From: Actinomycetota bacterium
GTDB taxonomy: Bacteria; Actinomycetota; Acidimicrobiia; Acidimicrobiales; Ilumatobacteraceae
Assembly (NCBI GenBank): GCA_005787035.1
Contig: SYCI01000074.1
Coordinates: 1-50,859, forward strand
Length of the DNA stretch: 50,859 nucleotides
Direction: 5' to 3'
This document shows positions 1-50,859 of the stretch, in pieces. Position 1 is the stretch's first letter. Each line of letters starts with the position of its first letter. The notes beneath the pieces are model-generated. The model did not search any database. It was not told where the DNA came from and was given only the letters and a program-made list of their open reading frames with translations. The position numbers were made by a program, and so were the translations under genes.

Positions 1-119
1 GCACCGTTGGGTCCGATCAGACCGACCAACTTGCCCTTCTCGACCGTCAGATCGACGTTGTTCACCGCACGCAGACCACCGAAGGTGACCGACATGCCCG
101 AAGTCTGCAAAAGACTCAC
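1..119 (-). CDS. livG: LivG-type ABC transporter ATP-binding protein (N-terminal fragment)
   Basis: Only the first 39 or so codons are present; the rest lies beyond the left edge. The visible protein begins with a GTG codon and runs through a typical A-loop region (MSVTFGGLRAVNNVDL) to a Walker A start, GLIGPNGA, as in the LivG family of branched-chain amino acid importers. The GTG overlaps the TGA stop of the permease gene upstream (GTGA, 116-119), so the two are translationally coupled. By family it would hydrolyse ATP at the inner face of the membrane to drive import through the fused LivHM permease. Family assignment rests on the Walker A neighbourhood plus gene order; LivF rather than LivG is possible but less likely directly after the permease. 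Confidence 0.85.
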   Translation of the reverse strand, partial: MSLLQTSGMSVTFGGLRAVNNVDLTVEKGKLVGLIGPNG

Positions 120-2335
120 TTGGAACCCTCCCCCTGGGTTACTCCGACCTTACTTCGTTCGGCGATCGCTGCTTTGCGTACCGCTCGATCGATCTTCTGT
201 TGGGCGATCAGGCGCGGCGCGCCGGCGATGCCCTCCGGGTTCCGCACGGCGGTGAGGATGAGTCCGATGCCGCCGATCAGAGTCGCGTAGCTCTGATTGA
301 TGTGCAAGATGTTCTCGAGGAAGTTGAAGTTCAACCCGTTCGGGGCCACGACTCCGGCCAATACGGCACCGCTCACCGACGCGATACCACCGAGATAGGC
401 GAACGACAGGAAGGTCAGCGAGGCGAAGGCACCGAAGTAGGCCGGGGTCACCGAGCCGAAGCGATAACCCGACAGGGTTCCACCCAGACCGGCGATGAAC
501 GCCGCCAGACCGAAGGCGAGGATCTTGGTCCGGGCCACGTCCACACCAGCGGCCGCGGCCGCTCGTTCATTGGAGCGCACGGCTAGGAACTGGCGGCCGG
601 TCGCCGAGCGGCGCACGTTGACCACCATGAGGCACATCACGATCACGAAGACCAGACACACCACGCCGAACCATGCGTTCGGCGGAATGTCGTCCCGACC
701 CTTCAGGCCGGCCACTTTCAACAACGTGTTGTTGGGGCCGAAGTCCTTGCCGCCGATCTTGGGCGGATCGACGCGCAGCGCACCGAGTTCGCCGGCGAAG
801 GTCTTGTTCTTGAAGAGCAGCTGTTCGATGGCCAGAGCCGCCGACAGGGTGATCACGGCGAGGTTCACACCTCGAAGTCGGAGAGCCGGAATCGACACGA
901 GTGCGCCGAAGGCCGCCGCCACCAGTGCACCGACGATCGGCGCCAACGGGAAGGGAAGACCCGAGAAATACTTCGACATGAAGAATCCGGCGGTGCCGGC
1001 GATGGCCATCTGCGCCAACGAGATCTGGCCGACGAATCCAGTGAGCACAACGAGTGAGAGGGCGATCACGATCGCCACGAGGGTGTTGATGGTGGACTGG
1101 CGCCAGTCGTAGTTCCAGCCGAAGAGCAAGGCGAGCACGGCGATCGACGACACGATCGTGAGCGGCATCACGTGCTTGGGCGCGGCGGCGAAGGGCATCT
1201 TGCCGGTCGACACCGCACCTCGGACGGGAAGTGCCTTGCCACGCAGGAACATGGCGATCACGATCACGAAGAACGGCAGCGCTTGCGTGAGGCCAGCAGT
1301 GGGCAGAACACCCTTCGGGAACCATGTTTGGGCGCCCTGGTACTGCACCCAGCCCTGCAGCATCGCGATGCCGACGCCGGCGGCCACCGTGAGGCCGAAC
1401 GACGTGAAGTTGGCGAGCAACGCCGCGCCGAGGGCGGGCACGATGAGCAGCGGAAGGGTGATGGTGTCGAGGTTGGTGATCGGTACCGCGAGGATGCCGA
1501 GCAGACCGGCGATCAGAGTCGACAACACCCAGTTCGCTCCGGCCAAGAAGTCGGGTGAGAAGCCGAGCACGATGGCTCCCTTCTCGTTCTCGGCCGCCGC
1601 GCGCGTGGCCAGACCGAATCGGGAGTACTTGAAGAGTGCCCACAGGCCGGCGGCGATGAGCGCCACGATGATCACCAAGAAAAGTTGATTCTTGGGCACC
1701 ACACCGAGTTCGCCCGGCAGGTCGATCTTGCCCTTGGGCAACGGGAACGGAACACCGGTCTTGGCGAGTTCGCCGAAGCGCAGACGACAGAACTCCTGCA
1801 GCACCACGAAGAGTCCGACCGACGTGACCACTTTGGCCAACACCGGCGCGTTGCGCAGCGGCTTGAAGATCACGAAATGCAGGAAGAGTCCGAGCAGCAC
1901 GGCCACCACCAGCGCAAGGATCATGGACGCCGCCGTGGTGAGGCGCTCACCGGGCAGGTCGATGCTGGTCGGCCAGTTGGGAAGATCGAGGTACTTGCCC
2001 TCGTCGCGGAACCAGTTGACCGGGATCTCGATGAGGACGAGCGGGTTCGGCAACGGCGGAACGTAGAACTTCCCTTCCACCCGGAAGCCGTAATACCAGT
2101 ACGCCACGAACACAGTGATCACACCGTTGGCGAAGTTCACGACGCCAGAACCACGGAAGGTGAGAACGACACCGATGGCGATAGCCGCCATGAGGGCACC
2201 GGTGCCGATGTTGGAGAACATCGGAGCGAGTTGACGAGCGTCCCAGGCGTAGAGAACAGCGAAGACGATCAGTACGACGACGATGCCGACGAGAACCTTC
2301 TGCTGCTTGACGAACTTGCGAACGGACTCGTTCAT
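116..2335 (-). CDS. fused LivH-LivM branched-chain amino acid-type ABC permease
   Basis: This 739-residue, very hydrophobic protein carries both permease domains of a HAAT/LIV importer in one chain. The N-terminal half (about residues 1-370) is LivH-like, with a short lysine-rich N terminus before the first membrane segment. The C-terminal half (about 390-720) is LivM-like, with the GQISLAQ and AGLGGTLSG-type segments of that family. LivH and LivM are usually separate proteins of about 290-330 and 330-420 residues, so the length fits a fusion. It sits between the binding protein and LivG in one minus-strand operon. The substrate may be amino acids, but HAAT importers in catabolic islands also take up aromatic or other carboxylates, so the name is structural only. 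Confidence 0.9.
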   Translation of the reverse strand: MNESVRKFVKQQKVLVGIVVVLIVFAVLYAWDARQLAPMFSNIGTGALMAAIAIGVVLTFRGSGVVNFANGVITVFVAYWYYGFRVEGKFYVPPLPNPLVLIEIPVNWFRDEGKYLDLPNWPTSIDLPGERLTTAASMILALVVAVLLGLFLHFVIFKPLRNAPVLAKVVTSVGLFVVLQEFCRLRFGELAKTGVPFPLPKGKIDLPGELGVVPKNQLFLVIIVALIAAGLWALFKYSRFGLATRAAAENEKGAIVLGFSPDFLAGANWVLSTLIAGLLGILAVPITNLDTITLPLLIVPALGAALLANFTSFGLTVAAGVGIAMLQGWVQYQGAQTWFPKGVLPTAGLTQALPFFVIVIAMFLRGKALPVRGAVSTGKMPFAAAPKHVMPLTIVSSIAVLALLFGWNYDWRQSTINTLVAIVIALSLVVLTGFVGQISLAQMAIAGTAGFFMSKYFSGLPFPLAPIVGALVAAAFGALVSIPALRLRGVNLAVITLSAALAIEQLLFKNKTFAGELGALRVDPPKIGGKDFGPNNTLLKVAGLKGRDDIPPNAWFGVVCLVFVIVMCLMVVNVRRSATGRQFLAVRSNERAAAAAGVDVARTKILAFGLAAFIAGLGGTLSGYRFGSVTPAYFGAFASLTFLSFAYLGGIASVSGAVLAGVVAPNGLNFNFLENILHINQSYATLIGGIGLILTAVRNPEGIAGAPRLIAQQKIDRAVRKAAIAERSKVGVTQGEGSK

Positions 2336-2406
2336 TCAAACTCCCCCATCGTCCGCCCCACTCGGGCGGATCCCCAATTCATTGCCCTGAAGGCTGTAAC
2401 CGCGGT

Positions 2407-2436
2407 GGGTGGGTGCCGGCGAACCGGCACCCACCC
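2407..2436 (-). terminator. hairpin between binding-protein and permease genes (attenuator or mRNA processing/stability stem)
   Basis: Two 13-base arms (2407-2419 and 2424-2436) are perfect inverted repeats around a CGAA tetraloop; with one bulge the pairing extends to 2404-2440. There is no T-run on the minus strand after the stem, so it is not a classic intrinsic terminator. Stems at this place, after the first, highly expressed binding-protein gene of an ABC operon, often lower or stabilise expression relative to the downstream permease. That role is inference. Confidence 0.55.
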
Positions 2437-2491
2437 CACCGGAAAGATCGACGAAGGTCGATCAGTACTTACTTGCGTTACTTGCTGTGGA

Positions 2492-3874
2492 TCAGGCCGG
2501 GATTTCGGCGATCGGGTTGAGCGCCTTGCCGTTGTAACCGTCCATGATCGACACGTACTCCGTGCCCTGCTGCTGCTGGATTCCGATGGAGAATCCGCAG
2601 AGGCTCGGGAAGACCGGGTTGCCACCACACTTGAAGTCGCCCACGCCGGCCCACATCGGGCCAGTGAATGCCTTGGCCGTGTCGCGGATCGCCGCTGCGT
2701 CCATGGCTCCTTCGTTCATGAACTTGACCATGGTGATGAGCGATCCGAAGGTCGGTCCGCCGAAGCCGGTGTACTCGGGGTTCTCGAGTCCGGTCTCCTT
2801 GGCCCACGAGAGCGCAGTGTCGATGTAGGCATCGGTCTCGGGGTTGCCCGCGATCTCGTACGAGTAGCCGTAGCCACCGAAGTACCAGCCGTCGGGCAGC
2901 TTGCCGGCCTCGCCGACCGACTTCAGGTGGTCCTGCATCGGGATACCGAAGCACAGACCGGTGGTCACAACCGGCGTGTCCACACCGAGGGTCTTGAGCG
3001 CGTCGTATACGCCGATGCAACCCTGGATGGTCACGAGCGGGTAGAACACGTCGGCCGTGTCGGCGCCCGACGACTGAATGGCGGCGGCCATGTCGGTGGC
3101 GCCCGCGGTGTCGGACACCGGAACGCCGGTGACTTCCACGCCGAGCTTCTCGAGGATCGGCTTGGTGAGGGCGTTGAAGGCCACGGTTCCGGCCGGGTTG
3201 TCGTTGTACACGACGGCGACCTTCTTCACGTCGATACCTTCGAGTTCACCCACGTAGTTCGCGGCGAACACGGCGAGACCCTGCACCACACCGGGCGAGC
3301 CGGGTGTGAACGCGTAGGCGTCAGTGGCGAGGAACTCCGGTGTGGTCACCGGGTTGGGCAGGAAGACGGGCTTCTTGCCAGCGAGGGTGTCGAGCAACGG
3401 CGCGTTGCCGTTGAACATCGCGCCCACGAGCACGGCCTGAATGCTGTCGTCGGCGAGCATCTGCTGAGCACAGCTCTGGCCGTCTTCTTCCTTGGTCACG
3501 AAGCACTTGACGAGTTCGATCGGACGACCGCCGACTCCGCCGAGATACTGGTTGATGAGCCAGACGCCAGCGTCAGCGCCAACCGAGGCCTCCGGGAACG
3601 CCGGGGTTCCACCTTCCTGGTTGACGTAACCGATCTTGACCGGATCGCCGCTGGCCGCTCCGCCGGGTCCGCCGGTGTAGGCAAGGGCGGTGTCGACCGT
3701 GGACTGCTGCACCAGCAGATCGCCGGCCGGAGCCTCGCTACCAGCCGGAGCTTCCGTCGACGGAGCTTCGGTGGCGGGAGCCTCCGAGCCGCTGTCGCTG
3801 TCTTCACTACATGCACTCGCGAACAGACCGAGTACGGCCAAGCCCGCGATAAGGGTCTTGCTTGTCTTTCTCAC
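2492..3874 (-). CDS. LIV-type ABC transporter substrate-binding lipoprotein
   Basis: The 460-residue protein is a periplasmic-binding-protein type 1 receptor of the LivK/Peripla_BP_6 family. I chose the GTG at 3874 because a strong GGGGGAG site precedes it and because the product then opens with a lipoprotein signal: MRKTSK, a hydrophobic stretch, and a lipobox ending at Cys22 (FASAC). A low-complexity linker rich in Ser, Glu, Ala and Pro (about residues 28-50) follows, as in many actinobacterial lipoproteins, and then the two-lobed receptor (for example KIGYVNQEGG and KKVAVVYND). It is the first gene of the importer operon. An operator-like 14-mer lies about 75 bp upstream (3948-3961). A longer in-frame start at 3943 has no matching signal peptide and was rejected. 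Confidence 0.92.
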   Translation of the reverse strand: MRKTSKTLIAGLAVLGLFASACSEDSDSGSEAPATEAPSTEAPAGSEAPAGDLLVQQSTVDTALAYTGGPGGAASGDPVKIGYVNQEGGTPAFPEASVGADAGVWLINQYLGGVGGRPIELVKCFVTKEEDGQSCAQQMLADDSIQAVLVGAMFNGNAPLLDTLAGKKPVFLPNPVTTPEFLATDAYAFTPGSPGVVQGLAVFAANYVGELEGIDVKKVAVVYNDNPAGTVAFNALTKPILEKLGVEVTGVPVSDTAGATDMAAAIQSSGADTADVFYPLVTIQGCIGVYDALKTLGVDTPVVTTGLCFGIPMQDHLKSVGEAGKLPDGWYFGGYGYSYEIAGNPETDAYIDTALSWAKETGLENPEYTGFGGPTFGSLITMVKFMNEGAMDAAAIRDTAKAFTGPMWAGVGDFKCGGNPVFPSLCGFSIGIQQQQGTEYVSIMDGYNGKALNPIAEIPA

Positions 3875-3947
3875 GTATTTCTCCCCCTGGATGAATCGGC
3901 CGGGACCGGCGAGCGGCCCGGAGTGAGTGCCTTTTTCTATCACGAAC

Positions 3948-3961
3948 TGACCGACCGATCA
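3948..3961 (-). promoter_or_regulatory. candidate TetR-type operator, site 1 (binding-protein promoter)
   Basis: Read on the minus strand the site is TGATCGGTCGGTCA, an imperfect palindrome, in the 123-bp gap upstream of the transporter operon. Twelve of 14 bases match the site at 40999-41012 beside the TetR gene, and the flanks AAG-site-GTT resemble the site at 33066-33079 as well. The assignment to that regulator is inference. Confidence 0.45.
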
Positions 3962-3997
3962 CTTACCAGGTCGGGGTTTCCACGGAGCAAAAACCGG

Positions 3998-4831
3998 TCA
4001 ACCGGGGCGGTCGGATTCGCGGTAATCGGCGAACTGAGCGTCCCGTTCGCTGAGGGCCGCCGTGACCCCCTTGGTGGCGAACGACTGCATGTATTCCATG
4101 GACGAACGCTGGTGGAACCCCAACGCCTGGATCTCGGCCGTGGCCCGGATGCCGGCCCGGATCCCCATGACCTCCATGGCCCGGTGAGCGGCCCGTTTGT
4201 TGAGGGCCAGTAGGTCAGCCGGGATCTTGGCCACGCGTTCGGCCATGGCCAGCACCTCGCGGTCGAGGTCGGCGACCGGGAAGGCCCGGTTGGCGAATCC
4301 GTTGGCCACCGCGTCGTCACCCGACATCGAATCGCCGGTCAGGAGAGCTTCCATGCCACGGCGCAGACCCATCATCCAGGTCTGCCACTGCATGTCGGGC
4401 GGCGACATGAGCCGAACCGGCGGGTAGCCGATCTTGGCATCGTGGGCCACGTACACGAGATCGCACGCGGTGGCGAGCTCGGTGCACCCGGCGAGGCAGT
4501 ACCCGTGAACCTGTCCGATGATCGGAGTGCTCATGTCCCACATTTCGAACCAGTTGTTCACGACGTGGCGCGACCACCAGCCGTCGGCCCGCGAGATCGC
4601 CCGCTCCACGTCGCTGTTGGCCGAGCCGAGGTCGTAGCCGGCCGAGAAGCACGAACCGGCGCCCCGGATGATCATGACCGAGACGTCCTTGTCCTTGTCC
4701 CCGGCCCGCAGCGCGTCGAACAAAGCCCCACGCAATGCGTCGTTGAGCGCGTTGCGCTTGTCGGGACGGTTGAGCGTGAAGCGCCGCACTTTCGGTGCGG
4801 GATCGTCGATGATCAGGACGGATTCGGACAT
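3998..4831 (-). CDS. enoyl-CoA hydratase/isomerase (crotonase) family protein
   Basis: This 277-residue crotonase-fold protein has the family N terminus (TLNRPDKRNALN), the oxyanion-hole segment SCFSAGYDL (about residues 60-68) and the second CoA-site segment YCLAGCTELATACDL (about 111-125). Glu118 matches the first catalytic glutamate of enoyl-CoA hydratase. The second glutamate, normally in a sequence like FGQPE, is absent: here it reads GYPPVR (135-140). Simple hydration of enoyl-CoA is therefore doubtful, and isomerase, hydrolase or lyase chemistry on a CoA thioester is possible. The ATG at 4831 overlaps the stop of the CoA ligase gene by one base (TGATG), which selects this start over an upstream in-frame one. 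The two proteins probably act on the same acyl-CoA. Confidence 0.85.
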   Translation of the reverse strand: MSESVLIIDDPAPKVRRFTLNRPDKRNALNDALRGALFDALRAGDKDKDVSVMIIRGAGSCFSAGYDLGSANSDVERAISRADGWWSRHVVNNWFEMWDMSTPIIGQVHGYCLAGCTELATACDLVYVAHDAKIGYPPVRLMSPPDMQWQTWMMGLRRGMEALLTGDSMSGDDAVANGFANRAFPVADLDREVLAMAERVAKIPADLLALNKRAAHRAMEVMGIRAGIRATAEIQALGFHQRSSMEYMQSFATKGVTAALSERDAQFADYRESDRPG

Positions 4832-6366
4832 CACTTCTCCCAGTACGGCGCGCGCAACTTGCGCTTGTTGATCTTGCCCATCGTGTTGCGTCCCAGATCG
4901 TCGACGAATTCGACGGTCCGCGGGCACTTGTAGTGCGACAGGTTCTCACGGCAGAACGCGATCAGGTCGGTGGCCGATGGCGCGGCGACTCCGTCGCGCA
5001 GAATCACCAGCGCTTTGAGTTCTTCGCCCATCTCGGTGTGCGGCACACCAATGCACGCCACGTCGAGAACCGCTGGATGTTTCACGAGAACCTGTTCGGC
5101 TTCGGCCGGATAGATGTTGACCCCGCCCGACACCACCATGTCGCTGAAGCGATCGGTGATGAACACGTAGCCGTCGGCGTCGACGTAGCCGATCTCCCCG
5201 AGCGTGAACACACCGGGGGCGATGTTGGCCGCTTTCGTCTTCTCGGGATCGTTCGGATAGATCACACCGCGACCGGTGGCGTCCTTGAAGAAGAGTCGCC
5301 CCTCGGTGTTGGGCGGAACTTCGTTCCCGTCGTCGTCGAGAACAATCACCGAGAACGGCGGCACCGGTCGGCCCACCGAACCCTGATGCTCCAGCCACTC
5401 CTGGCTCGTGATCTGACACGTGGTCCCGACCTCGGTTGCTCCGTAGGCATCGATGAAGATCGGCCCCCCCCATTCGATCATCGCCCGCTTCACGTCGACT
5501 GGACACGACGCCCCGGTGTGCGCGGCGAGTTTCATGCTCGACACGTCGTACTTGGCCTTCACCTCGTCGGGCAGAGCGAGCAACCGGACGAAATGGGTCG
5601 GCACCATCACCGACGACTCGGTCTTGTAGGTATGAATGGCGGCGAGGGTCTTCTCGGCGTCGAACTTGGCGAGCACGACCATGGGCACGCCGCGCACCAA
5701 TAGACGCATGCCGTTCAGCGGACCGGTGTGATACATCGGTCCGACCACGAGGTGGGTGCCGAACATGGCGAATCGGTTGGCCTTCATGCCTTCGAGGTGC
5801 TCGGCCATGGTGTCGCCACCGGCGAACATCGTGGGCGGTAATTCGGTGCCTTTCGGCCGACCCGTCGTTCCCGATGTGTAGAGAAGGTTGGCACGCGGTT
5901 TGACGTCGAGTGGCGGATCGCTCGGATCGCCGGCGGCCAGCCAGTCGCTCCACTTCGTCACTCCGGGCCGGTCGACTCCCCAACCCACGATGTCGATGGT
6001 GCGCCCTTCGGCGCGCACGATCGCCACGGCATCCAGACCGCGATCGACGGTCTCGGGACCCACGAACACGATGCGCGATTCGGAATCCGACAGGATGTAG
6101 GCCGTTTCCTCGGCCGTCAGGTGGAAGTTCACCGGCACGGTCGAGGCGCTACCGAGCAGACATCCGAGATGAGCCAGGGCGGTCTCGGCGGCGTTCTCGG
6201 CGAACACCGCCACGCGACGGTCCGGACCAAGATCGGCGTGAAGCGCGTTGTTGGCCGTGCGGTTGAGGATGTCGCCGACCTCGGCCCAGGTGAGGGCCTG
6301 GTCGGGGTCACGAACGGCGATCTCGTCGGGTCGTTCGCGCGCGAGTTCGGAAGCGAAAGCGGGCAC
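4831..6366 (-). CDS. AMP-dependent acyl-CoA synthetase (ANL superfamily)
   Basis: The 511-residue protein activates a carboxylic acid to its CoA thioester with ATP. Visible ANL motifs in order are the P-loop YTSGTTGRPKG, the adenine motif YGATEVG, the hinge region GEIGYVDADGYVFITDR, the NIYPAEAEQ motif, and near the C terminus GKINKRKLR with the catalytic lysine. Length and motifs fit FadD/short-to-medium-chain ligases. It lies between an NTF2-like gene 8 bp upstream and the crotonase gene, with which it overlaps by one base. Substrate is unknown; cyclic or aromatic acids are as likely as fatty acids in this setting. Confidence 0.92.
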   Translation of the reverse strand: MPAFASELARERPDEIAVRDPDQALTWAEVGDILNRTANNALHADLGPDRRVAVFAENAAETALAHLGCLLGSASTVPVNFHLTAEETAYILSDSESRIVFVGPETVDRGLDAVAIVRAEGRTIDIVGWGVDRPGVTKWSDWLAAGDPSDPPLDVKPRANLLYTSGTTGRPKGTELPPTMFAGGDTMAEHLEGMKANRFAMFGTHLVVGPMYHTGPLNGMRLLVRGVPMVVLAKFDAEKTLAAIHTYKTESSVMVPTHFVRLLALPDEVKAKYDVSSMKLAAHTGASCPVDVKRAMIEWGGPIFIDAYGATEVGTTCQITSQEWLEHQGSVGRPVPPFSVIVLDDDGNEVPPNTEGRLFFKDATGRGVIYPNDPEKTKAANIAPGVFTLGEIGYVDADGYVFITDRFSDMVVSGGVNIYPAEAEQVLVKHPAVLDVACIGVPHTEMGEELKALVILRDGVAAPSATDLIAFCRENLSHYKCPRTVEFVDDLGRNTMGKINKRKLRAPYWEK

Positions 6367-6374
6367 GGCGAACG

Positions 6375-6860
6375 TCAGACCTGAGGATGCGCGCCACGCG
6401 CGTCGAGTCCGGCTTTGGTGTTGGCGAACTCACCGGTGAGATCGGGGCCGCCTCGGTAGTGAACTTGGAGAAAGCGACGAGTGAACAACCACTGGCCGTT
6501 CACCTTGCGGTAGGCGTCGTCGTAGTGAGCGAGGAGTAGCCCGCGGTCGCCGTTGGCGGTGAGAAAGCGCTCGCTGATCGCCCAGCGACCCGTGGCCTCG
6601 TCACGAGATCCGTCCACGTAGGAGGCATCGCCGTTGTGAGCGTGCTGAACGACGGCCGCCATGCCACCCATGGCCGCGAACCACAACTTCAGGATGTTCT
6701 CCTTGCCCTCCACGAGTCGGCCACCACCGAGATCCCAAACGGCGTCGTCGGCCCAGCAACTCCCCCACTGATCGCCGTTGCGGTGGATCACCGCGTCCGC
6801 GTAGCGGTTGATCAGTCGCTGGATCTCGACGAAGTCCTGAGTGTCGACGGGAGAAGTCAT
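6375..6860 (-). CDS. SnoaL/NTF2-like protein 1
   Basis: The 161-residue protein has the short alpha+beta cone of the SnoaL-like/NTF2 superfamily: an N-terminal helix pattern FVEIQRLINRYADAV, then WADDAVWDLGG, a central helix KENILKLWFAAMGG, and late strands ending WLFTRRFLQVHYRG. Family members are dehydratases, isomerases, small hydroxylases or accessory proteins, usually for polycyclic substrates, so a specific reaction cannot be given. It heads the NTF2-CoA ligase-crotonase operon. The sequence TAGAAC followed by six bases precedes the ATG, a possible leaderless promoter. Confidence 0.82.
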   Translation of the reverse strand: MTSPVDTQDFVEIQRLINRYADAVIHRNGDQWGSCWADDAVWDLGGGRLVEGKENILKLWFAAMGGMAAVVQHAHNGDASYVDGSRDEATGRWAISERFLTANGDRGLLLAHYDDAYRKVNGQWLFTRRFLQVHYRGGPDLTGEFANTKAGLDARGAHPQV

Positions 6861-6929
6861 GGGAGAGTTCTAGTCCACTCGGGCGCTCGGGCGTGATGCC
6901 GGCGCCGCCGGGTGCGCCATGATGTTCCC

Positions 6930-8195
6930 GTGACCGCTCCCGGCGCCGACGACATCCGACTCGAATCGCTCACACTCCTCGACCCCGATGTCTCGGACTG
7001 CCCGTATGCGGCGTATCAGGCGCTTCGCGACGATGCTCCGGTGTGGCGCGACAACGCCACCGGGATGTTCGTCGTCACCCGCTACGAGGACGTGAAGTCG
7101 GTTCTGCTCGATACCGAGCGGTTCACGAGCGCCCGTCATCGTGGCCGGGTCGATCCGCGCTCGGCACGACTGCGGAAGATCTACGAAGACAAGGGTTGGG
7201 TTCCGGGCGCCACCCTCGCCAGCCGCGACGATCCCGAGCATCGCGAGATGCGCGGCCTCTTCAATCACGCGTTCCGTCCGGCCAAGATCAAGGAACTCGA
7301 TCCGTTCATCGAACGACTCGCCCACCGACTGATCGACGCCTTCATCGAGCGCGGTTCGTGCGACTGGGTCCGCGAGTTCGCCATTCCACTTCCGCTCATC
7401 GTGATCGGTCGCCAAATGGGCGCACCCGAAGAGGACATCTGGCAGATCAAGGCCTGGACCGACGCCTGGGTGCAGAGGCTCGGAATGATGCAGACCGAGG
7501 AAGAGGCGATTTGGTCCACCGAGCAGGAGATCGCCGCCCAGCACTACTTCCAGCCGATCTTCGAACGTCTTCGCGAGCAGCCCGACGACACATTGCTGTC
7601 GGACCTCGTGAACACCGTGATCCCCGAATGGGGTCGACCGCTCACCGACAACGAACTTCACGCCGAGATGATGGCCGACACATTCGTGGGCGGTTCGGAA
7701 ACCACGACCAATGCCCTCGCCGAAGGAATTCGGCTCCTGATCGACAATCCGTCCGAGTGGGCCAAGGTCAAGAACGATCCCGACACCTACGTTCCGCTGC
7801 TCGCCGAAGAAGTTCTACGACTCGAAGGACCCGTGCAGGGACTCTTCCGCACGGCCGCCGTCGACGTGGAGATGCACGGCGTGACGATTCCGGCCGGATC
7901 GGTCGTGAACGTCCGCTATGCGGCCGCTAACCGCGACGACCGCCAGTTCGAATGCCCGGCCGACATGAACCTCGATCGCGAGAACCTGCGATCGCACCTG
8001 GCCTTCGGATTCGGCACGCATCATTGCCTCGGGGCACCGCTCGCCCGTCGCGAACTCGTGATCGGATTCCGAGCCTTCGTCGATCGCGTCGACGAGATGT
8101 GGTTCGAACCCGAAGTCAACGACTTCCGTCATCACCCGAACTTCTGCCTACGAGCCCTGAAACAATTGCGCATCGGTTTCCGGCCGAGTCGCTAA
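6930..8195 (+). CDS. cytochrome P450 (actinobacterial, class I type)
   Basis: The soluble P450 is 421 residues from the GTG at 6930. It shows the I-helix oxygen-activation motif VGGSETTTN (about 253-261), the ExxR motif EEVLRLEGP (about 293-301) and the haem loop FGFGTHHCLGAPLARRE with the ligand Cys366. Such enzymes hydroxylate hydrophobic ring compounds using a ferredoxin and a reductase; neither is encoded in the window. It is divergent from the NTF2-like gene. An alternative GTG at 6912 adds six residues (MRHDVP). I prefer 6930 because the box CATGAT lies exactly six bases before it, the pattern seen at other starts here, but the choice is not firm. Confidence 0.93.
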   Translation: MTAPGADDIRLESLTLLDPDVSDCPYAAYQALRDDAPVWRDNATGMFVVTRYEDVKSVLLDTERFTSARHRGRVDPRSARLRKIYEDKGWVPGATLASRDDPEHREMRGLFNHAFRPAKIKELDPFIERLAHRLIDAFIERGSCDWVREFAIPLPLIVIGRQMGAPEEDIWQIKAWTDAWVQRLGMMQTEEEAIWSTEQEIAAQHYFQPIFERLREQPDDTLLSDLVNTVIPEWGRPLTDNELHAEMMADTFVGGSETTTNALAEGIRLLIDNPSEWAKVKNDPDTYVPLLAEEVLRLEGPVQGLFRTAAVDVEMHGVTIPAGSVVNVRYAAANRDDRQFECPADMNLDRENLRSHLAFGFGTHHCLGAPLARRELVIGFRAFVDRVDEMWFEPEVNDFRHHPNFCLRALKQLRIGFRPSR

Positions 8196-8210
8196 CCGCG
8201 GACGACGTCG

Positions 8211-8621
8211 TCAGCCGAGGGACTTCATGACGGCACCGCTGTCGTGATAGTCGACTTCGCGCACCACCTTGCCGTCCACGATGCGCAACCACGACATTCC
8301 TTCACTGCGCCACTTCTTGCCCACGTTGTGCGCACCGAACGACGCGGCCATCGACTCGGGAACGGTCGCCGACATGACCCAACTCAACGCCACGCCGTCA
8401 TCACTCGTCCAGAATTGTTCGGGCGCCAGAACGAGGTCTTTCCACACCTCGAGACCCCGGCCGAAGAACTGGCGAATCTTGGGCCAGCCCCGGTGCTCGC
8501 CGCCCACGATGTCGTAGAGAACCGCATCGGGGTGCAGGAATGCCGCCGGCGCATCGGCGTCGCCGCTGCTCCACGCTGCGAAGAGTCGGGTCGCCAATTC
8601 GATGTTGGAATCGTGAGCCAT
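8211..8621 (-). CDS. SnoaL/NTF2-like protein 2
   Basis: This 136-residue protein is a SnoaL-like/limonene-epoxide-hydrolase-like cone-fold protein: NIELATRLFAAWSSGD, then FLHPDAVLYDIVGGEHRGWPK and ending VVREVDYHDSGA. The start MAHDSN fits the family N terminus; the GTG eight codons upstream adds an unlikely extension. It converges on the P450 gene with 15 bp between stops, and it follows the kinase gene on the same strand with a gap of about 34 bp. Role unknown; ketosteroid-isomerase-like or hydrolase-like activity is possible. Confidence 0.8.
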   Translation of the reverse strand: MAHDSNIELATRLFAAWSSGDADAPAAFLHPDAVLYDIVGGEHRGWPKIRQFFGRGLEVWKDLVLAPEQFWTSDDGVALSWVMSATVPESMAASFGAHNVGKKWRSEGMSWLRIVDGKVVREVDYHDSGAVMKSLG

Positions 8622-8655
8622 GGCGCATTGTCGCACACCCGGCACGACGCCGAAA

Positions 8656-9579
8656 TCAGTCCGCGATCACCGCGGCGAGGCGCCGTAGGAACAATCGATG
8701 AACCGCGGTTCCGACGATGGCCATGTTGGGTGCGGGATTCCGACCTGTTTCGTACAGGCGCCGACAGGTGAGATTGGCGCACGCGCCCTTGAAGAGGTTG
8801 AAAGCCTCCCAGAACCGCCAGGATTCGTCGTCGAATCTCACACCCGTCCGCTCGGCGATGGTCGCCAGCCACTCGTCGCGACCGAGTGCTCGCGGGCCGC
8901 GCATCGAAACACAGAACGACCAGTCTTCGCGTGGGTCGCCCAGATGGGCGAACTCCCAATCGGTGAAGGCCCGCACGTCGATTCCGTCGTGCACGAAGTT
9001 CCCCGGGCCCGCATCGCCGTGAACCACTGCGAGTCGACCATCGTCGGGAGAGTTCGTCCGCAACCACCGCGCCGCCTGCTCGAGGTCGGCGATCTCGTCC
9101 ACGGCCGCCGACCGGTAGACGTCGTACCAACGATCGATCTGGCCACGGGTCGCATCACTCGCCGTCGACGGTGATCGATCGAAGGCGGCCCGGAGTTCGT
9201 CGTCGACGGGCAGCGAGTGCAACGCGTGGAGTCGATCGATGAAGGCCGTGGTCGGGATCGGTCGATCCACTCCTTCGACGAACTCCATCACGAAGAACGG
9301 ACGCCCGATGGCCGAACCCGGGTCGTCGGCCACGATTGCGGCCACTGGCACACCACGCTCCCGGAGCACGTTCATGACCCGACATTCCTCGGCGCTGGTG
9401 GTGCCGAAGACGCCGCCTTGTTCGATGCGCACCACCACCGGCGACGCGCCCGCCGGCCGCACGATCAGCATCTCGCGCGAGTGACCCTCTCCGATCCTTT
9501 CGACGGTCGCGTCAGCCACCGGCCACGCAAGGCGTCGGGCGAGCCACTCGATCAGCCGACCGTCAGTCACGGCCGTCAT
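8656..9579 (-). CDS. APH-family phosphotransferase (aminoglycoside-kinase-like fold)
   Basis: The protein is about 307 residues. It has the kinase-like features of the APH family: an N-terminal nucleotide-binding lobe (IGEGHSREMLIVRP), the Brenner motif AVVHGDAGPGNFVHDG with catalytic Asp, and the metal-binding motif FTDWEFAHLGDP. Close families in Actinobacteria occur beside acyl-CoA dehydrogenases and DUF6285 proteins and are thought to phosphorylate metabolic intermediates rather than drugs. The ATG at 9579 overlaps the preceding small gene by 17 bp; a GTG at 9570 (GTGACTGA) is equally plausible. Either implies translational coupling. It is the last gene of the coupled run starting at 11957. 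Confidence 0.82.
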   Translation of the reverse strand: MTAVTDGRLIEWLARRLAWPVADATVERIGEGHSREMLIVRPAGASPVVVRIEQGGVFGTTSAEECRVMNVLRERGVPVAAIVADDPGSAIGRPFFVMEFVEGVDRPIPTTAFIDRLHALHSLPVDDELRAAFDRSPSTASDATRGQIDRWYDVYRSAAVDEIADLEQAARWLRTNSPDDGRLAVVHGDAGPGNFVHDGIDVRAFTDWEFAHLGDPREDWSFCVSMRGPRALGRDEWLATIAERTGVRFDDESWRFWEAFNLFKGACANLTCRRLYETGRNPAPNMAIVGTAVHRLFLRRLAAVIAD

Positions 9580-9799
9580 CGCGCTCCACCAGTCGACCTC
9601 CGAAGGCCGACAACAATCCGCCATCGGTGGCGGCGGCCGTGGCCGCTCCACCGAGTTGATCGAGATGCGCTTCGATGACGGCGATCACCTGAATGAGATT
9701 GCGTCGCGCGTGATCGTCGCCGACACGGGGCAGCACCTCGGAGCGCAGTACACGCGCCGTGTTGGCAAGGACCACGTCACTCGCGAAGTCGGGCGTCAA
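9563..9799 (-). CDS. small helical protein, DUF6285-like, TTG start
   Basis: I read a 78-residue protein beginning at TTG 9797-9799, which overlaps the stop of the epimerase gene as TTGA. The sequence looks mostly helical: SDVVLANTARVLRSEVLPRV, then RRNLIQVIAVIEAHLDQLGG. This resembles DUF6285, a small domain often encoded next to APH-type kinases, exactly as here. The four-base overlap upstream and the 17-base overlap downstream argue that the frame is real and co-translated. The next upstream alternative start would extend deep into the epimerase gene. Function is unknown. Confidence 0.65.
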   Translation of the reverse strand: MTPDFASDVVLANTARVLRSEVLPRVGDDHARRNLIQVIAVIEAHLDQLGGAATAAATDGGLLSAFGGRLVERDDGRD

Positions 9800-10815
9800 G
9801 GGTTTCCGCCCAGCATCCCGGCCGCACGCGCCTCGGCCTCGAAATCCCAACTTGCGAACCACACCGGGTCGGCCAGTGGTTCGGCGAGTTCGGCCCACCC
9901 CTGGGCGAGGAACCACTCGTACGTCTGCCGGTGCCCGGATTCGAAGTCGTATCGCGGTCGCCCACCCATCAACGTGTCGAACTTGTCCGTCGACAGAACC
10001 GCGTGGTGGGCCTTGGCGAAGAGATGACCGTGAATCCCACGGGGAAGACCCGCCGGGCGAAATGCGGGCACGAGGACGATGTTGGGCTCACGGCCGACGA
10101 TCGCGGCCAGAGTCTCCACGTAACGACGTGTGGTCACCGCTTCGGCCGTGGTGTTGAACACTTCGCCACGTGCCTCGGTCCGGCCCACGAAACCGATGAG
10201 GCCCCAGCAGAGGTCGTCCACGTGACCGTAGGAGGCTGTCACCAACCCTTCGTGCGGCAACAGAATCGGCAAACCTCTGCGCAGCCTCAGGAACATCGGC
10301 GTTTCCATGTCGTAGATGTTGTTGTAGGGCCCGTAGATCGCAGCCGGACGGGCGATGGTCACCGGGAAACCCGTACGCGCATGACGTTCGCGCATGGCTT
10401 GCTCGGCCAACGCCTTGAATCCGCCGTACGACGAAGGTCCGCTGGCGTCGGTCGCCATGTCCTCGGTCCAGGGCATCACGCCCACGAGTGATTGGTCGTA
10501 CGCCATGATCGACGAGACGTAGACGTAGTGGCCGACGCGTCCGTCGACGAGGTCGATCAGCCCCTCGATGTCGCTTCCACCGGCGGCCATCACGAAACCC
10601 GAGACGTCGAAGATCGAGTCCCATTCGGTTCCGGCCAACGCCACACGCATCGACTCGGCATCGGTACGGTCGGCCTTGAGCAGACCGACTCCCGGTGGCA
10701 GTTCGGTGGGGGTACGACCCCGGTTGAGCACCGTCACGTCATGACCCGACTCCACGAGGATCTCCACGAGTCGTCGCCCGACGAACACCGATCCGCCGAG
10801 GACCAGAGCTCTCAT
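9796..10815 (-). CDS. NAD-dependent epimerase/dehydratase family protein
   Basis: The 339-residue extended SDR starts at the ATG whose sequence overlaps the upstream stop (ATGA, 10812-10815). It has a Rossmann start MRALVLGGSVFVGRRLVEIL, a YVSSIMAYD strand, the catalytic Tyr and Lys in SSYGGFKALAEQ, then ARPAAIYGPYNNIYD and a C-terminal substrate lobe. Members act on nucleotide sugars or on aryl and isoprenoid carbonyls (3-beta-hydroxysteroid-dehydrogenase-like). The neighbours, a CrtC-like barrel and an APH-type kinase, give no sugar-nucleotide context, so a small-molecule oxidoreductase is as likely as an epimerase. Confidence 0.88.
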   Translation of the reverse strand: MRALVLGGSVFVGRRLVEILVESGHDVTVLNRGRTPTELPPGVGLLKADRTDAESMRVALAGTEWDSIFDVSGFVMAAGGSDIEGLIDLVDGRVGHYVYVSSIMAYDQSLVGVMPWTEDMATDASGPSSYGGFKALAEQAMRERHARTGFPVTIARPAAIYGPYNNIYDMETPMFLRLRRGLPILLPHEGLVTASYGHVDDLCWGLIGFVGRTEARGEVFNTTAEAVTTRRYVETLAAIVGREPNIVLVPAFRPAGLPRGIHGHLFAKAHHAVLSTDKFDTLMGGRPRYDFESGHRQTYEWFLAQGWAELAEPLADPVWFASWDFEAEARAAGMLGGNP

Positions 10816-11957
10816 GAGCGTCCTTCGTAGGGTCCGAGTACCACGGATTCGAGGTGTCCGGTACCGGTGTCGGAGGCATCGGCGAGGTTGGTGCACCGGC
10901 CCCACGCCTCGGCGTAATGCGAGCGGTTCAACTTGACCGGTTGCGGCGTGGTCACACCGATCACGCGATCGATCTCCCACACCTCTCCTTCGTGGTGGAA
11001 GTCGCCGCGATACACGCCCCGCCCGAGTCCGTCGTCGAAACCCGAGTGGTATCCACCACCCTGCAGATACACCGGATACGAAATCGGTTCGATGCGATAC
11101 GACTCGATGTCTCCATCGGGCCGGGTGAGATGAACGATCGCGTGCTCGAGTCGGGTGGTCGACTGGCCGTCCTGCACGACGAAGGTAGGTTCATAATCGA
11201 GATCGACGTACGAGAACGACGTACGTGGATCGTCGTACGGGAACTGGCAACGAGTTTCGAGCATGCCGAAGGGATGCCGTTTCCCTCGATGATGGAACTG
11301 CCAGAAGATCGATCGGTCGGGCAGGTCGAACCAGCACCACTGACGCAGGCCGGGCGGAGCCGCGGGCGTGGGTGGCGGCGCGATCACCGTCGTTCGTGGC
11401 CCACCGGTCTGATTACCGATTCCCCACGAGTGGTCGCGGACGCCCGTCCAACGATCGACGCTCACCCGCGTTCCGTCGAACTCGATCCAACCGGTCACCT
11501 TGCACGTCTGGTCGTAGTTGGTCCGATCGCTGTGAAGGCGACCGTTCACGAACACCTGCACGTGATCCTCCAGGAAAGGCGGGCACACGCCTTCCCACAA
11601 GAGGTCGAAGGCCTGTCCGTACTCGTTGGGTTCACACCGGACCCGCACCCGACGGAGTCCCTCGAGGATGTCGACCGAGATCGGTCCGCACTCGAGATCG
11701 TCGATCCGCGGTCGGAGTCGACGTGACCATCGCATGTTGTGCTGACGCCCTTGCGACGAGACGCACGTGAACGCGTCGAGAACGTCGTTGTTCAGGTGCA
11801 GTCGAAAGCCCATGAACCACGCGACCTCGCCTTTGTCGTCCCCCATCGTGAAATAGAAGCCGTCGCTCCAGTGTTGTGAGCCGTCGACCACGGTGTCGAA
11901 GGTGTTGCCGATCTGGTGCCGCGGGAACTCGTCGAATCGGGTCAGTACTCGCGCCAC
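10812..11957 (-). CDS. CrtC/AttH-like lipocalin-type barrel protein (DUF7064/DUF7065-like)
   Basis: This 381-residue protein is rich in beta-strand and tryptophan and carries the sequence WTGVRDHSWGIGNQTGG (about 190-206), typical of hydroxyneurosporene-synthase/AttH-like barrels and the related actinobacterial DUF7064/7065 families. These are thought to bind or hydrate isoprenoid or other lipid-like ligands. It opens a four-gene coupled run (barrel, epimerase, DUF6285-like, kinase). The GTG start is preceded by TAGGGT and a six-base spacer, so the transcript is probably leaderless. I recognise the fold family only; no catalytic residues can be named with confidence. Confidence 0.7.
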   Translation of the reverse strand: MARVLTRFDEFPRHQIGNTFDTVVDGSQHWSDGFYFTMGDDKGEVAWFMGFRLHLNNDVLDAFTCVSSQGRQHNMRWSRRLRPRIDDLECGPISVDILEGLRRVRVRCEPNEYGQAFDLLWEGVCPPFLEDHVQVFVNGRLHSDRTNYDQTCKVTGWIEFDGTRVSVDRWTGVRDHSWGIGNQTGGPRTTVIAPPPTPAAPPGLRQWCWFDLPDRSIFWQFHHRGKRHPFGMLETRCQFPYDDPRTSFSYVDLDYEPTFVVQDGQSTTRLEHAIVHLTRPDGDIESYRIEPISYPVYLQGGGYHSGFDDGLGRGVYRGDFHHEGEVWEIDRVIGVTTPQPVKLNRSHYAEAWGRCTNLADASDTGTGHLESVVLGPYEGRS

Positions 11958-11963
11958 GCCCGC

Positions 11964-11969
11964 ACCCTA
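11964..11969 (-). promoter_or_regulatory. -10 box of probable leaderless promoter (barrel-protein operon)
   Basis: TAGGGT on the minus strand ends six bases before the GTG at 11957. This fits TANNNT-N6-start, which would place transcription initiation at or near the first base of the start codon. No Shine-Dalgarno sequence is present. Confidence 0.5.
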
Positions 11970-12031
11970 GAAGACGAAGTACGACCCGGAAATGGATAAG
12001 AATCCGATCCGACGACTTCCGGGGGGTAACG

Positions 12032-12832
12032 ATGATCGCCGATCACTCCGGCCGGCCACTGGCCGACCTTTATTCATTGGCTGGCAAGCGGGCCGTGGTC
12101 ACCGGCGGAGCCAAGGGCATCGGCGCCGCCACGGCGACCCGCCTGGTGGAGTCGGGAGCCGAGGTCGTGATCGCCGATCTCGACGAATCGGGAGCAGCAA
12201 CGCTCGCCACCGAGTTGTCGGCGCGCTTCGGCCGGCGAACGGCGGCGGTCGCCGTCGACATCGCCGACACCGCCTCGATCGAGCGGGCCGCCGACTTCTG
12301 TGTGCGCACTCTCGGTGGTCTCGACATCTGGGTCAACAATGCCGGCATCTACCCCACCACCGGCCCGGCCATCGACGCCACCGATGATTTCATCGATCGC
12401 TTGCTCACGGTCAACGTACGCGGCACCTACGCCGGCGCCCGAGAAGCGGCGAAACGAATGACCAACGGCGGCGTGATCATCAACCTCGCGTCCACCACGG
12501 GCTTCCGAGCGGCACCTGGCATCAGCGCCTACGTCACCTCGAAACACGCCGTGGTGGGCATCACCAAGGCACTGGCCGTCGAGTTCGGCCCACGCGACAT
12601 TCGCGTGGTCGGCGTGGCCCCCGGCCCCATCGACACACCCGGTGTGCAGGAACAGATGGCGCCGCTCAAGGCGGCTGGCCTCGACGTCGCCGCCGTGATG
12701 TCGAGAACTCTTCTCGGTCGGGGCGGACAGGCCGACGACATCGCTCGGGTCATCACGTTTCTCGCCACCGACATGGCGGCCTGGATTCACGGAGACGTCG
12801 TCGTGGCCGACGCCGGATCACTGGCCGGCTGA
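12032..12832 (+). CDS. short-chain dehydrogenase/reductase (SDR) 1
   Basis: This 266-residue classical SDR has the cofactor motif TGGAKGIG, the stabilising NNAG (VNNAGIY), and the catalytic Tyr and Lys in SAYVTSKHAVVG. Length is standard. The ATG at 12032 follows a GGGGGG ribosome site by about five bases; upstream in-frame codons belong to the antisense of the barrel gene. The stop overlaps the start of the Rieske oxygenase (TGATG), so the pair is probably co-translated, as in cis-diol or hydroxyl oxidation following ring hydroxylation. Substrate unknown. Confidence 0.92.
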   Translation: MIADHSGRPLADLYSLAGKRAVVTGGAKGIGAATATRLVESGAEVVIADLDESGAATLATELSARFGRRTAAVAVDIADTASIERAADFCVRTLGGLDIWVNNAGIYPTTGPAIDATDDFIDRLLTVNVRGTYAGAREAAKRMTNGGVIINLASTTGFRAAPGISAYVTSKHAVVGITKALAVEFGPRDIRVVGVAPGPIDTPGVQEQMAPLKAAGLDVAAVMSRTLLGRGGQADDIARVITFLATDMAAWIHGDVVVADAGSLAG

Positions 12833-14085
12833 TGACACCCGAACTCGTCGCCCGACTGACCGACGAGATGCGTTACGAGTATTCGCGTACCGCGCCGCCC
12901 GAAGGTTTTCCGCGATTCCCCGACATCCCCGTCGGTCGCTTCGTGAGCGACGAGTTCTGGGATCTCGAGCAACGACATCTCTGGACCAAGGTCTGGGTGA
13001 TCGCCGGTCGTTCCGAGGACGCACCGAATCCGGGAGACTTCTTCACGTTCGACGATCTCGGTTCGCCGATGGTTCTCGTGCGCGGCAACGACGGTGTGCT
13101 GCGCGCGTTCTACAACACCTGTCAGCACCGGGGTGCCCCGGTCGTGCGCGACGCCAAGGGTTCGGCCCGACTCCTCCGTTGTCAATACCACTCGTGGTCG
13201 TACGACATCGACGACGGCCATCTGGTGTCGGTGCCCGACGAACGCGACTTCGTCGGACTCGTGAAGGAAGAACGGTGTCTGGCGACGGTGCGTTGCGAGG
13301 TCTGGGACGGCTGGGTGTTCATCAATCAGGATCCTCAGGCCATGTCGCTGCTCGACTGGCTCGGACCGGTGGCCCGTGAACTCGACGAACTCCAGGGCGC
13401 TTCTCTGCGCACCGTGGCCCGACGCAGCGAGGTCGTTCCGTGCAACTGGAAGGTGACGGCCGAGGCCTTCCTGGAGGTGTACCACTTCCGACACATTCAC
13501 AGTCGGGGCGGTGAGAGCCTGCTCGACAATCGCGGGGCCGTGATGTCGCTGCTTCCCAACGGCGCGTCGCGCATGATCACACCGTTCTCCCGTGCCACGT
13601 GGTCGGCCATGGGCATGACCGACTGGGACGACTTCGGACATTTCGAGACCCCCGGATTCCCCGACATCCCGACCGTCAACGACATGGTTCGTTCGACCAG
13701 CTCGGCCTACTCGATCTTTCCGAACCTCATCACCCCGATCGCGGCCCACGGCTTCCCGTTCATCACGTTCTGGCCGATCGACAAGCGAACCACCCGCATC
13801 GACTGGATCCACTACGCCCCGATCGACTTCGATCCCGACGACGGACTTCCTCCGCACTGGGATCAGCGCATGCGTGGCTTCGACCTGATCATGGCCGAGG
13901 ACTTCTGGAACATGGCCCCCATGCAGAAGTCACTCGAATCTCCCGCACTTCGGGGAATTCCGATCAATTATCAGGAACGCCGCATCTGGCACTTTCACGA
14001 ACAGATCGACGCCATGATCGGCCTCGAGAACATCGACGAATCATTGCGGGTCGAGAGATTGATCGAGCCGTACATCGAACGCTGA
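12832..14085 (+). CDS. Rieske non-haem iron oxygenase alpha subunit 1
   Basis: The 417-residue protein has an N-terminal Rieske [2Fe-2S] domain with Cys97-x-His99 and Cys117-x2-His120 (NTCQHRG and CQYHSW). The C-terminal catalytic domain carries the mononuclear iron motif NWKVTAEAFLEVYHFRHIH with His218 and His223. Such enzymes use O2 and electrons from a separate reductase to hydroxylate or dealkylate aromatic or steroid-like rings. No reductase or ferredoxin gene is in the window. It is co-translated with the SDR and ends flush against the convergent NTF2-like gene, with stop codons abutting in TGATCA. Confidence 0.93.
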   Translation: MTPELVARLTDEMRYEYSRTAPPEGFPRFPDIPVGRFVSDEFWDLEQRHLWTKVWVIAGRSEDAPNPGDFFTFDDLGSPMVLVRGNDGVLRAFYNTCQHRGAPVVRDAKGSARLLRCQYHSWSYDIDDGHLVSVPDERDFVGLVKEERCLATVRCEVWDGWVFINQDPQAMSLLDWLGPVARELDELQGASLRTVARRSEVVPCNWKVTAEAFLEVYHFRHIHSRGGESLLDNRGAVMSLLPNGASRMITPFSRATWSAMGMTDWDDFGHFETPGFPDIPTVNDMVRSTSSAYSIFPNLITPIAAHGFPFITFWPIDKRTTRIDWIHYAPIDFDPDDGLPPHWDQRMRGFDLIMAEDFWNMAPMQKSLESPALRGIPINYQERRIWHFHEQIDAMIGLENIDESLRVERLIEPYIER

Positions 14086-14565
14086 TCAGCCGCGGGCGAC
14101 CGCCGGATTGCCGTCGGTCCACGTGATCACGAGATCGCGATGGGCGATCCGCCAGCCGTGGGTGGTCCGAACGAGTTGATCCTCGTAGCGCCCAGCGACG
14201 ATGAAGTTGGGCGAACCGTGGGCGGCTTGGCGCACGTGTTGTGCCTGCAAGTAGCAGCGACACGACGCTCGGTCGCCGTGCACGACGACTTGGTGATTGG
14301 AGATGATGTGCTGGCTCGCATCGAGCGGCTCGAGGGCCCGCCGGATACGCGCCTTGATCGCGTCACGCCCCACGAGATCCTCGGTGAGGTTGGCCGTCGC
14401 ATCGGGTAGGAAGACCTCATCGAGGTCGTCCCACTGGCGTCCATCGAGAGCCCATGTGTAGCGGATCGTCAGATCGACGATGGCCTGGCGGTCGAGGCGG
14501 AGACGGGACGGATCGTCGATGCCGTCGAGAGACTGGAATCCGAAGGGAATCGGGTTGGCGCTCAT
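14086..14565 (-). CDS. SnoaL/NTF2-like protein 3
   Basis: The 159-residue SnoaL_4-like protein shows DRQAIVDLTIRYTWALDGRQ, then LDEVFLPDATANL and a late HGWRIAHRDLVITWTDG. It resembles gamma-butyrobetaine- or ring-hydroxylating-oxygenase-associated NTF2 proteins as well as BaiE-like dehydratases. Convergent with the Rieske gene (no bases between the stops) and divergent from the VOC gene (36 bp). The start MSANPI is preceded by TACTTT and six bases, a candidate leaderless promoter. Confidence 0.83.
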   Translation of the reverse strand: MSANPIPFGFQSLDGIDDPSRLRLDRQAIVDLTIRYTWALDGRQWDDLDEVFLPDATANLTEDLVGRDAIKARIRRALEPLDASQHIISNHQVVVHGDRASCRCYLQAQHVRQAAHGSPNFIVAGRYEDQLVRTTHGWRIAHRDLVITWTDGNPAVARG

Positions 14566-14571
14566 CGCCTC

Positions 14572-14577
14572 AAAGTA
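14572..14577 (-). promoter_or_regulatory. -10 box of probable leaderless promoter (NTF2-like 3)
   Basis: TACTTT on the minus strand, then GAGGCG, then the ATG at 14565. It matches the TANNNT-N6-start pattern repeated in this window. Confidence 0.45.
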
Positions 14578-14601
14578 GTCGCCCTCGAACTGCGCGAGGC
14601 T

Positions 14602-15093
14602 GTGGTCGTGACGATCGTCCTCGGCCACCCCGTTCAGATCGCGTACGCCGTCGACCCGCTCGTCGATCTGGCCCAGGCGGCGCACGATTTCCGCCTGCGC
14701 ACGGGGGCCGGACCTTTCGTGATCGCGGAGCACATCGAAATCTCCTCGGCCGAGATCGCCGGTCGGTCGGCCACGTTCGACCACTCGTCGGCCTACGGCC
14801 AATGGGGAGCGGTCATGATCGAGCTCGTTCAGGAACACACACCCTCGGTCATCGGCCGCTCCCATGGACTGCACCACTTGGCGTACCTCGCGACGTCACT
14901 CGACGCGACCGTTCTCGCGTGCGCGCGACACGGATGGCCCCTGCTGCTCGACGCCACGACCAAGGGTGGCCAGCGATTCGTGTTCTGCGATGCCCGCGAA
15001 ACCCTCGGCCATCTGGTGGAACTGTACGAACCGACCGCTCCGCTCCTCGCGTTCTACGAACACGTACGCAACATCGCGCGGCCGCTCGATTGA
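14602..15093 (+). CDS. VOC (glyoxalase-like) superfamily protein 1
   Basis: The 163-residue protein fits the glyoxalase_4/VOC fold: HPVQIAYAVDPL at the N terminus, RTGAGPFVIAEHI, a mid-protein SHGLHHLAYLA, and a C-terminal GHLVELYE. The visible His/Glu pattern (H9, H90-91 region, E in VELYE) is compatible with a metal site. The GTG at 14602 is the likeliest start, though GTG at 14608 cannot be excluded and neither has a clear ribosome site. Function could be an isomerase, epimerase or ring-cleavage-related step. It converges on the carotenoid-oxygenase gene with a 10-bp gap. Confidence 0.8.
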   Translation: MVVTIVLGHPVQIAYAVDPLVDLAQAAHDFRLRTGAGPFVIAEHIEISSAEIAGRSATFDHSSAYGQWGAVMIELVQEHTPSVIGRSHGLHHLAYLATSLDATVLACARHGWPLLLDATTKGGQRFVFCDARETLGHLVELYEPTAPLLAFYEHVRNIARPLD

Positions 15094-15103
15094 CGACCTT
15101 CGG

Positions 15104-16459
15104 TCAGGACATGACCGAGTCGTCGACCCAACTCCCGTGGAATCCGAAGGGCACCCGGCGCGGCAGATGGATGCGGGCCACCGGCTTCTTGGCGAGATCG
15201 CTCGCGTCAAGGATCACCAGATCCGACGAGTCGGTCGCGCTGTCGTACACGAATCCCATGGCGTAGCCGCCGTCCTCGGCCGAGTCGGCGGAGTCCTGCA
15301 CAAAGACGAACTCACCCGGATGAGCAGTCGGACCGAGATCGTGAACGGTCTTGGAGAAGTCCTTCATGTCGTAGCGCGCCACGACTCCGGCGTCGTCCAT
15401 TCCACTCGTGCGGCCGAGACGCGAACCGGCCACCCATCCGTAGCGATGCTTCAGACCGACGACCCGGTCATCGACCCGTGGGAAGCCGTGGGCCCAGTCG
15501 TCGAGTTGTTCCTCGCGCACCGCGCCCGTCTTCATGTCGAAGCGCCAGCGATGCATGAAGCAGGGCTCGAAGTTGTCCATCGAACCGCGCCACATCGACG
15601 CGTGTCGACCCACGTCGCACACCACCTCGTCACCATCGACATAGGCGTTCAGAGGATGGAACACGTAACAGGGATCGATCTCGAACCACTTCACGTCGGC
15701 GTCGGTTCCCATGCGGGGCAGAATTCCGATTCGCGCGCCGTAGTCGTCGTCCCAACCGATGGGCGGCAGTCCCTTGGCCATGTTGTCCATGTTGAACACC
15801 ACCGGAAGGTCCATGAAGATCGCGTGATCGCGGGTGATCATGAAGTCGTGCATCATGGTCCCCTTGGGTGTCGTGATGGGTGCCGAATGCACGAGTTCGC
15901 CCTTGGCGTCGAGCACGTGGTACGTCACGTACGGCGGCACGGCCCCGTAGCCGAAGAAGTGGAGTTCGTTGGTTTCCGGACACAGCTTGGGATGAGCAGT
16001 GAAGGCCGTCTTCAACCGGCCGCCGAAGTCGTCGGCTCCGATGGTCTCGAGTTCAGCGGACAGCTCCCAGGGAAGGTGTCCCTCCTCGAGCGCCCAGATC
16101 CGACCGGCGTGGGCGAGGACATGGGTGTTGGCTGCGCTCGCCGTGGGATCGAAGATGCAATCGGGATCCATGGCGTCGAGACCCTTGGCGAGTTTCGGAG
16201 TGCGCACGTAGCGGTTGCGATACCACTTGGCCTCACCCCCTTCGAGCCGGACGCCGTGCACCATGCCGTCACCGAAGAACCAGTGACCGGCCTCCCCACT
16301 CTTGGGATTCGACCCGTTGCGCACGTACAGACCCGACAGGCTCTTGGGGATCGAGCCCGTGACTTTGAGATTCGTGTCGGTCAACTCGTCGAAAACCGGT
16401 CCGTAGTTTCCGCGCAGGAACCACGGTGTCTGGCTGGTGCCCTCGAGCATGTCGGTCAT
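15104..16459 (-). CDS. carotenoid cleavage oxygenase family protein (RPE65/lignostilbene dioxygenase-like)
   Basis: This 451-residue beta-propeller enzyme begins with the family signature FLRGNYGPV and GLYVRNGSNP, then FGDGMVHGV. All four iron-binding histidines are visible: His156 (TAHPKL), His204 (MMHDFMIT), His268 (VFHPLNAY) and His441 (GFHGSW). Members split a carbon-carbon double bond of carotenoids, apocarotenoids or stilbenes with O2 to give two carbonyls. With CoA ligases and oxygenases around it, cleavage of a conjugated catabolic substrate is more likely here than pigment turnover, since no carotenoid synthesis genes are seen. An AAAGGA ribosome site precedes the ATG. The ABM-like gene lies 21 bp upstream on the same strand. 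Confidence 0.93.
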   Translation of the reverse strand: MTDMLEGTSQTPWFLRGNYGPVFDELTDTNLKVTGSIPKSLSGLYVRNGSNPKSGEAGHWFFGDGMVHGVRLEGGEAKWYRNRYVRTPKLAKGLDAMDPDCIFDPTASAANTHVLAHAGRIWALEEGHLPWELSAELETIGADDFGGRLKTAFTAHPKLCPETNELHFFGYGAVPPYVTYHVLDAKGELVHSAPITTPKGTMMHDFMITRDHAIFMDLPVVFNMDNMAKGLPPIGWDDDYGARIGILPRMGTDADVKWFEIDPCYVFHPLNAYVDGDEVVCDVGRHASMWRGSMDNFEPCFMHRWRFDMKTGAVREEQLDDWAHGFPRVDDRVVGLKHRYGWVAGSRLGRTSGMDDAGVVARYDMKDFSKTVHDLGPTAHPGEFVFVQDSADSAEDGGYAMGFVYDSATDSSDLVILDASDLAKKPVARIHLPRRVPFGFHGSWVDDSVMS

Positions 16460-16480
16460 GACTTTTCCTTTCGTCGGTTA

Positions 16481-16891
16481 CTAACGATCACGAAGTGTCG
16501 CCCACCACGGAGCGACCTGGGCGGCGAAGCGTTGGGCGTAGAGACGGGTGAGCGCATTCTCGGCCGCCGAGAGATCCTGCGCGTTCGTGGGCGGTAGCGG
16601 CGATGCATCGGTCATCGGGTCGACCCATTCGAGACGTAGACCCTCCAGGACTCCACCGAGTCGTGGCGACGCAGCTTCGTGGTGGTCGCTCGTCTGATGC
16701 GCGATGAAGGCTGCGAAATCGGTGAACGACAACAACGTGTAATAGGTGCGGGGTTCGCTCCCCCGCCAGTACTCGTAGCGAAGCAGACCCTCTTCGCCAG
16801 CGTGACTCGCCGCATAGAGGTCGCGGGAGATCTCCTCGAAGGCGCGCTCGGAGCCTTCCTTCACCTTGAGATGAGCGAGGATCGTGGCCAC
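16481..16891 (-). CDS. antibiotic-biosynthesis-monooxygenase (ABM)-like small protein 1
   Basis: The 136-residue protein opens ATILAHLKVKEGSERAFEEI and continues with a dimeric alpha-beta-barrel pattern (RYEYWRGSEP, YTLLSFTDFAAFIAHQTSDHH), typical of ABM/Dabb-type domains. A C-terminal helical extension (LSAAENALTRLYAQRF) follows. ABM proteins act as cofactor-free oxygenases or as small accessory proteins. The GTG at 16891 is favoured because TACGGT plus TCGCCC sits directly before it, a 12-base string identical to the one before the gene at 21701. It is placed immediately upstream of the carotenoid oxygenase and probably shares its transcript. Confidence 0.78.
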   Translation of the reverse strand: MATILAHLKVKEGSERAFEEISRDLYAASHAGEEGLLRYEYWRGSEPRTYYTLLSFTDFAAFIAHQTSDHHEAASPRLGGVLEGLRLEWVDPMTDASPLPPTNAQDLSAAENALTRLYAQRFAAQVAPWWATLRDR

Positions 16892-16897
16892 GGGCGA

Positions 16898-16903
16898 ACC
16901 GTA
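16898..16903 (-). promoter_or_regulatory. -10 box of probable leaderless promoter (ABM-like 1/carotenoid oxygenase)
   Basis: TACGGT on the minus strand, followed by TCGCCC and the GTG at 16891. The same 12 bases precede the ATG at 21701. The box lies between the stop of the upstream SDR gene and this start. Confidence 0.5.
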
Positions 16904-16908
16904 ACAAA

Positions 16909-17877
16909 TCAGCCGACGAGGCGTTCGCTGAGGGCCCAGAGTTGCCGGGCGCGCTCGAGGTCCACCGCCCGGGCGGCGACTCCGATTCCATCGGGGGCGT
17001 CGTCGGCGACGACGGGTGACACCTCGACGTCCTCGCAGTACTCGCCGCCCCGCCCCTCGAGCAACGGCGACGTGGCCGCCCACACCGATGTGGCGGCACC
17101 CTGCTCGGGCGACTTCCAGACCATCGCTTCGGAGCGTTCGCTGATCCGGGCCATGAGAGTGCCGACGACCTTGGGGGTCATGTACCGACCGAGCTCGGTC
17201 TGGATCACACCGGGATGCACCGCGAACGCACGAACGCCCCGATCGCGGAACATCTGATCGAGCGCCACGGCATGTAGAACATTGGCGGTCTTGGCCGCGC
17301 CGTAGGCGAGGAACGGTTCGTACGGTCGCCGATCGAAGTTGACGTCGTCGAAGTCGATGTCGCCCATGCGATGTCCGGCCGAACTCACGCACACCACACG
17401 CGATGGTGCTCCCGCGACCAGAAGTGGCAGGAGTTCGCGAACGAGGAGGAAGTGGCCGAGGTGATCGACACCGAATTGCGACTCGAACCCGTCGACCGTG
17501 AGCGCGAAAGGAGTGGCCATGATGCCGGCGTTGGCGATGAGGCCGTGGAGCGCGCGTCCGTCATCGAGAAGTTCACGGGTCGCCCGGCGCACCGACGCGA
17601 GCGAGCCGAGGTCGACCGTGAGCAATTCGAGATCGGCACCGTGAACCGTCGACTCGATCGTGGCTGCGGCCGCCGAGTTCTTGGTCGAATCTCGCGCCGC
17701 CATCACCACAGTTGCGCCGCGGCTGGCCAGTGCTCGACTCGTTTCCAGACCGAGACCGCCCGACGAGCCGGTGACGAGGAAGCGCCGACCGGCGAGGTCG
17801 ATGTCGGCGAGGACGTCGTTCGTGGTGGAGGTGGCTCCGAAACCACTGTTGGTCGGTGAGTGCTGCTGGTGGGCCAT
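16909..17877 (-). CDS. SDR 2, retinol-dehydrogenase/protochlorophyllide-reductase-like
   Basis: The 322-residue protein is a long-form SDR: cofactor motif TGSSGGLGLETSRAL, IANAGIM, and the catalytic Tyr-Lys pair in LAYGAAKTANVL. The C-terminal extension (VWKSPEQGAATSVWAA) is typical of the retinol-dehydrogenase/WW-domain-oxidoreductase-like group. Retinoid-type SDRs reduce or oxidise the aldehydes that carotenoid oxygenases release, so its position just upstream of the ABM-like and carotenoid-oxygenase genes is suggestive. The ATG at 17877 (MAHQQH) is preceded by TACGGT with a five-base spacer. Confidence 0.9.
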   Translation of the reverse strand: MAHQQHSPTNSGFGATSTTNDVLADIDLAGRRFLVTGSSGGLGLETSRALASRGATVVMAARDSTKNSAAAATIESTVHGADLELLTVDLGSLASVRRATRELLDDGRALHGLIANAGIMATPFALTVDGFESQFGVDHLGHFLLVRELLPLLVAGAPSRVVCVSSAGHRMGDIDFDDVNFDRRPYEPFLAYGAAKTANVLHAVALDQMFRDRGVRAFAVHPGVIQTELGRYMTPKVVGTLMARISERSEAMVWKSPEQGAATSVWAATSPLLEGRGGEYCEDVEVSPVVADDAPDGIGVAARAVDLERARQLWALSERLVG

Positions 17878-17882
17878 GGTCA

Positions 17883-17888
17883 ACCGTA
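17883..17888 (-). promoter_or_regulatory. -10 box of possible leaderless promoter (SDR 2)
   Basis: TACGGT on the minus strand, five bases before the ATG at 17877 and within the 14-bp gap after the VOC gene. Confidence 0.4.
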
Positions 17889-17891
17889 CGC

Positions 17892-18359
17892 CTACCCGAG
17901 CGATCCGCCGGCGAACCAGCTCTCGAACATCGGCTTGATCGCACTCCACACGAGTTCGACGATCAGACCCGATGGTGGCTGCACGTACGTGAAGGCCCCG
18001 AAGCCCTTGGCCGGTTCGGCTTGCGCCATCAGGAGTTTCCACCCGGCATCGACCAAGGCCTTCGTCTCGCCGGCCACGTCATCGGACCAGAGTCCGACGT
18101 GATGAAGGCCCGGATGCTCACGTCCGTCCCAGATCGATCCGGGCGCGCCCTCCAGCAACTCCAAATGCTGAGGACCCTCCGACGAGTAGGTGAACTTGAG
18201 CGGGATGCTCACGACACCTTCGTCGGGCAACCACACGTTCTGTTCACGCTCCTGAACCGAACACCACGTCACGCCGAGTTGCGGGCCGAGTTCGACCATG
18301 GCCGACTCGAGATTCGGAACCCGGATTCCCTGGTGGTACATCCGCTGAAAATCGATCAT
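17892..18359 (-). CDS. VOC (glyoxalase-like) superfamily protein 2
   Basis: The 155-residue protein follows the VOC pattern: RMYHQGIRVPNLESAMVELG with a metal-type His, HLELLEG, then HPGLHHVGLWSDD and SGLIVELVW with a Glu. It looks like methylmalonyl-CoA-epimerase- or lactoylglutathione-lyase-related proteins and could epimerise, isomerise or cleave a substrate of this cluster. AGGAGGG lies about six bases before the ATG. It sits between the CoA ligase and SDR 2 on the same strand. Confidence 0.83.
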   Translation of the reverse strand: MIDFQRMYHQGIRVPNLESAMVELGPQLGVTWCSVQEREQNVWLPDEGVVSIPLKFTYSSEGPQHLELLEGAPGSIWDGREHPGLHHVGLWSDDVAGETKALVDAGWKLLMAQAEPAKGFGAFTYVQPPSGLIVELVWSAIKPMFESWFAGGSLG

Positions 18360-18396
18360 GTCGATGCCCTCCTCGGCGACTCGTCGTCGGTGGTTC

Positions 18397-19974
18397 TCAG
18401 ATGCGTCGTTCGCGTCCGGCCCAGTAGGGCGCGCGCAAGGGCTGCTTCTGAATCTTGCCCGTACCGGTGCGCGGGATGTGAGCGACGAAGTCGATCGAGC
18501 GCGGAGCTTTGTAACCGGCCAACAACCCGCGGCAGTGCGCGATGAGTTCGGCCACGAGGGCGTCGCTCTGCGCGACCCCTTCCACGACCTGCACGAGGGC
18601 TTTCACGCTCTCGCCGAATTCGTCGTCGGGAACACCGATCACGGCCACGTCCTCGACCGACGGATGAGCGGCCAAAACACCTTCGATCTTGGCCGGGTAG
18701 ATGTTGACCCCGCCACTGATGATCATGTCGATCTTGCGGTCGGACAACCAGAGATAACCCTCGTCGTCGATGTATCCCACGTCGCCGGTGGTGAAGACGC
18801 CGGGTTCGAGATGAGCTGAGCGGGTCTTCTCCTCGTCGTTGTGGTACGTGAAGTCGGTTCCCATCTTGTTGCGGAAGTACAGGGTTCCCTCACCCGATCC
18901 GGCCACGCGATTGCCTTCGTCGTCGACCACGATCACCTCGACCGAGTCGAGTGGCTTACCCACACTGCCGCCCTTGCGCAACCATTCGTCGGCGGGGATC
19001 ACCGAGATGATCGAACCTTCGGTCGAGCCGTAGTACTCGGTCACGTTCGGGCCCCACCACTCGATGATGCCGCGCTTCACCGCCGGCGGACACGGCGCCG
19101 CGCCATGCCAAGCGACCACGAGCGACGATCCCGAGAATCCACGACGAACGTCGTCGGGCAAGTCGAGCAGACGCTTCATCTGCGTCGGCACCAGGTGCAC
19201 GTTCGTGCACTGATGACGATCGATGAGATCGAGGACCCCGGCCGAGTCGTACTTGTGCTGCATGACGACCGACGATCCGTTGATCATCGGTAGGTACGAG
19301 AACGCCCACTGAGCCGAGTGGTAGAACGGCCCGCACAGCAGCGTCCGCCCGGGAATCGGGACGAAGTTCGAGAATCCGGCCGCGACCAACTTCATGATGT
19401 CGGGTGTCATGGCCAGACCACCCGACAACATGCCCCGCACGCCCTTGGGTCGACCGGTCGTGCCCGAGGTGTAGAACATCGGGCCGCCGAGCATCTGATC
19501 GTCCGGCTCTTCAGTCGAGCCGCTGCTCACCAGATCCTCGAACCCGACGAATCGGGAGTCGTCACGCAGTGACGAACCGGTCGGGGTGCGCACGCCGACG
19601 ACGACCTCCACTCCCGCGCCGCGTGGATCGGCCAACGCGGCACCCACGGCGTCGTCGAAGCGATCTTCCACCACCACCGCCTTGGCGCCAGCGTCGGCGA
19701 AGACATAGGCGAGTTCGTCGGCGACCCAATGCCAATTGACCGGGACGTAGGTCCAGCCACCGTGGGCACAGGCCTGCGCCATCTCGATCCACTCGCACTG
19801 ATTGCCGACCACGACGGCGATGGTGTCGCCGGTCTTCAGACCTCGAGAACGCAACGCGTTCACGAGGCGATTCACACGTTGGTCGAGTTCGGCCCACGTG
19901 ACCGAACGCCGGTCGTCGATCAGCGCAACGCTGGAACCACGATCACGCGCGTGCTCGGCGGTGAGGATCGCCAT
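18397..19974 (-). CDS. AMP-dependent acyl-CoA synthetase 2 (ANL superfamily)
   Basis: The 525-residue ligase shows FYTSGTTGRPKG, YYGSTEGS, the hinge TGDVGYIDDEGYLWLSDR, GVNIYPAKIE and the C-terminal GTGKIQKQPLR with the catalytic lysine. It would adenylate a carboxylic acid and transfer it to CoA. The gene follows the thiolase-fold/DUF35 pair on the same strand with a 10-bp gap, so its acyl-CoA product may feed that step or a preceding desaturation. Substrate range is not predictable from these motifs. Confidence 0.92.
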   Translation of the reverse strand: MAILTAEHARDRGSSVALIDDRRSVTWAELDQRVNRLVNALRSRGLKTGDTIAVVVGNQCEWIEMAQACAHGGWTYVPVNWHWVADELAYVFADAGAKAVVVEDRFDDAVGAALADPRGAGVEVVVGVRTPTGSSLRDDSRFVGFEDLVSSGSTEEPDDQMLGGPMFYTSGTTGRPKGVRGMLSGGLAMTPDIMKLVAAGFSNFVPIPGRTLLCGPFYHSAQWAFSYLPMINGSSVVMQHKYDSAGVLDLIDRHQCTNVHLVPTQMKRLLDLPDDVRRGFSGSSLVVAWHGAAPCPPAVKRGIIEWWGPNVTEYYGSTEGSIISVIPADEWLRKGGSVGKPLDSVEVIVVDDEGNRVAGSGEGTLYFRNKMGTDFTYHNDEEKTRSAHLEPGVFTTGDVGYIDDEGYLWLSDRKIDMIISGGVNIYPAKIEGVLAAHPSVEDVAVIGVPDDEFGESVKALVQVVEGVAQSDALVAELIAHCRGLLAGYKAPRSIDFVAHIPRTGTGKIQKQPLRAPYWAGRERRI

Positions 19975-19984
19975 GTCGGACCCG

Positions 19985-21133
19985 TCAGCGCGACAGGATC
20001 GTCACGCCGGAGATACCGGGCGCTCCGTACACATGGGTGTACGCGACCTTGGGGTCGTTGGGAACCTGACGCGGTCCGGCGTCTCCCCGGAGCTGCAAGA
20101 CGTTCTCGTAGACCTGACGCAGACCCGACGCACCGATCGGCTCACCGTTGGCCAGACATCCTCCGTCGGTGTTGACCGGGAACTTGCCGCCGATCTCGGT
20201 TTCGCCGGCCTGGATCATCCATTCCTGTTCGCCGTGCTCGCAGAAACCGTTCTCGGCCATGTGCATGACCTCGGCTCCGGCCTCGGTGTCCTGCAACTGT
20301 GCGAGGTCGACGTCTTCGGGTCCGATGCCGGCCATCTCGAAGGCGGCCTTCGATGCATCGACGGTCGGACCCGCGTTGTGCTCGATAGCGATCGACGGCG
20401 CGAGCACCTCGAAACTGCCGAAGCGTCGGCTCCGCACCGCGGCGGCCCGCAGGTACACCGGCTTGTCGGTGTAGAGATGCGCTTTGTCGGCGCGACACAG
20501 GATGAGAGCCACGCCACCTTCACCCGGATTGCAGAACATGTACTGGGTGAGCGGATACGAGAGCATCGGCGAATTGGCGATCTCCTCTTCGGAGAGGGGC
20601 TTGCGCCGCCACGCCATGTCGTTCAACGAGCCGTTGCGGAAAGCCTTGGCCGAGACTTTGGCGAGGGTGTTGTTCGTGATGCCGTATTCGTGCATGTAGC
20701 GGTTGATCTTCATGCCGAAGAACTGAGTCGTGAGGGCGAGGCCGGTCGCGCCGTACCAGTCGCCGAGACCCGAACCCTTGGTGTTGACCCGGAACGCCCC
20801 GCGCTCGTGCTTGTCGAAGCCGACGGCGATGCCGAGGTCGAAGACTCCCGAACGGATCGTGTTGTAGGCCGAGAACAGCGCCGACCCGCCGGTCGCGCAT
20901 CCGTTCATCACGTTGATGAACTGCAGACCAGTGAGGCCGAGCAGCGACACCATGGTGTCGGCGGCGCCGGCGGCCATGGAGCCACCGAAGGCGAACTGCA
21001 TGTCTTCCCAGCCGACACCGGCGTCGGCGCATGCGCGCCGAACGGCGGTCACACCCTGATCCATGCCCGAGACGCCTTCGTGGCGGCCGAACTCGTGCAT
21101 TCCGATTCCGACGATTGCGACGTCGATGCTCAT
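19985..21133 (-). CDS. thiolase-superfamily (SCP-x/Ltp-like) protein, probable aldolase rather than thiolase
   Basis: The 382-residue protein has the thiolase fold: MSIDVAIVGIGMHEFG, the nucleophile region MNGCATGGSAL with Cys79, and the late NTDGGCLANGEPIGASG segment. Two residues needed for thiolysis are not in place. The His of the usual GHP motif is Glu331 (GEP), and the last catalytic Cys region reads HVYGAPG with Tyr369. Steroid side-chain aldolases of the Ltp2 type are thiolase-superfamily members with a repurposed active site and need a DUF35 partner. The very next gene upstream encodes a DUF35 protein, so a retro-aldol C-C cleavage of a hydroxyacyl-CoA is my preferred reading. GAGGAG precedes the start. 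Confidence 0.85.
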   Translation of the reverse strand: MSIDVAIVGIGMHEFGRHEGVSGMDQGVTAVRRACADAGVGWEDMQFAFGGSMAAGAADTMVSLLGLTGLQFINVMNGCATGGSALFSAYNTIRSGVFDLGIAVGFDKHERGAFRVNTKGSGLGDWYGATGLALTTQFFGMKINRYMHEYGITNNTLAKVSAKAFRNGSLNDMAWRRKPLSEEEIANSPMLSYPLTQYMFCNPGEGGVALILCRADKAHLYTDKPVYLRAAAVRSRRFGSFEVLAPSIAIEHNAGPTVDASKAAFEMAGIGPEDVDLAQLQDTEAGAEVMHMAENGFCEHGEQEWMIQAGETEIGGKFPVNTDGGCLANGEPIGASGLRQVYENVLQLRGDAGPRQVPNDPKVAYTHVYGAPGISGVTILSR

Positions 21134-21160
21134 GATTCTCTACTCCTCGATCCGTCGAAC

Positions 21161-21586
21161 TCAGGCCACCGGCGCGAACGCGAAAGTGACGATCTCGTTG
21201 CCTTCTTCATCCTTGGCGAGCGGGATGATCACCATCTCCATCTCCATGCCGATCTTCAGTTTCTCCGGGTCGGCTTCGGTGAGCCGAGCCTCCACCTTGA
21301 CCTGACCCGGTAGTTCGACGTAGCCGACTCCGAAGGCCTTGAAGGTCTTGGGATTGTCGTCGCCGGCATACGGCGGCGCCTTGGGTGGGAAACCCTGCAC
21401 GGTCCACGTCCAGAGCGTGCCGCGACGCCCGAGTTCGACCGTCTCGGTCTTCTCGCCCGTGCACTTCGGACAACCGGACTGCCGGGGGAACATGTGATTC
21501 CCACACGACACGCAACGACTGCCCAACAGGTGCGGCTCGTCGGACGGCCACGTGAACACGCCCTCGGTCACGGGAACCTGCGCCAT
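21161..21586 (-). CDS. DUF35 zinc-ribbon/OB-fold protein, partner of the thiolase-like protein
   Basis: The 141-residue protein has a zinc ribbon with Cys25-x2-Cys28 and Cys39-x2-Cys42, followed by an OB-fold (RRGTLWTWTVQGF, FGVGYVELPG). DUF35 proteins bind acyl-CoA and are obligate partners of thiolase-like enzymes such as Ltp2 and of MaoC-type hydratases. I start at the second of two in-frame ATGs because GGGGGAG lies just before it and overlaps the first ATG. The gene is 27 bp upstream of the thiolase-like gene and has its own candidate promoter and inverted repeat (21606-21636). Confidence 0.92.
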   Translation of the reverse strand: MAQVPVTEGVFTWPSDEPHLLGSRCVSCGNHMFPRQSGCPKCTGEKTETVELGRRGTLWTWTVQGFPPKAPPYAGDDNPKTFKAFGVGYVELPGQVKVEARLTEADPEKLKIGMEMEMVIIPLAKDEEGNEIVTFAFAPVA

Positions 21587-21605
21587 GAACTCCCCCATCC
21601 ACGTC

Positions 21606-21623
21606 GTCCGGACCTCTCCGGAC
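21606..21623. promoter_or_regulatory. 18-bp inverted repeat (7-4-7) at the DUF35 promoter
   Basis: GTCCGGA (21606-21612) and TCCGGAC (21617-21623) are perfect inverted repeats with a four-base spacer. A TAAGGT box on the minus strand (21631-21636) is seven bases upstream, so the repeat would start at about the transcription start. It may be a repressor operator or a 5'-leader stem. The gap (21587-21700) is divergent. Confidence 0.45.
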
Positions 21624-21688
21624 CCCGCTGACCTTAGTGGCGACTCGCCGACCGCGGCTCACCGGGCCGGTCGCCGTCTCCGACGGGC

Positions 21689-21694
21689 TACGGT
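21689..21694 (+). promoter_or_regulatory. -10 box of probable leaderless promoter (NTF2-like 4)
   Basis: TACGGT, then TCGCCC, then the ATG at 21701. No ribosome site is visible. The 12 bases equal those before the GTG at 16891 on the other strand. Confidence 0.5.
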
Positions 21695-21700
21695 TCGCCC

Positions 21701-22204
21701 ATGGTCCGACCCGATCAGCACGATGCGACGCTCTCGGCGTCCGAGGCAGCCGTCGCCGAGCGGGCGATTCGACGATGTCTCGTCGACTACTGCCGCGGCA
21801 TCGACCGATGCGATGCCGACCTCGTCGCCTCGGTGTATCACCCGGACGCAACCGACGATCACGGATCCTTCGTGGGACTCGGAATCGATTTCGCCCGTCG
21901 GGCCACCGGAAAACTCCGCACCTACGCTCGCGCCACCACCCACTTCATCGGCGAGCCGGTCATCGACTTCGAGTCAGCGTCGGTCGCGCACGTGGAAACT
22001 CCGGTCCTGGCCTGGCACCGGGTCGCCGACGACCGCGGCGAGTTCCTCGAGAACTTCTGCGGTCGCTACTTCGACCGCTTCGAATGCCGCGACGGCGACT
22101 GGCGAATCGCCGATCGCCGTCTCACCCACGACTGGGACAACAAAGTTCGCGTCGAGAACGCGTTCCCACCGGGCACCTTCGCGCCGTCCCCGCGCGCGAC
22201 CTGA
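21701..22204 (+). CDS. SnoaL/NTF2-like protein 4
   Basis: The 167-residue protein resembles SnoaL_4 and the bile-acid dehydratase/scytalone-dehydratase group: ERAIRRCLVDYCRGIDRCDADL, then VYHPDATDDHGSFVG, TTHFIGEPVIDF and ENFCGRYFDRFE. The Tyr, Asp and His residues in the first helices and strand (DYCRGIDR, YHPDA) match the pocket positions of that group, so dehydration of a hydroxylated ring substrate is possible. It is followed after 112 bp by a kinase-like gene. Assignment is to the fold family only. Confidence 0.82.
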   Translation: MVRPDQHDATLSASEAAVAERAIRRCLVDYCRGIDRCDADLVASVYHPDATDDHGSFVGLGIDFARRATGKLRTYARATTHFIGEPVIDFESASVAHVETPVLAWHRVADDRGEFLENFCGRYFDRFECRDGDWRIADRRLTHDWDNKVRVENAFPPGTFAPSPRAT

Positions 22205-22316
22205 CCGGAAGTCCAACCGACGCCACGCCGGACGGACGGGGTCGCCCTTTCTCGTTTCCGAGAAGTACCGTTTCCATTCGTCCGCCGTACCGGACTTCCC
22301 GATCGAAGGAGCCAAC

Positions 22317-23396
22317 GTGTCCCGACTACCCACTTCGTCGGCCGAGATCACTCCGGCTTGGCTCACCGCCCGCCTCCGCGAGACCGGCACCATCGACTCC
22401 GGCACCGAAGTCACCACGATCGAGCGCGACCTCATGGGTGCCGGCATCGGCTTCATGGGTGAGGTCGGACGCATCAAGGTCTCGTACTCAGGTGGCAACG
22501 GGCCGGCGACGATGATCTGCAAGATCCCGACCCAGGACGCCAACATCCGCGGCATGCTCGCCGCCGCCCGCGTGTTCGAACGCGAAGCTCGTTTCTATTC
22601 AGACCTCGCTCCGGCACTCGACGTCGTACCGAAGGCTCTCGGCATCGCGTCCGATCTCGAACACGACGATCACGTGCTGATCCTGCAGGACCTCGGCCAC
22701 CTGCGCGTGGGCGACCAGGCCCGCGGCGTCGACGAGAAGGACGCCCACGCGACGATGCTCGCCGCCGCGCGATTGCACGCGCGCTATTGGCAGAACGCCG
22801 ACCTCGACCGCATCGACTGGATGCCGATGGCGAACTCGGAAGGCATGAAGATCGGCCGCGAGGTGTACCAGGCTTCGCTCCCCGGCTTCTTGCAGGTGTT
22901 CGCGCACGCGATCGACCCCGACATGGTTTCGCTCATGGAACGTTTCGGCGACAACGTGCATCAACTCCTCGATCGCATCGCTGCCATGCCCAACACGGTG
23001 GCGCACTTCGACTTCCGGCTCGACAACCTCTTCTTCGACGACCGCTCGGGAGCCGTCTGGATGATCGACTTCCAGACGTCGAGCAAGGGTGGCGGCGCCT
23101 ACGACCTCGGTTACTTCATGAGCCAGAGCGTGCCAATCGACATTCGCCGCGCGCACGAAGAATCACTACTGCGCACCTACCACGACGAGATCGTCCGCCT
23201 CGGTGTGACCGGCTACTCGTACGAGCAACTGTTCCAGGACTACCGCGTGGGCGTTCTCTACGGCTGGATCATCCCGGTCTACGCGGTCGGCACGCTCGAC
23301 TCGTCGAGTGAACGCGCCATGGCGCTGTGGACCGAGGTCATCAAGCGCGCCCAGGCCGCGATGCGCGACCACTCGGTGGCCGACTTCCTGATCTGA
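22317..23396 (+). CDS. kinase-fold protein, EcKinase/CHK-like (APH superfamily)
   Basis: The 359-residue protein starts at GTG 22317 with AAGGAG seven bases before it. It has a small lobe with ICKIPTQD (Lys69), a hinge-like LILQDLGHLRVGDQ, the catalytic-loop equivalent VAHFDFRLDNLFF (His230, Asp232) and the metal motif WMIDFQTSSKGGG (Asp251). HFD instead of the usual HGD is characteristic of ecdysteroid-kinase-like (DUF1679/CHK) proteins, which are common in Actinobacteria that degrade steroids and terpenoids. It probably phosphorylates an alcohol metabolite; the substrate is unknown. It abuts the convergent SDR gene, with stop codons forming TGATCA. Confidence 0.82.
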   Translation: MSRLPTSSAEITPAWLTARLRETGTIDSGTEVTTIERDLMGAGIGFMGEVGRIKVSYSGGNGPATMICKIPTQDANIRGMLAAARVFEREARFYSDLAPALDVVPKALGIASDLEHDDHVLILQDLGHLRVGDQARGVDEKDAHATMLAAARLHARYWQNADLDRIDWMPMANSEGMKIGREVYQASLPGFLQVFAHAIDPDMVSLMERFGDNVHQLLDRIAAMPNTVAHFDFRLDNLFFDDRSGAVWMIDFQTSSKGGGAYDLGYFMSQSVPIDIRRAHEESLLRTYHDEIVRLGVTGYSYEQLFQDYRVGVLYGWIIPVYAVGTLDSSSERAMALWTEVIKRAQAAMRDHSVADFLI

Positions 23397-24314
23397 TCAG
23401 GCTTCGGGTAGCGGATAGTGCAGACCGGGGATGCCCGCGGCGAGCGCTTCGTACCATTCCGGTCGCGGCTGCACGCCCGGATAACCCTTACCGACCTTCT
23501 CCAGATCGCCCTTGTTCCACTCATGGTGAATCGGAGGAATCTGGTAGTAGCCATTGGCCGCGTTGGTCCCACCGTCGACGAGTAGGTCGTGACCGGTGAT
23601 GTAACTCGCCGCATCCGACGCGAGGAACATCACGGGCGCCACGATCTCCTGCAGATCGCCGATGCGGCGCATGGGCGTGCGACTCGCGATCCACTTGTCC
23701 ATGCCGAGGGCCTCGAGCGCCGGACGGACCATCTCGGTCATGATGAAACCAGGGGACACCGAGTTCACCCGCACGCCACGGTCGGCCCATTCGCAACCGA
23801 CCTGTGCGGTGACGTTGCGCAAGCCGCCCTTGGCCGCCGCGTAGGCGATGATGTTCGACTCGTTGGCGCCGCTGCCCATGATCGAGCAGATGTTGACGAT
23901 GGAGCCCGACTGGCGCTGCAACATGTGATGTCCGACTTCACGCAGGAACATGAACGCTCCGGTGAGGTCGATCGAGAGGATCCAGTTCCAGGTGGCGGTG
24001 TCGTAGACCTCGGCCGCCAGGCCGCGCAGGTCGCTCACCCCGGCATTGTTGATGAGCACATCGATCTTGCCGTGCTCCTTGATGCCGGTCTGAACGACGC
24101 GCTTCACGTCGTCCTCGACCGCGACGTCACCGGTGGCAACCGTGACCTTGCTGCCCAACTTGCGACAGCGATCGGCGACGGCCTCGAGCATGTCCTTGGA
24201 GCGCGCGGTCAGAACGAGATCGGCACCCTCCTTGGCGAATCCTTCGGCGAATCCCTCGCCGAGTCCGTACGAGGCTCCGGTGATCAGAACGGTCTTTCCG
24301 GTGAACTGGCCCAT
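23397..24314 (-). CDS. short-chain dehydrogenase/reductase (SDR) 3
   Basis: The 305-residue SDR has TGASYGLGEGFAEGFAKEG, INNAGVSDLRG and the catalytic pair in IAYAAAKGGLRN. A C-terminal tail of about 45 residues (INPPIHHEW-like, ending GIPGLHYPLPEA) is longer than in classical SDRs. AAGGGGAGAG precedes the ATG. A TAGTGT box lies at 24355-24360 in the 51-bp gap after the MDMPI-fold gene, so it may have its own promoter. Confidence 0.9.
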   Translation of the reverse strand: MGQFTGKTVLITGASYGLGEGFAEGFAKEGADLVLTARSKDMLEAVADRCRKLGSKVTVATGDVAVEDDVKRVVQTGIKEHGKIDVLINNAGVSDLRGLAAEVYDTATWNWILSIDLTGAFMFLREVGHHMLQRQSGSIVNICSIMGSGANESNIIAYAAAKGGLRNVTAQVGCEWADRGVRVNSVSPGFIMTEMVRPALEALGMDKWIASRTPMRRIGDLQEIVAPVMFLASDAASYITGHDLLVDGGTNAANGYYQIPPIHHEWNKGDLEKVGKGYPGVQPRPEWYEALAAGIPGLHYPLPEA

Positions 24315-24365
24315 GTCTCTCCCCTTGGATCGGGCGCGTCGGGCGCCCGGCGAGACACTAGATCG

Positions 24366-25064
24366 CTACTCGCCGAGGCTCCGCACGGGAAGTTCCATGT
24401 GCAAGAGGCCGCCGAGGAAACGTTCGAGGTCGCCCGCGAAACCGGCCGACCGCATCTCGTCGGCCGTACGTCGACTGCCGAGCAGTCGCAGGCACTCGAA
24501 GGCCGATCCACTCCACGTGAGTTCGGGCTCGCCGGTTCCGACCACATAATCGCGACCACCGAAGGAGATGCCGACCGCGGGAAGTCCGGCCTTGGCCAGA
24601 TCGGCTTTCACGAGATTGAGGCCGAGTTCGGCCGCGACCCGCACCCCGTCGGCATCTCGATCACCCGGACGTCCCACCGCCGCGCGCAGATCGTGTTCGT
24701 GGACCACCGTGTCGTAGGTCAGACCCCACAGCGGACCCGGCGCGGCTTCGATCATCGCCTCGAACGCGGGCGCGGCCGACGACCATTCCTCGACCACCGA
24801 CGCGAGTGACCGCGCTCGACGTTCTTCCACCTGACGATCGACCCACGGTTGGGGGTCGCCCTTCGGGGAGTTGCCCGATCCGAGGTCGACCGCGATGCCG
24901 GTCACGTGGGAGAAGAGATCCTTGACCGACCACTCCGGACACGCTCCGACCACGAGGGCGGTCTCTTCTTCGTTCAGGTCGGCCGCGATCCGTTGCATGC
25001 GCTCACGCGCGTTGCGGTACTCGGCGGCCAATACCGAACCCGGAAACTTTCCGAAATCACCCAT
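24366..25064 (-). CDS. mycothiol-dependent maleylpyruvate isomerase (MDMPI)-fold protein
   Basis: The 232-residue protein matches the actinobacterial DinB/MDMPI N-terminal fold: CPEWSVKDLFSHVTGI (the conserved W-S-V-x-D-L-x-x-H), DTVVHEHDLRAAVGRPG with the metal-type H-E-H-D cluster, and a C-terminal domain with LTWSGSAFECLRLLGSR. These are thiol-dependent, metal-bound isomerases or transferases. Most members have no known substrate. GAGGAGA precedes the start and overlaps the stop region of the TIM-barrel gene (10-bp gap). Its presence supports a mycothiol-making actinobacterium. Confidence 0.86.
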   Translation of the reverse strand: MGDFGKFPGSVLAAEYRNARERMQRIAADLNEEETALVVGACPEWSVKDLFSHVTGIAVDLGSGNSPKGDPQPWVDRQVEERRARSLASVVEEWSSAAPAFEAMIEAAPGPLWGLTYDTVVHEHDLRAAVGRPGDRDADGVRVAAELGLNLVKADLAKAGLPAVGISFGGRDYVVGTGEPELTWSGSAFECLRLLGSRRTADEMRSAGFAGDLERFLGGLLHMELPVRSLGE

Positions 25065-25074
25065 GGGATTCTCC

Positions 25075-25908
25075 TCACTTCTTCAGAATTTCTCGCATGC
25101 CGTTCCTACACGATGCGACGTGCTCGGCGGCGTTGTCCCAGCCCGTCGCCGAGGGGACCTCGACCGACCACGGCACTCGCGTACCGGTCGACCTCAGGGC
25201 GGCCACGAATTCGGCCAACTCGAATTCACCCGCACCCGGGGCGACTCGGTTGGCCAGGCAATCGCGGTAGTAATCGGACTCGAGCGGCGTGCGGGTGCCG
25301 TCGTTGAACTGCACCCCGGTGATCAATTCACCCGGCAAGGCCGCGATCGCTGCGAGGTCGCGTGCACCTCGTTCGTGATGCCACACGTCCACACAAATCC
25401 CGCCGTTGGGTCGATCGGCTTCTTCGACGATGCGCCGCGCATCGTGCACCGAGATCACGTCGGTGAAGGGCAGGAACTCGAGCCCCACCACGAGACCGTG
25501 GTCGGCTGCCCGATCGCACAGTGACCCGAAGGCCCGTGCCCCGCTACGAACGTCGCCGGCCGGTCCGATCACTTGGAGGTACCGGCATTCGAATGCATCG
25601 GCCATGCGCCAGGCGACTTCCTCGAGGCGCGCCGCCCGCTCTCCCCCGGGTCCATCGGCGCCCAGACCCGACACGACTTCGATCTCGGCCAGACACACAC
25701 CGTGCTCGGCGAGGAGGTCACCCAACCGACTCGGTGCCCACCCTTGCTTTTCGAGTTCGGCGTACTGCCCGACGAAGAGGCCGATACCGGGGAATCCGTT
25801 GCGGGCGGCCAACTCGATGCGATCCGCGATCGGATGCATCGGGGCGAGGGTGAAGTGGCTGAGGATCAACTCCTCGGGGCCGAGTCGACGCGGATTAGGT
25901 TGATCCAC
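25075..25908 (-). CDS. sugar phosphate isomerase/epimerase-like TIM-barrel protein
   Basis: The 277-residue protein has an AP-endonuclease-2/xylose-isomerase-like TIM barrel: LSHFTLAPMHP, IELAARNGFPGIGLFVGQY, LQVIGPAGD, VVGLEFLPFTDV, GICVDVWHHERG and a late WSVEVPS. The Glu, Asp, His and Glu residues in those strands match a divalent-metal site. Family members isomerise or epimerise sugars, inositols or hydroxy-acids, and some cleave glycosides. I take GTG 25908 as start (VDQPNP) since further upstream codons run into the divergent SDR promoter. It leads an operon with the MDMPI-fold gene. Confidence 0.82.
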   Translation of the reverse strand: MDQPNPRRLGPEELILSHFTLAPMHPIADRIELAARNGFPGIGLFVGQYAELEKQGWAPSRLGDLLAEHGVCLAEIEVVSGLGADGPGGERAARLEEVAWRMADAFECRYLQVIGPAGDVRSGARAFGSLCDRAADHGLVVGLEFLPFTDVISVHDARRIVEEADRPNGGICVDVWHHERGARDLAAIAALPGELITGVQFNDGTRTPLESDYYRDCLANRVAPGAGEFELAEFVAALRSTGTRVPWSVEVPSATGWDNAAEHVASCRNGMREILKK

Positions 25909-25951
25909 GACCCCAGTGTCGCACAGGGCGGAAGCGGGTCGAGGGGGCGTC

Positions 25952-26797
25952 ATGTCGGGGAACGGTTCCGGTCGACTGAAGGACAAAGTCGCGGTCATCA
26001 CGGGTGGGGCCAGTGGCATCGGTGAAGGAACCGTGCTCCGTTTCGTCGAGGAAGGCGCTCGGGTCGTGATCGCCGACGTTCAGGACGAGCCGGGTCGCGC
26101 GCTCGCCGCCCGCCTCGGCGACGCAGTTCGATACGTGCACACCGACGTGACGGTCGAGTCCGATGTGGCCAGTGCGGTCGATGCCGCCGTCGCCGCGTTC
26201 GGTCGGCTCGACGTGATGTTCAACAACGCCGGCATCGTCGGTGCGGTCGGGCGGATCGCCGAGACGTCAGCCGATCAGTGGGACCGCACGGTGTCGATTC
26301 TGTTGCGAGGCGTGTTCCTGGGCATGAAGCACGCCGCGCGCGTGATGGTTCCCCAAGGCAGCGGAGCCATCGTCTCCACCTCGAGTACGGCGGGCATCCT
26401 CGGCGGCCTCGGTCCGCACTGTTACACCGCGTGCAAACACGCCGTGATCGGCCTCACCAAGTCGGTGGCTTCGGAGCTCGCCGCCCACGGCATCCGTGTG
26501 AACGCCATCTCGCCCGGCAACACCGTGACGGCCATGACCTCGGCGGTCATGACCGGTGATCCGAACGCGATCGACATGGCGACCAAGCACATCGCCGCTG
26601 GTTCCCTGCTCGGTATCCCCGGTCTTCCGGTCGACATCGCCAACGCCGCGGTGTTCCTCGCATCGGAGGAAGCCCGCTACGTGACCGCGCACACCCTCGT
26701 GGTCGACGCCGGTCAGACTGCGATCGGCGGTAACGGTCGCTTCCATCAACAAGATGCCGTCCTCATGCGCGAGGCCGGCATCCGCGAACGCGCCTAG
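25952..26797 (+). CDS. short-chain dehydrogenase/reductase (SDR) 4
   Basis: The 281-residue SDR shows VITGGASGIGEGTVLRF, FNNAGIVGAVG and the catalytic pair in HCYTACKHAVIG. The ATG at 25952 is preceded by GAGGGGG. It stands alone, divergent from the TIM-barrel gene (43 bp) and convergent with the zinc dehydrogenase gene, with which it shares the four bases CTAG containing both stop codons. Likely a 3-hydroxyacyl or ring-alcohol dehydrogenase; substrate unknown. Confidence 0.92.
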   Translation: MSGNGSGRLKDKVAVITGGASGIGEGTVLRFVEEGARVVIADVQDEPGRALAARLGDAVRYVHTDVTVESDVASAVDAAVAAFGRLDVMFNNAGIVGAVGRIAETSADQWDRTVSILLRGVFLGMKHAARVMVPQGSGAIVSTSSTAGILGGLGPHCYTACKHAVIGLTKSVASELAAHGIRVNAISPGNTVTAMTSAVMTGDPNAIDMATKHIAAGSLLGIPGLPVDIANAAVFLASEEARYVTAHTLVVDAGQTAIGGNGRFHQQDAVLMREAGIRERA

Positions 26798-27828
26798 AGA
26801 CGCGGGTCCACCAGCACCTTGGTCTGCACCGACTGACCACCGGCGAGATCGGCCAGCGCGGCATCGAGTCCGTCGAGTCCGATCGTCGATGAATGAAGTG
26901 GTTCGGTCCGGAACCGACCATCGGCGATCATTCCCATGGCCATGTCGAACTCTTCGTTCGTGTAGGCCAAGGCCGAAGTGACGGCGATTTCCTTGATGAG
27001 CCAGGCACCCGGCGAAATCGGTGCGTTCTCATCGGCCAGACCGATGAGACACATCGAACCGCCCCGCCGGGCGAGGTCGACCGCGGATTGCACGGCGAAC
27101 GGACGACCGACGCACTCGTAGACGATGTCGGCACCGAGGCCATGGGTGAGTTCTTTCACGAGAGCATCAGCCGGCGCGCCCGGCTCGACCGCGTGATGCG
27201 CGCCGAGGCTCACGGCGAGGCTCCGTCGCTGCTCGTTGGGTTCGATCACCACGACCACACCGGCACCGGCCGCTCTCACCCATTGCATGGTTCCCAGACC
27301 AATGGGTCCCGCACCCTGCACGACGGCGACATCGCCGAGTCGAAGTCCACTTCGACGGACGGCATGGAAGGCGACCGTGGTCGGCTCGACCTGGGCCGCC
27401 TGCGCGTCGGACAGCCCCGGATGAGTGCGAACCACCCGCTCGGCGGCCACCGCGATGCGACTCGCGAATCCGCCGTGCGGTGGCGCGAGCGGATCACGAC
27501 CGAGGGCCGACATGAACGACACCATGCAGCGATCGGATTGCCCGGCCCGGCACGGCGCGCAACGTCCGCACGCCGGGGCGACCGCCACGACCACGCGATC
27601 ACCTTCGGAGAAGTCCTTCACCTCACGACCGACCGCCGACACGGTGCCGGCCCACTCGTGGCCGCAGATCGCCGGGTTGTAGGGCTGGCCCGATTGATAC
27701 GCGTGGATGTCGGTTCCGCAGATGCCGCAGAGCGCGATGTCGACCACCACACCGCGATCGGCCGGTGTCGGATCGGGAAATTCGACCAGATCGACCTGGT
27801 GTCGACCAGTGATCAGCGCCGCGAACAT
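26794..27828 (-). CDS. zinc-dependent alcohol dehydrogenase (MDR family)
   Basis: The 344-residue protein has the catalytic-zinc residues in LCGICGTDIH and CGHEWAGTV. The structural-zinc cysteines are in CGRCAPCRAGQSDRC (Cys-x2-Cys-x2-Cys-x7-Cys). The NAD-binding motif is VVQGAGPIGLGTMQW. It resembles sorbitol/threonine/benzyl-alcohol dehydrogenases and would oxidise an alcohol with NAD(P). AAGGGGGC precedes the start. On its strand a TACTGT box at 27872-27877 gives a leader of about 40 bases; it overlaps the divergent ABM promoter region. Confidence 0.92.
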   Translation of the reverse strand: MFAALITGRHQVDLVEFPDPTPADRGVVVDIALCGICGTDIHAYQSGQPYNPAICGHEWAGTVSAVGREVKDFSEGDRVVVAVAPACGRCAPCRAGQSDRCMVSFMSALGRDPLAPPHGGFASRIAVAAERVVRTHPGLSDAQAAQVEPTTVAFHAVRRSGLRLGDVAVVQGAGPIGLGTMQWVRAAGAGVVVVIEPNEQRRSLAVSLGAHHAVEPGAPADALVKELTHGLGADIVYECVGRPFAVQSAVDLARRGGSMCLIGLADENAPISPGAWLIKEIAVTSALAYTNEEFDMAMGMIADGRFRTEPLHSSTIGLDGLDAALADLAGGQSVQTKVLVDPRL

Positions 27829-27903
27829 GGTGCCCCCTTCCGGGACCCGTCGCCCCGTCACTTCGACCGCAACAGTAGGTGACGTATCGCCTATCGTTCG
27901 CCC

Positions 27904-27921
27904 CGTCGGGTCGGCCCGACG
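27904..27921. promoter_or_regulatory. 18-bp inverted repeat (7-4-7) in the leader of ABM-like 2
   Basis: CGTCGGG (27904-27910) and CCCGACG (27915-27921) are perfect inverted repeats with a TCGG spacer. A TATCGT box (27892-27897) lies six bases upstream and a GGGGGAA ribosome site follows. The spacing relative to the -10 box copies that at 21606-21636, though the arm sequences differ. Confidence 0.4.
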
Positions 27922-27938
27922 CAACTCTTGGGGGAAAC

Positions 27939-28286
27939 ATGGCACTGATCGCCATCGAGGCAGCCATCCGCATCAACGATCCCGCGCAACGCGATGCCGC
28001 CGTTGCCGCGTCGATTCCCTTCCAGAAGGCGACGCGCGACGAAGAACCGGGTTGCATCGTTTACTGCTTCGCCGCCGATCCGGTCGAGCCCGACCTCATC
28101 CAGGTGTACGAACTCTGGGAGGACGCCGAAACCCTCGCCGCGCATTTCGACCACCCGAACTACCACAACATGCGCGACATGCTCGGCAAGTTCGGCTTGA
28201 AGTCGGCCGTGAGTCGCAAGCACCGCATCGACGCCTCGGCTCCGGTGTACGGGCCCGACTTCAAAGCCACGTCGTCGTTCGACTGA
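27939..28286 (+). CDS. antibiotic-biosynthesis-monooxygenase (ABM) domain protein 2
   Basis: The 115-residue protein is a single ABM/YgiN-like dimeric alpha-beta barrel: IAIEAAIRINDPAQRDAAV, TRDEEPGCIVYCFAADPVEP, the signature VYELWEDAETLAAHFDHPNY and a late strand. Such proteins act as quinol or polyphenol monooxygenases or as small heme-free oxygenases. GGGGGAAAC precedes the ATG. It converges on the next CoA ligase gene with a five-base gap. Confidence 0.88.
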   Translation: MALIAIEAAIRINDPAQRDAAVAASIPFQKATRDEEPGCIVYCFAADPVEPDLIQVYELWEDAETLAAHFDHPNYHNMRDMLGKFGLKSAVSRKHRIDASAPVYGPDFKATSSFD

Positions 28287-28291
28287 CGCGA

Positions 28292-29923
28292 TCAGCCCGC
28301 TTGGGCCACTTCGCGGGCCCAGCGATAGTCGGCTTTACCCGACGGGCTCCGGTACACCTGATCGACGAAGACCACGATGCGCGGCGCCTTGTAGTCGGCG
28401 ATCGACTTCTTGACGTGAGCGATGACATCGTCGGCGGACAGCACGGTGCCTTCGACGCGTGACGCCACGAGCGCGACCTTCTGCCCGAACCGCTCGTCGG
28501 GCAAACCGACGGCCACGCAGTCGACGATCGACTCGTGCGACCGCGCGGCCACCTCCACTTCCTCGGGATAGACCTTCTCACCGCCGGTGTTGATGCACAC
28601 CGAACCGCGCCCGAGGAGACGGACCGAACCGTCGGCATCGATCTCGGCGTAGTCACCCGGAATCGTGTAGCGAACACCGTCGATGGTCCGAAAGGTGCGC
28701 TCGGTCTTCTGTGGATCACCGAAATAACCCTCGGGCATCGAGCCCGATGCGGCGAGCACACCCGGTCGACCCGAGCCGAACGGAATGCGCTCCCATGTCG
28801 TCTCGTCGAAGAGAACCGTGTTGGGCGTGGCCATGAAACGGGCCGTCTCGGTCGGACTCTGTCCCGGCATCGTCATGGCCACTGCGAAAGGGCCGCCCTC
28901 GGAAGCTCCGATCATGTCGAGAACGAGCGCCGCCGGGGCGCGTGACATGAGCGCGCTCTTCATCTCACTCGAGAGCGTGGCGCCCGTGGACACGATGCGG
29001 GTGAGTGACGAGAGGTCGTAGCCCGAACCCGCGGCTTCGGCCCGTTCGAGTTCGGCCACGATCGGCCGGGCGAAGGCGTCACCGACGATCGAGACCTGAC
29101 TCACCCTTTCGCGTTCGACCAGACGCAAGAGCTCCGAGGCATCGAACTTCCGGTTGCCGAGCAACACGACCGTACCGCCGAGCACGAAGGTGGAGAACGC
29201 GAGGAACATCGCAGTGCCGTGCATGAGTGGTGGCGCGGTCATGTTGACCGGACCTCGTCCGGCCGCTTTGAGTTCGACCGCGACCCGCGCGACTTCGGCC
29301 GGGGTCTCGGGAACCGCGAGTCCGATCGACGCATACCCGGTGAAGGCCAGAGCTCCGAACAGGCCCCGATGACTCCAGACGACTCCCTTGGGTAGTCCGG
29401 TGGTGCCACCGGTGTAGAGAAGGAGTGAGTCGCCGCCCGATCGGGCGATGGGTGCCGCGGGAGCCGCCTCCACGAGAGCGTTCTCGTAGGACACCGCACC
29501 ATCGAGCAAAGGCCGTCCGTCTCCTGCATCCACCTGCAACAGGAGACGAAGACCGGGCAGACTGCGCCGCGCCTCGTCGACCACATCAGCGAATGACGAG
29601 TGGAACACCAGCGCCGTCGCTCCCGAATCCGACAGCACGTGCACGATCTCGGGCGCCTTGTAGCGATAGTTGACGTTGACCGTGCTGGCCCGCACCTTGA
29701 ACGACGCGTAGGCCGACTCGAGATACTCCGGACAGTTGTAGAGCAATTGTCCGACCTTGGCGTCGTGTCCGACGCCGTGCGCGTCGAGCACCGTGGCGAG
29801 TCGGGCGGCCCGACCGTCGAGTTCGGCCCACGTGATCCGCGCGTCACCGATCACCACCGCGACGTGGTCGGGTTGGGCGGCGGCCAGCGCTTCCCAAAGA
29901 GTCGCCCAACTCTCGTCGAGCAC
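28292..29923 (-). CDS. AMP-dependent acyl-CoA synthetase 3 (twin of synthetase 4)
   Basis: The 543-residue ligase has LLYTGGTTGLPKGVVWSH, IGASEGG, the hinge GDYAEIDADGSVRLLGRGS, CINTGGEKVYPEEVE and a C-terminal GKADYRWAR. The GTG start is two bases after the stop of the Rieske gene (TGATCGTG). It is the same length as the ligase at 31368-32999 and shares its less common GG-T-P-loop and INTxGEKV motif, so the two are paralogues. Acyl-CoA synthetases of this sub-type act on bulky cyclic acids in actinobacterial steroid and terpene pathways, but the substrate here is unknown. Confidence 0.92.
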   Translation of the reverse strand: MLDESWATLWEALAAAQPDHVAVVIGDARITWAELDGRAARLATVLDAHGVGHDAKVGQLLYNCPEYLESAYASFKVRASTVNVNYRYKAPEIVHVLSDSGATALVFHSSFADVVDEARRSLPGLRLLLQVDAGDGRPLLDGAVSYENALVEAAPAAPIARSGGDSLLLYTGGTTGLPKGVVWSHRGLFGALAFTGYASIGLAVPETPAEVARVAVELKAAGRGPVNMTAPPLMHGTAMFLAFSTFVLGGTVVLLGNRKFDASELLRLVERERVSQVSIVGDAFARPIVAELERAEAAGSGYDLSSLTRIVSTGATLSSEMKSALMSRAPAALVLDMIGASEGGPFAVAMTMPGQSPTETARFMATPNTVLFDETTWERIPFGSGRPGVLAASGSMPEGYFGDPQKTERTFRTIDGVRYTIPGDYAEIDADGSVRLLGRGSVCINTGGEKVYPEEVEVAARSHESIVDCVAVGLPDERFGQKVALVASRVEGTVLSADDVIAHVKKSIADYKAPRIVVFVDQVYRSPSGKADYRWAREVAQAG

Positions 29924-29925
29924 GA

Positions 29926-31371
29926 TCAGCCTTCGGGGACGAGGTACGGCTCGACGGCGTCGAGCGAACGACCGTCGGCGGTGAGGCCTTCGATGATCGT
30001 GTCGTCGATGTGTCGATGAATGAGCCGCATCCGCGCCTCTTGATAGAGCCCGAATTTGAGCCCCTTGGCCGCCCGCTTGGCGGTCATCTTCAGACCGAGC
30101 TGCACCTTGGGCAGGTTCTCCATGTCCTGTTCGAACACGGATGCCAAACCACCCATGCCCTCGGCCTCGTGCCACGACTGCTCCAGCCGGAGACGTTGGA
30201 TCGGCGCCGGTTGTGGTCGTTGCTGTCCGTCGGGCACCGGCATCATGCGGATGACATCCATGAAGCAGGTGTCGGGCGTCGGGCCCGGTCGCCAGCGATA
30301 CACGAGCGATTGTCCGATACCGGCCCACGGCGCGAAGGCGGGGAACAAGTGGTACAGGTGCGCGTCGAGCATCTCGGAGTCCGATGCGGTCGAAAGATCG
30401 ACGCCGAACATCGGTCCCATGAACGAACGGAACACCTCGGCCACGACTTCGCGCGCGCTCTTGCCGTCGGGGACCGCCACCGAACCGCGGGTCGATCGGG
30501 CCGAGAACTCGAGGTACGCATCGGCCACCTGTTGTTCGGTGAGATTGCCGAGATGCGGGCTCTGGATCCCGAAGCCGTTCACGAAACGGGTCACGAAAGG
30601 TGACTCGGGCCAGATCGAGTACTCGCTGTTGGCGTCGCCGGCGAACTCGAGGATCTGCGGATGGGTCGCGATGACGTGATACCCCTCGGCGAAGGCCTCC
30701 ATGCAGACCTTCCAGTTGGCCGGAACCTCCTTGACCGCGTGGAAGGCCTTGTAACGATTCTCCATCCGGAAATCGCGGTCGAAGTGTTCGACGAGTTTGC
30801 TGGCCACTTCGTTGAAAGGCGTGGCTTCAGGATCGAGATTCACGAAGACGAAACCGCACCACTCGGCCACCTGGGCCTGAGGCAGGCACGAGTCGGGCTG
30901 CTGCCACACCTGCGGGAAGTCCCATTCGGCCGGCAGTTCGGTGAGATTGCCGTCGAGGTCCCAGCGCCAACCGTGAAACGGGCAGCGGAACGAAGCGACG
31001 CGTCCGTCCTCGGTGCGCAACTTCGTACCGCGGTGCAGACACGAGTTGTGGTACGCCTTGATCGAGCCGTCACGCGTGCGAACCACGATCACCGATTGAT
31101 CGGCCACGTCGTACACGACGTGGTCGCCCACCTGCGCGAGTTCGTCGACCGTGCACGCCATCTGCCAGGTCTTGGTCCACATGTACTCGTTCTCGAGCGC
31201 CGCGAATTCGGCCGACGTGTAACGGATCTTCGGGACATCGACCTTGCCCTGCGGTACGTACGAGCTGTCGCGGAGCGACAACGGCACTTCGCGCGAGTCG
31301 GCGGCCAGGAGATCCTGGACGCTCGGTCCGTGGCTGCGTGCGGATCCGATCGAGTCGTCGATCGCAGTCAT
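29926..31371 (-). CDS. Rieske non-haem iron oxygenase alpha subunit 2
   Basis: The 481-residue protein carries the Rieske ligands Cys111-x-His113 and Cys130-x2-His133 (NSCLHRG and CPFHGW). The iron-site motif NWKVCMEAFAEGYHVIATH has His232 and His237. It is longer than the usual 430-460 residues and closely resembles the Rieske protein at 33091 in both domains. It lies between the twin CoA ligases, overlapping the upstream one by four bases (ATGA). The substrate is therefore probably an acid or acyl-CoA handled by those ligases. No dedicated reductase is encoded nearby. Confidence 0.93.
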   Translation of the reverse strand: MTAIDDSIGSARSHGPSVQDLLAADSREVPLSLRDSSYVPQGKVDVPKIRYTSAEFAALENEYMWTKTWQMACTVDELAQVGDHVVYDVADQSVIVVRTRDGSIKAYHNSCLHRGTKLRTEDGRVASFRCPFHGWRWDLDGNLTELPAEWDFPQVWQQPDSCLPQAQVAEWCGFVFVNLDPEATPFNEVASKLVEHFDRDFRMENRYKAFHAVKEVPANWKVCMEAFAEGYHVIATHPQILEFAGDANSEYSIWPESPFVTRFVNGFGIQSPHLGNLTEQQVADAYLEFSARSTRGSVAVPDGKSAREVVAEVFRSFMGPMFGVDLSTASDSEMLDAHLYHLFPAFAPWAGIGQSLVYRWRPGPTPDTCFMDVIRMMPVPDGQQRPQPAPIQRLRLEQSWHEAEGMGGLASVFEQDMENLPKVQLGLKMTAKRAAKGLKFGLYQEARMRLIHRHIDDTIIEGLTADGRSLDAVEPYLVPEG

Positions 31372-32999
31372 GACTTGCCTCCAGCGGATTCGAAGAGTTT
31401 GCGGGCGGTGACGTAGTCGGCCTTGCCGTTGGGTGCCCGCGGCACCGTGGCCACGAACACGAGTTCCTTGGGGACCTTGTAACTCGAGAGTTTGGTCTTC
31501 GTGTAGGCGATGACCTCGTCACTCGTCGGACTCTCGGATCCCGCGGCCACCGACGCCACGCCTACCACACGATTGCCGTACTTCTCGTCGGGCACTCCGA
31601 ACACGAGACAGTCGGCCACCGACTGGTGTGTCTTCACGGCTTCCTCGACTTCTTCGGGGAAGACCTTCTCCCCCGCGGTGTTGATGCAGTTCGATCCGCG
31701 TCCGAGAAGGTTGATGGTTCCGTCGGCCTCGACGGTCGCCATGTCGCCGGGGAACGAGTAGCGCACGCCGGCGATCTCCCGGAACGTACGCGCCGACTTC
31801 TCGGGATCCTTGTAGTAGCCGAGCGGAACGTTGGCTCCGCTCACCCCGACCATGCCCACCACACCCGATCCGGGCACGACTTCGGTGTCATCGGGTGCGA
31901 ACACCTTCGTGTTGGGCATGGCCCCGAACTTGGCGGTGGTGTTGACGTTGTCCTTGGTGGCCATCGTCTGGGCCATACCACCCTCGCTCGAGCCGAGGAT
32001 GTCCATCACGATCGCGCCGGGCATGTGTTCGAAGATGCCGGCCTTGATCTCGGCCGAGAACATGGCACCCGTCGAGACGATCGTCGTGACCGACGAGGCG
32101 TCGTAGGGGACGGTCGCGGCCTTCTCGCGCAGCGCGTTCATCATCGGACGGGCGAAGGCATCACCCACGATGACGAGTGAGCTCACGCGGTGCTTCTCGA
32201 TGGCGCGGAACATCTCGTGCGCATCGAACGAACGACCTTCCAGCAACACGACCTTGCCGGCCATCAGATGCGGCAGGAGTGCACCGAGCCAGACGCCGGT
32301 GCCGTGCATGAGTGGGCAGGCCGGAATCGCCACGGGTTGGCCGACCGCGGCGTGCATTCCTTTGGCGGTCGCCGCGATCTCGGCGACCGACGTGAAGGGC
32401 CCGCGACCCATGGGGCCGGTGTAGAACGCGAGGAAGCCCTCGGTGAACGTGCCCGTTGCGTACATGACTCCCTTGGGCATGCCGGTGGTGCCACCGGTGT
32501 AGAGCATGTAGAGATCGTCGACGGCTCGCTCCTGCCGAGGTGCCGGATCGTGGCTCGCGATCACGTCGTCCCACGCGCGCGCTCCGGGTACCGCTGCCGA
32601 AGGCCCGTCGGGGACCTCGATCAACAGACGCAACTTGGGCAACCGGTCCTTGATGCGACCGATACGGTCGCCGAGGCTCGCATGGAACACGACCGCTTCG
32701 CAGTCGGCGTTGTCGAGCAGGTACCAGAGTTCGTCGTCGAGGTACCGGTAGTTGACGTTGACCGGGGTGACCCGCGACTTGAACGCCGCGTACTGAGTGA
32801 TCAGGTACTCCGGGCTGTTGTACATGAACATGCCGACCTTGGAACCGACACCCATTCCGTGGGCCGCGTAGGCCCCGGCGAGACGGGCGGCCGTCTGGTC
32901 GTAGTCGGCCCAGGTCACGTCGCGGTCGCCGCACGAAACGGCCACCGCCTGCGGCATCGAGTCGGCATGAGCCTCGAAGATGTCAGCGAACGTCAACAC
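31368..32999 (-). CDS. AMP-dependent acyl-CoA synthetase 4 (twin of synthetase 3)
   Basis: This ligase is 543 residues from GTG 32999, chosen because AAGGGGGAG lies six bases before it; a further GTG at 33020 would overlap that ribosome site. Motifs are MLYTGGTTGMPKGVMYA, LGSSEGG, the hinge GDMATVEADGTINLLGRGS, CINTAGEKVFPEEVEE and GKADYVTARKLF. It heads the minus-strand operon ligase-Rieske-ligase and faces the Rieske gene at 33091 across a 91-bp divergent promoter region with a candidate operator. Confidence 0.92.
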   Translation of the reverse strand: MLTFADIFEAHADSMPQAVAVSCGDRDVTWADYDQTAARLAGAYAAHGMGVGSKVGMFMYNSPEYLITQYAAFKSRVTPVNVNYRYLDDELWYLLDNADCEAVVFHASLGDRIGRIKDRLPKLRLLIEVPDGPSAAVPGARAWDDVIASHDPAPRQERAVDDLYMLYTGGTTGMPKGVMYATGTFTEGFLAFYTGPMGRGPFTSVAEIAATAKGMHAAVGQPVAIPACPLMHGTGVWLGALLPHLMAGKVVLLEGRSFDAHEMFRAIEKHRVSSLVIVGDAFARPMMNALREKAATVPYDASSVTTIVSTGAMFSAEIKAGIFEHMPGAIVMDILGSSEGGMAQTMATKDNVNTTAKFGAMPNTKVFAPDDTEVVPGSGVVGMVGVSGANVPLGYYKDPEKSARTFREIAGVRYSFPGDMATVEADGTINLLGRGSNCINTAGEKVFPEEVEEAVKTHQSVADCLVFGVPDEKYGNRVVGVASVAAGSESPTSDEVIAYTKTKLSSYKVPKELVFVATVPRAPNGKADYVTARKLFESAGGKS

Positions 33000-33065
33000 G
33001 GTCGTCTCCCCCTTTTTCACTGGCGTGTGTCCCCGAGCCGAGCGTAGTTCGGTGCTGGACGAAAG

Positions 33066-33079
33066 TGATCACCGAGTCA
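33066..33079 (+). promoter_or_regulatory. candidate TetR-type operator, site 2 (Rieske 3 / CoA ligase 4 divergent promoter)
   Basis: TGATCACCGAGTCA matches the outer bases of sites at 3948 and 40999 (TGATC-N5-GTCA, preceded by AAG as at site 1). The match is 9 of 14 to either site, weaker than those two to each other. It ends at the -10 box AATAAT, as the site at 40999 sits just upstream of its own -10 box. Confidence 0.35.
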
Positions 33080-33084
33080 ATAAT
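33079..33084 (+). promoter_or_regulatory. -10 box of probable leaderless promoter (Rieske 3)
   Basis: AATAAT, then GAAGCC, then the ATG at 33091. No ribosome site is visible before this start. Confidence 0.4.
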
Positions 33085-33090
33085 GAAGCC

Positions 33091-34455
33091 ATGACGGCTC
33101 TCGACCCCCGACCGGCCCGGTCCCCCGGTGTCACGTATCAGGAACTCCTCGACACCGACACCCATCCGGTACCCGACGTCCTGCGCCTCGAGTCGCCGCG
33201 GTTCCTCGGCGACGACGACATCCCCATCGACCGCTACATCTCTCGCGAGTGGCACGAACTCGAGCGTGAGCGGCTCTGGATGCGCGTCTGGCAGTTCGCT
33301 TGCCGGGAGGAACAGATCCCCGGACCGGGCGACCACGTGGTCTACGAGATCAGCAACCTCTCGTTCATCGTGATGCGCCAGGCGGACGGCTCGATCAAGG
33401 CCTTCCCCAACGCGTGTCTGCATCGTGGACGTCGGCTCAAGGATTACGACGGCCACTGTTCGGAGATCCGCTGCCCGTTCCATGGTTTCGCGTGGGCGCT
33501 CGACGGCCAACTCGCCGACGTGCCGGCCGGCTGGGACTTCCCGCACGTCGACGAACGTCGCCACGAGGACTTCATGCTCCCCGAGTGTCAAGTGGGCATC
33601 TGGGCCGGATTCGTGTTCATCAATCCCGACCCGGATTGCGAACCGTTCTCCGATTTCATACGCGGTCTCGACGAGCAGTTCGAAGTCTGGAACCTCGCCG
33701 ACCGCTACATCGAGGCCCACGTCACCAAGATCATCGGGGCCAACTGGAAGATCGCGCAGGAGGCGTTCTGCGAGGCGTACCACGTGAACGCCACTCACCC
33801 GCAGATCCTCTATTACCTCGGCGACACCAATTCGCAGGTCGACATCTGGGACAACTTCTCGCGGGTGATCACCCCGGCGTGCACACCGAGTCCGCTGCTC
33901 TGGTACGAGGTCTCCGAGGACGAGATGATGAAGTCGATGCTCGACGTTCGCGTCGATCAGGAGAGCCCGATCTCGATACCGGCTGGTGCATCGGCGCGGG
34001 CGATCGGTGCCGCCGGTGCGCGTGAGCGCTGGCGCCCGGTGGTCGGCGCTCATGTCGACCAGATGAGCGACGCGGAATTCATGGACAGCATCGACTACAC
34101 GGTGTTCCCGAACTTTCATCCGTGGGGCGCGTTCAACCGCATCGTCTACCGCTTCCGCCCGAACGGCGACGATCATCGCTCGTCGATCATGGAAGTCATG
34201 TTCCTCGCCCCCTTCAAAGGTGAGCGTCCGGCTCCGGCCGAACGCCGCGATCTCCGGATCGACCAACCATGGACCGACGCCCCCGAACTCGGCATGCTCG
34301 CCAAAGTCTTCGATCAGGACGTCTTCAACATGTCCAAGGTCCAACTCGGACTCGAGACCACGTTCAAACCCGGCATCACACTGGCGAACTACCAGGAGGC
34401 CAAGGTCCGCTGGTTGCACCAGAAGTTCGGCGAGTGGATGGAAGGTGACCGGTGA
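33091..34455 (+). CDS. Rieske non-haem iron oxygenase alpha subunit 3
   Basis: The 454-residue protein has Rieske ligands Cys109-x-His111 and Cys128-x2-His131 (NACLHRG, CPFHGFAW). The catalytic iron motif is NWKIAQEAFCEAYHVNATH with the two His ligands in YHVNATH. It is strongly similar to the Rieske protein at 29926 (shared HVVY, DGSIKA and CLHRG segments). The start MTALDP is the only one compatible with the divergent promoter. It overlaps the following 71-residue gene (TGATG), then a ThuA-like gene, so the three are co-translated. Confidence 0.93.
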   Translation: MTALDPRPARSPGVTYQELLDTDTHPVPDVLRLESPRFLGDDDIPIDRYISREWHELERERLWMRVWQFACREEQIPGPGDHVVYEISNLSFIVMRQADGSIKAFPNACLHRGRRLKDYDGHCSEIRCPFHGFAWALDGQLADVPAGWDFPHVDERRHEDFMLPECQVGIWAGFVFINPDPDCEPFSDFIRGLDEQFEVWNLADRYIEAHVTKIIGANWKIAQEAFCEAYHVNATHPQILYYLGDTNSQVDIWDNFSRVITPACTPSPLLWYEVSEDEMMKSMLDVRVDQESPISIPAGASARAIGAAGARERWRPVVGAHVDQMSDAEFMDSIDYTVFPNFHPWGAFNRIVYRFRPNGDDHRSSIMEVMFLAPFKGERPAPAERRDLRIDQPWTDAPELGMLAKVFDQDVFNMSKVQLGLETTFKPGITLANYQEAKVRWLHQKFGEWMEGDR

Positions 34456-34670
34456 TGCGCGGAATCGTTCATCCGTTCAGCAAGGCGCTCTACGAACAAG
34501 ACGGCCACGGCAACATCCGTGTGTCGAAGGACGGCAAGTGGGGCGTGTTCGGGACCGACGGTCACCACATCGAGGGCGAGATCCGCGAATGTGATCCCCA
34601 ATTGTGCGGTTGGGTCGGTGGTCCCCAGATCGCCAACCACCGTCTGGCCCAGGCGCCGATCGACCGGTGA
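34455..34670 (+). CDS. small conserved-looking protein of unknown function coupled to Rieske 3
   Basis: The 71-residue protein is hydrophilic, with no signal peptide or membrane segment. It has two short beta-rich repeats (GNIRVSKDGKWGVFGTDGHH and EGEIRECDPQLCGWVGGPQ), a single CGW segment and a Pro/Ala-rich end. Its ATG overlaps the Rieske stop by one base and its own TGA overlaps the GTG of the ThuA-like gene, which argues strongly that it is real. It could be a small accessory or chaperone-like subunit of the oxygenase. I do not recognise a named family. Confidence 0.75.
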   Translation: MRGIVHPFSKALYEQDGHGNIRVSKDGKWGVFGTDGHHIEGEIRECDPQLCGWVGGPQIANHRLAQAPIDR

Positions 34671-35446
34671 CCGTCTCGGTTCAGGTCGTCACCGGCGGCC
34701 ATCCATTCGAAGCCGATCCTTTCTTCGCGGTCTTCGATTCGCTTCCCGACATCGAGTGGTCGAAGGCGAACACGCCGAGCGTCGGTGCCGACGTCGTCGT
34801 CTTCTACGACATGCCCGGACTTCGCTTCACCGGCGGCGTACCACCGGTCGAGTTCCCCGAACCTTCATCAGAAGTACGCGACGTTTTCACTCGTCTGCAG
34901 AATCACGGCACCGGACTCGTCTTCATGCACCACGCCGTGGCGAGTTGGCCGGCTTGGGAAGGCTTCGCCGAACTGATCGGTGGTCGCTTCCACTACCAGC
35001 CGGGCACTCTTCGCGGCGTCGATTACCCCGACTCGGGTTACGTGTTCGACGTTCGCCACACGGTGTCGGTGCTCGACCCGTCGCATCCGGTCTGTGCCGG
35101 GTTGCCGACGAGCTTCGAGATCGTCGACGAGCTCTACTGCTTCCCGGTCTTCGAGGACTCGGTCGTTCCGTTGATGCGGACCGACTTCCCGGTGCGCGAC
35201 GCATCACACTTCTACTCGGCCGATCTCGCCATTCGCGGTCGCCGCAACGACAACGAAGGTTGGACCCATCCGCCCGGCAGCGATCTCGTGGGCTGGATCA
35301 AACCAGCCGGTAACTCACCACTCGTGTATCTCCAGTTCGGCGACGGCCCGGTCACCTACTCCGATGCGAACTTCCGCCGTGTTCTCGGCAACGCGATCGG
35401 TTGGTCGGCTTCGCCCGCGGCCCGAGCGTGGGCGCGAAGCCAGTAA
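34667..35446 (+). CDS. ThuA-like (class I glutamine amidotransferase-like) protein 1
   Basis: The 259-residue protein fits the ThuA fold: SVQVVTGGHPFEADPFFAV, a DVVVFYDMPG strand, GTGLVFMHHAVASWPAW, GGRFHYQPG, then DELYCFPVF and a late YLQFGDGPVTY. Related ThuA proteins act in 3-keto-sugar metabolism, but many sit in unrelated catabolic operons with unknown roles. GTG 34667 overlaps the preceding stop (GTGA). It is distantly paralogous to the protein at 43149. It ends flush against the convergent nitroreductase gene. Confidence 0.85.
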   Translation: MTVSVQVVTGGHPFEADPFFAVFDSLPDIEWSKANTPSVGADVVVFYDMPGLRFTGGVPPVEFPEPSSEVRDVFTRLQNHGTGLVFMHHAVASWPAWEGFAELIGGRFHYQPGTLRGVDYPDSGYVFDVRHTVSVLDPSHPVCAGLPTSFEIVDELYCFPVFEDSVVPLMRTDFPVRDASHFYSADLAIRGRRNDNEGWTHPPGSDLVGWIKPAGNSPLVYLQFGDGPVTYSDANFRRVLGNAIGWSASPAARAWARSQ

Positions 35447-36079
35447 TCAGGTCCAGGTGTCCCAGCGGATGAACTTCTCCGCGGGCACCCGCTTGGCAAT
35501 CTTGAAGTCGGTTCCGATGGTGTAGGCCACCGGGAACAAACCGGCCTGGGTGTACTGATCGAACGGAATACCGAGGAGGTCGGCGGCTTCCTTCTCGTTC
35601 GGGAGATGCAACGTGGTCCAGGCCGAACCGAGACCACGCTCGCGGAGCGCGAGCATGAAACTCCACACGGCGGGCAACAGCGAACCCCATGCCGACGCCT
35701 GCCCGAAGGCCGGTGTGCCGGTGTCGAGGCGACCGGCGATCAGCGGAATGAGAAGAACCGGAACCTGATCGAGAACGTCGGCGAGGTACGTGGCCGAGTC
35801 GAGGATCCGCTCACCCTGATCGTCACGCTTGGGCCGATTGGGATCGTTGATGTACGGATAGAAGTTGGCCCGGTACATGTCGGCCAGAGCCTTCTTCTTG
35901 ACCGGATCCTCCACGAACAGCCAACGCCAGCCCTGCATGTTCGAGCCAGTGGGCGCCTGATGCGCGATCTCGACGCACTCGACGAGCACGTCGTGCGGAA
36001 CCGGCTTGGTGAGGTCGAGTCGCTTGCGTACCGAACGTGTCGTGGTGAGCACTTCGTCGGCGGTCAGTCCCAGTTTCAT
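35447..36079 (-). CDS. nitroreductase-family flavoprotein
   Basis: The 210-residue protein has the FMN-binding start TTRSVRKRLDLTKPVPHDVL, QAPTGSNMQGWRWLFVED and a late GLGSAWTTLHLPNEKEAADLLGIP, all typical of nitroreductase/BluB-like FMN proteins. Family members reduce nitro groups, quinones, enones or enamides using NAD(P)H. GGGAGAGAG precedes the ATG at 36079; the GTG one codon upstream is less likely. It follows the PNPOx-like gene by 12 bp. Confidence 0.9.
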   Translation of the reverse strand: MKLGLTADEVLTTTRSVRKRLDLTKPVPHDVLVECVEIAHQAPTGSNMQGWRWLFVEDPVKKKALADMYRANFYPYINDPNRPKRDDQGERILDSATYLADVLDQVPVLLIPLIAGRLDTGTPAFGQASAWGSLLPAVWSFMLALRERGLGSAWTTLHLPNEKEAADLLGIPFDQYTQAGLFPVAYTIGTDFKIAKRVPAEKFIRWDTWT

Positions 36080-36091
36080 CACTCTCTCCCG

Positions 36092-36613
36092 TCACTCGGC
36101 CGAACTGGCTCGAGACTTCATCCACTCGGTGGTGGCTTGCCCCATCTTGGTCCCGTCGTAGCCGATTCGCTGGGTCGGAACCACTTTCAGGATCACCCGA
36201 CGCGGTGAATCCAGGAAATCCCGGAAGGCCTCGGCGCGTTTGCCCTTGCCGCCCATGATGGCCTCGGCCAAAGCCGGGTAGAACCAGTCCTTGGTCGCTT
36301 GGTCGTCGAGAATTTCGCACGTGCCCTTCCAGGTGACGGTCATGTTGCGCGGCAGGGACGTGCCGGTGGAGGTCACGACCACGCACACACGCGGGTCGCG
36401 GCGGACCGCCGAGATCCGAGCTCGCTGCGAAGAAGCCGTCAACCAGAAACAACCGTCGTGCCACACGTACGACATGATCACTCCGACCGGCCAACCCTCC
36501 TTGTTCGACCAGATGAACGTGCATTCGTTGTGCGCAAGAAGGAGACGCTCCTCCATGTCGTCGTCGAGTCCGTAGACGGTGACGTCTTCGTAGTTCTCGG
36601 GATGTTCGGCCAT
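36092..36613 (-). CDS. pyridoxamine 5'-phosphate oxidase-like (FMN/F420-binding split-barrel) protein
   Basis: The 173-residue protein has the split-barrel pattern: LLLAHNECTFIWSNKEGWPVGVIMSYVWHDGCFWLTAS, then ARISAVRRDPRVCVVVTS and a late RVILKVVPTQRIGYDG. In Actinobacteria such proteins bind F420 or FMN and reduce unsaturated or quinone-like substrates. The ATG at 36613 has AGAAGGA before it; the four-codon longer start lacks a site. Paired with the nitroreductase, it suggests a flavin/deazaflavin reductive step. Confidence 0.85.
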   Translation of the reverse strand: MAEHPENYEDVTVYGLDDDMEERLLLAHNECTFIWSNKEGWPVGVIMSYVWHDGCFWLTASSQRARISAVRRDPRVCVVVTSTGTSLPRNMTVTWKGTCEILDDQATKDWFYPALAEAIMGGKGKRAEAFRDFLDSPRRVILKVVPTQRIGYDGTKMGQATTEWMKSRASSAE

Positions 36614-36647
36614 GGTCCTTCTCACTCTCTCTTCGGTTCGTTCGCGA

Positions 36648-37415
36648 TCAGCGTTCGGAAATCTCGCGGGGGGTGAACTGCCCCGTGTTGGCGGTGATGC
36701 CGCCGTCCACGGGCACCACGGCGCCGGTCACGAAACTCGCCTCGGCCGAGGCGAAGAACTCGATCACCGCCGCGACTTCGTCGGCCCGACCCCAGCGTTG
36801 CAGCGGGATCGCCCGGCGCAACGACTCGTATACGGCCGGCACCGCGCTCAGTCCCTTGGTCATGCCCGTCTCGGTGGGTCCGGGGCACACGACGTTCACG
36901 TTGATCCGGTCGGCGCCGAGATCGAGCGCGGCTCCCCGTGCGAGGTTGATGGCCGCGGCCTTGGCCGTGTTGTACGGCCACATGTTGGGGTCGGCTCCGA
37001 TTCCCGATGTCGACGCCGTGACCACGATGCGTCCACCGCCGCGACGGCGCAGCGCCGGGACCGCGGCACGTATTCCGAGTAGGACTCCACGAACATTGAC
37101 CTCGAGTGTGCGATCGAAAACTTCGAGGGGCATCTCCACGATGTCGCCACTCGCCGGCACTCCGGCGTTCAACACGATCGCATCGAGTCCGCCGAAGACG
37201 TCCTCGGCGCGGTGCACGGCATCGGAGTTCGTCGATTCGTCAGTCACGTCCCCGGGTACTACTTCGACCACACCCGGGCGCGCGAGCGATTCCAGCGCAT
37301 CGCCGGCCCGATCGACGGCTACGACTCTTTCACCGCGTGAGCTCAGACGTTCGACCACCGCCCGGCCGATACCCGACGCAGCGCCGGTGACGATCGTGAC
37401 GCGCGTCGAGTTCAT
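36648..37415 (-). CDS. short-chain dehydrogenase/reductase (SDR) 5
   Basis: The 255-residue SDR has TGAASGIGRAVVERL, VLNAGVPASG and the catalytic pair in PYNTAKAAAINL, preceded by TASTSG. A TAGGTT box directly precedes the ATG with a six-base spacer, and its TAG is the stop codon of the P450 gene upstream. SDR 5 may therefore have a leaderless promoter in addition to read-through from the P450. Confidence 0.92.
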   Translation of the reverse strand: MNSTRVTIVTGAASGIGRAVVERLSSRGERVVAVDRAGDALESLARPGVVEVVPGDVTDESTNSDAVHRAEDVFGGLDAIVLNAGVPASGDIVEMPLEVFDRTLEVNVRGVLLGIRAAVPALRRRGGGRIVVTASTSGIGADPNMWPYNTAKAAAINLARGAALDLGADRINVNVVCPGPTETGMTKGLSAVPAVYESLRRAIPLQRWGRADEVAAVIEFFASAEASFVTGAVVPVDGGITANTGQFTPREISER

Positions 37416-37421
37416 GACGAG

Positions 37422-37427
37422 AACCTA
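37422..37427 (-). promoter_or_regulatory. -10 box overlapping the P450 stop codon (SDR 5 promoter)
   Basis: TAGGTT on the minus strand, then CTCGTC, then the ATG at 37415. The first three bases are the P450 gene's TAG stop. Confidence 0.45.
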
Positions 37428-38642
37428 CGACCTCGACACCGCGTCGATCGGGTCCGGACGGCGCACCTTCCAGCGAATCGGAAGGGTCGTGAGTCCGCGG
37501 AGAATGAACGGCTCGTTGACGGCGACCGGACCCACGAGTTCGATCTCGGCGAAAGTGTCGACCATGAGTCGCAGCGCCAATTGCGCCTCACGTCGGGCGA
37601 GCGCGTTTCCGATGCAGTGGTGGACTCCCCACCCGAAGGCCAGATGCGGACGCGATCCGGGCGTGAATCGATCGAGTCGGATGCGGTGGGGGTCCTCCCA
37701 CACGTCGGTGTCACGGTTGGCCGCCGCGAAGAGCAATTGCACCTTGGTGCGCTCGTTCAGATCGTGATCGCCGAGTGGACACGCGTCGCGATTGGTTCGG
37801 AACAGACCCTGAACCGGTGAATCGAAACGCAGGAACTCCTCGACGGCGAGCGGTATTAGGCCGGGATCACGACGGATCGCGTCCGCCAACGACGGATCCT
37901 GAATCAACCGGTACAGCATGAGTCCGATCAGACTCGCCGTCGTCTCGTGACCGGCCACCAGAACCTGCTGGGCGAGTTGACGGACTTCCCCGTACGAGAG
38001 CTCACCGGCCCGATGGGCTCGGGTCAGCACCGACACCAGGTCGTCGGGTGGCTCGCGACCGGCGTCGAGCGCGGCCGTGCGTTCGGCAACCAGTCCGTCG
38101 ACGATCGAATAGATCCCTTCGTTGGCGCGCTCCACGAGTCGAAGGTCGCCGCCACCGAGACCGTTGACGATGTCGTCGGACCACTCGCCGAACCGTTCCC
38201 GATCGGACGCGTGTACACCCAACATCTCGGCGATCACATCGGCCGGAAAGGGGAACGCGAAGAGTCGCACGAAGTCGCCTTCACCGTCGCGCGAAAAGTT
38301 TTCGTTCCACATGCGGCGACCGATCTCTTCGACCCGGGGTGCGAGCGATGCGATGGCCGCCGGACGGAACCCGTCCTGCAGAACCTTGCGCTGGCGACGA
38401 TGATCGGGATCGTCAGCAGCACCGAGAACTCCGCCGTTCTGTACGAAGATCCCCGGTCCGTCCCCGTTCAGCCATTGCTCGGGTTCGAGAAGCATCTGCA
38501 GGACATCGGCGTGCTTGCTCACCACGAAGAACGGCGGAGAGACCGACTCCTCCCGGTGAACGGGACACTCCTCGAGCAGACGCCGGTGGCCGATCGATGG
38601 TTCGAGATCGTTGGCGTGGGCCAGATGCGAGTAGCGCTCCAC
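37425..38642 (-). CDS. cytochrome P450 2
   Basis: The 405-residue P450 shows the I-helix motif VAGHETTASL (about 229-238), the ExxR motif EEFLRFDSPVQGLFRTNR (Glu269, Arg272) and the haem loop FGWGVHHCIGNALARRE with Cys343. The GTG start lies 16 bp after the stop of SDR 6. With the adjacent SDRs it could hydroxylate a ring or side chain whose alcohol is then oxidised. It shares the SPVQGLFRT segment with the first P450, suggesting related substrates. No redox partner is seen. Confidence 0.94.
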   Translation of the reverse strand: MERYSHLAHANDLEPSIGHRRLLEECPVHREESVSPPFFVVSKHADVLQMLLEPEQWLNGDGPGIFVQNGGVLGAADDPDHRRQRKVLQDGFRPAAIASLAPRVEEIGRRMWNENFSRDGEGDFVRLFAFPFPADVIAEMLGVHASDRERFGEWSDDIVNGLGGGDLRLVERANEGIYSIVDGLVAERTAALDAGREPPDDLVSVLTRAHRAGELSYGEVRQLAQQVLVAGHETTASLIGLMLYRLIQDPSLADAIRRDPGLIPLAVEEFLRFDSPVQGLFRTNRDACPLGDHDLNERTKVQLLFAAANRDTDVWEDPHRIRLDRFTPGSRPHLAFGWGVHHCIGNALARREAQLALRLMVDTFAEIELVGPVAVNEPFILRGLTTLPIRWKVRRPDPIDAVSRS

Positions 38643-38658
38643 GGATCGGGTGTCGGGG

Positions 38659-39441
38659 TCAGTACGGGAGGGTGCCGCCGTCGACCGGGAACAGACAGCC
38701 CGTCATGTTGCGGGCGGCATCGGATGCCAGCAACACCGCGACCGCGGCGACCTCTTCCACGCGATTGGGTCGCTTGATCGACGATTCACTGCAGAACATC
38801 TCGATGAGTGCCTCGTACGAACCGACACCCATGGCCTGGGCCGAAGCCGGACCCGTTTCGCGCACGATGTCGGTCTCGATGATCCCCGGCAGGATCGCGT
38901 TCACCGTGATCCCGAGTGTGCCGACCTCGTGGGCCGCCGACTTCACGAGTCCGTTGACCGCGTGTTTGGTCGCGACGTAGCCCGGAAGTCCGGGCTTGCC
39001 GAGTTTGCCCTCCACCGAGGACGTCACGATGACGCGCCCCGCCTGGCGCGGGATCATGTGTTGCAGCGCGCGGCGCATACCCCAGAAGACGTGGTTCAGG
39101 TTCCAGTCGATCTCGAGGTTCCATTCCTCATCGCTCATCATCGAAACCGGCGCCGTGGCTTGCACACCACCCGAGTTCAGACAGCAGATGTCGAGATGCC
39201 CGAATTTCTCGATCGTGAAGTCGATGAGACCTTCCACGACCGATTGCTTGGCGGCGTCCCCCGGGAAGAACGCGGCCCGTGCGCCGGCGTTCATCTCGGC
39301 CAGACAACGTTCGCCCTTCACCGGGTCGCGTCCGTTGACCACCACCGTGGCCCCCTCGGCGATGAAGGCCTCGGCCATGGCCCGACCGATGCTCCGGGTT
39401 CCGCCGGTGATACAGGCCACTTTTCCTTCGAGCTTGCCCAT
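38659..39441 (-). CDS. short-chain dehydrogenase/reductase (SDR) 6
   Basis: The 260-residue SDR has ITGGTRSIGRAMAEAF, NGRDPVKGERCL, LNSGGVQ in place of the usual NNAG, and the catalytic pair in GYVATKHAVNG. It is very similar to the next gene (SDR 7): shared GGTR-IG, VVNGRDP/VINGRDP, SSVEGK-GKPG and YVA-KHAVNGL. Tandem duplication is likely. Both probably oxidise related ring alcohols or reduce related ketones. Confidence 0.92.
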   Translation of the reverse strand: MGKLEGKVACITGGTRSIGRAMAEAFIAEGATVVVNGRDPVKGERCLAEMNAGARAAFFPGDAAKQSVVEGLIDFTIEKFGHLDICCLNSGGVQATAPVSMMSDEEWNLEIDWNLNHVFWGMRRALQHMIPRQAGRVIVTSSVEGKLGKPGLPGYVATKHAVNGLVKSAAHEVGTLGITVNAILPGIIETDIVRETGPASAQAMGVGSYEALIEMFCSESSIKRPNRVEEVAAVAVLLASDAARNMTGCLFPVDGGTLPY

Positions 39442-39469
39442 CAGGATCTCCTCTCCACTCGGTGGTACT

Positions 39470-40249
39470 TCAGTAAGGCGACGTTCCGCCGTCGATCGAA
39501 ATCAGTGAACCCGTGATACCGCCACCGATCTCCGAAGCGAGGAGTACCGCGACGTTGGCGACGTCCTCGACCTCGTTGATGCGTTTGATCGCCGAGTCGG
39601 CGGCGAAGGTTGCGAGCAGCTGGTCGTACGTGAGGCCCATGGCCGCCGCCGCACCCGCGCCTCCCTCTTTCACGATGTCGGTCTCGATCACCCCGGGACA
39701 CACCGCATTCACGGTGATACCGAGCGGTCCGACCTCCTTGGCGGCCGACTTCGTGAGTCCGTTGACCGCGTGTTTGGCGGCCACGTAGGTCGACATGCCG
39801 GGTTTACCGGCCTTGCCTTCCACCGACGACACGTTGATGACCCGTCCGTATCCCTGCGGGATCATGTACTTGAAGGCGCGCCGCATGACCCAGAGCGTGT
39901 GCCACAGGTTCCACTTGATCGCGTCGTCCATGGCTTCGTCGGTGAGTTCGGCGACCGGCGCGAATCCAGCGGCGCCGCCCGCGTTGGCGACCAGGATGTC
40001 GATTCGTCCGAAACGTTCGACGGTCCCGTCGACCACCGCTTCGCAGTCTTCGCGCTTCTTCACGTCGCCGGCGATGAAGTGGGCTCGATCACCAGCGTTC
40101 AGTTCGGCGAGCGATTGGGCGGCCTTGGCCGGATCACGTCCGTTGATCACCACCCGGGCTCCTTCGTCGAGGAATGCCTTGGCGATCGCCAAGCCGATAC
40201 CGCGGGTTCCGCCCGTCACACACGCGACTCGTCCGTCCAACGTTCCCAT
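39470..40249 (-). CDS. short-chain dehydrogenase/reductase (SDR) 7, tandem paralogue of SDR 6
   Basis: The 259-residue SDR has VTGGTRGIGLAIAKAF, VANAGGAAG and the catalytic pair in YVAAKHAVNGLTKS. A GAGGGGG ribosome site precedes the ATG. It lies 28 bp upstream of SDR 6 and 51 bp downstream of the TetR gene on the same strand, so the regulator may be co-transcribed with it or terminate in the GC-rich gap. Confidence 0.92.
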   Translation of the reverse strand: MGTLDGRVACVTGGTRGIGLAIAKAFLDEGARVVINGRDPAKAAQSLAELNAGDRAHFIAGDVKKREDCEAVVDGTVERFGRIDILVANAGGAAGFAPVAELTDEAMDDAIKWNLWHTLWVMRRAFKYMIPQGYGRVINVSSVEGKAGKPGMSTYVAAKHAVNGLTKSAAKEVGPLGITVNAVCPGVIETDIVKEGGAGAAAAMGLTYDQLLATFAADSAIKRINEVEDVANVAVLLASEIGGGITGSLISIDGGTSPY

Positions 40250-40300
40250 CCGACACCCCCTCGTCGGCGGGCCCCCGCCCGCGGGCGAGAGCGTAGACGC

Positions 40301-40933
40301 TCAGCGAGGGTCGGCGAGGAGGGATCCGCGCAATGCCGACTTGGCCGCCGCGATGGCCGTTCGGTGGTGGCGCAGGTCGTCGGAGGCCACATCGGTCAGG
40401 CCGGCGAGCGTGGTGAGTAGGAACGAGAGCACCATCGATCGGTGCGACCGGGCCACGTCGCCGGCGGCCACGGCCTCCTCCACCAGTTCCACCACGAACT
40501 TCTGGGTCGGCAGTTGGGCCTCGTCGAGGGCGACACGCATCTCGGGGTGGCGGCGAGCGTCGATGCGGACCGCCCCCAGAAAACGCGCGTACGACGGATC
40601 TTCGCCATTCAGGACGTGTGCCGCGTCGAGGACCGCGTCGAAGCGCTCCAGGAAATTGGCCCGACCGGAGACGGCGTCGTTGAAGCGGGTCGACACGAGA
40701 CTTTGCGCGTCCTCCAGGACGGCGACGTAGAGATCGGCCTTGGATGGGAAGTAGTGATAGAGCGCAGCCGGCGTGACCCCGGCCTGATTGGCGATGTCGC
40801 GGTTGGTCGTGACCTCGTAACCGTGGACGGCGAAGGTCTCCCGGGCGATGGCGAGGATCCGACGGCGGGTCTCGGCCGAGTCGGTTGCCGGCGGACGGCC
40901 GAGTTTGCGAGGTTTCTTGGCGGCCCGCGGCAT
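40301..40933 (-). CDS. TetR-family transcriptional regulator
   Basis: The 210-residue protein has a basic N terminus (PRAAKKPRKLGRPP), then a TetR helix-turn-helix: RRRILAIARETFAVHGYEVT, IANQAGVTPAALYHYFPSKADLYVAV (about residues 25-70). The C-terminal helical domain is a ligand pocket. It is divergent from the acyl-CoA dehydrogenase gene across 93 bp. The operator-like site at 40999-41012 is in that gap. CATACT with a six-base spacer precedes the ATG at 40933. By position it probably represses its neighbours and is released by an acyl-CoA or pathway metabolite. Confidence 0.94.
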   Translation of the reverse strand: MPRAAKKPRKLGRPPATDSAETRRRILAIARETFAVHGYEVTTNRDIANQAGVTPAALYHYFPSKADLYVAVLEDAQSLVSTRFNDAVSGRANFLERFDAVLDAAHVLNGEDPSYARFLGAVRIDARRHPEMRVALDEAQLPTQKFVVELVEEAVAAGDVARSHRSMVLSFLLTTLAGLTDVASDDLRHHRTAIAAAKSALRGSLLADPR

Positions 40934-40998
40934 ACGACGAGTATGGCGAGGCACGCCCCCGCCGAACGGGTCGAGCGATCGGGGCACGGTTGCCTTAC

Positions 40999-41012
40999 TG
41001 ATCGGATGGTCA
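40999..41012 (+). promoter_or_regulatory. candidate TetR-type operator, site 3 (acyl-CoA dehydrogenase promoter)
   Basis: TGATCGGATGGTCA is an imperfect palindrome between a TTGCCT -35 (40990-40995) and the TACGGT -10 (41015-41020), where a repressor would block polymerase. It differs from site 1 only in the two central bases. Confidence 0.5.
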
Positions 41013-41014
41013 AT

Positions 41015-41020
41015 TACGGT
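41015..41020 (+). promoter_or_regulatory. -10 box of probable leaderless promoter (acyl-CoA dehydrogenase)
   Basis: TACGGT, then GGAGTC, then the GTG at 41027. A GGTGGAG string overlaps it and could instead serve as a ribosome site if transcription starts further upstream. Confidence 0.45.
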
Positions 41021-41026
41021 GGAGTC

Positions 41027-42301
41027 GTGAGCGCCTCACCGATCCCCACCCTCGAAGACTTCACCCGGGAGGCCAAGGCCTGGCTCGAGGCCAACGCGGA
41101 ATATCGGTCGAGTGGCACCGAGGACAAGGACCTCGTGTGGGGTGAAGGTGAGTTCTCCGTATCGGTCTTCCACTCACTGACCTACGAAGAGGAGAAAGCG
41201 CTCCTCGATCGGGCGAGCGGTTGGACGCGCAAGAAGGCCGAACGCGGTTATCACGCCATCACCTGGCCGGTCGAGAACGGAGGGCTCGGTCTCCCCCGCG
41301 AGTACGCCCGCGCGTTCTCCAGACTCGAAGCGCAGTTCGTGACGCCCACCGGCCACGAGACCCACAGTGTGACCGTCGGTCTCATTGCACCGACCATCAA
41401 CATCTACGGGACACCCGAGCAGAAGGCCGACTTCGTCGGTCACTTCCTCGCCACGCGTGATCTCTGCTGCCAGTTGTTCTCCGAACCGGGCGCCGGTAGC
41501 GACCTCGCATCGCTCGCGTGCCGGGCCGAACGCGACGGCGACGAGTGGGTCATCAACGGACAGAAGGTGTGGAGTTCGGGCGCGCAGTTCTCGAAGTACG
41601 GAGAACTCATCGCGCGCAGCAACGTGGATGTGGTGAAGCACAAGGGAATGACGGCCTTCATCATCCCCATGGATCTGCCCGGAATCGAGATTCGGCCGAT
41701 CAAGCAGATGAGCGGCGGACAATCGTTCAACGAGGTCTTCTTCAACGACGTTCGCATCCCGGATTCGATGCGACTCGGACCCGAAGGTGAGGGCTGGAAG
41801 GTCGCACTCACGACCCTCGGTTTCGAACGCGATCATTCCGGCGATGGTGGTGGCGGCGGCTCCCGGGTGGGCGGTTCGTGGCGCATCCTTCTGGCGACCG
41901 CACGAGCCATGGGTGTCACATCCGACCCGGTGATGCGCCAAGAACTCGCCAAGGCCTACAGCCACTTCCGCATCGAAGGATTCGTCAACCGACGCGCCGC
42001 CGACCTGCGCCGCTCGGGTGCGCCCCCGGGACCCGAGGGCTCACTCGGCAAGATCATCTGGACCGAGGGCATGCGCATGGTCACCGACGTGGTGTCGCGG
42101 ATCCTCGGGCCTTCTCTCGTGGCCGACACCGGTGAATGGGGCACCTACGGCTGGGGCGAGCACGTACTCGGCGCTCCCGGGTATCGCATCGCCGGCGGAT
42201 CGGACGAGACACAACGAAACATCATCGGCGAGCGCGTTCTCGGCCTGCCCGGTGACGTACGCGTCGACAAGGACCTTCCGTGGAAGGACACCAAACGCTG
42301 A
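41027..42301 (+). CDS. acyl-CoA dehydrogenase (FadE-type)
   Basis: The 424-residue flavoprotein shows CCQLFSEPGAGSDLASLACR (FAD site), KVWSSGAQFSKYGEL, and the C-terminal signature GGSDETQRNIIGERVLGLPGD. It would oxidise an acyl-CoA to the 2-enoyl-CoA and pass electrons to ETF (not in the window). GTG 41027 is chosen over the ATG at 41006 because the latter lies within the operator-like site. It opens a plus-strand run of seven genes ending with the E2 gene at 48360. Actinobacterial steroid pathways often use heteromeric FadE pairs, but only one FadE-like gene is present here. Confidence 0.93.
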   Translation: MSASPIPTLEDFTREAKAWLEANAEYRSSGTEDKDLVWGEGEFSVSVFHSLTYEEEKALLDRASGWTRKKAERGYHAITWPVENGGLGLPREYARAFSRLEAQFVTPTGHETHSVTVGLIAPTINIYGTPEQKADFVGHFLATRDLCCQLFSEPGAGSDLASLACRAERDGDEWVINGQKVWSSGAQFSKYGELIARSNVDVVKHKGMTAFIIPMDLPGIEIRPIKQMSGGQSFNEVFFNDVRIPDSMRLGPEGEGWKVALTTLGFERDHSGDGGGGGSRVGGSWRILLATARAMGVTSDPVMRQELAKAYSHFRIEGFVNRRAADLRRSGAPPGPEGSLGKIIWTEGMRMVTDVVSRILGPSLVADTGEWGTYGWGEHVLGAPGYRIAGGSDETQRNIIGERVLGLPGDVRVDKDLPWKDTKR

Positions 42302-42331
42302 GGCGCCCGGGCGCCCACGTAGCGAAGTTCT

Positions 42332-42350
42332 CGGGAACCGTTCGTTCCCG
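42332..42350. promoter_or_regulatory. inverted repeat (7-5-7) between acyl-CoA dehydrogenase and SDR 8
   Basis: CGGGAAC (42332-42338) and GTTCCCG (42344-42350) are perfect inverted repeats with five bases between them. The 84-bp gap also begins with a perfect GC palindrome (42302-42315), and a GATAAC box follows at 42353-42358. The repeat could be a termination/attenuation stem after the dehydrogenase or an operator for an internal promoter. Confidence 0.35.
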
Positions 42351-42385
42351 TCGATAACAACAAGATTCACAACAAGGGGGAAATC

Positions 42386-43141
42386 ATGGATCTCGGACTC
42401 AAGGGCAAAAAGGCTCTCGTCACCGGCTCGACCAAGGGACTCGGTCGGGCCATCGTGGAAACGTTGCTCGCCGAAGGGGCATCGGTCGCGATCTGCGCCC
42501 GTAACGCCGACGACGTCAAGGCCGCCGTCGCCGAACTCGGCAAGAGCGGGAAAGTCGTGGGCTCGGCGGTGGATGCCGGTGACTCCGAATCACTTCGCGC
42601 GTGGGTCGCGTCGTCGGCCGAGCAGCTCGGTGGCATCGACATCTACGTGCACAACACGTCGGGCAAGCCGGCTCGCAAACTCGAAGGTTGGATCAACAAC
42701 TTCAACATCGACCTCATGGCTCTCGTGCACGGTGTCGAAGCGGCCACACCGCACCTGGCCAATGGTGGTGGTTCGATCGTGAGCATCGGTACCACGGCGA
42801 CCACCGAGCACTTCGGTGGTGGTTCGGGCAGTTACAGCGCCCTCAAGTCGGCAGTCACCAACTGGACGCTCGGTCAAGCCCAGGTGCTCGGCGCCCAGGG
42901 CGTGCGGTGCAACGTCGTGTCACCCGGACCGATCTTCGTGAACGGCGGCGACTGGGACATGATCAAGCAGCACATGACGCCGTTCTTCGAGTCGACCGAA
43001 AAGGCGCACCCGGGCGGTCACATGGGCAATCCGGCCGACGTCGCCGACGCGGTGGCCTTCCTCGTGAGCGATCGCGCGAAGCACATCAACGGCGTGAACC
43101 TCACGGTCGACGGCGGCTTCCTGAAGCGCGTCGACTTCTGA
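42386..43141 (+). CDS. short-chain dehydrogenase/reductase (SDR) 8, atypical
   Basis: The 251-residue SDR has VTGSTKGLGRAIVETL and the catalytic pair in SGSYSALKSAVTNW. The usual NNAG stretch reads YVHNTSGKPAR instead. AAGGGGGA precedes the ATG. It may be a hydroxyacyl-CoA or ring alcohol dehydrogenase feeding the 2-oxoacid/acetoin-dehydrogenase-like complex downstream. The ThuA-like gene starts seven bases after its stop. Confidence 0.9.
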   Translation: MDLGLKGKKALVTGSTKGLGRAIVETLLAEGASVAICARNADDVKAAVAELGKSGKVVGSAVDAGDSESLRAWVASSAEQLGGIDIYVHNTSGKPARKLEGWINNFNIDLMALVHGVEAATPHLANGGGSIVSIGTTATTEHFGGGSGSYSALKSAVTNWTLGQAQVLGAQGVRCNVVSPGPIFVNGGDWDMIKQHMTPFFESTEKAHPGGHMGNPADVADAVAFLVSDRAKHINGVNLTVDGGFLKRVDF

Positions 43142-43148
43142 TCACGCG

Positions 43149-43919
43149 ATGAGTTCGTCTGCTCCCGGACGCCGTATCGACGTCACCTTGGTGGCCGGCG
43201 GCAAGTACCACGACATCGACTTCGCGCGGCGCGAGTTGCTCGGCCTCCTGGCCGAACACGACGAGTTCCGGGTTCGAGTCCAGCCCGACTACGAAGACAC
43301 CGCCGGAATCTCGGCCTCGTCGATCCTCGTGTCGTACACCTGCGACGTCCGACCGTCCGAGAAAGCACAGCGTGAAATTCGCTCGTGGGTCGAAGGTGGC
43401 GGACGTTGGGTCGCCTTGCACGGCACCAACGCCGCACTCACCTTGGGTGGACCCAACGGTGTCGAGGCGCCACGGGTCTTCCCGTTGTGGGCCGAGACCC
43501 TCGGTAGCCAGTTCGTGGCCCATCCGCCGATTCAGCCGTACTCGGTGCAGGTGTCGGATCCATCCCATTGGCTCGTGTCCGGTATCGAATCGTTCGACAC
43601 CGACGACGAGCTCTACCTCAGCGAGTACGCCGATCGGGCCGCTCTCCATCCTCTCCTCCACACCACCTGGCAGGGCGACGCGACCGGATTCGAAGAACAC
43701 GACTGGACGTCGTGCGATCCGACGCACCTCGTGATGTATCTGCGCGACCTCGGGTCCGGCTCGATCCTGTACAACACGCTCGGCCATTGCCGGGGTCACT
43801 ACGACATGGCTCCGGTTCTCGACTTCTACCCGCGCATCGAACGGTGCTCGTGGGAGAAGCCCGCCTACTACGAACTGCTGCGCCGCTCGCTGCGGTGGGC
43901 CCGCGGCCTGTCCGCCTGA
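43149..43919 (+). CDS. ThuA-like (class I glutamine amidotransferase-like) protein 2
   Basis: The 256-residue ThuA-fold protein begins RIDVTLVAGGKYHDIDFARR, has SYTCDVRPSEKAQREIRSWV, GGGRWVALHGTNAAL, DDELYLSEYAD and a late YNTLGHCRGHYDMAP. Its pattern parallels the ThuA-like protein at 34667 (VTGGHPF, MHHAVAS, DELYCF), so two paralogues sit about 8.5 kb apart, each directly next to different redox genes. It lies between SDR 8 and the E1-alpha gene (38-bp gap). Confidence 0.85.
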   Translation: MSSSAPGRRIDVTLVAGGKYHDIDFARRELLGLLAEHDEFRVRVQPDYEDTAGISASSILVSYTCDVRPSEKAQREIRSWVEGGGRWVALHGTNAALTLGGPNGVEAPRVFPLWAETLGSQFVAHPPIQPYSVQVSDPSHWLVSGIESFDTDDELYLSEYADRAALHPLLHTTWQGDATGFEEHDWTSCDPTHLVMYLRDLGSGSILYNTLGHCRGHYDMAPVLDFYPRIERCSWEKPAYYELLRRSLRWARGLSA

Positions 43920-43957
43920 TCGATTCGTCCGTACACCAGCCACCCGAAGGAGACGCC

Positions 43958-44941
43958 ATGTCCATTTCACCGGACAAACAATTCGACCTGCATCGCCGCA
44001 TGGTCCGCATCCGCCTCTTCGAGGAGGCCGCCGGTCGACTCGCCGAGGCCAACCGTCTACCCGGCTTCCTTCATCTCTACGTAGGTGAAGAAGCCGTGGC
44101 GTCGGGAGTGTGTGGCGCACTGAACGACGACGACCACATCACGTCCACGCACCGTGGGCACGGACACCTCGTCGCCAAAGGTGGCGACTTCAATCGGATG
44201 ATGGCCGAACTCATGGGCAAAGCCACGGGGTACTGCAAGGGCAAGGGTGGCTCGATGCACATCAGCGACCTGTCGCTCGGCATGCTCGGCGCCAACGGCA
44301 TCGTCGGCGCCGGCTCACCGATCGCCGTGGGCGCGGCCTTCGCAAACAAGTACCGCAAACAGGGTCAGGTGGCCGTGGCCTTCTTCGGTGACGGCGCGAC
44401 CAACATCGGCGCCTTCCACGAAGCGGCCAACATGGCCTGCGCGCTGCACCTTCCGATCGTGTTCGCCTGCGAGAACAACGAGTACGGAGAGTTCACCCCG
44501 CGCGACAAGACGATGGCCATCACCGACATCGTCGACCGCGCCGCCGGTTACGGAATGCCGGGAGTGATCGTCGACGGTATGGACGTGATCGCCGTGCACG
44601 AAGCAGCTCTCGAAGCCGTCGAACGCGCCCGCACCGGTGGCGGACCGTCACTCATCGAAGCCAAGACGTACCGCTTCTACAACCACCATGGCGTGCAGAA
44701 CCTCGGCCTCAAGTACCGCTCGGACGACGAGGTTGCCCGTTGGAAGGAACGCGATCCGATCTTCACCCTCGAGGACCGGATGGTCGAGAACAAGGTCGCG
44801 ACGCGACAGCAGTTCGAGGACATCTGGACCCAGTTGCGCAACGACATCGACAACGCGATCAAGTTCGCCGAGGAAAGCCCGGTTCCGGCCCCCGATCAGG
44901 TCCTGGTCGACGTCTACACCCAGAAAGCAGGCGCGCGATGA
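43958..44941 (+). CDS. acoA: thiamine-diphosphate-dependent dehydrogenase E1 alpha subunit (acetoin dehydrogenase-type)
   Basis: The 327-residue E1-alpha has the TPP-magnesium motif from GDGATN (144-149) to ENN (172-174), spaced as in the family, plus THRGHGH and GKGGSMH. The AAGGAG site precedes the ATG by six bases. It would decarboxylate or cleave a 2-oxo or 2-hydroxy-ketone substrate with the beta subunit encoded next (overlap ATGA). The symbol reflects gene order and the acoX gene; pyruvate or branched 2-oxoacid substrates cannot be excluded. Confidence 0.87.
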   Translation: MSISPDKQFDLHRRMVRIRLFEEAAGRLAEANRLPGFLHLYVGEEAVASGVCGALNDDDHITSTHRGHGHLVAKGGDFNRMMAELMGKATGYCKGKGGSMHISDLSLGMLGANGIVGAGSPIAVGAAFANKYRKQGQVAVAFFGDGATNIGAFHEAANMACALHLPIVFACENNEYGEFTPRDKTMAITDIVDRAAGYGMPGVIVDGMDVIAVHEAALEAVERARTGGGPSLIEAKTYRFYNHHGVQNLGLKYRSDDEVARWKERDPIFTLEDRMVENKVATRQQFEDIWTQLRNDIDNAIKFAEESPVPAPDQVLVDVYTQKAGAR

Positions 44942-45933
44942 GCGACGAGCGCAAACTCCCGTACGTGATGGCCTTCAACGAGGCCGTCAGCCAAGCCATG
45001 GAGGCCGACCCGTCGGTGTTCTGCGCCGGTGAGGACATCGGCGCCTTCGGTGGCGTGTTCGGAACCTTCGGCGGTCTGCAGGCCAAGTTCGGTGCCGATC
45101 GAGTGGTCGACACTCCGATCAGCGAGCAGGCGATCGTCGGGCTCGGGGTGGGTGCCGCTGCCACCGGTCTGCGCCCCATCGTCGACCTCATGTTCATGGA
45201 CTTCATCTGCGTCGCCATGGACCAGATCGTCAACCAGGCCGCCAAGTTGAAGTACATGTTCGGCGGCGAGGCGACGCTTCCGCTCACGATCACCACCGCC
45301 GGTGGTGGTGGACTTTCGGCGGCCGCGCAACACAGCCAGTCGCTCGAGGCCATCCTCTGTCACATTCCGGGTCTGAAGGTCGTGTACCCGTCGACGCCGT
45401 ACGACATGAAGGGCCTCATGACGGCGTGCATCAGCGAGGACAACCCGACGGTGATGGTGAAGCACAAGCGTCTGCTCGGTATGACCGGTCACGTGCCGGC
45501 CGAGCGTTACGAGATTCCGCTCGGCAAGGCCAACATCGTTCGCGCCGGCAAGGACGTCACCGTGGTCGCCTATGGACGCATGGTGCACGAGTCGGTGGCG
45601 GCGGCCGAAAAGCTCGCCGCCGAAGGAATCGAGTGCGAGGTCATCGACCCGCGCACGCTCCAACCGCTCGACACCGAGACCATCGTCGAGTCGGCCAAGC
45701 GGACCAACCGCGTCCTCGTGGTTCACGAAGCCGTGCGTTTCGGTGGTCTGGGTGCCGAGATCGCCGCCCAGATCCAGGAGCAGGCCTTCGATTACCTCGA
45801 CGCGCCCGTGGGCCGAATCGGTGCGCCGTTCTCACCGGTGCCGTTCTCCCCCGCCCTCGAACAGCACTACATCCCCGATGCCAAGGCCATCGAAGCCGGA
45901 ATCCGCGAAGCGCTCCTGCGAGTGGGAGCCTGA
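44938..45933 (+). CDS. acoB: thiamine-diphosphate-dependent dehydrogenase E1 beta subunit (acetoin dehydrogenase-type)
   Basis: The 331-residue E1-beta shows CAGEDIGAFGGVFGTFGGLQ, DTPISEQAIVGLGVGAA, EAILCHIPGLKVVYPSTP and the C-terminal VLVVHEAVRFGGLGAEIAAQ. It forms the alpha2-beta2 E1 heterotetramer with AcoA. It starts within the AcoA stop and ends eight bases before the AcoX gene. Motifs are those of PdhB/AcoB proteins in general, so substrate specificity rests on context. Confidence 0.88.
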   Translation: MSDERKLPYVMAFNEAVSQAMEADPSVFCAGEDIGAFGGVFGTFGGLQAKFGADRVVDTPISEQAIVGLGVGAAATGLRPIVDLMFMDFICVAMDQIVNQAAKLKYMFGGEATLPLTITTAGGGGLSAAAQHSQSLEAILCHIPGLKVVYPSTPYDMKGLMTACISEDNPTVMVKHKRLLGMTGHVPAERYEIPLGKANIVRAGKDVTVVAYGRMVHESVAAAEKLAAEGIECEVIDPRTLQPLDTETIVESAKRTNRVLVVHEAVRFGGLGAEIAAQIQEQAFDYLDAPVGRIGAPFSPVPFSPALEQHYIPDAKAIEAGIREALLRVGA

Positions 45934-45941
45934 CGCGGATC

Positions 45942-46958
45942 GTGTCGACCATCGGCATCATCGTCAACCCGAACGCGGGTAAGGACATTCGCCGCCTCGT
46001 GACCCCGGCGACGCACACGTCCGATGTCACCAAGGTGGGCATCGTCCGTCGCGCCATCGTGGCCGCCGCCGAAGCCGGTGCCGAACGCATCCTCGTGGCA
46101 CCCGACACCCATCGACTCGGCGAGCGCGCCGCCGAAGGACTCGATGCCGTGGTGGAGATCGTGGACGAACCCGTGACCGGTTCGCGGTACGACACCATCG
46201 GTGCCGCCCGTCGCTTCTGGAAGGAGCAAGCGGGTGCAGTCATCGCGCTCGGCGGTGACGGAACGTCGCGCGACGTCGCTCTCGGTTGGCCCGACGCTCC
46301 ACTCATCGCCATCTCGACTGGCACCAACAACGTCTATCCGAGCGCGATCGACGGAACATCGGCCGGAGCCGCGGCCGGTTACGTCGCCACCGGCGCGGTG
46401 TCCATCGACCTCGTGGGGCGGCGCAGCAAGCGCATCGTCGTCCACATCGACGACGCCGATTCTTCGATCGACGACGTGGCCCTGGTGGACCTCGCGTTCA
46501 TCGACGCCGACTTCGTGGGTGCTCGCGCCGTGCGCGATCCGCACACCATCCGCGCCGTCGTGGCGGCGGTCGCCACGCCGGCCTCGACCGGACTGTCGGC
46601 CATCGCCGGTCGCATCCATCCGGTCGATCGTTGGGAGACCGGCGGCGTCTTCGTCCGCCTCGGCGACGGCGGTCGCCGTGTTCGCGTCCCTCTTGCCCCC
46701 GGCTCGTTCACCACGATGGACGTCGCCGAAGTTCGTCCGTTGCGCGACGGCGAGGAAGTCACGCTCACCGGGCGCACGATCCTCGCCTTCGACGGTGAGC
46801 GCGATCGTCCGGTGTCGCCGGCCGGTTCGGTGACCTGTCGGGTCGAGAGCAGCGGACCGTTGCTCATCGACGTCGAGAACACCCTCATTCGTGCCGCCCG
46901 CGACCGCCGATTCGACACCGGAACCCTCTCATCGACCGGAGAACAACATGGCCACTGA
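45942..46958 (+). CDS. acoX: AcoX-like NAD-kinase-fold protein
   Basis: The 338-residue protein starts at GTG 45942 with TIGIIVNPNAGKDIRRLV and contains the NAD-kinase/diacylglycerol-kinase-fold motif IALGGDGTSRDV (GGDGT 104-108) and STGTNNVYPSAIDG. Proteins of this type are encoded between acoB and acoC in acetoin clusters; their biochemical role is unresolved. It overlaps the E2 gene by 11 bp. Its presence is the main reason to use aco names here. Confidence 0.88.
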   Translation: MSTIGIIVNPNAGKDIRRLVTPATHTSDVTKVGIVRRAIVAAAEAGAERILVAPDTHRLGERAAEGLDAVVEIVDEPVTGSRYDTIGAARRFWKEQAGAVIALGGDGTSRDVALGWPDAPLIAISTGTNNVYPSAIDGTSAGAAAGYVATGAVSIDLVGRRSKRIVVHIDDADSSIDDVALVDLAFIDADFVGARAVRDPHTIRAVVAAVATPASTGLSAIAGRIHPVDRWETGGVFVRLGDGGRRVRVPLAPGSFTTMDVAEVRPLRDGEEVTLTGRTILAFDGERDRPVSPAGSVTCRVESSGPLLIDVENTLIRAARDRRFDTGTLSSTGEQHGH

Positions 46959-48360
46959 ATTCATCATGCCCAAGCTCGGCCTGACCATGGAGGAGGGCAC
47001 GATTCTCGAATGGCTCGTGCCCAGCGGAGCCAACATCACCCCCGGCACGGCCGTCTTGCGTATCGAGACCGACAAGGTCGAGAGCGACGTCGAGTCGGTC
47101 GGTGGTGGAATCCTTCATCAGATCGCCGATGTCGGCAGCACGCACGCGTGTGGCGCGGTGATCGGCTACCTCTTGGCCGAAGGTGAGGCACCGCCGGCCG
47201 CAGCGCGACCCGCCGCTCCAGCCGCATCCGCACCGTCTCCCGCCGCTCCGGCGAACACTGCGCCGAGCGCTTCCGCGCCGACTGCGGTCGCACGAACGGG
47301 TGGTCGGATGTTCGTGTCGCCCAATGCTCGCCGGGTCGCCGCTGAACTCGGCGTCGACCTGAACACGGTGGCCGGAACCGGACCCAACGGTCGCATCGTC
47401 TCCGAAGACGTCGAAGCGGCCTCGCGTCGACCTGCACCGAGTCGCCCAACGGTCACCACACCGATCGCCACCGGCTCGTCGTCGTCGAGCGGTGTGCTCG
47501 CCACGGCGGCCGCCCGTCAACTCGCCGATCTTCTCGGCATCGACCTCGGCGCGGTTCCGGCCGATCCGAGCGACGGTCGTGTCAGTCGCGACGCCGTGGC
47601 CGCCTACGTACGGCAACGACTCGCCGCCGGCGCGAGCAAGTCACCCGACACGGCACTCGCCCCGGCTGCCCAGACGCCGACGAGTATGAAGCGCATGTCG
47701 GGTATGCGGGGCACGATCGCCAAGCGGATGCACTCGTCGTTGCAGCAGATGGCCCAACTCACCCTCACCATGGATGCCGATCTCGATCCGGTGATCGCCG
47801 ATCGCGCCGGCCGCGAAGGTGACGCGGTGGTTCCGGGTTTCACCGATTACGTGCTCGCCGCCGCGGCCCGCGCGCTTCGCGCTCATCCGATCGTCAACTC
47901 ACAGGTCACCGACGACGGCATCGCTCTCCTCCCCGACGTGCACGTGGGCCTCGCCGTCGCCCTCGACGAAGGACTCGTGGTTCCGGTGGTTCGCAACGCG
48001 GATCGCATCGACCTCGTGACACTGGCCCAGGAGACCAAGCGTCTCGCGACCGCGGCTCGCTCCGGGAGTCTCGCCCTCGGTGATCTCGAGGGAGGAACGT
48101 TCTCGGTCAGCGCGCTCGGCATGTTCGGTGTCGATGCCTTCACACCGGTGATCAACCCGCCCAACACGGCGATCCTGGGCGTCGGCCGCTTGCGCGACGA
48201 TCTCGTTCTCGGACCCAAGGGCAAGGTGTCGAGCGTCAAGCGACTCACCCTCAGTCTCACGTGGGATCACCGGGTGTTCGACGGCGCACCGGCGGCGCAG
48301 TTCTGCCGATCGATCGTCGAATTCCTCGCCGATCCGGCGAGCGTCGACCGCCCGGCCTAG
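46948..48360 (+). CDS. acoC: dihydrolipoamide acyltransferase E2 with tandem E3-binding domains
   Basis: The 470-residue protein has an N-terminal lipoyl domain with Lys43 (IETDKVESDVES) and an Ala/Pro-rich linker (80-118). A first peripheral subunit-binding domain (about 121-160) begins VSPNARRVAAELGVDL. A second PSBD-like domain (about 183-225) begins ATAAARQLADLLGIDL. The catalytic domain ends in SLTWDHRVFDGAP (His441). Most E2 proteins have only one such domain. E2 transfers the acyl group from lipoate to CoA. No dihydrolipoamide dehydrogenase gene is in the cluster, so a housekeeping E3 would be shared. The stop overlaps the stop of the convergent LLM gene in CTAG. Confidence 0.9.
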   Translation: MATEFIMPKLGLTMEEGTILEWLVPSGANITPGTAVLRIETDKVESDVESVGGGILHQIADVGSTHACGAVIGYLLAEGEAPPAAARPAAPAASAPSPAAPANTAPSASAPTAVARTGGRMFVSPNARRVAAELGVDLNTVAGTGPNGRIVSEDVEAASRRPAPSRPTVTTPIATGSSSSSGVLATAAARQLADLLGIDLGAVPADPSDGRVSRDAVAAYVRQRLAAGASKSPDTALAPAAQTPTSMKRMSGMRGTIAKRMHSSLQQMAQLTLTMDADLDPVIADRAGREGDAVVPGFTDYVLAAAARALRAHPIVNSQVTDDGIALLPDVHVGLAVALDEGLVVPVVRNADRIDLVTLAQETKRLATAARSGSLALGDLEGGTFSVSALGMFGVDAFTPVINPPNTAILGVGRLRDDLVLGPKGKVSSVKRLTLSLTWDHRVFDGAPAAQFCRSIVEFLADPASVDRPA

Positions 48361-49268
48361 CCGCGCGCGGCCTCGAGAACCGGAAGGAACCGCTCGGGAA
48401 CGGCCAGCCAATCGTCCGGACTCGTGATGGACGACCAGAAATTGTGCTCGAGGGTGATCTCTTCGAATCCGGCCTCACGCGCGGCGATGGCGTCGGCAAC
48501 CATCGCGGCCATGTTGTCGCCGTCGGCGGGAGCCGGAGCCGACGGCGCCTGCACGAACGAGCGCGTGAAGACCTTGAGCGGCCCGAGTCCGGGACCGCGC
48601 GAAGCATCGAGGGACTCGACGATCGATTTCACCTTGGTCGCGCGCATGCCGGCCGGGTTCCAGGCATCGAACCAATGTGCCGTGCGAGCGAGACCTTCCT
48701 TCGACCACATTCCCGACAACAACATCGGGCGTGGCGACTGAACGGGCTTGGGGTTGATACGCGACGGCGGGATCCGGAACGTGTCACCTTCGTACGACAC
48801 CGGGTCGTCCTGCCAACACGCGAGGAGCGCCGGTATGAAATCGTCCATACGCCGACCGCGCGTCTCGATGTCGGTTCCGTTGGCTTCGTGTTCCTCGGCA
48901 CTCCAGCCCACACCGAAACCGGCGATCAAGCGGCCATTCGACATCTGGTCGAGGGAGGCGAGCCGCTGTGCGAGCGGGACCGGCCAGTGGTTACCGGCCA
49001 CGAGGATGCTCGTTCCCAACTTCACACGTTCGGTCACACCGGCCACGAAGGCGAGCGTCTCGAGTGGCGCGTACACCGATTCGTATTCCGCCGGCGGCAG
49101 ATTTCCACCACCGCCGTAACCGCGCTTGGGGGCGAGCGGGTACATGAAATGGTCCTGAACCCACAGACTCGAATACCCGAGAGCCTCGGCCCGCCGCGCG
49201 AATTCGAGAATCACGTCGCCGCGCACATGGCGGCCGAGCTGTGGCAGGCAGATGCCGACACCAGTCAT
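48357..49268 (-). CDS. luciferase-like monooxygenase (LLM) family, probable F420-dependent oxidoreductase
   Basis: The 303-residue TIM-barrel protein shows ICLPQLGRHVRGDVILEFARRAEALGYSSLWVQDHF, GTSILVAGNHWPVPLAQRLASLDQMSNGRLIAGFGVGW and RMDDFIPALLACW, typical of the actinobacterial LLM group with TIGR03619-like patterns. Members bind F420 or FMN and oxidise alcohols or reduce enones. The ATG at 49268 is the clear start. It follows the Rieske gene by 13 bp on the same strand. Confidence 0.9.
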   Translation of the reverse strand: MTGVGICLPQLGRHVRGDVILEFARRAEALGYSSLWVQDHFMYPLAPKRGYGGGGNLPPAEYESVYAPLETLAFVAGVTERVKLGTSILVAGNHWPVPLAQRLASLDQMSNGRLIAGFGVGWSAEEHEANGTDIETRGRRMDDFIPALLACWQDDPVSYEGDTFRIPPSRINPKPVQSPRPMLLSGMWSKEGLARTAHWFDAWNPAGMRATKVKSIVESLDASRGPGLGPLKVFTRSFVQAPSAPAPADGDNMAAMVADAIAAREAGFEEITLEHNFWSSITSPDDWLAVPERFLPVLEAARG

Positions 49269-49281
49269 CGACGACCTTCCC

Positions 49282-50490
49282 CTATTCGGTCACGAGGCGA
49301 CCGGCCGAGATGCCTCGGCGGAAGAGCTCGGAGAGTTCATGGTCGGGGGTTTCGAGCAGCGCATCGAGCCAACCGTGGACGTACTGCGCGCCACCTTCGT
49401 TGCGCCCGAAAACGAATTCCTTCTTGGCTCCCGTCTTGACCGTGCGCTGGATCTTGAGGCCGGTCGCGTAGTCCTCGTCGCGCACGACCATCTCGAGGAA
49501 CGCGATCTGCTTGTTGGCCGTCTCGATGTAGTCGTCGGTGAGCGGCGCGGTGGAAATGAAGTCGAGATAAGTGACCGACTCATCGGGGGTGGCGCCCGGA
49601 AAGATGCGTGCGACTTGGTAGATCTTGTGCTCACCGATCTCGAAACCGGCGATCGACGCGTGCGGGAAGATGCTCCACACTCCCCCGGTCAGCACCGAAT
49701 CGGGCCACTGATCCTGGGGGATGTTCTCGAGCTTGGCCCACGGGCCGCGCGGTCCGGTGACCCGCTGATGCGGACCGACCCGATGGAACAAAGCGTCACT
49801 CGGGAAGTCCGGGCCGAAAGTGTTCTTGTGCAGAATCGGCAGATGGTAGAAGTCGACGTATCCGTCGAAGGACACCTTCCAGTTCGGTCCGACGAGACGG
49901 CGCGAGCCGAAGTGATTCATACCGGCGAATTCGCAGAACTCCAGCAGTTCGTCGTAGCCGGCGAGGAAGGCGTCGAAGTCGAGCGTGGAGGTGGGCGACA
50001 ACACGACCCAGATGAGTCCGGCCCGCTCGGTCACCGGCAACGAGGTGAGGCCGAGGCACGACATGTCGATGTCACCGAAGTCGCTCTGCTTGAACACCCC
50101 GACGAGATCACCCTGCTGGTCGTAGATCCAGTTGTGATACGGGCAGGCGAACCGACGCGCCGAACCGACTCCTTCGTCGACCAACATCGCTCCACGGTGG
50201 CTGCACATGTTGACGAAAGCCCTCACCACTCCGTTGACGTCGCGCGAGATCAGCACGGGCATACCGACGATCTCGATCGCCTTGTACGAGTTCGGCTCTT
50301 TGATCTCGGCCGAGGTGGCGACGAGGAGGGGCACCCGCTTGAAGATGAGGTCGACTTCGCGCTGCCAGCGTTCGGGGTCGAAGTAATTCGCGGCGGGGAT
50401 GGTCGTGACACCCTCGGTCTGATCGGCCGTGCCCGCCTTGTTGTGGGCGATCGTGCGCTCGGCCATGGCGATCAACTTCTTGCGACTCAT
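49282..50490 (-). CDS. Rieske non-haem iron oxygenase alpha subunit 4
   Basis: The 402-residue protein has Rieske ligands Cys96-x-His98 and Cys116-x2-His119 (NMCSHRG, CPYHNW) and the iron-site segment NWKVSFDGYVDFYHLPILH. GGGGGA precedes the ATG by six bases. It is less similar to Rieske 1-3 than they are to each other, and shorter. It has no neighbouring reductase. It could take a different substrate of the island. Confidence 0.93.
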   Translation of the reverse strand: MSRKKLIAMAERTIAHNKAGTADQTEGVTTIPAANYFDPERWQREVDLIFKRVPLLVATSAEIKEPNSYKAIEIVGMPVLISRDVNGVVRAFVNMCSHRGAMLVDEGVGSARRFACPYHNWIYDQQGDLVGVFKQSDFGDIDMSCLGLTSLPVTERAGLIWVVLSPTSTLDFDAFLAGYDELLEFCEFAGMNHFGSRRLVGPNWKVSFDGYVDFYHLPILHKNTFGPDFPSDALFHRVGPHQRVTGPRGPWAKLENIPQDQWPDSVLTGGVWSIFPHASIAGFEIGEHKIYQVARIFPGATPDESVTYLDFISTAPLTDDYIETANKQIAFLEMVVRDEDYATGLKIQRTVKTGAKKEFVFGRNEGGAQYVHGWLDALLETPDHELSELFRRGISAGRLVTE

Positions 50491-50526
50491 CGAGTCCCCC
50501 TCTCCCCGTCCGTACCCTAGGTCGCC

Positions 50527-50859
50527 TCAGTCGTTCTGGAGCAGATGAACGAGACTGCTGGTGTCCCAACGACGTCCACCCCGCGCCATGACCTGGGCGT
50601 AGAACTGGTCGACGAGGGCCGTGAGCGGCAGACGCGCACCGTTGCGATCGGCTTCCTCGAGACAGATGCCGAGATCCTTGCGCATCCACTCCACGGCGAA
50701 CCCGAACTCGAACTCGCCGCGGGCCATGGTGCGGGCACGGTTGTCCATCTGCCAACTCTGGGCCGCCCCCTTGCCGATCACCTCGACCACTTTGTCGACG
50801 TCGAGTCCGGCTCGCTGGGCGAAGTTGACTCCTTCGGACAGACCCTGAACCACTCCGGC
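50527..50859 (-). CDS. 3-hydroxyisobutyrate-dehydrogenase-like protein, C-terminal fragment
   Basis: Only the last 110 or so residues are in the window; the Rossmann domain and start lie beyond the right edge. The segment AGVVQGLSEGVNFAQRAGLD, KGAAQSWQMDNRARTM and FAVEWMRKDLGICLEEADRN is characteristic of the NAD-binding_11 helical domain of beta-hydroxyacid dehydrogenases, including the catalytic lysine in RKDL. It would oxidise a 3-hydroxy acid such as 3-hydroxyisobutyrate or reduce a semialdehyde. Confidence 0.85.
   Translation of the reverse strand, partial: AGVVQGLSEGVNFAQRAGLDVDKVVEVIGKGAAQSWQMDNRARTMARGEFEFGFAVEWMRKDLGICLEEADRNGARLPLTALVDQFYAQVMARGGRRWDTSSLVHLLQND

Follow-up and report, generated by a model that had tools for sequence, protein, structure and literature searches.

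The window analysed here is a stretch of 50,859 nucleotides from an Ilumatobacteraceae assembly (GCA_005787035.1, contig SYCI01000074.1). The following genes and predicted elements are relevant.

116..2335, minus strand: importer permease (BPD_transp_2)
2492..3874, minus strand: importer binding protein (Peripla_BP_6; lipoprotein by its N-terminus), putative target of site 1
3946..3963, minus strand: site 1, predicted operator dyad AGTGATCGGTCGGTCAGT in the importer promoter, an exact 18-bp match
31368..32999, minus strand: acyl-CoA ligase, divergent from Rieske 3 (AMP-binding; NF005863 above cut-off)
33064..33081, plus strand: site 2, predicted operator dyad AGTGATCACCGAGTCAAT in the divergent promoter region of Rieske 3 and the ligase
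33091..34455, plus strand: Rieske oxygenase 3 (Rieske and Ring_hydroxyl_A; orthologs), putative target of site 2
40301..40933, minus strand: TetR-family regulator of 210 aa (PF00440; the called ORF extends to 40987)
40940..40945, minus strand: -10-like box CATACT of TetR (sequence), 6 nt before ATG 40933; similar boxes precede many TetR ortholog starts
40997..41014, plus strand: site 3, predicted operator dyad ACTGATCGGATGGTCAAT between TetR and the acyl-CoA dehydrogenase
41015..41020, plus strand: -10-like box TACGGT of the dehydrogenase (sequence, alignment), 6 nt before GTG 41027
41027..42301, plus strand: acyl-CoA dehydrogenase, first gene of the operon (three Acyl-CoA_dh domains)
42386..48360, plus strand: co-directional downstream genes (Pfam)
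42386-43141, plus strand: SDR (Pfam)
43149-43919, plus strand: ThuA (Pfam)
within 42386..48360, plus strand: 2-oxoacid dehydrogenase E1 alpha, E1 beta, then an NAD-kinase-like ORF (Pfam)
46891-48360, plus strand: E2 of the 2-oxoacid dehydrogenase (Pfam)

The genes at 42386..48360 presumably all belong to one transcript, and permease and binding protein presumably form one operon. The Rieske 3 start is probably leaderless, judging from the order AATAAT, 6 nt, ATG; a leaderless start is probable for TetR as well.

The first-pass annotation had proposed that a shared 14-bp operator-like sequence in three promoters joins the importer, Rieske 3 and the dehydrogenase operon under one regulator. All three sequences were recovered at their coordinates and strands. 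Sites 1 and 3 mismatch at the two centre bases only, and sites 1 and 2 have the AAG flank in common. The sites are indeed intergenic, given the likely true gene starts, which we took to be GTG 3874 (importer), GTG 32999 (ligase), ATG 33091 (Rieske 3), ATG 40933 (TetR) and GTG 41027 (dehydrogenase). Longest-ORF gene calls place sites 2 and 3 within over-long ORFs. Proximity to -10 boxes was also confirmed: TACGGT starts 2 bases past site 3, and the 14-mer of site 2 overlaps the AATAAT box (33079-33084) by one base. At site 1, a TAGAAA box starts 8 bases past the site.

The 14-mer was rejected as a scanning tool. With two mismatches, TGATCGGNNGGTCA was found 8 times in the window vs 8.95 expected, which is chance level, and the genome's two further exact 14-mers sit in coding frames. 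Both results speak for chance similarity of three promoter-region sequences. The motif TGATC-N5-GTCA, said to be kept at site 2, was enriched (5 window occurrences vs 0.63 expected), but two of the five (29833 and 31059) lie in coding sequence, so this loose consensus alone is not discriminating. We used a symmetric 18-bp pattern instead. The operator-like element is larger than first described, with a near-palindromic 18-bp dyad, ABTRAYC-N4-GRTYAVT, as its consensus.

An 18-column matrix was built from relatives' sites only, at two of the promoters (L015 and L018 were omitted from the matrices). These sites were chosen by the short anchors GTAATTGA and GTCAATAATG, so that the conservation of the right half stems partly from selection; the left half was selected only for TRA at Rieske 3 and TGAT at TetR. 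The top three matches in the window were exactly sites 3, 2 and 1 (25.5, 20.3 and 19.3 bits), and the next-best match scored 14.2 bits. Among 30 first-order random windows, one best match reached 21.8 bits and the next 17.5. Sites 1 to 3 also stayed at ranks 1 to 3 with leave-one-class-out matrices, for which the importer and WhiB sites were entered by hand. Site 1 held rank 1 with every class-omitting matrix, and site 2, with its own class omitted, scored 12.9 bits vs 12.5 for the next window match, a margin of 0.4 bits. When the full matrix is used, site 2 of the window scores lowest of the three. A weak match at 43137-43154 was discarded; it straddles the 7-bp SDR/ThuA gap, and its right half is broken.

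In the 2.19-Mb assembly the exact 18-bp dyad, to which the site 2 sequence is not an exact match, occurs seven times. A second-order simulation gave one match in 6 Mb, or approximately 0.37 per assembly. With the chosen starts, six of the seven dyads are intergenic, and those on C54 and C158 are probably one locus assembled twice. Across 24 congeneric genomes, 94 exact dyads were counted (1 to 7 per genome) vs 6 for a reversed control. Among the matches listed, six promoters hold 62 of 75: TetR/dehydrogenase, Rieske 3, the importer, a PEP-utiliser operon, a divergent P450/molybdo-oxidoreductase pair and WhiB. This tally was made by hand over 19 genomes (G008 partly; G010, G021, G016, G006 and G004 left out), and 19 of the 94 matches fall outside the listed 75. 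Thirteen listed matches lie away from these six promoters; of the seven that were inspected, six are coding by automatic calls and one (L287) is intergenic. The first-pass annotation had named clustering at catabolic genes as the outcome to look for, and the scans returned this: matches cluster at catabolic promoters, with few coding matches at the same score. The regulon predicted from these scans is wider than first described, with the PEP-utiliser operon, the P450/molybdo-oxidoreductase pair and WhiB in addition. The WhiB gene lies away from the island. Loose genome scans and a 16-bp one-sided pattern gave many extra matches. Of the extra matches that were read, L172, L174, L175, L180 and L181 look coding by sequence and were dismissed (gene calls place L174, L175 and L181 intergenic).

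Site 3 lies in the 93-bp divergent gap between TetR and the dehydrogenase, where it had been placed. In the window it is on the dehydrogenase promoter, 51 bp from the TetR -10-like box and without overlap, a placement from which autoregulation of TetR does not follow. Relatives that share this TetR gene were expected to conserve the element, and they do: site 3 is kept at 17 of 18 congeneric TetR orthologs (its left half is lost in G013, and G007 has one change). Site 2 is kept in 17/17 relatives with a readable upstream region. Column identities at site 3 (19 rows) were 0.91 for the left half, 0.54 for the spacer, 0.95 for the right half and 0.62 for the 60 bases upstream. The corresponding values at site 2 (18 rows) were 0.91, 0.64, 0.96 and 0.54; row L023, which is anchored at a second, unrelated place, was kept among the aligned rows. 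G028 and G041, which belong to another family, also encode the TetR ortholog, and their TetR/dehydrogenase gaps hold near-dyads that score 20.0 and 23.6 bits. The ligase is a possible second target of site 2: a dyad stands beside the ligase in G003 (by Pfam) and G002 (by sequence), where the best Rieske 3 match is 41%.

At the importer, the dyad was present in 5 of 18 loci, one of which (G012) was found via the dyad and not by homology, and was not found in the other 13. Besides the window's, the importer promoters with a dyad are those of G011, G019, G001 and G012. Site 1 is the least conserved of the three sites. In G019, two ABC ATPases follow the importer permease. A 16.4-bit match at importer locus L059 was set aside; it lies behind the gene and looks like a terminator hairpin. 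Given these data, we find chance similarity scarcely credible. It is at odds with the leave-one-class-out recovery, the conservation in diverged relatives and the 94 vs 6 control matches, and it is already difficult to maintain at sites 2 and 3; at site 1 the dyads that G011, G012, G019 and G001 carry upstream of the importer would have to lack function.

The shared sequence could instead be a sigma-factor promoter element, as -10 boxes lie next to the sites and GTCAATWA is common to sites 2 and 3. However, the sequence is a dyad whose two halves are conserved and whose spacer is free; at the P450/molybdo promoter, a perfect or near-perfect 24-bp dyad was found in 10 relatives. The spacing to the -10 box also varies from a one-base overlap to 8 bases, and each genome has just 1 to 7 exact matches. 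A sigma-factor element is therefore highly improbable, and we treat the sites as operators.

The adjoining TetR protein is the best candidate regulator of the dyad sites. Its TetR_N helix-turn-helix matched PF00440 with 61 bits against a cut-off of 24 (E 9.4e-17). The AlphaFold2 model (pLDDT 87.6) has ten helices in an all-helical fold with a C-terminal ligand domain, and the best 50 Foldseek rows are, by their titles, what we take to be TetR-type regulators. A palindromic operator near its own gene, a trait of the TetR family, is present as the gap dyad at 17 of the 18 congeneric orthologs. When the 30 TetR loci of G019 and G003 were scanned, scores above 20 bits were obtained only at the two orthologs (next score, 15.2). 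G019 has 17 TetR_N matches; only the ortholog lies within the 75 kb read around the island (670-745 kb of C1), and the next match on this contig is at 756 kb. Sixteen same-order genomes without a clear ortholog had 5 dyad matches in total, two of them intergenic, and the reversed control had 3 matches in the 18 genomes of the same order-wide scan. The SnoaL-SDR-TetR operon promoter of the Ilumatobacter MAG L196 carries a 22.9-bit dyad; no dyad was found near ortholog L194 (49%). Among approximately 69 distant homolog loci (L197-L265), TRAYC-N4-GRTYA occurs at the TetR start in five, all among the seven loci from Rhodococcus and Nocardia; this count was made after the Rhodococcus matches had been seen.

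The operators may be real and yet be read by two regulators, one for TGATC/GGTCAAT (TetR/dehydrogenase, Rieske 3, WhiB) and one for ACTAAYC (P450/molybdo, PEP), or all by a regulator other than the neighbouring TetR. Half-sites of the relatives are purely of the TAA type at P450/molybdo (20/20) and purely of the TGA type at TetR/dehydrogenase (34/34). P450/molybdo-only and PEP-only matrices, which rank site 3 6th and 2nd, place site 2 only 51st and 57th. Against two regulators, mixed-type sites are found at Rieske 3 (16/17) and PEP (4/16), and the importer half-site type differs between close relatives. This swapping of TAA and TGA half-sites within the importer, PEP and Rieske 3 promoters favours one reader. 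A regulator other than the neighbour would fit the five congeneric genomes in which no TetR ortholog was found (G006, G011, G016, G018 and G020; clear orthologs in 18 of the 23 other congeneric genomes). Four of the five carry the Rieske site, and genome incompleteness predicts approximately 4.6 such absences. The absence of a second TetR match in the 75 kb around the G019 island, the scores below 16 bits at all 28 remaining scanned TetR loci and the few dyads in same-order genomes without a clear ortholog also speak against another regulator. We consider two regulators or a non-neighbour unlikely. Very probably, a single regulator uses sites 1 to 3 as its operators, and the TetR-family repressor at 40301-40933 is the likeliest one. 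The dyad, its conservation, its positions and its link to the TetR lineage are computational observations, and the computational tests support the first-pass reading that one regulator would link importer, Rieske 3 and dehydrogenase operon.

KstR, KstR2, FasR and FadR are TetR repressors with steroid or fatty-acid acyl-CoA ligands. The protein described here resembles them in fold and kind of regulon, and its model aligned with the FadR chains of 3whb and 3whc with TM-scores of 0.68-0.75. Assignment to the KstR, FasR, MftR or FadR equivalogs was rejected (NCBIfam score/cut-off, 40/280, 43.6/330, 35.4/224.9 and 29.6/200); the best equivalog score was 62 bits for the ScbR family, with a cut-off of 150. 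Sequence matches placed UidR (6.6e-21) ahead of KstR2 (1.6e-12). Surveys of Streptomyces and mycobacterial TFRs describe TetR genes divergent from an enzyme gene, with a gap of <200 bp and a palindromic operator in it (PMC3511530, PMC4482099). The 93-bp gap with its palindrome conforms to this; the differences are that the predicted regulon spans several promoters across the island and that the operator sits over the promoter of its target and not over the TetR -10-like box. BkaR of mycobacteria has the operator core GTTA-N-T-N4-A-N-TAAC and two motif copies in its own promoter region (PMC3920632). The likeness lies in a TetR repressor beside acyl-CoA metabolism genes, with one palindromic motif at several nearby promoters; a BkaR-type operator was rejected, as that core is not matched by ABTRAYC-N4-GRTYAVT. 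Motif X of a sterol-using Mycobacterium, assigned to an Rv0767c-type TetR, is found before catabolic operons, P450 and SDR operons among them, and close to the TetR gene itself (PMC6593523); Rv0767c sites are reportedly GAC- and GTC-rich (PMC10312376). The likeness, a TetR motif at catabolic operons, is by description only. In Rhodococcus, a TetR (L207, L209) beside a KshA-like Rieske oxygenase and an SDR has the operator-like sequence TTGATC-N4-GATCAA, spaced as in the dyad described here, in its gap to the SDR and again close to where two genes for IclR-type regulators start, but its protein identity is 33% over 151 residues and its target genes differ.

We propose that a TetR dimer would read the 18-bp dyad as A-B-T-R-A-Y-C, a free spacer of four bases and the mirrored half. 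The dyads lie over the -10 box or immediately before it, so bound TetR may block RNA polymerase at approximately six promoters. The repressed set would comprise the dehydrogenase/2-oxoacid dehydrogenase operon, Rieske 3, the importer, the PEP-utiliser operon, the P450/molybdo-oxidoreductase pair and WhiB, and the divergent ligase operon may be repressed together with Rieske 3. Release of TetR would be triggered by a metabolite of the pathway, perhaps an acyl-CoA. Limonene-epoxide-hydrolase-like, RPE65-like, ChsH2-like and thiolase genes suggest terpenoid- or steroid-like substrates but are not decisive, and the attempt to assign a pathway name was given up. A bolder model, which we hold only tentatively and rather doubt, is that one TetR-type repressor with two interchangeable half-site types governs the whole island, very approximately 55-65 kb, for a terpenoid- or steroid-like substrate, together with the distant WhiB-type regulator, as a two-tier switch in uncultured Ilumatobacteraceae. 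This operator architecture, shared by Rhodococcus TetR genes beside KshA-like oxygenases, would then reflect an old regulator lineage of polycyclic-compound breakdown.

A literature search by title and start of the abstract, with most subscription papers outside its scope, found no study of this regulon. The regulon is new and its kind familiar, namely a TetR-type repressor of a catabolic island. Most likely, one repressor controls a whole breakdown pathway jointly. For a large catabolic island of uncultured actinobacteria, the analysis supplies a predicted operator, a candidate regulator and a list of targets. This list indicates which enzymes probably share one pathway, and a sensor for finding the substrate could be built on the regulator.

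The first-pass annotation had described a common 14-bp operator-like sequence in three promoters, and a sequence check placed all three sites where it had put them. As 18-bp dyads they are:
3946..3963, minus strand: site 1, importer promoter
33064..33081, plus strand: site 2, divergent promoter of Rieske 3 and a ligase
40997..41014, plus strand: site 3, gap between the TetR-family gene (40301..40933, minus strand) and the acyl-CoA dehydrogenase gene

As a shared operator, the 14-mer was weak by itself. TGATC-N5-GTCA was found five times in the window versus 0.63 expected, with two of the five in coding sequence, and TGATCGGNNGGTCA with two mismatches allowed occurred there at chance level. The assembly containing the window (G000; 2.19 Mb, 166 contigs, 77.5% complete) held four exact copies of the 14-mer, and the two besides the sites both lay within coding frames. 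The claim therefore had to be judged in relatives. An imperfect dyad, ACTGATC-N4-GATGAGT (43137-43154), was also seen in the 7-bp SDR/ThuA gap of the window; in another family, a full dyad precedes an SDR gene.

Of 23 other genomes of the genus, 18 had a clear ortholog of the window TetR (47-58% identity); we infer a freshwater home for the genus. The TetR/dehydrogenase gap kept the dyad in 17 of 18 relatives (e.g., TGATCG-NN-CGATCA, then ATTAC); the left half was gone in relative G013, and G007 had one change. At Rieske 3, every one of the 17 relatives whose start could be read had the dyad upstream of the gene, with AATG after it. Alignment rows were picked by anchor letters contained in the right halves, leaving the left halves free of them, and mean column identity was 0.91 and 0.95 in the halves, 0.54 in the four-base spacer and 0.62 in the 60 bases upstream for TetR/dehydrogenase (19 rows), and 0.91 and 0.96, 0.64 and 0.54, respectively, for Rieske 3 (18 rows). 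Thus, both half-sites are conserved and the four spacer bases are not. Five congeneric genomes yielded no TetR ortholog in our search, near the number predicted by genome incompleteness; four still carry the Rieske site.

The importer dyad was detected in 5 of 18 loci examined (window, G011, G019, G001 and G012). These comprised L046-L062, collected by homology, and L173; the G012 locus, whose binding protein is more diverged, was recognised from the dyad in front of it, and the homology-only count is 4/17. G019 and G001 have ACTAACC-N4-GGTTACT in place of the TGATC type, and G012 has ATTGATCGAACGATCAGT, indicating that this promoter position keeps a dyad while switching between two half-site types. 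Site 1 is either younger than the others or lost more readily.

The symmetric pattern ABTRAYCNNNNGRTYAVT matched exactly 94 times across 24 congeneric genomes, versus 6 when read backwards. Simulation yielded one match in 6 Mb, or about 0.37 expected for G000, which holds seven (six intergenic with the starts we chose). Counted by hand, 62 of 75 listed matches (19 genomes) lie at six promoters: TetR/dehydrogenase, Rieske 3 or its place, importer, PEP-utiliser operon, P450/molybdo-oxidoreductase and WhiB. Seven of the remaining 13 were inspected; six were coding by automatic calls and one (L287) was intergenic. At least one of two P450-flanking sites stood beside an orthologous P450 and/or PEP-utiliser gene (tblastn) in 16 of 20 fetched loci; the other four had been fetched as unassigned matches. 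Extended dyads, for example CAAACTAATC-N4-GATTAGTTTG, are found at the divergent P450/molybdo promoter. In G003 (L176, contig C9) and G002 (L177, C290), the Rieske 3 operator is still beside a ligase; neither genome yielded a close Rieske 3 ortholog, and another gene seems to have replaced it. Further loci in G000 are:
L166:5010-14380 (C129): PEP-utiliser, luciferase-like, P450, SDR, molybdo-oxidoreductase and limonene-epoxide-hydrolase-like genes around two operators
L167:532-549 (C54) and L168:6842-6859 (C158): nearly identical WhiB promoter copies near contig ends

Since several relatives carry the P450/PEP genes on the importer's contig at a distance of about 10 kb (e.g., sites 688582 and 698514 of G019:C1), C129 probably continues the island just past the window's left end. 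The WhiB copies probably stem from a single locus, assembled from two strains; slightly altered versions of the dyad recur there in G019, G001 and G011.

A matrix trained on the relatives' sites 2 and 3, excluding window letters, returned sites 3, 2 and 1 as the best window matches (25.5, 20.3 and 19.3 bits; next 14.2); one of 30 random windows reached 21.8 bits. With symmetric matrices built from the six promoter classes, the three sites kept ranks 1-3 when the TetR/dehydrogenase, Rieske 3 or importer class was omitted; without its own class, site 2 led the next match by just 0.4 bits. P450/molybdo-only and PEP-only matrices ranked site 1 first but site 2 51st and 57th, which counts against a single motif.

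Among 35 TetR_N matches in G019 and G003, 30 had loci scanned with a matrix omitting the TetR/dehydrogenase class. Only the two window-TetR orthologs had a dyad scoring over 20 bits no more than about 1.5 kb away (next best, 15.2 bits). The stretch of G019 contig C1 that was read (670-745 kb) had no further TetR_N match; the next, at 756 kb, had a best score of 12.1 bits. In 18 further genomes of the order, including one from the same family, the reversed control gave three matches. The dyad pattern had five in total, two of them intergenic, in the 16 genomes that lack a clear ortholog. The two that have it, G028 and G041, had one and three exact matches; their TetR/dehydrogenase gaps also held near-dyads scoring 20.0 and 23.6 bits. 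In G041, one extra exact dyad precedes an SDR gene adjoining the dehydrogenase and another lies beside a PNPOx-like gene, a kind also found in the window; in G028, an exact dyad occupies the same place past the dehydrogenase, upstream of a gene. At L196, TetR is last in a SnoaL-SDR-TetR operon (SDR named from its sequence) preceded by a 22.9-bit dyad, so the TetR link outlasts a change of neighbours. No dyad was found near the ortholog at L194 (49% identity). In about 69 more distant homolog loci, TRAYC-N4-GRTYA stood at the TetR start in five, all within the seven from Rhodococcus/Nocardia (27-36% identity). In two Rhodococcus loci, L207 (652, 1390, 2945) and L209 (606, 1371, 2940), TTGATC-N4-GATCAA occurs three times, once between TetR and an SDR gene and twice at genes for IclR-type regulators, beside a KshA-like Rieske oxygenase gene. 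A Deltaproteobacteria-labelled record (L203:2867-2886) has GTAATTGACCGGCCAATAAATT upstream of a 34% TetR homolog.

Two of the three sites had been placed beside a -10-like box. The dyad overlaps or adjoins this box at the dehydrogenase and Rieske genes, and lies 8 bases upstream of it at the importer; a repressor bound there would exclude RNA polymerase. TetR's own box and the operator are 51 bp apart. Box and start codon are 6 nt apart at TetR, dehydrogenase and Rieske 3 (40934-40945, 41015-41026 and 33079-33090), so the dehydrogenase and Rieske 3 transcripts are probably leaderless, and the same is suggested for TetR. The predicted TetR structure is an ordinary TetR fold, with FadR among the better TM-scores (0.68-0.75). 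In the entry 3whc, FadR binds stearoyl-CoA, and the likeness weakly hints at an acyl-CoA ligand. All scores against NCBIfam equivalogs fell far below cut-off.

A palindromic operator between a TetR gene and a nearby divergent enzyme gene is a standard arrangement (PMC3511530; PMC4482099). Nearest in kind to the predicted regulon are BkaR (PMC3920632) and the motif X regulator (PMC6593523; also PMC10312376); PMC13273656 concerns an IclR regulator and has no bearing on it. Judged by title and the opening of the abstract, no paper among those listed by our literature searches treats this regulon. The original observation is confirmed, and its interpretation, one regulator for importer, Rieske 3 and the dehydrogenase operon, is supported and extended: the promoters would form a new regulon of an already known kind, with predicted binding by TetR.
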